Assembly (NCBI GenBank): GCA_021804965.1
Contig: JAJZGG010000020.1
Location: 1 to 32,124 of the forward strand
DNA: 32,124 bases
Direction of reading: 5' to 3'
From: Acidobacteriota bacterium
GTDB taxonomy: Bacteria > Acidobacteriota > Terriglobia > Terriglobales > Acidobacteriaceae
The position numbers were made by a program, and so were the translations under genes. Numbering within the stretch: position 1 is the first letter of the stretch; each line of letters starts with the position of its first letter. Under the pieces are notes generated by a model that saw only the letters and a list, made by a program, of their open reading frames with translations, was not told where the DNA came from and did not search any database. Positions 1-32,124 of the stretch are shown piece after piece.

Positions 1-2
1 GC

Positions 3-269
3 GTGAATCTTATCGAAAAGCTGGAAGCACGAAGTTGTGCCATGAAGGTTGCGGAACTATGCGAGCTGCTTGGCGTGGACGACAAACACATCTATCGCAT
101 GGCTGCCCGTGGCTCGCTACCAAGTTTCCACGTTGGCGGTGCAATCCGTTTCGATCCGCAGGAGGTCGCCAAGTGGCTTCGGCTGAAGTACGGGCTTGAC
201 GATACTGCTGCGAAGCGACCACCTGAGCGTGTCAATGCTTCTCGTGGCGTCGGTGAACGCATTGCGTAG
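3..269 (+). CDS. Excisionase-like helix-turn-helix DNA-binding protein
   Basis: An 88-residue protein with a MerR/AlpA-type winged helix-turn-helix of the 'excisionase family' (HTH_17). Residues 14-60 carry the typical pattern: a helical segment (VAELCELLGV), the recognition helix region (HIYRMAARGSLPSF), and the wing ending in IRFDPQEVAKWL. Such proteins bind DNA and act as recombination directionality factors or small regulators of integrated elements. GTG at position 3 is taken as start because the segment before the HTH (MNLIEKLEAR) resembles the leader seen in relatives, but an ATG at 42 is possible and the frame could enter from outside the window. It sits in the same element as the recombinase at 2008-3276 and converges on the antitoxin-like gene at 347. 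Confidence 0.75.
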   Translation: MNLIEKLEARSCAMKVAELCELLGVDDKHIYRMAARGSLPSFHVGGAIRFDPQEVAKWLRLKYGLDDTAAKRPPERVNASRGVGERIA

Positions 270-289
270 TCTCAGGATTCGATATTGCG

Positions 290-323
290 AAGCGTCATCA
301 CTTGTTCACAAGTGATGACGCTT
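290..323. terminator. Perfect 16-bp inverted repeat between convergent genes
   Basis: Arms 290-305 (AAGCGTCATCACTTGT) and 308-323 are exact reverse complements with only two bases between them. It lies between the stop of the excisionase-like gene and the stop of the minus-strand gene at 347, where a bidirectional terminator is expected. Neither side has a clear run of T, so termination is inferred from position; a cruciform or protein-binding palindrome is the alternative. Confidence 0.6.
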
Positions 324-346
324 GAATCGGACTGTCTCTCCTGGCT

Positions 347-595
347 TTAGTAAAAGCTCTCGCGGGTAAAAGCTTCATCGGGAAGTTGGGGAATGCGGTC
401 GGAGAACTGTGTCAAAGAATCGAGCCATTCACGAACCTCTGCTGGCTTTCTCGACAACCGGGGCATCCTGTGCCGATGAGGGTATGCGCTCTCGATGATA
501 TTGGCCGCATAGACGGATGGCTCCATGCACTTTGTTTTAGCTTCGGCAAGGAGCTGAGCTTCGACTTCGGGCTTGAGTTCAATCTGAATCATCAT
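347..595 (-). CDS. VapB-like antitoxin (orphan)
   Basis: An 82-residue protein. The start IQIELKPEVEAQLLAEAKTK and the helix ending in YAANIIESAY resemble the ribbon-helix-helix-like N-terminus of VapB-type antitoxins. The C-terminus (IPQLPDEAFTRESFY) matches the common tail of short antitoxins normally followed by a PIN-domain VapC toxin. No toxin frame follows: only a palindrome and a convergent gene. GTG 598, ATG 595 and ATG 592 are adjacent possible starts; ATG 595 is chosen. It begins 20 bases after the stop of the small gene at 616-774 and is probably co-transcribed with it. The antitoxin role is inferred from sequence pattern only. Confidence 0.6.
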   Translation of the reverse strand: MMIQIELKPEVEAQLLAEAKTKCMEPSVYAANIIESAYPHRHRMPRLSRKPAEVREWLDSLTQFSDRIPQLPDEAFTRESFY

Positions 596-615
596 CACTG
601 CTTCAATTGCGAGTT

Positions 616-774
616 TTAAGGTTTCAATCCGATAGGATCGACGTTGTTTCTAGCCTCGATCAATGCGGACGCTAGAGCAAACTCCTTGTCCAGTACCTCA
701 TATTCAGCGACGTACTTTGGATCTTCCTTCCATTCGCGGAAGGACTCTTCAGCCGGGATAAACTTGCGCTTCAT
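616..774 (-). CDS. Short HigA-like antitoxin N-terminus (52 aa), probably truncated
   Basis: Reading the minus strand from ATG 774 gives a 52-residue protein, MKRKFIPAEESFREWKEDPK and onward, ending ALIEARNNVDPIGLKP. The segment KEDPKYVAEYEVLDKEFALASALIEAR resembles the helix that precedes the XRE-type HTH in HigA/RelB-associated antitoxins, where it normally continues into the HTH. Here the frame stops about ten residues after ALIEAR, so the DNA-binding domain is missing. It is either a decayed antitoxin or a naturally minimal one. It lies just upstream of the VapB-like gene at 347-595 and is divergent from the antitoxin-like gene at 866. Confidence 0.55.
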   Translation of the reverse strand: MKRKFIPAEESFREWKEDPKYVAEYEVLDKEFALASALIEARNNVDPIGLKP

Positions 775-813
775 TCGACCTCCTGCGGTTGAGTTTTACC
801 TGCATTGTCCAAG

Positions 814-837
814 TTTACGGTCTGGAGATACCGTAAA
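814..837. promoter_or_regulatory. Inverted repeat, probable operator in divergent promoter region
   Basis: TTTACGGT (814-821) and ACCGTAAA (830-837) are perfect reverse complements around an 8-bp centre. It lies between the start of the minus-strand gene at 774 and the plus-strand start at 866, a suitable position for an autoregulatory operator of a toxin-antitoxin-type unit. No protein can be assigned to it from sequence alone. Confidence 0.5.
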
Positions 838-865
838 ATCAAGGATGGCGCTTGTGAAGCCCGAT

Positions 866-1060
866 ATGAGCTTGAATCTCAATACTCTATGCGAAAAAAT
901 CCAGACCCTCAGTGCCGAGCAAATCAGCGAGGTGGAGGATTTCGTGGAATTTCTCCGCGTGCGGGGACAGGAACGGGAATTGACCCGTACTGGCGCAGCA
1001 GTGAGTGCTCCTGCGTTCGCGGCAGTCTGGAATAACCCGGAAGACGAAGCCTACGATTGA
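866..1060 (+). CDS. DUF2281-like antitoxin (orphan)
   Basis: A 64-residue protein starting MSLNLNTLCEKIQTLSAEQI. The motif KIQTLSAEQISEVEDFVEFLR and the tail AFAAVWNNPEDEAYD are typical of small DUF2281/VapB-like antitoxins, in which the C-terminal aromatic/acidic tail usually binds a PIN or MazF-type toxin. No toxin frame follows before the terminator at 1281. The frame stays open upstream to 644, but that part overlaps the divergent gene at 616-774 and does not look like protein, so ATG 866 is preferred (ATG 845 is possible). The inverted repeat at 814-837 lies in its upstream region. Confidence 0.6.
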   Translation: MSLNLNTLCEKIQTLSAEQISEVEDFVEFLRVRGQERELTRTGAAVSAPAFAAVWNNPEDEAYD

Positions 1061-1280
1061 GAGGCATTCGTCATTTGGTAAATCATTGATTCTATGCGAC
1101 ATATCTAATCAAGTGATTGTTCCGTTGCGAGAATCCGCATTTTATGTTTGCATCGTTGGCCGGTGCTGAGGCATCATATGAATGTCGGGATATAAGTGCA
1201 GCGGCCTAATGGCCGTGGTTCCGACCCCGCCAGCAATGGTCTCCACGAGCGTAGGGATAAAAGAGGCGCATGGAACTCTG

Positions 1281-1316
1281 AAGCGGCTCTCCAAACGGAG
1301 AGCCGCTTCTCCTTTT
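1281..1316 (+). terminator. Rho-independent terminator
   Basis: A 12-bp perfect stem (AAGCGGCTCTCC, 1281-1292, with its complement at 1297-1308) has a 4-base AAAC loop and is followed by CTCCTTTT. It sits between the plus-strand antitoxin-like gene and the convergent minus-strand gene ending at 1315, and can serve both. The stretch 1061-1280 before it shows no gene. Confidence 0.8.
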
Positions 1317-1848
1317 AGGACCGGATTTTAATACCGTGCAGAGTGTTGTGCAGGATGATCCAGAATCGGATCGGCTTTCCTGTAGGGCGACTTGATTGAT
1401 AGCCGGGATCACGGACGAATGCGGTTTCGACAATCATTTCCAGCTTGCCTTTGCCTAGCTTCTTCACCTTGAAAAAAATGTCGTACTCAATGGTCTGTCC
1501 GTCATCTGTGATGACCTCAACCGTGAAGAAATTTCTTCGGTTGCTGTTGTGATACGGCTTCCTGGTCGGAAGCGCCTGGATGATCTCAGGCAAACGCTTT
1601 GACAGCTCGTAGCGGCGAAAGTCGAAAAGACGCTCCTCATAGTCGTCTCCGGTATACACAAGTTGCTTGTCGTACACCTCACCGTCCTTCGGGCCTCGCG
1701 TAAAGCAGTGGGAAGTGAAGATTGTCTCTACGGTGTAGGTCTCGGCTGGCTTCTCTCCCTCAGCAGGCCGTTCAAACCGATACGTGCAGGGATGCAGGTG
1801 CGTGAGACCGTAGGTTCTCCCGTCGTGTTGAAATGATTTCCACTTCAA
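1315..1848 (-). CDS. Conserved hypothetical protein
   Basis: A 177-residue soluble protein with no signal peptide or membrane segment. It starts with a TTG codon (MKWKSFQHDGRTYGLTHLHP), 9 bases downstream of GAGG. The pattern of short aromatic/charged strands (LTHLHPCTYRFE, VETIFTSHCFTR) resembles small uncharacterised proteins I associate with mobile islands, but I cannot assign a function. Its lower GC and its position between the antitoxin-like genes and the recombinase suggest that it is cargo of the integrated element. Confidence 0.7.
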   Translation of the reverse strand: MKWKSFQHDGRTYGLTHLHPCTYRFERPAEGEKPAETYTVETIFTSHCFTRGPKDGEVYDKQLVYTGDDYEERLFDFRRYELSKRLPEIIQALPTRKPYHNSNRRNFFTVEVITDDGQTIEYDIFFKVKKLGKGKLEMIVETAFVRDPGYQSSRPTGKPIRFWIILHNTLHGIKIRS

Positions 1849-1967
1849 TAAGGTGATCCTCTTTGCCGCACGACGCTACAAAGCGATGTAGCTCGAAGCG
1901 CAAAACTACCAGCTAATTTCCGCAATGCAATTCTAAGAGTTCATGACTCTGCATGTCCGGCGCAGGG

Positions 1968-1992
1968 AAAGCCACCTCGCGGGTGGCTTTTT
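1968..1992. terminator. Rho-independent terminator downstream of the recombinase
   Basis: AAAGCCACC (1968-1976) and GGTGGCTTT (1982-1990) pair around a TCGCG loop, with T tracts on the plus side (five T in all) and three on the minus side. It lies 17 bases past the recombinase stop on the minus strand and separates that gene from the hypothetical gene at 1315-1848. No plus-strand gene lies upstream of it. Confidence 0.75.
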
Positions 1993-2007
1993 GCATGGTG
2001 GCGTCAG

Positions 2008-3276
2008 CTACGCCACCATACTCGCCAGCTCACCGTTGTTGACCTTGTGCGCGGCATCTTTGGAACGGATGCCCTTGAGATAGACCATCGTGGATTTGAT
2101 GTCGCGGTGTCCAAGCCATGCCTGCACGGTGCGGATGTCTACGCCGTCGCGCAGGTGATTGGTGGCGAAGGTATGCCGGAACTTGTGCAGGAAGAAATTC
2201 ATGCAGTACGGACCTTCCGCGCACTTGTTGCCATGCTCGGTCACGCAGCGGCCACAGTTCAAACCGGCGCGTTCCGCGACGCGCTTCACCACCGTATCCA
2301 TCTCGCTATCGGGATTGCCTCGGGTGTTGCCGAAGATGAGATCGTGAGGCCGGGCCTTCTTGCGTTCCTTCCTCTTCGTCAAACGCTCCATCAGAACATG
2401 CGGCAAGGGCACGATACGCTCCTCCCAATTCTTCGGAGTGAAGTCCCATTCCTTCTTGGCCGTGACGCGCACCAGATCGTGCTTGGAATCGAGATCAAGA
2501 TATTCGACGTAGCGAATCTCCTGGTCGCGGAAGCCGGAGCCGAGGATGAACTTGAGCATGTCGGCCTCGTCTTCGGTCGCAACCTTGAACATGGCGGTTA
2601 TCTCTTCCGGCTCATAGATCGGCCGGATGGTATCGACGAAGCTGGGCCAGTCGCCCTTTTCGAGCAGCCTCTCGCGGCCATGCCGTTTGAAGAGCTGGAG
2701 CACCGTCACCAGCTTGTCGTAGACGGTGCGTGCTCCCAAGCCCTGCTCGTAGCAGTACGTCATGAAGTCGATAGCGTCCTGCCGCGTTGCGTCCTCGGCA
2801 TACTTCTTCTTGTACGCAGCCCGCAGGAGAACGTCGAGCGTGTAGCGATAGGTGAGAAAGGTCCGCTTCTTCCGCTGCATCTTGACGTACTTCAGATAGG
2901 CGTCGATGGCGTCGCCGATAGACGTCTTATCCGCAGCCACAGGCGGCGGCTCTGGCGCGGCAATGAGACCGTCACGGATGGCGGACAGTTCGAGCGCCTT
3001 GCGGCGTGCGGCGTCGATGGCTTCTTCTTTGGCGACGGGAGTGCGATAGCGGTGACCGCTCCGACCGCCGACGCGCCACTCGATGTAGTACGCGCCTTCC
3101 GGGTGCGTCTCGATCTGGCCGTTGACGCGCACACGGTCCTTGAGTCTGCCGTTCGCTTCAGGGACGACAGGAGCGAAACGCCATCCAGCAGCGGTTTTGA
3201 TTTTCTTGATGAGGTTGACGCGCTCCGCGTAGTCGGGAGCATTGAGAAGAGTGCCGAGAGGCTTGGGAGCAGGCAT
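2008..3276 (-). CDS. Tyrosine recombinase (integrase) with four-Cys insert
   Basis: A 422-residue site-specific recombinase. Residues 115-220 form the SAM-like core-binding domain (SIGDAIDAYLKYVK), preceded by an N-terminal segment containing YIEWRVGG. The catalytic domain has Arg250 in GSGFRDQE, a beta-hairpin Lys at 274/275, His364-x-x-Arg367 (LHKFRHTFATNHL), His390 (WLGHRDIKST) and nucleophile Tyr399. All active-site positions are present, so it should be functional. Just before HxxR an insert carries C341, C344, C352 and C358, a spacing that suggests a zinc knuckle. The start is supported by AGGAGG 8 bases upstream. It transcribes away from the interrupted tRNA and attachment-like site at 3377-3416, the normal position of an integrase at the end of its element. 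Confidence 0.95.
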   Translation of the reverse strand: MPAPKPLGTLLNAPDYAERVNLIKKIKTAAGWRFAPVVPEANGRLKDRVRVNGQIETHPEGAYYIEWRVGGRSGHRYRTPVAKEEAIDAARRKALELSAIRDGLIAAPEPPPVAADKTSIGDAIDAYLKYVKMQRKKRTFLTYRYTLDVLLRAAYKKKYAEDATRQDAIDFMTYCYEQGLGARTVYDKLVTVLQLFKRHGRERLLEKGDWPSFVDTIRPIYEPEEITAMFKVATEDEADMLKFILGSGFRDQEIRYVEYLDLDSKHDLVRVTAKKEWDFTPKNWEERIVPLPHVLMERLTKRKERKKARPHDLIFGNTRGNPDSEMDTVVKRVAERAGLNCGRCVTEHGNKCAEGPYCMNFFLHKFRHTFATNHLRDGVDIRTVQAWLGHRDIKSTMVYLKGIRSKDAAHKVNNGELASMVA

Positions 3277-3324
3277 CCATTGATCCTCCTCTGAGGCTTC
3301 ATAGCCTAGCAGAATTGGGTCAGG

Positions 3325-3346
3325 GTGGACACCATCGTGGACACCA
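3325..3346 (+). repeat. Direct repeat GTGGACACCA, possible integrase arm sites
   Basis: Two exact copies of GTGGACACCA, at 3325-3334 and 3337-3346, are separated by 2 bases (12-bp period). They lie between the recombinase start and the attachment-like site. The position fits arm-type binding sites for the recombinase or its excisionase; the role is inference. Confidence 0.5.
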
Positions 3347-3376
3347 AGGAACTAAGTTGTTTGTTTTCTTAGTCTC

Positions 3377-3417
<41 letters not shown>

Positions 3418-3675
3418 CTGGTGCGGCTCAACAGAATCGGAGCCGATGCAGTGTCGGAAGGATTGTCTGCGTCGTTCGCCTCTCGGTGCATCCGGCGTCC
3501 TACGCATCGTCCGCATGGCTGCAGACGCATGAGGCTGTCACCACCCCACTCGATTGAGTGTATCAGAGATTCCCGCCCACGAAAACTGGTTTCCTGCAGG
3601 CCAAAATTGCCGCAAACTTCCCGCGCACCCGGATGCAGGGCGCACGAACCGTTCCGGCGAAACCGTATCCGCCTC

Positions 3676-4866
3676 TCAGCCACCTGCCTGCGCCGAGCCT
3701 GCCAGCATGGAGCGGATGCCGCGCAGAGCCTGCCGTGTGCGCTCCTCGTTTTCAATCAGCGAAAACCGCACATGCCCGTCGCCATATTCCCCAAATCCGA
3801 TGCCCGGACTCACGGCCACCTTGGCCTCTGTCAGCAGCCGTTTGCTGAACTCCAGCGAACCCAGGGCCCGGAACGGCTCCGGAATGCGTGCCCACACAAA
3901 CATCGTTGCCCGTGGCAGTGCCACCTGCCAGCCAATCCGGTTCAGGCCCTCCACCAGCACATCGCGCCGTTTGCGATAGGTCTCGCAAATCTCCGTCACA
4001 CAATCCTGCGGCCCTTCCAGTGCCAGAATCGACGCCACCTGAATCGGTGTAAAGGTTCCGTAATCAAAGTAGCTTTTCAGCCGTCCCAGCGCTGCCACCA
4101 GCGTCGGATTGCCCACCATGAAGCCCACCCGCCAGCCCGGCATGTTGTAGCTCTTCGAGAGCGTAAAAAACTCAACCGCCACGTCCTTGGCGCCCGGCAC
4201 CTGCATCACGCTCGGCGGCTTGTACCCATCAAACGCAATATCGGCATACGCCAGGTCGTGGATCAGGTAGAAGCCATACTCCCGCGCCAGCTCCACCAGC
4301 CGCGCCAGGAACGGCAGCTCCACGCACTCGGTCGTCGGATTGGAAGGAAAGTTCACAATCAGCGCACGCGGCCGCGGCATCATCCTCGGGATCAGGTTCT
4401 CCAGCTCCGCCAGAAACTGTTCCTTGTTCTGCACCGGCACGCTCACCACATGGGCCCCTGCAATTGCCGGACCATAAATATGGATCGGGTAGCTCGGATT
4501 CGGCACCACCACCGTGTCATTGGCATCCAGAATCGCCAGGCACAGGTGCGAGATTCCCTCCTTCGAGCCAATCGTCACAATCGCCTCGCGATCCGGGTCC
4601 AGATCCACCCCATACCGCGTCTGGTACCAGTTCACAATCGCCCGGCGCAGCCGCGGAATTCCCTTCGAGACCGAGTAGCGATGCGTCACCGGCTTCTGGG
4701 CCGCCTCCACCATCTTGTCCACAATATGCCGCGGCGTCGCCCCATCCGGATTCCCCATCCCGAAGTCGATAATGTCCTCGCCGCGTCTCCGCGCGCTCAC
4801 CTTCATCTCGCCCGTAATATTGAAAACATAGGGCGGCAGGCGTTTGATCCGGCTGAATTCGCTCAT
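3676..4866 (-). CDS. alaC: Alanine-synthesising aminotransferase AlaC-type
   Basis: A 396-residue PLP-dependent class I/II aminotransferase, close throughout to E. coli AlaC (glutamate-pyruvate aminotransferase): N-terminus [15 protein letters not shown], then [27 protein letters not shown] and [20 protein letters not shown]. Lys238 in LSKSY is the Schiff-base lysine; Asn176 (FPSNPT) and Asp204 (HDLAYAD) are the expected cofactor-binding residues. It converts pyruvate plus glutamate to alanine plus 2-oxoglutarate in the cytoplasm. ATG 4866 has AGGA 8 bases upstream. The length matches the family (E. coli about 412). It is transcribed alone, divergent from the membrane-protein gene at 4918. 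Substrate preference within this subgroup is assigned by similarity only. Confidence 0.93.
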
Positions 4867-4917
4867 GGCATTATCCTAGCCCAGCGCCTCGCGTTTTTCC
4901 CGCATCCAATCGAACAG

Positions 4918-6003
4918 ATGGACTCTTCCCGGCAAACACTGCTTCCCCATCCCGATGCGCCGTACAATCAGAGTGTGCTGCTGCGGGAGATTCCCACCTC
5001 AAACGCGCCGTCTTTCCCTGCCGCCACCGCCCAACCCAGCCCCGGCCGACTGCTCATCTGGTGGCATCTCACCAGCCTGGACGCTCCCACCGTCGCCGTC
5101 TGCTGGTGCCTGGCGCTGGCCCGCGTCACCCATGTCCATCTGCCGCTCTGGGTCCCGGTCGCGCTCGGCCTTGGCACCTGGTCCATCTACCTCGGCGATC
5201 GCCTGATGGACGCCAAGCGCGCCCTGGCCCCGCTGCGCCAGCGCCACTGGTTCCACTGGAAGCACCGCCAGATCCTGCTGCCCGCCGCCATTCTCAGCCT
5301 CGCCGTTGCCCTCGCGCTGGTCCTGCGCCGCATGCCGCCCGCCATCCGCGACCGCGATGCGCTGCTGGCCCTGGCCGCCGCCGTCTACTTCCTCGCAATT
5401 CACAGCCGCAGCGCAGCGTCAGACCCCATGGAATCCCTCCACTTTGCCGATGACGACGCTGCCGCTGCACCAGCCTCCCATCCAGCCGCCCATCCAGCCG
5501 CCCAGGCAGCCGCGCCATCGCTGTCCAGCCGAGTGTTGCCCAGTCAAGCGTTGCCCAGCCAAGCGCAGCCGTCAGCTATCCGCCGCCTCCGCCGCCTCTT
5601 CACCAAGGAAACCTTCGTCGGGCTCATCTTTGCCCTGGTCTGCGCGGCTCCTGCGGCCACGCGTGCCGCCGGCGGCTACGCCGTGCTCGTCGCGCCCGTC
5701 GCGGCCTGCTTCCTGCTCGCATGGCTCAACTGCTGGCTCATCGAGCGCTGGGATGCAGGCCGCAGCGGCGGCTACCTGCGCCAGCTCGCGCTGGCCGCTG
5801 CCGCGTCCCTGGCTGCCCTGCTGGCTTTTCTTGGCCACTCCGGCGCTGCCGGCTGGTTTCTCGTCGCCATGGCAGCCAGCGCCCTGCTGCTGGCCTGGCT
5901 GGAGCGCCATCGGCTCCGTCTCGGTGCGCTCGTCCTGCGTGCCGCCGCCGACCTCGTCCTGCTCACGCCGCTGATTTTGCTGCTGGGGCGACCGGGCCTG
6001 TGA
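4918..6003 (+). CDS. Polytopic membrane protein (about nine TM), distantly UbiA-like
   Basis: The protein has about nine hydrophobic segments: two before YLGDRLMDAKRAL, two before a low-complexity loop, and five after it, ending LTPLILLLGRPGL. The count of nine and an Asp-containing motif after the second helix faintly recall UbiA-type prenyltransferases, but the NDxxDxxxD signature is absent, so function is unknown. The middle loop (about residues 175-220) is built from tandem repeats (see 5477-5565). The start is uncertain: ATG 4918 or GTG 4975, the latter just after a TACAAT box at 4962. The stop overlaps the GTG start of the methyltransferase (GTGA), so the two are translationally coupled and probably act on related substrates. 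Confidence 0.7.
   Translation: MDSSRQTLLPHPDAPYNQSVLLREIPTSNAPSFPAATAQPSPGRLLIWWHLTSLDAPTVAVCWCLALARVTHVHLPLWVPVALGLGTWSIYLGDRLMDAKRALAPLRQRHWFHWKHRQILLPAAILSLAVALALVLRRMPPAIRDRDALLALAAAVYFLAIHSRSAASDPMESLHFADDDAAAAPASHPAAHPAAQAAAPSLSSRVLPSQALPSQAQPSAIRRLRRLFTKETFVGLIFALVCAAPAATRAAGGYAVLVAPVAACFLLAWLNCWLIERWDAGRSGGYLRQLALAAAASLAALLAFLGHSGAAGWFLVAMAASALLLAWLERHRLRLGALVLRAAADLVLLTPLILLLGRPGL
5477..5565 (+). repeat. In-frame tandem repeats in the membrane-protein loop
   Basis: Three 12-bp units (5477-5488 and 5489-5500 both CCCATCCAGCCG, 5501-5512 with two changes) are followed by two 15-bp units (5536-5550 TTGCCCAGTCAAGCG, 5551-5565 with one change). Both periods are multiples of three and the loop stays in frame between hydrophobic segments. 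Confidence 0.8.
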
Positions 6004-6683
6004 CCGCTCCCGTCGGCACTGCGCCCAACTTCAACCGCCTCGCTGCGCCCTATCGCTGGATGGAGTACCTCAGCTTTGGTCCGGCGCTGGAGCGCTGCCG
6101 CTTCCACTTTCTTTCGCGCCTGGCCCACTGCCGCAGCGGGCTGGTCCTCGGCGATGGCGATGGCCGCTTCACCGCGCGCCTGCTGGCCGCTTACCCGGAC
6201 CTCCGCGTCCATGCCATCGACGGCAGTCCGGCCATGCTGGCCGCGCTCCGCCGCCGCGTGGCCGCTGCGGACGCCACGCACCGGCTCACCACCGAAACGA
6301 CCGATCTGCGCCTCTGGAGCGCACCCTCCGCCCCACCCAACCCATCCCTGCCCTTCACCCCCGACTGCATCGCCACCCATTTCTTCCTCGACTGCCTGAC
6401 CACCCTGGAAGTCGCCCGGCTCGCCCGCTCCCTGAGTGCGCTCGCTGCGCCCGGCTGCCTCTGGGTCGTCTCCGAGTTTGCCATCCCGGCCCGCGGCTGG
6501 ATGCGACCGCTGGCCGCAGCCCTCGTTGCCGCGCTCTATCGCGCCTTCGGCTGGCTCACCGGACTCCAGCCGCAGCAGTTGCCCGACCACCCAACAGCAC
6601 TGGCCGCCTCCGGATGGCACTGCATCCAGCGCCACCGCCATCTCGGCGGACTGCTTGTCAGCGAGCTCTGGCAGCTCCGCTGA
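6000..6683 (+). CDS. Class I SAM-dependent methyltransferase
   Basis: A 227-residue protein starting at GTG 6000, which overlaps the stop of the upstream membrane-protein gene. The Rossmann SAM-binding motif I is LVLGDGDGRFTARLL (residues 48-62), followed by the acidic residue of motif II, Asp74, in VHAIDGSPAM. A later segment (HFFLDCLTTLEVARL) fits motif IV, and CLWVVSEFAIP fits the strand after it. The motif has GDGDG rather than the commoner GxGxG. A C-terminal hydrophobic stretch (LAAALVAALYRAFGWLTG) resembles that of small-molecule or lipid methyltransferases. The substrate is unknown; coupling to the membrane protein hints at a lipid or quinone-like substrate, which is inference. Confidence 0.85.
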   Translation: MTAPVGTAPNFNRLAAPYRWMEYLSFGPALERCRFHFLSRLAHCRSGLVLGDGDGRFTARLLAAYPDLRVHAIDGSPAMLAALRRRVAAADATHRLTTETTDLRLWSAPSAPPNPSLPFTPDCIATHFFLDCLTTLEVARLARSLSALAAPGCLWVVSEFAIPARGWMRPLAAALVAALYRAFGWLTGLQPQQLPDHPTALAASGWHCIQRHRHLGGLLVSELWQLR

Positions 6684-6805
6684 TTCATCCCCACAAAATC
6701 GATTTCCGCCCTCACGACGATTCCCGCTTTCCCTCCATCCTGCATCTCAGGTATGGTAAGGGCGAGCGCACTTTTGCACCCCCGATGAACAGGGAGATTT
6801 TCACC

Positions 6806-9070
6806 ATGCCTGAAGCGATCCTCGACACCGCCGCCTCGCAGCCAGCATCGGCCGCCCAATCGGTCATCGGCAAGCCCACGCCGCGCATCGACGGCCCCCT
6901 GAAGACCACCGGAACCGCGCAATACGCCGCCGACTACCACTTTCCCGGTCTGGTCTATGCCTGGCCGGTGGCCAGCACCATCGGCAGCGGCGAAATCCTC
7001 GCCATCGACGCCGCAAAGGCGCAAAAGATGCCCGGCGTCCTGCTGGTTCTCCATCACGGCAACATCGCCTCGCTCTACCACGTCGGCCCCGGCAGCTACA
7101 GCGGTCGCGCCGGCGAATCCCGCCCCCTCTTTGCCGACAACATCGTCCGCTACTACGGCCAGTACGTCGCCATGGTTGTGGCCGAGACCCTCGAGCAGGC
7201 CCAGGCAGCCGCTGCCGCCGTCCACGTCTCCTACCAGGCGCAAACGCCCAACGTCTCCACCGAACTCAACGATCCCCAGACCGAAGAGCTCCCGCTGCAC
7301 ACCGAGAGCAAGCGCGGCAACGTCGAAACCGCCTTCGCCTCGGCTCCGGTGCAGATCGATGCCACCTACGTCACGCCCACCGTCACCCACAATCCCATGG
7401 AGATGCACGGCACCGTCGCCGTCTGGGACGGGCACCGCTTCACCCTCTACGAATCCTCCCAGGGCGTCGTCAATCACCTCAACGTCATGGCGGAGATGCT
7501 CGGCGTCCCGCGGGAAAACATCCAGGTCATCAGCCGCTTCATGGGCTCCGGCTTCGGCGGCAAGCTCTTTCCCTGGCCCCACTCCCTGATGGCCGCCATC
7601 GCCAGCCGCCAGCTCGTTCGCCCGGTCAAGGTTTACGTCCCGCGCGACCTCATGTTCACCGCCGTCGGCCACCGTCCGGAGACCCAGCAGCGCATCCGCA
7701 TCGGCGCACAAAAGGACGGAAAGCTCGTCAGCCTGCATCAGGACTACCGCAACCACACCTCGCTCGGCGACGACTTCCGCGAGAACTGCGGCGAGGCCAC
7801 CCCATTCCTCTACAGCACTCCCAACCTGCTCGTCACCTCAGCACTCGTCCGCCGCAACGTCGGCGCTCCCACCCCCATGCGCGGACCCGGAGCCGTTCCC
7901 GGCCTCTTTGCCGTCGAATCCGCCATGGATGAGCTGGCCGTCCAGCTTGGCATGGACCCGGTCGAGCTGCGCCTCAAGAATGACACCCTCATCGACGAGA
8001 GCACCGGCAAGCCATTCTCCTCGCGTCATTACAAGGAGTGCCTGCAGGTCGGTGCCGAGCACTTCGGCTGGAGCAGGCGCACCGCCGCCGTTGGCTCCAT
8101 GAAGCAGGGCGACCTCATCCTTGGCTGGGGTGTGGCCGGAGCCAGTTGGGGAGCCTTCCGCGGCGGCGCACAGGCACAGGTCTCGCTCCACGACGATGGC
8201 TCCGTCCGGGCCAGTTGTGCCACCCAGGACGTCGGCACCGGAACCTACACCATCTTCGCCCAGGTCCTCAATGACAAGACCGGCCTGCCGCTCAACCGCA
8301 TTCAGGTCGTTCTCGGAGACAGCTCGCTGATCCCCGGTCCCACCTCCGGCGGCTCCGTCGTCACCGCCACCATCACCCCGGCCATTGCCGACGGAGCAGA
8401 AAAGGCCATGCGCGCCATGCTGGAGCTGGCCTCCAGCACACCCGGCTCGCCCTTCCACGGCAAGCCCGTCAGCTCCCTGGCCTTCACCGACGGCATGGTC
8501 CACATTCACACCCAGCCTGCCGGCTCCGGCCAGCCCTTTCAGCAGTTGCTCCGCCTGGCCAACGTCGAAGCTGTCCACGGTGCCGGCCAGTCTGACCCGC
8601 TCTACGCCCTGCCGCAGGCCCGCAAATACTCCACCCACTCCTTCGGCGTCCATTTTGCCGAGGTCACCTGGGATCCCGGCATCGCCCGCCTGCGCGTCAG
8701 CCGCATTGTCTCCGTCATCGATGCCGGTCGCATCCTCAACCCCAAGGCCGGTGCCAACCAGATCATGGGTGCCGCCGTCATGGGCATCGGCATGGCGCTC
8801 TTCGAGTCCACCCAGTACGAGCCCAACAACGCGCATCCCATCAACAACAACTTCGCCGACTACATCGTCACCACCGCCGCCGACAGCCCCAGCATTGAGG
8901 TCCACTTCCTCGATTACCCCGATTACGCCATGGGCGAGTACGGCGCGCGCGGCATCGGTGAAATCGGCCTCGCCGGTGTCGCTCCCGCCATCACCAGCGC
9001 CATCCATCACGCCACCGGCGTGCGCGTGCGTCGGCTGCCGGCCCGCATCGAGGACCTGCTCAAGTCCTGA
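6806..9070 (+). CDS. Xanthine dehydrogenase-family molybdopterin-binding subunit (PaoC/YagR-like)
   Basis: A 754-residue large subunit of a molybdenum hydroxylase, closest in pattern to E. coli PaoC (periplasmic aldehyde oxidoreductase). Visible motifs are RIDGPLKTTGTAQYAADY near the start (residues 23-40), NPMEMH (196-201), GSGFGGKLFPWPHS, MRGPGAVPGLFAVESAMDEL with active-site-type Arg359, and GEYGARGIGEIGLAG near the end. Glu719 in the last motif is at the position of the catalytic base. AGGGAG nine bases before ATG 6806 supports this start over ATG 6785. The family normally works with a 2Fe-2S subunit and an FAD subunit encoded upstream; here the gene stands alone behind the methyltransferase. 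The stop overlaps the convergent TPR gene by 11 bases. No Tat signal is visible; in PaoABC-type complexes it is on the iron-sulfur subunit. Confidence 0.92.
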   Translation: MPEAILDTAASQPASAAQSVIGKPTPRIDGPLKTTGTAQYAADYHFPGLVYAWPVASTIGSGEILAIDAAKAQKMPGVLLVLHHGNIASLYHVGPGSYSGRAGESRPLFADNIVRYYGQYVAMVVAETLEQAQAAAAAVHVSYQAQTPNVSTELNDPQTEELPLHTESKRGNVETAFASAPVQIDATYVTPTVTHNPMEMHGTVAVWDGHRFTLYESSQGVVNHLNVMAEMLGVPRENIQVISRFMGSGFGGKLFPWPHSLMAAIASRQLVRPVKVYVPRDLMFTAVGHRPETQQRIRIGAQKDGKLVSLHQDYRNHTSLGDDFRENCGEATPFLYSTPNLLVTSALVRRNVGAPTPMRGPGAVPGLFAVESAMDELAVQLGMDPVELRLKNDTLIDESTGKPFSSRHYKECLQVGAEHFGWSRRTAAVGSMKQGDLILGWGVAGASWGAFRGGAQAQVSLHDDGSVRASCATQDVGTGTYTIFAQVLNDKTGLPLNRIQVVLGDSSLIPGPTSGGSVVTATITPAIADGAEKAMRAMLELASSTPGSPFHGKPVSSLAFTDGMVHIHTQPAGSGQPFQQLLRLANVEAVHGAGQSDPLYALPQARKYSTHSFGVHFAEVTWDPGIARLRVSRIVSVIDAGRILNPKAGANQIMGAAVMGIGMALFESTQYEPNNAHPINNNFADYIVTTAADSPSIEVHFLDYPDYAMGEYGARGIGEIGLAGVAPAITSAIHHATGVRVRRLPARIEDLLKS

Positions 9071-11003
9071 AGCCAGCTCGGCAGACGGCTGCGGCTGAGC
9101 TTACTGCGGCTGGGGTAAATTTGGCTGGCTGGCTGGAACCTGGCTGGCTCACCTGCGGCTGAGGTAAATTTGGCTGGCTAGCATTCGGCTGGGCGGCATC
9201 TGGCTGGGCAGCGTTCGGATGCTCAGGCACCTGCTGCCCGGCGCTGATCGGCGCTGCCGTTCCCCCGGCAGCCTCCAGCCGCGCAGCCGTGGCCCGCTCG
9301 GTGGCAGCCTCCGCCGTCCGTCCCTGCCGTTCATACCCCAGCGCCAGTTGCCGATGCGCCTCGGCAAAGCCCGGATCGGCAGCCACTGCCTCCTGGAACC
9401 GCCCCACCGCATCGGCAATCTGTCCCCGCAGCAGAAGTTGGTTGCCGGCATTCACGCTGAAGGTGGCCCGTTGCCGGTTCACCGCCACGCGCGTCAGCTC
9501 GGCTGCCTGCTTGCGCAGCTCCCTGGCCTCGGCCTGGCGACCCTCCTCGGCCAGCACCGCCGCCAGCGTAATCCGTGGCCCCGGCTGCGACGGCATCAGC
9601 TCCATCGCCCGGCGCAGTGCGCGCTCGGCCTCCGCGGACTGGTGCAGCTCATGCAGCACACTGCCCAGAATCGCCCACCCATCCCCATTCTGCGGACGCA
9701 GCGCCAGCGCCGTCCGCAGCGCGTCGGCAGCCTCCGGCAGCCGCCCCATCTGCATCTCCAGCACGCCCAGCGTATACGGAGGATCGGGCAGCCGCGGGTC
9801 CAGTGCCGCCGCCTGCTTCAGCTCGCTCACCGCATCGTCCATCCGGTCCTTCAGCTTGTAGGCCAGCCCCAGATCGTAGTGCAGCTCCGGATTTTTACCA
9901 TCCAGCTTCTCGGCCGCCTCAAACTCCCCGATGGCTCCGGCAAAATCCGACATCTGGATATATGCCACGCCCAGGTCCTCATGCAGCACCGCGTCGCCGC
10001 TCTTCTCCGCCAGCGCACGCTCAAAGTACGGGATCGCCTCCTTGGCCTTGCCCGTCTCCGTCAGCGCCAACCCCAGGTTGTTCAGCGCCGAGGCATCCTT
10101 CGGATCGGCTGCCACCGCCTTTTCAAAGTACGGAATCGCCTCCAGTTGCCGCCCCAGCCGCTGATAGCTCATCGCCAGCGCCAGGTCCGCGCCCGGCGGC
10201 ACGCCCGTCGCCGCATGCACCGCCATCTCCAGCGGTACCACAGCCTCCTCGTCGCGCTCCTCGCGGCTCAGCAGCAGCCCCAGCTGATAGGCCATCTCCG
10301 CATTGGCCGGCTGCATCTGCGTCGCCGTGCGCAGCTCCTGCTCGGCATCGGTCATCTGCTGCTCCTCGGCCAGCACCACGCCCAGATGCATGTGTTCCAG
10401 CGCCGTCTGCCCCGCATCGGCACCCGGCTCGGCACCCGACAGTGCCAGCGCCTTGCGAAACGCCGCCTCCGCCTGCGGCCACTGCTTCTGCTGCCCCAGC
10501 AGCGATCCCAGCTTGTCCTCCAGCGTCGGGTCCCCGGGATTGGCCTCCACCGCCTGCTCCATCGCCGCCTCGGCCGCAGCCGCACTCCCGGCACTCCGCG
10601 CCTCGGCCACATACGCCTGCGCCAGATTGTTCCGTATCCCCGCATCGCCCGGCTTCAACGCCAGCGCCTGCTTCAGCTCCGGAATCGCCTCCTGCACGCG
10701 GCCCAGCTGCACCAGCACCGCGCCCAGCGCCATATGGCCCTCCGGCAGCGTCGGCGCCAGCTTTACCACGCGCGCAAAGTCCGCCCGCGCCACATCCAGC
10801 TTCTGCGCCTCCAGCGCCGCATATCCGGCATGGAAGGCCGCATTGGCCTGCTGCAGGCTTCGCACGGAAGGCTGCTGCGCCGTTGCCGCCAGGCAGCCGC
10901 AGCAGACCGCAGCCACCGGCCACCAGCCAGTCCTGCCAGCCCCAACCCGGCTGCCCCCAACCCTGCCAGCCCAACCCATCCGTCTGCCGCCCTGCACCGT
11001 CAT
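9060..11003 (-). CDS. Secreted TPR protein
   Basis: A 647-residue protein made largely of tetratricopeptide repeats (about residues 50-590), with repeated signatures such as GHMALGAVLVQLGRVQEAIP, ALNNLGLALTETGKAKEAIP and LHYDLGLAYKLKDRMDDAVS, and roughly a dozen units. The N-terminus has a Gly/Arg-rich stretch then a hydrophobic segment (WWPVAAVCCGCLAATAQ) that looks like a signal peptide or lipoprotein signal. The C-terminus (593-630) is a run of pentapeptides ending in QP. TPR arrays bind other proteins; the partner is unknown. Its ATG overlaps the stop of the upstream TPR gene (ATGA), so the two are co-translated. Confidence 0.9.
   Translation of the reverse strand: MTVQGGRRMGWAGRVGGSRVGAGRTGWWPVAAVCCGCLAATAQQPSVRSLQQANAAFHAGYAALEAQKLDVARADFARVVKLAPTLPEGHMALGAVLVQLGRVQEAIPELKQALALKPGDAGIRNNLAQAYVAEARSAGSAAAAEAAMEQAVEANPGDPTLEDKLGSLLGQQKQWPQAEAAFRKALALSGAEPGADAGQTALEHMHLGVVLAEEQQMTDAEQELRTATQMQPANAEMAYQLGLLLSREERDEEAVVPLEMAVHAATGVPPGADLALAMSYQRLGRQLEAIPYFEKAVAADPKDASALNNLGLALTETGKAKEAIPYFERALAEKSGDAVLHEDLGVAYIQMSDFAGAIGEFEAAEKLDGKNPELHYDLGLAYKLKDRMDDAVSELKQAAALDPRLPDPPYTLGVLEMQMGRLPEAADALRTALALRPQNGDGWAILGSVLHELHQSAEAERALRRAMELMPSQPGPRITLAAVLAEEGRQAEARELRKQAAELTRVAVNRQRATFSVNAGNQLLLRGQIADAVGRFQEAVAADPGFAEAHRQLALGYERQGRTAEAATERATAARLEAAGGTAAPISAGQQVPEHPNAAQPDAAQPNASQPNLPQPQVSQPGSSQPAKFTPAAVSSAAAVCRAGFRT
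9123..9215 (-). repeat. 15-bp tandem repeats encoding xxxQP pentapeptides
   Basis: On the plus strand GGCTGG recurs about every 15 bases. In the minus-strand protein this gives NAAQP, DAAQP, NASQP, NLPQP, QVSQP and GSSQP. The array lies at the C-terminal end of the TPR protein, beyond its last helix. Confidence 0.85.
10932..10976 (-). repeat. 15-bp tandem repeats in the TPR protein N-terminus
   Basis: Three degenerate 15-bp units (10932-10946 CCTGCCAGCCCCAAC, 10947-10961, 10962-10976) encode a Gly/Arg/Val pentapeptide run (RVGGS, RVGAG and neighbours) just before the hydrophobic part of the signal peptide. Confidence 0.7.
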
Positions 11004-12106
11004 TTCTCCTGTGTTTGCGCCGGTTTGGGATCATTCCGGTGCTGGATCGCCACGGCCATCTCGTACTCCCGGGCAGCCAGCGCCCGTTCGCCCATCGCCC
11101 GATACGCCCGTCCCAGCTGCGTATGCGTCACCGCATTGCCCGGATCCATCTGCTCGGCATGCGCCAGATAATGCACCGCCTCGGCCGGCTCGCCCAATCC
11201 CGTCAGCGCCTCGCCCAGCAGTATGTACGGCCCCGTATCATTCGGCTCCAGCAGAATCGCACGATTCAGCACCTTGCGCGCCTTCTCATACTGCCCGCTC
11301 CGCACATACGCATCCCCCAGATGCTCATACAGATTCCCATTCAGCGGATTCAGCCGCTCCTCGCTCTCCAGCTCCGCAATGGCCTTCGGCAGGTCCGCCT
11401 GTGCCAGCGCAATCTCGCCCAGCAACTGGTGCGCCATCGGCAGTTTGGGATCCACCGCCAACGCATGCTGCACAAAGGCAATCGCCTCCGCCGTAAACTC
11501 CCGCCGCAGCAGCAGCCGCGCCGTGGCCACATACGCCGCCGGCGAGTCGGCAGCAAACCCGAACTGCTGCGCAAAGGCATGCCGCGCATCGTCATAGCGC
11601 TTCACGTCCATGTAGCAAAGCCCAAGCACATACTCCGGATCGATATTCGCCGAGCTCACCACCGCATTGGCCCGCTCCAGCAGCGGAATCGCCTCCGCCG
11701 GCCGCGCCAGCCGATACAGCGTCACCCCACGCATCTCCATCGCCTCGCGGTCGGCCGGATCCTCCGCCAGCGCCCGGGCAAAGGCCACATTCGCCTCCAC
11801 CAGCATCTGCTTCTGATACAGAATCTCGCCGCGCAGCCGCTCCACACCCGCCGGCTCCGGCTGCTTCTGCGCAAGCACGTTCAGCACCACCATCGCCGCC
11901 TCCAGCCTGCCATGCGATGCCAGTCGCTGCGCCTGCTGAAAGCTTGCCCCCGCCGCTGGCACCTCGGTCGGATTCCCTGTCGCCGCCTGCGCACCAGCCA
12001 CCCGTCTCCCGGCCACGCCACACGCCAGGCTCAGCACCACCAGCAGCGCAGCCACTCTCCGGCCTGTGCTCCTGCTCTTCGCTCCGTATTCCACCCGTCG
12101 ATTCAT
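11000..12106 (-). CDS. Secreted TPR protein
   Basis: A 368-residue protein from ATG 12106. The N-terminus MNRRVEYGAKSRSTGRR is followed by the hydrophobic stretch VAALLVVLSLACGVAG, giving a signal peptide that ends near VAGAQA. The rest holds about seven TPR-like units (for example AMEMRGVTLYRLARPAEAIP, LYEHLGDAYVRSGQYEKARK and THTQLGRAYRAMGERALAAR). The frame is open another 32 codons upstream to 12202, but that part runs through tandem repeats and is unlike a signal peptide. The stop overlaps the next TPR gene's start. The terminator at 12203-12235 separates it from the TonB receptor gene, so its promoter should lie at about 12107-12200. Confidence 0.85.
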   Translation of the reverse strand: MNRRVEYGAKSRSTGRRVAALLVVLSLACGVAGRRVAGAQAATGNPTEVPAAGASFQQAQRLASHGRLEAAMVVLNVLAQKQPEPAGVERLRGEILYQKQMLVEANVAFARALAEDPADREAMEMRGVTLYRLARPAEAIPLLERANAVVSSANIDPEYVLGLCYMDVKRYDDARHAFAQQFGFAADSPAAYVATARLLLRREFTAEAIAFVQHALAVDPKLPMAHQLLGEIALAQADLPKAIAELESEERLNPLNGNLYEHLGDAYVRSGQYEKARKVLNRAILLEPNDTGPYILLGEALTGLGEPAEAVHYLAHAEQMDPGNAVTHTQLGRAYRAMGERALAAREYEMAVAIQHRNDPKPAQTQEK

Positions 12107-12114
12107 CCTTGCAT

Positions 12115-12162
12115 CCCGCCTGTTTCCAGTCCCCGGCTGTTCCAGTCCCGCTGTTTCCAGTC
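12115..12162 (-). repeat. Degenerate 15-17 bp tandem repeats upstream of the TPR operon
   Basis: Three units all ending TTCCAGTC: 12115-12131 (17 bp), 12132-12147 CCCGGCTGTTCCAGTC, and 12148-12162 CCGCTGTTTCCAGTC. They occupy the presumed leader or promoter region of the TPR operon. Confidence 0.75.
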
Positions 12163-12202
12163 TAGGCTCATTTTCGGGCTCATTGTTTTCCGCCCTTGCC
12201 AC

Positions 12203-12235
12203 AAAAACTCACATGGGGAGCCGAAGCTCCCCATG
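12203..12235 (-). terminator. Rho-independent terminator with UUCG tetraloop
   Basis: On the minus strand a 10-bp perfect stem (CATGGGGAGC, pairing 12235-12226 with 12221-12212) is closed by a TTCG loop and followed by TGAGTTTTTG. It lies 24 bases after the TonB receptor stop, so the receptor mRNA should end here and not include the TPR genes. Confidence 0.92.
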
Positions 12236-12259
12236 CGATTCGTTGCCTTGCGTTTGTGG

Positions 12260-15200
12260 TTAGAACTGCACGCGAGCCGAGAACACCAGCTGGCGCGGAC
12301 CAGGTCCAGGGGCCTCGCCGGTGATGCTGCCCGTGGACAGCACATACCCGCCAGGATTGCCTGGGTTGATGTGGTTGAACGCGTTGTACGCATCCATACG
12401 GAGCTGCGTCAGCACGTTATGCCACACGTTCATGTTCTTCAGCAGCGCCAGATCGGCGTTGTAGAAGCTGGGTCCAAAGTACTGGTTACGACCGCCGTTG
12501 CCGATCTGATCCAGACCCGGATCCGAGAATCCGCTGCTGTTCAGAGCAACCGGCTGATAGTAGGTCCAGCCCTGGCCCGGTACGAACGAGGTCAGGTGCG
12601 TATGCAGCTTGATCCCCGGTGCAATGTTCGGGTAGCACGGTGCGCCCGTGCTCGGTCCGTTCGGCAGATCCGGTCCGGCTGCCGTCGAGCAGTTCACCGA
12701 AAGGCTGAACGGCAGACCGCTGGCCACGTTGTAGGTGCCGCTCAGCTCCCAGCCGCCGACAATCAGATCCGTTGCCTTGTTGGCATCCGGCAGGAACTGC
12801 TTGCCTTTGCCAAAGGGCAGATCATAGCTGCCGTAGAGGGTCGCCGAGTGGTGACGCACGTTGCTGTCATTGCCATAGGCAACCGACTGGCTCCAGGTCG
12901 AGTATCCGCTGGCGAAGTCCGTTGCATGGGCATACTGATAGTTGGCATTCAGAGCCAGACCCTTCCACATCGCCTGCGCCAGCGTGATCTGCAGCGCGTT
13001 GAAGTGGGTGTTCTGGTTGTCACCGTAGTAGTTGATTCCCTGCGACCATCCGCAGGCTCCCGCCGGCAGATTCGGATCGCTGGGCTGCGTGTAGTTGGGA
13101 TCCGAACAGGCCTGCAGCCGCATGCCGTAGTAACGCTGCAGATACAGCGGATTCGACGTCGCACCATACTGGTTCGGCGTGCTGGGAGCCTTCGGATCCC
13201 AGTGCAGCGTCTGGCCATTGATGCTCATCGTGCCCGGCATGAAAATGCCTTCTTCGTTCGGGTTCGTGTTGTTGCCATCGCCGTCGCTCAGCGTGTGCGT
13301 TCCCTTGTTTCCAACGTAGGCAACCGTCAGCGAAAGGGTCGGCGTCAGAGCGCGCTGGTAGGAGACGTTCCACGCATCCAGCGTCGGGTACTGCATCGGA
13401 TTCGGACGAGCCTTGGTCGTAACCAGGTAGCCCGGGTTCGGCAGCAGGCCGCTGCTCGGCACAGAGATCGGAACGTAGGTCAAAGGACCACCGCCGCTCG
13501 GCTGTGCGCTTCCGTTGTTGGCAGGATTACAACCCGGGTTGTCCGTCGGAGAACCCAGACAGAAGGCCTGCGTCGTGCCGCCCGCATTGCTGATGCTCTG
13601 GTTGGCCAGAACAGGCAGGTTCTGCGTCACCACGTGTCCAAACACCGATCCGAAGACGCCGATGTCAAAGCTCCGACCGTAGCCGGCGCGAATCACATCC
13701 TTCTCGTCGATCTGGTAGGCCACACCCAGGCGAGGCTCAAACATCTTGCTCGGCTGGAAGTTCCATCCCATGTTGGACCCGATGCCGCCAATGCCGGCCA
13801 CATGCAGGTATCCATCATTCAGGTTCATGAGCGCGCCGTTGCCTGGCCCGTTCACCGTCTCCGGGAAGTAGCCTTCCCAGCGCAGGCCAATGTTGGCTGT
13901 CAGCTTGTTCGTCGCGCGCCACGTATCCTGCGCATAGAAGAACATGCGCTTCTGGAATTCCTTGGCGTTGGTCGAAGTCGAGACGAAGCGGTTGAAGCTG
14001 GTCACATCACCCAGCGCAAAGGTGGCAAAGCCGAGGCCCGTGCCGCCTGCACCGTTCTGGGCAGTCTCCTGCGCGTTGAAGTTCAGCAGACCGGCGCGAT
14101 CGTTATCCGACGGAACACGCAGGTTCCGGCCATAACGAAGGTCCATGCCCACCTTGATCTCGTGGTTGCTGATCGTCTTGGTCCAGTTGTTCACAATCTG
14201 GAACTGGTCCTCACGCTCGGTCAGCGGGCAGTTACAACGGCTGATGTTCAGGCCGTCGCCATACAGCGGCTGCTGGGCGCCGCCCGGCAGTGTCTGGATG
14301 AAGAAGCCCGGAGAACCGCCCGTGAAGAACGTGCCGAAGTTGATGCCCGGAATGCCCAGCGTGTTGGCAAACTCCGTGCTCTGGTCGTTCTTCTGGTCGG
14401 CAATGTTGTAGCGCATGTAGCCCAGACGAAGGTCAGCCACAAGGGTCGGGCTGAACACATAGTCGGAACCGATGGCAAGGCTGTCGTCGGCGCTGGTGGA
14501 GTTGCCACCGTAGCCGCCAATACCAAAGCCAGGACCGCCTGCGCCCACTCCGCCGCCGGCAGGATCATACATCTGCGCACCGGCCAGCGTGTTCGTCCAG
14601 CGCGAGAAGCGCACAAACGCATTCGCCTTGTCGTTGATCGTGTCGTCCACGCGGACCGTCCACAGATCGCTGTTGAAGATACCCGTGCCGGCTTCCACCG
14701 AGTTGGCATCCAGACCGTTCAGGTCGCCACCGGATTCCTTCAGCACATACGGCTCCAGGTAGGTCAGCATGTTCGTCCACTGCTTGCTCACCTGGGAGGC
14801 CGGGATCACGTTGCCGGGGAAGGGATTGCCCCCGCCAGCAGCGCTGTTGTCATAGATTGTTCCCTTGCTGCCCAGCGTGCTCAGATACTCGCTGAAATCG
14901 CAACCCGGGATCTGGCTCGGACCCGTTTCCTTGCCCAAGCAGGTTTCCGTCAGCAGCTTGCTCGGCAGCGTGTTGGTCGCCGTCGATCCCACCTTCTGAC
15001 GCTGTCCTTCATAGGCACCAAAGAAGAAGAGACGATTCTTCAGAATCGGCCCGCCGATCGTGGCACCAAACTTGTTCTTGATACCCGGTGCAGGAGCTCC
15101 GGCAAACGGATCCTTCGCCAGGTTGGCATTGCCCGTACGGAAGTCATACGCGCTGCCATGGAAGTTGTTCGAACCCGACTTGGTCTGCACCGTTTCCACA

Positions 15201-15931
15201 GCAGCCACAGCCTTGCCCAACTCGGCGTCAAAGTTCTGCGTCGTCACCTTCGACTCGGTGATCGAGTCCAGCGACGGGTTGATGACGATAATGCCCAGAA
15301 TCGGGTCCTGGTTGTCGGTTCCGTCCAGCTCGTACGCCACACCACCGAAGGCCTGGCCGTCAATCTGGATCTGGCGCGATGCCTGCGGGTTTTCGTCCGC
15401 AGCATGCGACCAGCCCAGCAGCTGGGCACCCGGCAGCAGCAGCTGCAGGTTGGCATAGTTCTGACCCTCAACCGGCAGGTCATTCACCTGCTGCGAGTTG
15501 AAGATCGTCGAAACGTCGGCACGGTCGGTCTTCAGTTCCGGCACGGAATCCGCATTGACGGTTACCGTCTGCGCTCCCGCACTCGAAACTCCCATCGTGA
15601 TATCCGAGCGCGGCGAGGTATCCGCCAGCACCACGATACCCTTCACCGTCGAAGTCTCAAATCCCTTGGCTGTAACCTGCACGTCATACGTGTCAGGGAT
15701 AAGGTGGGACACCGTGTAATCACCCGTTCCATTGGTGGTCACGGTCACTTTCGTGCCTTTGCCTTCGTCGATCACCACAACCGTGGCGCCTGGAATTACG
15801 GCACCCGTCTTGTCGGTGACCGTACCAAAGATCGATCCATAGACCGACTGGGCACGGGCCATCGTCGTTGAGAACAGGCATACGATGGTGAGGAGAACCA
15901 ATCCATATGCTGTCCGCGTGTACTTAGTCAT
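12260..15931 (-). CDS. TonB-dependent receptor, Oar-like with carboxypeptidase-regulatory-like domain
   Basis: A 1223-residue outer-membrane protein. A signal peptide (MTKYTRTAYGLVLLTIVCLF, cleaved near ARAQ) is followed by a carboxypeptidase-D regulatory-like beta-sandwich (about residues 29-115: GSIFGTVTDKTGAVIPGATV, then GDYTVSHLIPDTYDVQV). Next comes a plug-like domain (about 120-330, with DLPVEGQNYANLQLLLPG and QIDGQAFGGVAYELDG), and a long beta-barrel ending in RQLVFSARVQF, the usual terminal Phe for barrel assembly. Such receptors import large or complexed substrates, and Oar-type members are abundant in acidobacteria; the substrate here is unknown. CAGGAGAC just before ATG 15931 fixes the start; an in-frame extension to 15988 lacks this support. 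The gene has its own promoter, a long leader and a terminator. Confidence 0.95.
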   Translation of the reverse strand: MTKYTRTAYGLVLLTIVCLFSTTMARAQSVYGSIFGTVTDKTGAVIPGATVVVIDEGKGTKVTVTTNGTGDYTVSHLIPDTYDVQVTAKGFETSTVKGIVVLADTSPRSDITMGVSSAGAQTVTVNADSVPELKTDRADVSTIFNSQQVNDLPVEGQNYANLQLLLPGAQLLGWSHAADENPQASRQIQIDGQAFGGVAYELDGTDNQDPILGIIVINPSLDSITESKVTTQNFDAELGKAVAAVETVQTKSGSNNFHGSAYDFRTGNANLAKDPFAGAPAPGIKNKFGATIGGPILKNRLFFFGAYEGQRQKVGSTATNTLPSKLLTETCLGKETGPSQIPGCDFSEYLSTLGSKGTIYDNSAAGGGNPFPGNVIPASQVSKQWTNMLTYLEPYVLKESGGDLNGLDANSVEAGTGIFNSDLWTVRVDDTINDKANAFVRFSRWTNTLAGAQMYDPAGGGVGAGGPGFGIGGYGGNSTSADDSLAIGSDYVFSPTLVADLRLGYMRYNIADQKNDQSTEFANTLGIPGINFGTFFTGGSPGFFIQTLPGGAQQPLYGDGLNISRCNCPLTEREDQFQIVNNWTKTISNHEIKVGMDLRYGRNLRVPSDNDRAGLLNFNAQETAQNGAGGTGLGFATFALGDVTSFNRFVSTSTNAKEFQKRMFFYAQDTWRATNKLTANIGLRWEGYFPETVNGPGNGALMNLNDGYLHVAGIGGIGSNMGWNFQPSKMFEPRLGVAYQIDEKDVIRAGYGRSFDIGVFGSVFGHVVTQNLPVLANQSISNAGGTTQAFCLGSPTDNPGCNPANNGSAQPSGGGPLTYVPISVPSSGLLPNPGYLVTTKARPNPMQYPTLDAWNVSYQRALTPTLSLTVAYVGNKGTHTLSDGDGNNTNPNEEGIFMPGTMSINGQTLHWDPKAPSTPNQYGATSNPLYLQRYYGMRLQACSDPNYTQPSDPNLPAGACGWSQGINYYGDNQNTHFNALQITLAQAMWKGLALNANYQYAHATDFASGYSTWSQSVAYGNDSNVRHHSATLYGSYDLPFGKGKQFLPDANKATDLIVGGWELSGTYNVASGLPFSLSVNCSTAAGPDLPNGPSTGAPCYPNIAPGIKLHTHLTSFVPGQGWTYYQPVALNSSGFSDPGLDQIGNGGRNQYFGPSFYNADLALLKNMNVWHNVLTQLRMDAYNAFNHINPGNPGGYVLSTGSITGEAPGPGPRQLVFSARVQF

Positions 15932-15956
15932 GCGGTCTCCTGAGAAATACTCCAGG

Positions 15957-16010
15957 TTAAATAAGTTGCATCTGCCCTCCGCAGCCATTCAACCAATCGC
16001 GTTGCTTCAT
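15957..16010 (-). CDS. Candidate 17-codon leader ORF before the TonB receptor
   Basis: In the receptor's leader, ATG 16010 opens a 17-codon frame, MKQRDWLNGCGGQMQLI, preceded by GGAGG with 7 bases spacing (16018-16022). Its stop lies 25 bases before the receptor's start. The strong ribosome site and position suggest a translated leader peptide, but no known peptide is recognised and chance cannot be excluded. Confidence 0.35.
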   Translation of the reverse strand: MKQRDWLNGCGGQMQLI

Positions 16011-16226
16011 CCCGGTTCCTCCGCCGGATCTGCTCCGGTCTGGATGCCTGCTCCGTAACGTCTGCTGAATGCTCTGCCTGGGCAATCCGACGAGTCCTGC
16101 CACGCTGGCGAGTCCCGTTCTCTTGTTTTCCCTCCGCTCCCTGAAGTCCCCTTCATGAGCCCGGCTGCACAACGACTCACCGAAATCCGTTCGGCGAAAC
16201 AAAAACTATTTCTGCAGCACCGATGA

Positions 16227-16256
16227 ACAATATCGAATGACGGAAACGATTGTCAA
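16227..16256 (-). promoter_or_regulatory. Sigma70-type promoter for the TonB receptor
   Basis: On the minus strand TTGACA (16256-16251) and TATTGT (16232-16227) are separated by 18 bases, in an AT-richer stretch than the surroundings. Transcription would start near 16219, giving a leader of about 290 nt before the receptor's ATG. Confidence 0.7.
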
Positions 16257-16726
16257 CCTTTCGGAGGATTTTTTCCCAAACAATCGATTGAATCGGTATA
16301 GTCAAATCTCCGCACAGCCCACCGCTTCCGGCCTCACCCCAACATCCTGAAAATCATAGGAAATATCTATTGAAAACAATAGGCTTGCTTTCCGCATCCC
16401 CCCGGCAGTCTTCCCATATCCCACCCCTGCATCCCCCTGCCTCCACCCGCAACTTCGCGCAATATCCATAACATTTACCCGGCATACTTTGCATATATTG
16501 TCCACATCTTGACATAGCAATTCAAACCCCGCATCCGCCCCTCATTTTCCCCATCCATACCACCCAAAATCTCGCCCATTGGTCATACCACTACCCGGGG
16601 CGACTTCGTTCCGGGGCCAATAAATTGCTTTACTGAAACTCTCCCGTTCCGCCGGCTGTCTGCGTCGCGTTGCTCCCCCGGAGGGCATCCCTCCCACGAC
16701 GAGGACAGGCAAACCACAATCCTCCG
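16257..16726. other. Noncoding AT-richer intergenic region
   Basis: About 470 bases with no credible gene on either strand. It is pyrimidine-rich on the plus strand and poorer in GC than the flanks. One short palindrome, CTATTG-AAAA-CAATAG (16367-16382), lies about 110 bases upstream of the receptor promoter and could be a regulator site. I see no RNA gene. Confidence 0.5.
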
Positions 16727-16765
16727 CGCCAGGGGTAGACATTTACCTGTTCGATTCCCCTGGCG
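16727..16765 (-). terminator. Stem-loop just after the cytochrome gene stop
   Basis: CGCCAGGGG (16727-16735) and CCCCTGGCG (16757-16765) pair perfectly with a 21-base loop, three bases past the stop of the minus-strand cytochrome gene. No T run follows, so it may be a weak terminator or an mRNA-end stabilising hairpin. Confidence 0.5.
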
Positions 16766-16768
16766 TCT

Positions 16769-18709
16769 CTAGATTCCCGCCCGGCTGCCGCACCGCTGTT
16801 TTCCTTCGCGGATTGCAACCTCCAGGGCCAGTGCCTGCCGATCATCCGGTGCAAAGGCCAGCACCTGTTCCAGTGCCGCCAGCGCATCCTCGCGATCCCC
16901 CAGCCCGCATTCGACCGTCGCCAGGTTCACCCCGGTCGCCGTCTGTGCCGGGTCCAGCGCCAGGGCGCTCCGCCACAGCCGCACGGCGGCCTGCGCCTGG
17001 CCATGCCGGGCCAGAATCAGGCCCAGATTCCCTTCCGCAAAGCTGTCGTCCGGCTGCTTGCGCAGTGCCTGCGCATAGGCAGAGGCCGCCGGCTGGTCGG
17101 CTCCGCCCAGCTGCTCCAGGAATCCAAGCTGTGCCTGCACGGTCGGATCGCTGCTGCCGGCCGGCTCTGCCGCCACCTGCTTCAGGATCGCCAGTGCGCG
17201 GGCATAGGCGGCCCGATCCCCCAACGCGGCAAACTGCGCATAGGCCAGCCCCAGCTCCCGGCCGTCGGTCGGCTGCAGCATCCCCTTCGCACCCACCTCC
17301 ACCAGCGGCCCGTGGGTGGCCGGCGGAATCGATCGCCCGGCAAACCGCCGCACAATCCGATGATCCGTCACCTGTTCGTGCGCAATATCGTTTGATTCGG
17401 CCCGCTGCATATGGCAGCTCGCGCAATCCCGCTGCTCCGGATGGTGCGTCGCGGAAAATCCGCCCCCGGCCGTCTCATGGCAGCTCAGGCAGCGTCCGCG
17501 GTACCAGTCCACGCGCTCGGCGGCCGTCATCAGCCGGTCGCTCCCATGCGGATCGTGGCAGGTCGTACACGTCATCCGATCTCCGGAGGCCCGCTTGCAG
17601 GCGCTGGCCAGCAGCGCCTCCCACTGCCCGGTCGCGCGTCCTCCCGAGCCCTTTTCGCTGGCATGCACATAGAAGCTGGCATACTGCCAGATGCTTTCTC
17701 CGGGACGAAAATCCTCCAGCTTCCGGCCTGCATGCACAATCGCCGCCTGGCCTTCCATATGGCAGCTCAGGCAGATCGAGTCCCGCGCTTCGGCCGGCAG
17801 CCGGTCCAGCACCAGCATCGACGCACGCCCACCGGTCGCCAGATGCTCGGACGGGTCGCCGTGGCAGGCCACGCACCCGATCCCACCCTGCGCAAACGGC
17901 GCTCCCGCATAGCGGTTCCGAGCCTGCTCCATCGACGGCCGCGCTCCCGTTGCGTGGCAGCGCAGGCATCCCGGATCCACCGGCAGCGTCAGCGGCATCT
18001 CGCTGGCCTGCAGAAAATTCGGCGCCATATCCCACATCCGCTTGCGGGCATACCAGTTGATCGGTGCCTCAAACCAGTAGCCATCCTCCTCAAACAGGTA
18101 GGTCCTTCCGCGCAGGCCGGAGCCGATCGCATAGCGCAGCTGGCGCGCCCCCTGCAGCGCCGGCAGCTCCAAGCCCTGCTGGGTCGAGCCCTGCTGCGTC
18201 GAGCTCTGCCGCGTCGAGCTCTGCCGCGTCGAGCCCGGCAACCCCGAGCCTTGAATCCGAATCGGCGGCCGCGAATACAGCAGCTCCGCCTGCCCATGCA
18301 CCGCTTCAATCCGGTACTCCACGCCGGTCGTCGCCTGCCGGAAGTCAGCCGGAATCAGCCCATCCATGGCCGTGCCGCTGGCCCGTGCCATCGGCGTCTT
18401 TTCGTAGCGCTCCACAATCGCCCGGTGGCAGGCGGCGCAGCGCTCATCGGGATTGGCCGCCGTGCCCTTGCCCGCCGAGCCGCTGGCCGCCGCTGGCTGG
18501 CTGGTTCGGTGGCTCGGCACTCTGTCCGTTGCGGCCCACGCCCGTGCGCTTCCCGCCAGCGCACCGGTTGCTGCCAGCAGCAACGCCAGCACCCGGCTCG
18601 CGCGCAGCAGCATGCCCGGCCGGATGACTCCAGCCCCCCGCAACAAACCTGCGCTCTGCAACCTGTTTCCCGGCAAACCCAGCACACTACCAGCAGAATT
18701 GGCTTGCAT
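16769..18709 (-). CDS. Heptahaem c-type cytochrome fused to TPR domain
   Basis: Seven CXXCH haem c motifs are visible (numbered from an upstream in-frame codon at 18733): CAACH 99, CLRCH 256, CVACH 287, CLSCH 321, CTTCH 389, CLSCH 415 and CASCH 437. After these, residues about 490-645 are TPR-like (AYAQALRKQPDDSFAEGNLG). A signal peptide (MLLRASRVLALLLAATGALA, then AWA) places it outside the inner membrane. ATG 18709 has GAGGAG 9 bases upstream; ATG 18613 would start directly at the signal peptide and is the main alternative. The first haem is separated from the others by a domain with conserved aromatics (YWFEAPINWYARKRMWDM) and a repeat-built insert. The likely role is electron transfer or scaffolding in the periplasm; partner and substrate are unknown. 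Confidence 0.88.
   Translation of the reverse strand: MQANSAGSVLGLPGNRLQSAGLLRGAGVIRPGMLLRASRVLALLLAATGALAGSARAWAATDRVPSHRTSQPAAASGSAGKGTAANPDERCAACHRAIVERYEKTPMARASGTAMDGLIPADFRQATTGVEYRIEAVHGQAELLYSRPPIRIQGSGLPGSTRQSSTRQSSTQQGSTQQGLELPALQGARQLRYAIGSGLRGRTYLFEEDGYWFEAPINWYARKRMWDMAPNFLQASEMPLTLPVDPGCLRCHATGARPSMEQARNRYAGAPFAQGGIGCVACHGDPSEHLATGGRASMLVLDRLPAEARDSICLSCHMEGQAAIVHAGRKLEDFRPGESIWQYASFYVHASEKGSGGRATGQWEALLASACKRASGDRMTCTTCHDPHGSDRLMTAAERVDWYRGRCLSCHETAGGGFSATHHPEQRDCASCHMQRAESNDIAHEQVTDHRIVRRFAGRSIPPATHGPLVEVGAKGMLQPTDGRELGLAYAQFAALGDRAAYARALAILKQVAAEPAGSSDPTVQAQLGFLEQLGGADQPAASAYAQALRKQPDDSFAEGNLGLILARHGQAQAAVRLWRSALALDPAQTATGVNLATVECGLGDREDALAALEQVLAFAPDDRQALALEVAIREGKQRCGSRAGI
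18174..18248 (-). repeat. 15-bp tandem repeats encoding a Ser/Thr/Gln insert in the cytochrome
   Basis: Five units (18174-18188, 18189-18203, 18204-18218, 18219-18233, 18234-18248), each ending in GAG; the third and fourth are identical (CTCTGCCGCGTCGAG). They encode GSTRQ, SSTRQ, SSTQQ and GSTQQ between the first and second haem sites. Confidence 0.9.
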
Positions 18710-18890
18710 GGCGACGAGCTCCTCGCCATGCAACCATCATATGCCCGGCTGCCACTGCCTTTCAGGCCATCAAATTCCCCATCCCCATCGGTGCATCGTC
18801 CCCGCTTCTCTGGCATCCTTACAAGCAGGGCACTGCGCGCATCGCCGAAGCCCGGCCTGCTCCCACCCCCGCGCTGCCCCGGAGCCTGCC

Positions 18891-19700
18891 ATGGACGAAC
18901 TCACCGCCCTTGCGTCGCCCCCCACCGGGCTGTTGGCTCCTGCCCGTCGTCGTCTTGCCTTCTTCCGTCTCTATGCCCGCTGGCACATGCGCCGCCACTT
19001 CCATGCCCTGCGCGTCGCCAATGCCGACCGCATCCCCCGCCAGGCCGAATCGCTCATCCTCTTCGGCAACCATGCCTCCTGGTGGGATCCGCTCGTCGCC
19101 ATCCTGCTGGCCGAGTCGCTTCTGCCCGAGCGCGACCACTACGCGCCCATGGACGCGACAGCCCTCCAGCACTACTCCATCTTTCGTCCCCTCGGCTTCT
19201 TTCCCGTCGAAAACGGCACTCCCCGCGGCGCGGCGCAGTTTCTGCGTGCCGGCCGCCAGGTGCTTGCCCGTCCCGGCTCCGTGCTCTGGATCACCCCGGA
19301 AAGTCAGTTTCAGGATGTCCGTCGCCGGCCCATCGAATTCCGCTCCGGCCTCGGCACGCTCCTTTCGCGCTCCGGCCGCCTCACCTGCCTGCCCGTCGCC
19401 ATCGAATACACCTTCTGGAATGAGCGCCTGCCGGAGATCCTCGTCAACATCGGCGAACCCCTCCACATTGCCGACGGCCGCATGGAGCAGCCCCGCACCT
19501 GGACCAACCTGCTCGCCTACGCCCAGGCTGCCACCCTCGACGAGCTGGCCATGCTCGCCATCGAGCGCTCCCCCGATGCCTTTGTTCCCCTGCTCGAAGG
19601 CCGCTCCGGCATTGGCGGCGTCTACGAGCTTTGGAAGCGACTGCTCAGCCTCGTCACCGGACGACCCTACCACCCCGATCACGGAAGCCTGCACCCATGA
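18891..19700 (+). CDS. PlsC-like acyltransferase
   Basis: A 269-residue member of the lysophospholipid acyltransferase superfamily. The catalytic NHx4D motif is FGNHASWWDP (His61, Asp66), followed by FFPVENGTPRGAAQFL as the acceptor-binding block and WITPESQFQDVRRRP (135-145) in place of the usual EG-R block III. It transfers an acyl chain to a hydroxyl group at the inner membrane. GGAG six bases before ATG 18891 sets the start. The stop overlaps the following glycosyltransferase start (ATGA). That pairing is known for CruD-like acyltransferases and CruC/CrtQ-like glycosyltransferases that decorate carotenoids; a glycolipid role is the alternative. Confidence 0.85.
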   Translation: MDELTALASPPTGLLAPARRRLAFFRLYARWHMRRHFHALRVANADRIPRQAESLILFGNHASWWDPLVAILLAESLLPERDHYAPMDATALQHYSIFRPLGFFPVENGTPRGAAQFLRAGRQVLARPGSVLWITPESQFQDVRRRPIEFRSGLGTLLSRSGRLTCLPVAIEYTFWNERLPEILVNIGEPLHIADGRMEQPRTWTNLLAYAQAATLDELAMLAIERSPDAFVPLLEGRSGIGGVYELWKRLLSLVTGRPYHPDHGSLHP

Positions 19701-20836
19701 ACTCACTCCCCCTGGCTCTGGCCTGGGCGGCACTTGCTGCCGCCGCACTCCCGCTGCTCCTCTTCCTCACCAACATCCGCCTCTTTCGCCGTCCCTGCCT
19801 CTGCCGGGACAACCCCGAGCTGCTGCCCGTCTCCGTCCTCATTCCCGCCCGCAATGAGGAGCGCTCCATCGCCGCCGCCGTCCAGTCCGTCCTCGCCTCC
19901 CAGCAGGTCACCCTCGAGCTGATCGTCCTCGATGACGCCTCCACCGACCGCACCGCCGAGATCGTTCGCTCGCTGGCTGCCTCCGATCCGCGCCTGCGCC
20001 TGGAGACAGCCCCGCCGCTGCCTGCCGGATGGAACGGAAAGCAGCATGCCTGCTGGCATCTGGCCTCGCTCGCCACCCATCCCGTCTTCTGCTTCCTCGA
20101 TGCCGACGTCCGCCTCGGACCGCTTGCCCTCTCCCGCATGCTCACCGAGCTGCATCCGGACTCCACCGGCATGGTCACCGGATTCCCCCGCCAGCAGACC
20201 GAAACCTGGCTCGAGTGGCTGCTTCTGCCGCTCATTCACTTCATCCTGCTCGGCTTCCTGCCGCTCGTCGGCGAGCGCTACACGCGTCGGCCCGGCTTTG
20301 CCGCCGGTTGCGGCCAGTTTCTGCTCGTCCGCCGCTCCGCCTACTACACCTCCGGCGGCCACTCCGCCATCCGCACCACCATGCATGACGGCCTCCTGCT
20401 GCCGCAGCTCTTCCGTCGCCACGGCATCCAGACCCGCCTCTACGACCTCAGCGCCGACGCCTCCTGCCGCATGTACCGCAATGCCGCCCAGGTCTGGAGC
20501 GGCCTCAGCAAAAACGCCACCGAAGGCATTGCCGCGCCCTCGCGCATCGGCATCTTCACCCTCCTGCTTGGCCTTGGCCAGCTCCTTCCGCTGCCGCTCA
20601 TGCTCTGGGCCCTGTCTGCCGGCAACGGCCGCGTCTATCAGCTCGCGCTCACCGCGCTCAGCTTCGGCCTCATCCAGCGCATCGCCTCGGCCGTCCGCTT
20701 CCGCCAGCCCATGCGCAGCGCCCTGCTCCATCCGCTCGGCATCCTCGTCCTGCTCGTCCTGGAGTGGACCGCCCTTGCGCGCAAGCTCCTCGGTCGGCCA
20801 GCCCGATGGAAGGATCGCAGCTACCAGCCTGTCTAG
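19697..20836 (+). CDS. Family 2 glycosyltransferase (CrtQ/CruC-like)
   Basis: A 379-residue membrane glycosyltransferase. An N-terminal hydrophobic helix (residues 5-27) is followed by the GT-A core: VSVLIPARNEERSI (45-58), VLDDASTDRTAEIV (77-90), GWNGKQHACWHL (111-122) and the metal-binding Asp-Ala-Asp at 135-137 in FCFLDADVRLGP. The motif RMYRNAAQVWSGLSKNATEG is the acceptor-side region found in carotenoid and hopanoid-type GT2 enzymes. At least three C-terminal hydrophobic segments anchor it. It is translationally coupled to the acyltransferase, suggesting sequential addition of a sugar and an acyl chain to one lipid. The last codons (SYQPV) and stop lie inside the 16-bp repeat array. Confidence 0.87.
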   Translation: MNSLPLALAWAALAAAALPLLLFLTNIRLFRRPCLCRDNPELLPVSVLIPARNEERSIAAAVQSVLASQQVTLELIVLDDASTDRTAEIVRSLAASDPRLRLETAPPLPAGWNGKQHACWHLASLATHPVFCFLDADVRLGPLALSRMLTELHPDSTGMVTGFPRQQTETWLEWLLLPLIHFILLGFLPLVGERYTRRPGFAAGCGQFLLVRRSAYYTSGGHSAIRTTMHDGLLLPQLFRRHGIQTRLYDLSADASCRMYRNAAQVWSGLSKNATEGIAAPSRIGIFTLLLGLGQLLPLPLMLWALSAGNGRVYQLALTALSFGLIQRIASAVRFRQPMRSALLHPLGILVLLVLEWTALARKLLGRPARWKDRSYQPV

Positions 20837-20946
20837 CTACCAGACTGGCTAGCTACCAGCCCGGGTAGCTGCCCGTCCAAATAGCTGCCAGCCCAAAGAT
20901 CTGCCAGTCCGGCTGGCCACCAGTCCGCGTGGCAGCCCATCCAGAT
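20819..20946 (+). repeat. Array of eight degenerate 16-bp tandem repeats
   Basis: Eight consecutive 16-bp units start at 20819, 20835, 20851, 20867, 20883, 20899, 20915 and 20931. Unit 1 is AGCTACCAGCCTGTCT, unit 2 AGCTACCAGACTGGCT, unit 5 AGCTGCCAGCCCAAAG and unit 6 ATCTGCCAGTCCGGCT. The glycosyltransferase stop codon (20834-20836) spans units 1 and 2; the rest is intergenic. Divergence increases to the right. Confidence 0.92.
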
Positions 20947-21040
20947 GAGGAATCAGCGATGCCCACCCCGGAATTCGGCCCTTATCCCGCACCGCCGCCC
21001 GCCGGGCAAACCACCCCGTTTTCGCTAAAATTGGAGTAGG

Positions 21041-21805
21041 ATGATGATCCCTCGCTGCCCCCGCATCCTGGCTTCTTCGGCATGGCTCCGGCTCGCCCGC
21101 CGCGCAGAGCTGCAGCACTTCGCGCCGTCTGCGCTTGCCCTGCTTTTCGTCCCGCCGCTTGTTCTGTCTTTGGCTCTGGCCTCGCCATCGGCCCACGCCC
21201 TGCCGCCGGCTGGGCCAGCCACCGCCTTGAACCGCGAGTCCTCTTCGGACCTCTACGCGCAGAAGCTGGCCGCCGCCCGCACCGCCTACTTCCAGATGCT
21301 CACCTCCGGCAGCCGCAGCGCCGACCGCGCCGCCCACGCCGCGCTGGACAGTCTCGAGCAGAGCTACCCCGGCGATCCCACCGCCGAGGCCTACCACGGC
21401 AGCCTGCAGCTGCTCGATGCCGCCCACGACTGGCAGATCTGGAATCTGCACCGCAACGCCACCGAGGGCCTGGCCCGCCTCGATCAGGCCGTCGCCGCCG
21501 CGCCCGACAACCCCGAGGTTCGCTTCATGCGCGCGGCCACCAGCTGGCACCTGCCGGCCTTCTATCACCGCCGTCCGCAATGTGAAGCCGACTTCGCCTG
21601 GCTGGCCACCCACGCCGCCTGCAGCGCCCGCGCCGGCACGCTTCCCCCGGAGCTGGCCGCAGCCTCGCTGAACTACTGGGGACAGATCCTCATCCAGCGC
21701 GGCCAGTCCGGCAATGCCCGCCGCGCCTTCCAGCAGGCCGTCGAGCTTGCCCCGTCCAGTCCTGCCGCCACTGACGCCGCCCGCCACCTGCGCAGCCTGC
21801 CCTGA
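21041..21805 (+). CDS. Secreted TPR-like hypothetical protein
   Basis: A 254-residue protein with a long N-terminus containing a hydrophobic segment (ALALLFVPPLVLSLALASPS, cleaved near AHA) and an alpha-helical, TPR-like body. The clearest unit is YWGQILIQRGQSGNARRAFQ near the C-terminus; a weaker one is AEAYHGSLQLLDAAHD. GGAG sits before two adjacent ATGs (21041 and 21044). I do not recognise a family with known function. It stands alone between a repeat array on each side, convergent with the OPT transporter gene. Confidence 0.78.
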   Translation: MMIPRCPRILASSAWLRLARRAELQHFAPSALALLFVPPLVLSLALASPSAHALPPAGPATALNRESSSDLYAQKLAAARTAYFQMLTSGSRSADRAAHAALDSLEQSYPGDPTAEAYHGSLQLLDAAHDWQIWNLHRNATEGLARLDQAVAAAPDNPEVRFMRAATSWHLPAFYHRRPQCEADFAWLATHAACSARAGTLPPELAAASLNYWGQILIQRGQSGNARRAFQQAVELAPSSPAATDAARHLRSLP

Positions 21806-21807
21806 AG

Positions 21808-21855
21808 CTTCCCAGGCGTGATACTTCCCAGCCCTGCGTTTCCCAGCCAGCGTTC
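21808..21855 (+). repeat. Three degenerate 16-bp tandem repeats after the TPR-like gene
   Basis: Units CTTCCCAGGCGTGATA (21808-21823), CTTCCCAGCCCTGCGT (21824-21839) and TTCCCAGCCAGCGTTC (21840-21855) start three bases past a stop codon, between convergent genes. Confidence 0.8.
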
Positions 21856-21866
21856 CCCCGGCCCGC

Positions 21867-24035
21867 TCAGTCCTGCTTCGGCATCGGCTTCCGCGCAAAG
21901 TAGTAGAGCGAGTACGCCAGCGCCGCAAACATCGCCACCGACACCCAGTCATGGTGCAGCCACGTATGCTCCGGCAGTTGGATCGGCACCTCCCGCCCGG
22001 TCAGCGATTCGTACGCCTTGATCGCCACGCCCACCAGCCCCATGATGCCTCCGGCTGCAATCAGGCCTGAGGCATACAGCGAGCCGCCGCTTACCTCGCT
22101 TTCCGGTGCCGCCTCGCCCGTCTTCGCCAACGCCCGGTCCACCATCCACCGCGCCACCCCGCCCACAAAGATCGCCAGCGTCGTCCCGATCGACAGATAC
22201 GCGCCCACGGCAAACGTCAGCGACCGGATCCCCAGCAGCTCCACGCCAATCACCAGAAAGACGCCCATCAGCACCAGTCCCCACGGCAGCTTCCGGCTCA
22301 GAATCCCGTTGATCACCGTCGCCATCAGCCGCGCCTGCGGTGCCGCCGCCTTTTCGCTGCCAATCCCCTGGATCCACTGCACCTCAATCCGTTTCGTCTG
22401 CGGTGAATACAGATACTTCCCATCCGCCAGCACCGGCGAGCCAATCGCATTCAGCACCACGTAGTCGCCCCCATGCAGTTGCTGCCCGCTGCTGGTCGTA
22501 AATGTCTTCGGCGCATGCGCATCCTGCTCCACCTCCACGCCCGCATGCGGCACGCTCATATCCCAGCTCTGCGGTGCCAGCCGGAACTCCTGAAAAGCCG
22601 TATTCATCGCCGTCAGCGTAAACCCGATAATCACCGTCGAAACGCAGACCCCGATCATCAGCGCAATCTGCTGCAGCCGCGGCGTCGATCCCACCAGGAA
22701 GCCCGTCTTCAGGTCCTGGCTCGTGTCCCCCGCATTCGACGCCGCAATGCACACCGCGCCGCCCACCGTGATCGCCAGCGCCCCATAAGCCGGTGCCGTC
22801 CAGCCCTTCAGCAGAAACACCGCCGCCGTCGCCATCAGCGTCGCAATCGTCATCCCGGAGACCGGGCTTGCCGAGCTGCCCACAATCCCCACAATCCGCG
22901 AGCTCACCGTCACAAACAGGAAGCCGAAGACCACTACCAGCAGCGACGCCGCCAGATTCGCCCACACCCCCACCAGCGCTCCCGGCACCGGATGAAACTG
23001 CAGAAACAGAAACATGATCGCCACCAGCACCACGGACCCGCCCAGCACCACGCTCATCGGCAGATCGCGCTCCGTCCGGCCGGCCCGCGCCGCGCCGCCT
23101 CCGGCACGCATCGACCGGATGCCGCCCATCAGCGCGCTCGCCAGCGTCGGCACCGTCTTCAGCAGCGTAATCAGCCCGGCCGCTGCCACCGCGCCGGCGC
23201 CCATCGGACGGATATACGTGGACCACAGATCGCTCGGGCTCATGTCCCGCACCAGCCGCGTCCCCGGATAGATCGGATGATGCAGCGCCCCACCAAAGAA
23301 CCACAGCAGCGGCATCAGCACCAGCCAGGAGATCACTCCGCCGGCCACCAGCACCCCGGCCACGCGCGGCCCGATAATGTAGCCCACCCCCAGATACTCC
23401 GGCGTCACGTCCGCCCGTATCGCCGCACCCTTCAGGATGTGGTCCGCTCCCAGATCCGGCTCATAATTCGGTGTCGCCGGCCAGGCCGCCAGCAGGTTCT
23501 CGTTCTGGAACAGCGTATACAGACCGCCCAATCCCAGACCCCAGAACACCCGGCTGGCAAACGATCCCCCGCGATCCCCGGCAATCAGCACATCCGCGCA
23601 CGCCGTTCCCTCCGGATACGCCAGCACCTCATGCTCCTCCACAATCAACTGCCGCCGCAGCGGAATCATGAACAGCACGCCCAGCCATCCGCCCACCAGT
23701 GCCAGCAGAAAGATCCGCGTGTACTCCAGATCAAACCCCAGAAAAATCAGCGCCGGCAGCGTAAAAATCACCCCCGACGCAATCGACTGGCCGGCATTGC
23801 CCGTCGTCTGCACAATGTTGTTTTCCAGAATCGACGACCGCCCAAACACCCGCAGAATGCTGATCGACAGCACCGAGATCGGGATCGAGGCCGCCACCGT
23901 CAGCCCCGCCCGCAGCCCCACATACACCGTCACCGCGCCAAAGATCCTCCCAAAGATCGAGCCCAGCACCAGCGCGCGAAAGGTAAACTCCGCAGGCGAC
24001 TGCTCCCCGGAGACATACGGACGAAATGTGGTCAC
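21867..24035 (-). CDS. OPT-family oligopeptide/metal-chelate transporter
   Basis: A transporter of about 722 residues with some 14-16 hydrophobic segments. The start (TTFRPYVSGEQSPAEFTFRA, then GSIFGRIFGAVTVYVGLRAGLTVAASIP) and the motif ENNIVQTTGNAGQSIASGVIFTLPA are hallmarks of the bacterial OPT/YSL-type family, as is AYPEGTACADVLIAG. These carriers import small peptides or metal-chelate complexes across the inner membrane by proton coupling; the substrate cannot be read from sequence. GGGGAGG lies 6 bases before GTG 24035, which is therefore preferred; ATG 24041 directly abuts the ribosome site. It is divergent from the ComF gene. Confidence 0.9.
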   Translation of the reverse strand: MTTFRPYVSGEQSPAEFTFRALVLGSIFGRIFGAVTVYVGLRAGLTVAASIPISVLSISILRVFGRSSILENNIVQTTGNAGQSIASGVIFTLPALIFLGFDLEYTRIFLLALVGGWLGVLFMIPLRRQLIVEEHEVLAYPEGTACADVLIAGDRGGSFASRVFWGLGLGGLYTLFQNENLLAAWPATPNYEPDLGADHILKGAAIRADVTPEYLGVGYIIGPRVAGVLVAGGVISWLVLMPLLWFFGGALHHPIYPGTRLVRDMSPSDLWSTYIRPMGAGAVAAAGLITLLKTVPTLASALMGGIRSMRAGGGAARAGRTERDLPMSVVLGGSVVLVAIMFLFLQFHPVPGALVGVWANLAASLLVVVFGFLFVTVSSRIVGIVGSSASPVSGMTIATLMATAAVFLLKGWTAPAYGALAITVGGAVCIAASNAGDTSQDLKTGFLVGSTPRLQQIALMIGVCVSTVIIGFTLTAMNTAFQEFRLAPQSWDMSVPHAGVEVEQDAHAPKTFTTSSGQQLHGGDYVVLNAIGSPVLADGKYLYSPQTKRIEVQWIQGIGSEKAAAPQARLMATVINGILSRKLPWGLVLMGVFLVIGVELLGIRSLTFAVGAYLSIGTTLAIFVGGVARWMVDRALAKTGEAAPESEVSGGSLYASGLIAAGGIMGLVGVAIKAYESLTGREVPIQLPEHTWLHHDWVSVAMFAALAYSLYYFARKPMPKQD

Positions 24036-24256
24036 TGCCATCCTCCCCTGCAAACACCGGCACGCTGCTGCCGCCTCGCAGTACTGCGACTATAGAAGAT
24101 TCCCCGCGCCTTCGGGAATCCTCCCCCTCCAGCCTCAAAATCCCGTGAATTCCAGCCCTCGCCTGCATTTCCTCGTGGATTTCTGCACCGCCCTCTGCTT
24201 ATACTGTCCGCAGGTCGCCACGCACGGTTTCCGCGGCCTCTCATCAGCTCTGGTCT

Positions 24257-25399
24257 GTGAGGTGCGAATTCAGTAGCAACCCTCGTTCCGCAGCGATTCC
24301 GACCCCAAGCCGCATCCGCGCGCTCCCACCCTCTGGCTCCAGCCGCGCGTTTGCTCTGTTTCGTGCCTCGCTGGCCTCCATTCCCACCCATCTCTTCGCC
24401 ACGCTCTTTCCCTCCCGCTGCCTTCTCTGCGATACCCCCGTCCACCAGCCCGCACTGGCTCCCGTCTGTCCGCATTGCTGGCAGCAGATTGCCTCGAGCC
24501 GCCTGCCCACCCACGTCTGTGGCCAGTGCGGCACCGCCCGCATGCTGCGTCTGGTCGGCCAGCCGGCATCCATCCTCTGCCTCAACTGCCTGCAGGCTCC
24601 GCCGCCCTTTCGCCGCGTCGTCTCCTTTGCCACCTACCGTGGTCCGCTCCGCAGCATCGTCCACGCTTACAAGTACAAGCGCATCCGCTCGCTGGCCCAT
24701 CCGCTCGGCCGTCTCCTGGCCGGCACCATCGCCACCCTCGCCGCCGATCCGCCGCAGCCCATGCTCGTCGTTCCCGTACCCCTGCATCCGCGCAGGCTCC
24801 GTCGCCGCGGCTTCAACCAGTCCCGCCTGCTCGCCACCTCGGCGCTGCGCAGCCTGCGCCGCAGCCATCCCCACTGGCAGCTCTCGCTCTCGCCCGCCTC
24901 GCTCGTCCGCCAGCGCGAAACCGCGCCGCAGGTCACCCTGCAGCGCAGCGAGCGCTGGGCCAACCTCGAGCAGGCCTTCCACGTCTCGCGTCCGCAGCAG
25001 ATCACCGGCCGCACCGTTCTCCTCATCGATGACATCGTCACCACCGGCGCCACCGTCGATGCCTGCGCCCGCGCCCTGCTCGCCGCCGGAGCCACCGCCG
25101 TCCTGGTCGCCTCGCTGGCCCGCGCCCAGGGCAGCCCCACAGCCGATGGCCCTGACCAGCTCCTTGACCAGCTCGGCGATGAGTCCGATGCCCGCTTCGC
25201 CGACTTCTGGCCCAACCCCGCCGACGCGGCCGCAACCCGCTCCCCGGTGCCGGAGTTCACTCCGGACGATCTCTTTCTGGCCGATCTCGATGCCGACGAT
25301 TTCGACGATCCCGTTCCCGCAGAGTCTTACCCCGCAAACCGGGCAACATCCGCCAGGCAAATCACGTCAGCCGGCCCGGCTCCGCCGCATCCCACCTAG
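24257..25399 (+). CDS. comF: ComF-family protein with acidic C-terminal extension
   Basis: A 380-residue protein. Six cysteines in CxxC pairs (55/58, 71/74, 88/91, with CLNC 108/111) form the double zinc ribbon typical of ComF, followed by a phosphoribosyltransferase fold with VPVPLHPRRLRRRGFNQS (about 172-189) and the PRPP loop VLLIDDIVTTGAT (254-266). ComF is needed for DNA uptake during natural transformation in several bacteria; its reaction is not established. The last 80 residues, rich in Asp/Pro (DDLFLADLDADDFDDPVP), are beyond the usual length of about 240 and unexplained. GTG 24257 is the only good start seen; a TATACT box lies at 24200. The HNH gene follows on the same strand. Confidence 0.85.
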   Translation: MRCEFSSNPRSAAIPTPSRIRALPPSGSSRAFALFRASLASIPTHLFATLFPSRCLLCDTPVHQPALAPVCPHCWQQIASSRLPTHVCGQCGTARMLRLVGQPASILCLNCLQAPPPFRRVVSFATYRGPLRSIVHAYKYKRIRSLAHPLGRLLAGTIATLAADPPQPMLVVPVPLHPRRLRRRGFNQSRLLATSALRSLRRSHPHWQLSLSPASLVRQRETAPQVTLQRSERWANLEQAFHVSRPQQITGRTVLLIDDIVTTGATVDACARALLAAGATAVLVASLARAQGSPTADGPDQLLDQLGDESDARFADFWPNPADAAATRSPVPEFTPDDLFLADLDADDFDDPVPAESYPANRATSARQITSAGPAPPHPT

Positions 25400-25489
25400 C
25401 CACCCCGGAGCATGCCCCGCAGCCCCATTCCCGCCGCACAGGAGACCGCAACCGCACGACGAAACCACACTTTGCCCGAGGAGATTCCG

Positions 25490-26110
25490 ATGTCGCTTGG
25501 TAAAGCCATGATCCACGCCCGCAAGCAGAAGTCACTCGCAAAAGCCGCTCGTGTCCTGCCCCAGGAGGGCCAGCTCTGCACCGCATCCGGCCAGGTGCTC
25601 CAGATGCCCGTCCTCGTGCTCAACGCCTCCTACGAGCCCATCAACATCTGCGGCGCACGCCGCGCGCTGGTCCTCGTCCTCAAGGGCATCGCCCGCACCG
25701 AGGAGGAGCACGGCGTCCAGCTTCACGCCCAGCGCAGCCGCATGGCCATGCCCTCCGTCATCCGCCTGCTCGAGTACCGCCGCATCCCCCACCAGACCCG
25801 CGCGCTCTCCCGCAAAAACATCCTGCTCCGCGACCGCAACACCTGCCAGTACTGCGCCACCGTCCTCTCGCCCAACGAGCTCACGCTCGACCACGTCCAC
25901 CCGCGCTCCCGCGGCGGCAGCTCCACCTGGGAGAATCTCGTCGCCTGCTGCCACGCCTGCAACCGCCGCAAAGGCAACCGCCTGCTCAGCGAAATCGACG
26001 ACATGCACCTGCTGCGCGAGCCGCGCTCCTTCAGCCTCCACACCAGCCGACAGATCATGCGCATGCTCGGCCGCGGCGACGACCGCTGGCGCAAATACCT
26101 CTTCTACTGA
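25490..26110 (+). CDS. HNH endonuclease-domain protein
   Basis: A 206-residue protein. The N-terminal part has [26 protein letters not shown], typical of a widespread family of chromosomal HNH proteins. The HNH fold follows: CQYC (119-122), [11 protein letters not shown] with Asp134-His135, Asn149, and the zinc-binding CHAC (154-157) with NRRKGN. AGGAG lies 7 bases before ATG 25490, so the longer in-frame ATG at 25412 is not used. The family is common beside housekeeping genes and its role is not established. It is 90 bases downstream of the comF-like gene on the same strand and its stop overlaps the convergent gene by 7 bases. Confidence 0.88.
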
Positions 26111-28890
26111 CGTTTCCCCGGCCTGTTCCCGGCCGCCGGTCCACTGGCTGACTGTTGCGCCGCACGCGCTGCCAGCATCTTCGCCAGATCAATCCGGTAA
26201 AGATCCTGCGCCGCCGTCACCACCAGCAGTTGCTGGTGCGCCCGGTCAAAATGCGCCGCCAGAATCGCCTGATCCAGCATCCTATGCGCCAGCAGTCGTC
26301 CATGCTGCGTGTCGTAGAGATTCAGCTCCTGCATGCGATTCGTAGCCGCAATCATGCCCAGCGAGTCATCCCCCGCCACCGCGCGCCCAAAGAAGGCAAA
26401 CAGCCGCCTGCCATCCTTCACGCGATAGATCGCCGTCTCATTGTGCATGCTGTAGACGGCCATCATCCCTCCGAACAGGTCCGCCTGGTGCTCCTCGCAG
26501 AAGCAGGCCTTCGCCGGAACCTCCGGGCTGAACAGGATATGCTCCGGCTTGCCCGTCCGGTTTGCGATCACCTCCACCACCGTCCCCTTCGGATTGAAGT
26601 ACGACTCCAGGGACTGGTCCGAGGTGCGTATCAGCTTCCCATGTGCATTCCAGTTGTGGAAGTTCGTCACCAGCAGCGTCCGGTCTCCCTCGGCTGGAAC
26701 CGGCTGCGGAAGACCCTGATAATACGTGCGTGTCCAGAGCTTTTTCCCGCTCACCGCATCGAAAGCCGCCAATCGCACCCCTTTGCTGTAGTCCACCATG
26801 CGATCGATCGGGTGGTAGCGCAGCGTCACACTTCCCATCCGGATGGGAAACGAAAAGGGATCCGTGATCTGGTCAATCTCGTGCGGAATGAAATTTGCCT
26901 GCAGGCTGCCCGTATCGCTCACCCATCCGGCCAGAAAGGGAAATCGCTCCTGCACGCGCTGGCCCGTCGTGATATCCCAAACCCCGCTCCGTGAGCGGCT
27001 GGAGACCGCCAGATAGCGGCCATTCGGGCTGAAGCTGCTGGTCTTCAACTCGGTCAGCGGCGTCAGCGGCAACCGGATGCTTTCGAGCGCACCCTTTCCC
27101 GTCATCACTCCAAGCCTTCCATCCGGCAACTCCATGGCAGTCTTGTTCCCGGCCCGATCCACCGCATCGTAGAGATACTCGCCGTCCAGCTTCCCCGTCA
27201 TCGGATCAACCGCGCCCTCCGCCGCCTTGTCCAGCGGCCCAAACAGCACATGCTTCCCATCCGTAAGGCTCCGCAGCTTTCCATAGGGCAACGGAAACCG
27301 CTTCAGCACCTCCCCGCCCGGAAACGTCGCGGTGCACATCCGAAACATCTGATCCATGGACCCTGTCGGACCACTCCAGTCGCAGAGAAAGACCATCTTC
27401 TCCGATCCCGCAAACGTGAATGGCTCCTGGCGGATATACGTCGGCATGTTGTTCGCGTTGACGGTCTGTCGTGCCAGGGTGTCATACACCAAAAAATTCA
27501 GACCGGAAGCCGCCACAAAGTAGCGGCCATCCCGCGACCAGCGCATCTCAACGGGAAATGGCCCCTGACCGCTTGGATATTGGTTGAAGTCGTGGTTCTT
27601 GTAAAGCATCGTCCCACGCTTCAGGTCGGCCAGTTCCAGCCACGTATACGTCCCCATCACGCCCACCGAAGGGGTGACGCAGGCCATCGCCTCGCCATCC
27701 GGGGACAGGCTCGTCTGCAGGCAGCCGGCATAGTTCACAAAGTCCTGAATGTTGGTCGGCTGGCCCGTGGCCACATCCCATTTCTCCACATGCATGTCGT
27801 TGTAGTGGAAGACCACGCTCTTCGAGTCCGGCGAAAACTGCGCCTTCTCTGCCAGAAACGCATCGATCGAAAACATCCCTCGCAGCGGCGCGGTGGAAAG
27901 CACGTGAATCTGGTAATCGTCCTGCGCCAGCGCATATCTGCCATCCAGGCTCAACCGCACCTGCTTTTCGCCCGGCTGCATCGGCGGGGTCAGCTCCAGC
28001 GGCTTCACTCCCGAGGAGTCGGCAACAAACGGATCAATCCGGCCCTGCTCCACCGCATTCTGAAAGGCCTTGAAATCCGGATTCTCCCCTACCTTCTCCG
28101 CCTGGCAGCTTTTCGGCAGCGAGTGCACCAGCTTCTGCGCCATCCGCACCCGCAGGCTGATCACCGGCGTCAGGTAAAACATATCCGTCAGCAGATTTCC
28201 CGTGTAGCCGCCATTGTCATTCACCCGGTCCAGAAACGCAGGAAATGCCTCCGGATCGAAATGCGCCCGGATCATCGCATACAGACCCACGCGGTCCGCC
28301 ATCAGCTCATCGTGCTCCTGCTCATCCGGGGAGAGATACGCATACGGATCGGTCGGCATGTTCAGCATTCGTTCAAACGTGTCATACACATCCGCACGCC
28401 CACCCAGATGCTTCCTGTGCAGCGTGCTCTCGATCCGCCTCGTCACCGCCGTTGCCGAGTGATGGATGTAGATCCTTCCAATCTCCTGCGCCAGCATCGC
28501 CGCAAGCTCATCCTCGCTCTGCGCATCCATGATCAGCTTCCGGCTGATGTACACATGTCCGCCCGCCAGCGAAAACGCACGCATATCCGGCGATTCGAAG
28601 ATGCGAAATGTGTAGTGAATCGGCGTCGGCGGAAGCTGCTGCAACAATCGCTGCCCCAGCGCGTCCAGATACTCGCTCTGGCCCTCGGGAAGCAGGATGT
28701 AGCGCGGCTCAATCATGTCCGCCTGCGCATCCCCAAGCCACTGCTCCTGCTGGTCAGAGAAGAGGTTCGCGCGCCGGATCCGCAGCTGCGGCTGCGGCAT
28801 CGTACACGCTGTCTGTGCCACCGCAGATGCGCCCGTCAGCAGCATCCCCGCCAGCACCCAACCCGCACGAAATCCATTCCTGCGCCGCAT
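26104..28890 (-). CDS. Secreted M48-fold pseudopeptidase fused to beta-propeller
   Basis: A 928-residue protein with signal peptide ([20 protein letters not shown], cleaved near AVAQ). Residues about 60-250 resemble BepA-type M48 metallopeptidases: [22 protein letters not shown], then [18 protein letters not shown] where family members read DELAAVLAHEIAHV. The third-ligand motif E-x3-D is present in ELMADRVG. Numbered from the GTG 18 bases upstream, the zinc motif HExxH reads Gln141-Glu142-Ile-Gly-Arg145, so both histidines are lost. The rest contains WD-like or PQQ-like blades ([40 protein letters not shown]) forming a propeller. The function is probably binding rather than proteolysis. It follows ligA by 77 bases on the same strand. 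Confidence 0.85.
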
Positions 28891-28967
28891 GCTCCAGTTC
28901 CCCCGCACCCTCCGTCAAACCCGCTCCCTGGGAAAGAGTTGCCCACGCAGCAACCGCTGCCCAGCGC

Positions 28968-31193
<2,226 letters not shown>

Positions 31194-31649
31194 TCAGCCC
31201 TGCAGTGCTGCCAGCACCTCTTCGGCGTGGCCCTCCGGCTTCACCTTCGGAAAGATCTTCACCAGCGTCTGATCCGGGCCAATCACAAACGTCGTCCGCT
31301 CGATCCCCCAGACCTTCTTCCCATACATGTTCTTTTCCTTCAGCACGCCAAACTGGTTGCAGACCGTCTCATCCACATCCGCCAGCAGCGGATACGGCAG
31401 GCTGTACTTCTCCCGAAACTTCCGCTGTGCCTTCGGCGTATCCCGCGAGATGCCCAGCACCACCGCTCCCGCCGCTTGCAGTTTCGTGAAAGTATCCCGA
31501 AAGCCGCAGGCCTCAATCGTGCAGCCAGGCGTGTCTGCTTTGGGATAAAAAAAGAGTACGACCGGTTTGCCGGCAAAGTCCGTCAGGTTCACCGTCTGTT
31601 CCTGGTCGTCCTGGAGTGTAAAGTTGGCCACTTTCTCGTGTACTTCCAT
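31194..31649 (-). CDS. bcp: Peroxiredoxin, Bcp/PrxQ type
   Basis: A 151-residue thiol peroxidase. The active-site block is YPKADTPGCTIEACGFRD with peroxidatic Cys43 and resolving Cys48, the C-x4-C pair of the PrxQ subgroup. GISRDTPKAQRKFREKYSLP and FVIGPDQTL are further family signatures. It reduces hydrogen peroxide and organic peroxides in the cytoplasm using thioredoxin. AGGAG before ATG 31649 fixes the start, although the frame stays open far upstream. It is first of three minus-strand genes (bcp, ligA, pseudopeptidase) and divergent from the secreted protein at 31705. Confidence 0.95.
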   Translation of the reverse strand: MEVHEKVANFTLQDDQEQTVNLTDFAGKPVVLFFYPKADTPGCTIEACGFRDTFTKLQAAGAVVLGISRDTPKAQRKFREKYSLPYPLLADVDETVCNQFGVLKEKNMYGKKVWGIERTTFVIGPDQTLVKIFPKVKPEGHAEEVLAALQG

Positions 31650-31679
31650 CCTGCGCTCCTCGCTTTGCCCCGGCCTGTG

Positions 31680-31727
31680 CCAGCTTCGATCCCAGCTTCG
31701 ATACTTGCTTCGATCCCAGCTTCGATC
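31680..31727 (+). repeat. Four 12-bp tandem repeats between divergent genes
   Basis: Units CCAGCTTCGATC (31680-31691), CCAGCTTCGATA (31692-31703), CTTGCTTCGATC (31704-31715) and CCAGCTTCGATC (31716-31727). They lie 30 bases upstream of bcp and overlap the proposed start of the divergent gene. Confidence 0.9.
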
Positions 31728-32124
31728 TCTGCCGCGTTCGACCTCCGGGCAACTCCAGCATACCCGCGTCCCCGCTCGTCTGCCCATCGCCTTTCTGCTG
31801 CTCGGTCTGGCCGCCGCGCCGCTGCTCCCGGCCCAGTATCCGGGCCGCATCCGCACCAGCCCGCCGCCAGCCTCCACCCTCCGCGCCATCGCCGTGCTGG
31901 AGTGGACCGGACCCTCCGGCAAGCCCACCGCCAGCCGCCTCATTCCCATCACCCTCTTCGACGGCGACCGCCTCCACGACGCCTCGCTCTACCTCACCCA
32001 GCCCATCCCCCTTGCCCTGCGCTCCGGCGTCGAATACGAGCTTCAGTCCTCCGGCCAGCCCATCGGCCTCTACGACCTCACCACCGCCAGCCACAACCAG
32101 CTCGGCGACTTCGACACCTGGCTC
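31705..32124 (+). CDS. Secreted hypothetical protein, N-terminal part (runs off the window)
   Basis: The plus-strand frame is open to the window end. It reads LPIAFLLLGLAAAPLLPAQY (a signal peptide ending near LPAQ), then an extracytoplasmic region: LRAIAVLEWTGPSGKPTASR, LIPITLFDGDRLHDASLYLT and SGVEYELQSSGQPIGLYDLT. I associate this pattern with a secreted protein family frequent in acidobacteria, of unknown function. No ATG or GTG lies near; TTG 31705 is the best in-frame start and falls in the 12-bp repeats, so the N-terminus is uncertain. The 3' end is missing. Confidence 0.65.
   Translation, partial: MLRSQLRSLPRSTSGQLQHTRVPARLPIAFLLLGLAAAPLLPAQYPGRIRTSPPPASTLRAIAVLEWTGPSGKPTASRLIPITLFDGDRLHDASLYLTQPIPLALRSGVEYELQSSGQPIGLYDLTTASHNQLGDFDTWL

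Follow-up and report, generated by a model that had tools for sequence, protein, structure and literature searches.

Bacterial minisatellites, which are also called VNTRs, are tandem arrays with few copies of a unit of about 10–50 nt, and their copy number differs among close relatives. For prokaryotic satellites located in genes, repeat units divisible by three have been described, and units of 12, 14 and 16 nt are reported for two Burkholderia species (PMC6749651). Another study is concerned with small variable segments flanked by short repeats, which were ascribed to replication slippage between repeats that are mostly shorter than 30 bp (PMC2884548). The tandem arrays described here, which were found in a bacterium of the Acidobacteriaceae, resemble the minisatellites in unit length, in copy number variation, in the divisibility by three of in-gene units and in lacking a mobile family. 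They differ from those minisatellites in being short (mostly 2–4 copies), imperfect and several-fold denser than in relatives. With the slippage segments they share being short, local, variable and flanked by short repeats, but that study (PMC2884548) compared strains of the same species and applied a threshold of about 20 bp, whereas our arrays were compared between sister species.

SSR hypermutability in mismatch repair mutants also combines slippage with a lineage-specific excess. Units of 12–24 nt exceed the loop size handled by mismatch repair, and, unlike such mutants, our genome has a MutS homologue and its point-substitution branch is not longer. A reading of the sequence alone (hereafter sequence-only reading) had known of no named system explaining the arrays, but their anatomy is that of minisatellites/VNTRs arising via slipped-strand mispairing, for which in-gene units divisible by three are on record (PMC6749651). 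Our literature search on tandem repeats and minisatellites in Acidobacteria, including MAGs from acid mine drainage, retrieved no paper. The kind of change is ordinary slippage and already known; its abundance in this lineage is unusual.

Experimental procedures

The genome under study is a draft MAG of an uncultured bacterium (Acidobacteriaceae, 87.5% complete), of which a sample of 320.8 kb was analyzed. The window, i.e. the whole stretch of 32,124 nt that was read initially, is part of this sample. Arrays were called by Tandem Repeats Finder (TRF) at a score of at least 50 and a period of 10–50. The genus control comprised 1,299.8 kb from 13 of 14 same-genus relatives (G009 was the one left out). 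The wider control consisted of 79 loci from wider taxa (462.5 kb), for which the sister's record (L250) had been omitted from 80 loci. The sister species (G004) is a fragmented draft MAG, which is about 90% identical to our genome in aligned stretches.

Results

From nine loci of the window, the sequence-only reading had proposed a genome habit of tandem arrays, and TRF of the sample bore this out genome-wide. We found 78 arrays in our genome (24.3 per 100 kb), 90 in the genus control (6.9 per 100 kb) and 8 in the 201 kb sampled from the sister (4.0 per 100 kb). Thus, the density in our lineage was about 3.5 times that of the genus and, as sampled, 6 times that of the sister. The excess over the genus was significant (Poisson P about 3e-20), and so was the density by locus when stretches of at least 10 kb were compared (15 own, 60 of relatives; Mann–Whitney P = 3e-5). 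The wider taxa yielded 31 arrays, 20 of them in the 37 loci with a GC content above 0.62 (215.8 kb). When our sample was shuffled, 16–28 arrays remained if the protein was kept (n = 10) and 3–12 if codon order was shuffled (n = 10). Head-to-tail units of roughly 10–60 nt are, thus, commoner than chance, as is expected for minisatellites, and the counts do not fall to the level of shuffled sequence as they should if the proposed habit did not exist. With 9 arrays in 32 kb, the window does not stand out from its genome, since the rest of the sample carries 69 arrays in 288.7 kb.

This difference might be inflated by an artefact of our assembly or, in the sister, by contig breaks at which stretches with arrays were lost. 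Both genomes are draft MAGs, and one sister contig break (around L027 2303–2469) coincides with an array cluster of our genome. However, the array copies are diverged and in frame, and the relative G007, which is assembled in about 10 long contigs, has 7.5 arrays per 100 kb. We consider an artefact very improbable.

Six of the nine loci listed by the sequence-only reading reached a TRF score of at least 50 (5470–5565, 9168–9218, 12115–12162, 18172–18236, 20819–20910, 31680–31727), but two others, 21808 and 30536, did not rise above background in their repeat score. Neither of these had a TRF row even at score 30, and the rows nearest to 30536 started at 30694 (score 36) and 30795 (score 39). 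Ungapped repeat scores were compared with random 100-nt segments of our genome (up to 400 draws; 95th percentile 10, 99th percentile 13), a yardstick that is approximate because the length scanned at the window loci, flanks included, varied. Here, five of the nine loci exceeded 13 (5470, 9122, 18172, 20819, 31680), 12115 (12) and 10932 (11) fell between the two percentiles, and 30536 (9.5) and 21808 (9) stayed below 10. TRF also detected arrays outside the list at 18453 (period 15) and 28242 (period 16, 2.0 copies), the latter being equally present in the sister.

On the forward strand, the gene 4975–6003 carries in frame a 12-nt array of 4.1 copies (5470–5519), which is followed by a 15-nt array of 2.7 copies (5525–5565). 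This pair (5470–5565) translates to PASHPAAHPAAQAAAP and SSRVLPSQALPSQA, and our genome is 12 and 27 nt longer there than the sister, the sole relative aligned across. The TPR protein encoded on the reverse strand at 9060–11003 has QP-rich pentapeptides in its C-terminal tail. They are encoded by a composite array (9104–9218), which consists of a 49-nt duplication (about 9104–9182; repeat score 25 at period 49) and the 15-nt TRF array 9168–9218. At this locus our genome exceeds the sister by 79 nt, and the sister, G007, G008, G013 and G014 are all shorter, by 68–139 nt. Towards the N-terminus, this protein also contains a weak 15/30-nt array (10932–10977, reverse strand, TRF score 46), where the sister is 24 nt shorter and G013, G008, G014 and G012 are 6–27 nt shorter. 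The G007 orthologue has an array of its own close to the N-terminus, with a period of 15 nt. Units of 17, 16 and 15 nt make up the array 12115–12162 (TRF score 68) upstream of the reverse-strand TPR gene 11000–11893; its coding status is uncertain, as an open frame reaches 12202, and its surroundings are a net 14 nt longer than in the sister.

The cytochrome/TPR gene 16769–18613 (reverse strand) contains two in-frame 15-nt arrays. One of them (18172–18236, 4.3 copies, 92% match, TRF score 95) encodes STRQS/STQQG repeats, and the four relatives aligned across (G007, G008, G012, G013) are 63–75 nt shorter. The other (18453–18492, 2.7 copies, TRF score 52) is located near the N-terminus. Eight diverged 16-nt units (20819–20946, forward strand) extend from the last codons of the GT2 gene 19697–20836 into the spacer. 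Neighbouring units differ at 2, 3, 6, 3, 6, 6 and 7 of 16 positions, mostly exceeding the 17.3% third-position divergence between our genome and the sister, which has about 3 units. Other relatives did not show this array in their spacer, but G007 carries another duplication of 15 nt (1.9 copies) 109–137 nt past the GT2 gene, and G003 one of 20 nt (2.0 copies).

Between convergent genes, the weak 16/15-nt repeat with an 8-nt core at 21808–21862, which scored below the 95th percentile of background, includes two extra 16-nt stretches relative to the sister; G014, G012 and G013 are shorter, and G007 and G008 are longer by 35 nt and by 1007 nt (an inserted gene), respectively. The segment 30536–30605, which is in frame in the reverse-strand gene of an NAD-dependent DNA ligase (28968–31121), makes our genome 48–96 nt longer than the three relatives aligned, but is no significant array. 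Finally, a 12-nt array of 4.0 copies (31680–31727, TRF score 75) precedes the peroxiredoxin gene 31194–31649 (reverse strand; identified by Pfam). G014, the only relative aligned, is without the repeat, yet 21 nt longer there.

A 48.3 kb alignment with the sister comprised the window and the two array-richest stretches of our genome (L027, L039), and because these stretches were chosen, the following asymmetry is biased. The pairing L039/L204, which crossed non-homologous sequence, was excluded. Extra stretches of 9–200 nt numbered 30 in our genome (12 tandem-like, 921 nt) and 9 in the sister (1 tandem-like, 136 nt). Copy number, thus, differs between these close relatives at the species level, as is also seen from the 8 versus about 3 units at 20819. 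The sole overlap free of such choice spanned 7.8 kb. There, our genome had 4 extra stretches of at least 6 nt and the sister 6; those of at least 9 nt numbered 3 and 1, and arrays 2 and 0, respectively. An extra stretch in our genome can be a loss in the sister.

If all species duplicated at equal rates and our lineage purged less, because of a smaller effective population or a weaker deletion bias, older copies should accumulate. Exact tandem duplications with a period of at least 10, which are the youngest, occurred at 3.7 per 100 kb in our genome and at 0–7.5 in the other groups, i.e. without clear enrichment, and arrays below 85% match were enriched 5.1-fold. Both observations fit such retention, as do the 9 of 24 intergenic arrays with a match below 86%, which is beyond the about 14% estimated for copies made after the split, and the sister's retention of about 3 of the units at 20819. 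However, arrays with 90–95% match were enriched 4.5-fold and those with at least 95% match 2.7-fold (counts 10 vs 10 for the latter), and at 9074, 18172 and 30536 all relatives aligned across are also without the extra DNA. Since the excess is present in every identity class, faster formation is slightly favoured over weaker removal, but the exact duplications, which lack clear enrichment, speak more for retention or for a burst in the past than for a high present rate. We rate retention as a possible explanation, albeit with a probability clearly below even.

The arrays within genes mostly keep the reading frame, as had been proposed. Among coding arrays the period was a multiple of 3 in 33 of 36, among strictly intergenic ones in 10 of 24, so that the two period distributions differ (Fisher P = 6e-5; 18 arrays that may lie in N-terminal extensions were excluded, and the coding classes are approximate because the genes came from a small purpose-written caller). 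The periods themselves were less uniform than the sequence-only reading had assumed. Coding arrays were not confined to 15 or 12 nt but ranged from 12 to 30, three of the 36 not being divisible by 3. Intergenic periods were not confined to 16 or 12 nt either but spread across 12–22 and beyond (12 twice, 14 five times, 15 four times, 16 three times, 17 and 18 twice each, and 19, 22, 34, 36, 40 and 45), and the apparent preference of noncoding arrays for 16 nt reflects a small sample. Q, A, G, K, C, T, S and P were enriched in coding arrays, and F, V, Y, R, L and I were depleted.

Motif and sharing counts were compared with random segments of equal distinct length, without matching for GC or coding class. 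The recurrent CCAG/CTGG cores noted earlier do exceed expectation but modestly (32 of 78 units vs 23.0 expected; reached in 4 of 400 draws), and GCAGGC, chosen post hoc, occurred in 12 units (3.6 expected; reached in 0 of 400 draws), which is a stronger excess. Arrays were GC-richer than their flanks (0.679 vs 0.648). These excesses point to a possible sequence preference, which would not be expected from simple slippage, and they would also be expected if a single mobile repeat family or a few of them had spread or if a motif targeted duplication. However, only 5 array pairs shared a 10-mer (6.1 expected), units differ between loci, and no common unit or shared family was found in the sample, in agreement with the earlier impression that no single consensus is shared. 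Distant loci without a shared consensus also led us to reject a mobile family of the REP/BIME or small dispersed repeat type. A family or targeting motif is, therefore, hardly tenable. Array units had no hairpin excess (mean MFE rank 0.56 among GC-matched segments, 77 arrays), and hairpin-driven arrays were rejected; slippage does not require a hairpin.

The junctions of exact two-copy duplications (own and controls pooled) had microhomology of at least 3 bp in 23 of 47 cases vs 6–8% expected from measured match rates of 0.26–0.31, although partial third copies could mimic this. Slipped-strand mispairing is expected to leave such junctions. Such microhomology speaks against fill-in of staggered breaks followed by Ku-dependent end joining, which would yield units of 10–25 nt. 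Moreover, Ku (PF02735) was found neither in our MAG (87.5% complete) nor in 7 of 9 relatives searched, the two carriers being G001 and G003. This route is largely refuted, and we assign it next to no probability.

In E. coli and yeast, duplications of this type arise when a flap nuclease or an exonuclease is lost. A defect of replication or repair in our lineage, be it in flap processing, single-strand exonucleases or mismatch repair or through an added error-prone polymerase, would explain why the excess is lineage-specific and concerns duplications but not point substitutions. Branch-specific substitutions were 472 in our genome and 657 in the sister (19,367 sites, 15 genes), and a general mutator was rejected on this basis. 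However, profile searches recovered the PolA 5'-nuclease, MutS, ExoVII, RecJ and one Y-family polymerase in our MAG. Among these five families, compared by presence and for PolA also by motif, no difference was unique to our genome (87.5% complete), and neither a dedicated polymerase nor a lost repair gene emerged from them. The PolA motifs resemble those of the sister by eye (rows compared: G000, G004, G008, G013, G001) and, as the domain was found, loss of the PolA flap nuclease was rejected. We regard a repair defect as rather unlikely. RecJ_OB was not found in the sister and in G012, which is the opposite of what would explain our excess.

Discussion

The arrays are probably slipped-strand minisatellites filtered for frame, which our lineage in particular formed or retained in excess. 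We infer slippage as the mechanism. During replication, the nascent strand would slip back by 12–24 nt and re-anneal on short microhomology, so that the segment is copied twice. Units may be gained or lost in subsequent rounds, and the copies would be blurred by point mutations. Every array would be a separate local event. Purifying selection would purge arrays that break the frame or hit a folded domain, and for this reason survivors should be found in spacers, at gene ends and in linkers rich in Q/A/G/T/S/P, with units divisible by three. Our lineage has formed or retained several-fold more arrays than its relatives. Repeated local duplication with selection for frame, as suggested by the sequence-only reading, is supported by many independent events and by the predominance of in-frame coding arrays.

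The sister pair, with its high identity, a six-fold gap in sampled density and substitutions pointing in the opposite direction, is a natural experiment on what balances duplication formation against loss in bacteria. The arrays illustrate a way in which linkers, C-terminal tails and extensions of signal regions can grow. One TPR protein has, in our species, a pentapeptide array in the C-terminal tail, whereas G007 built its own near the N-terminus. It is conceivable, but on the present evidence doubtful, that a heritable change of the lineage raised 12–24 nt tandem duplication several-fold without more point mutation, i.e. acted as a duplication-specific mutator, which might perhaps prefer CAG/GCAGGC-like sequence. 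If this were true, such a mutator would create low-complexity linkers and lengthen gene ends across the genome.

Array density

Short tandem arrays were called with Tandem Repeats Finder (TRF; score at least 50, period 10-50). The source genome is a MAG of 2.97 Mb in 141 contigs (87.5% complete), and 20 stretches of it including the window (320.8 kb, 11% of the genome) were analysed. We found 78 arrays in this sample, which corresponds to 24.3 per 100 kb, and 69 arrays in 288.7 kb when the window was omitted. For 13 of the 14 same-genus relatives (G009 was left out of the sample), 90 arrays were counted in 1,299.8 kb (6.9 per 100 kb). Individual genomes of the genus varied between 3.7 and 13.8 per 100 kb, and the sister species G004 carried 8 arrays in 201.4 kb. 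The remaining genera of the family yielded 0 to 17.7 per 100 kb in small samples, and 79 loci from wider taxa (462.5 kb) gave 31 arrays, or 6.7 per 100 kb, rising to 9.3 in the 37 whose GC exceeds 0.62. When stretches of at least 10 kb were compared locus by locus, the median density was 25.0 in our genome (15 stretches) versus 5.0 in the relatives (60 stretches; Mann-Whitney P = 3e-5). Shuffling of our sample left 16-28 arrays (protein-keeping) or 3-12 (codon-order) compared with the 78 observed; for G004, the protein-keeping shuffle gave 4-11 compared with 8. The genome-wide array habit proposed in the sequence-only reading is thus real and, within our sample, it is strongest in this genome. 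The spread was uneven, since four of the 20 stretches lacked any array and two of them (L027, L039) together held 25 of the 78. At L027 2333-2931, five arrays lie inside 600 nt, and the sister contig is broken in the same stretch.

In the window, TRF reported nine merged arrays. Nine loci had been named from the sequence; six were matched at this threshold, 10932 was marginal, and 21808 and 30536 did not exceed background as repeats. Alignment indicated additional DNA relative to G004 at 21808 and 10932.

Positions 1-3420 form a low-GC segment (GC 0.52 over 1-2000) that carries, at 2008-3276(-), a gene for a tyrosine integrase matching Pfam Phage_integrase. Adjoining this gene, about 3385-3415 resembles by eye the 5' half of a tRNA; ARAGORN reported no tRNA. 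Judged from these sequence features, the segment probably represents one end of an integrated island.

Reading frame and period

According to our own gene calls, the period was divisible by three for 33 of 36 arrays in genes versus 10 of 24 strictly intergenic ones (P = 6e-5), and the intergenic share is close to one third. Excluded from this comparison were 18 arrays that may lie in N-terminal extensions; 16 of these had periods divisible by three. These data show a frame filter on arrays in genes, as had been suggested. The restriction of noncoding periods to 16 or 12 claimed alongside did not hold; intergenic periods were spread continuously around 14-18, with a tail. Segments encoded by coding arrays are rich in Q/A/G/K/C/T/S/P and poor in F/V/Y/R/L/I. 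Among the three coding exceptions is 28242-28273, a two-copy array also present in G004 at equal length.

Gains and losses at the loci

Over 48.3 kb aligned with G004, extra stretches of 9-200 nt were counted on each side: 30 in our genome, 12 of them tandem-like and together 921 nt long, and nine in G004, one of them tandem-like and together 136 nt long. This 30:9 ratio is biased because the alignments comprise the window and the two array-richest stretches of our genome. The sole unchosen overlap (7.8 kb), which is too small to decide, contained four extra stretches of at least 6 nt in our genome and six in G004; at 9 nt or more there were three and one, and TRF found two arrays and none, respectively.

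None of the relatives that align over 9074, 18172 or 30536 has the extra DNA, and four relatives are shorter at 10931; these loci therefore gained it in this lineage or in the stem common with G004. Other loci depart from this pattern: at 21805, the relatives G007 and G008 were longer, at 31680 the single aligned relative was longer by 21 nt, and at 28242 G004 equals our genome in length. The 16-nt units at 20819 number eight in our genome and about three in G004; in this spacer, G007 and G003 carry short duplications of other kinds. The G007 orthologue of the TPR protein (9060-11003) has an independent 15-nt (pentapeptide) array near its N-terminus (L121 1063-1112).

In G008, a methyltransferase-like gene (sampled stretch L183, 4137-5039; by eye an arsenite methyltransferase) lies between orthologues of the genes flanking window 21808. 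The G004 contig lacks some 1.7 kb of the cytochrome/TPR gene (16857-18584); G007, G008, G012 and G013 align over part of this segment.

Formation or retention

Across 19,367 sites in 15 genes we counted 472 branch-specific point substitutions in our genome and 657 in G004, and thus neither a general mutator nor a long branch explains the array excess. GC-to-AT substitutions were in strong excess in G004 (405 vs 96). In its aligned stretches (L113, L071, L230, L231), GC is 1-3% lower.

Relative to the five nearest relatives, arrays were 2.7-fold (at least 95% match), 4.5-fold (90-95%), 2.3-fold (85-90%) and 5.1-fold (below 85%) more abundant. As the excess extends to every identity class, we slightly favour increased formation sustained over a long period, but two observations count against this reading. 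Exact duplications of period at least 10 occur in our genome at 3.7 per 100 kb, inside the span of 0-7.5 seen across the other groups, and nine of 24 intergenic arrays match at less than 86%, more diverged than copies made after the split from G004 should be (about 14% at most, estimated from substitution counts). Part of the excess can be accounted for if G004 has lost arrays or if our genome removes them only weakly. All five families searched (PolA 5'-nuclease, MutS, ExoVII, RecJ and Y-family polymerase) were found in our genome, and among ten genomes searched no gain or loss of these was unique to ours.

Junctions and mechanism

Our genome and all controls together supplied 47 duplications with two exact copies and a period of 12-40, of which 23 showed a junction match of at least three extra bases; 6-8% would be expected from match rates of 0.26-0.31 measured in our genome. 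Partial third copies may contribute to this match. Such junction microhomology is the signature of slipped-strand mispairing between short direct repeats, a process which, we infer, would create the arrays. No Ku gene was found in our genome (MAG 87.5% complete) or in seven of nine relatives searched, which argues against end joining. A hairpin excess in arrays was looked for and not found. A shared repeat family was rejected, as the sequence-only reading had anticipated (5 array pairs sharing a 10-mer versus 6.1 expected).

The recurrence of CCAG cores received modest support, since 32 of 78 units contained this word, a count reached in 4 of 400 draws, compared with 23.0 expected. CAGGC (17 units vs 7.2 expected) and GCAGGC/GCCTGC (12 vs 3.6; 0 of 400 draws) were picked post hoc. 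Against controls unmatched for GC or coding class, words with CAG are somewhat enriched. Taken together, the array mechanism belongs to a known kind, and the lineage-specific abundance of arrays is real in our sample.
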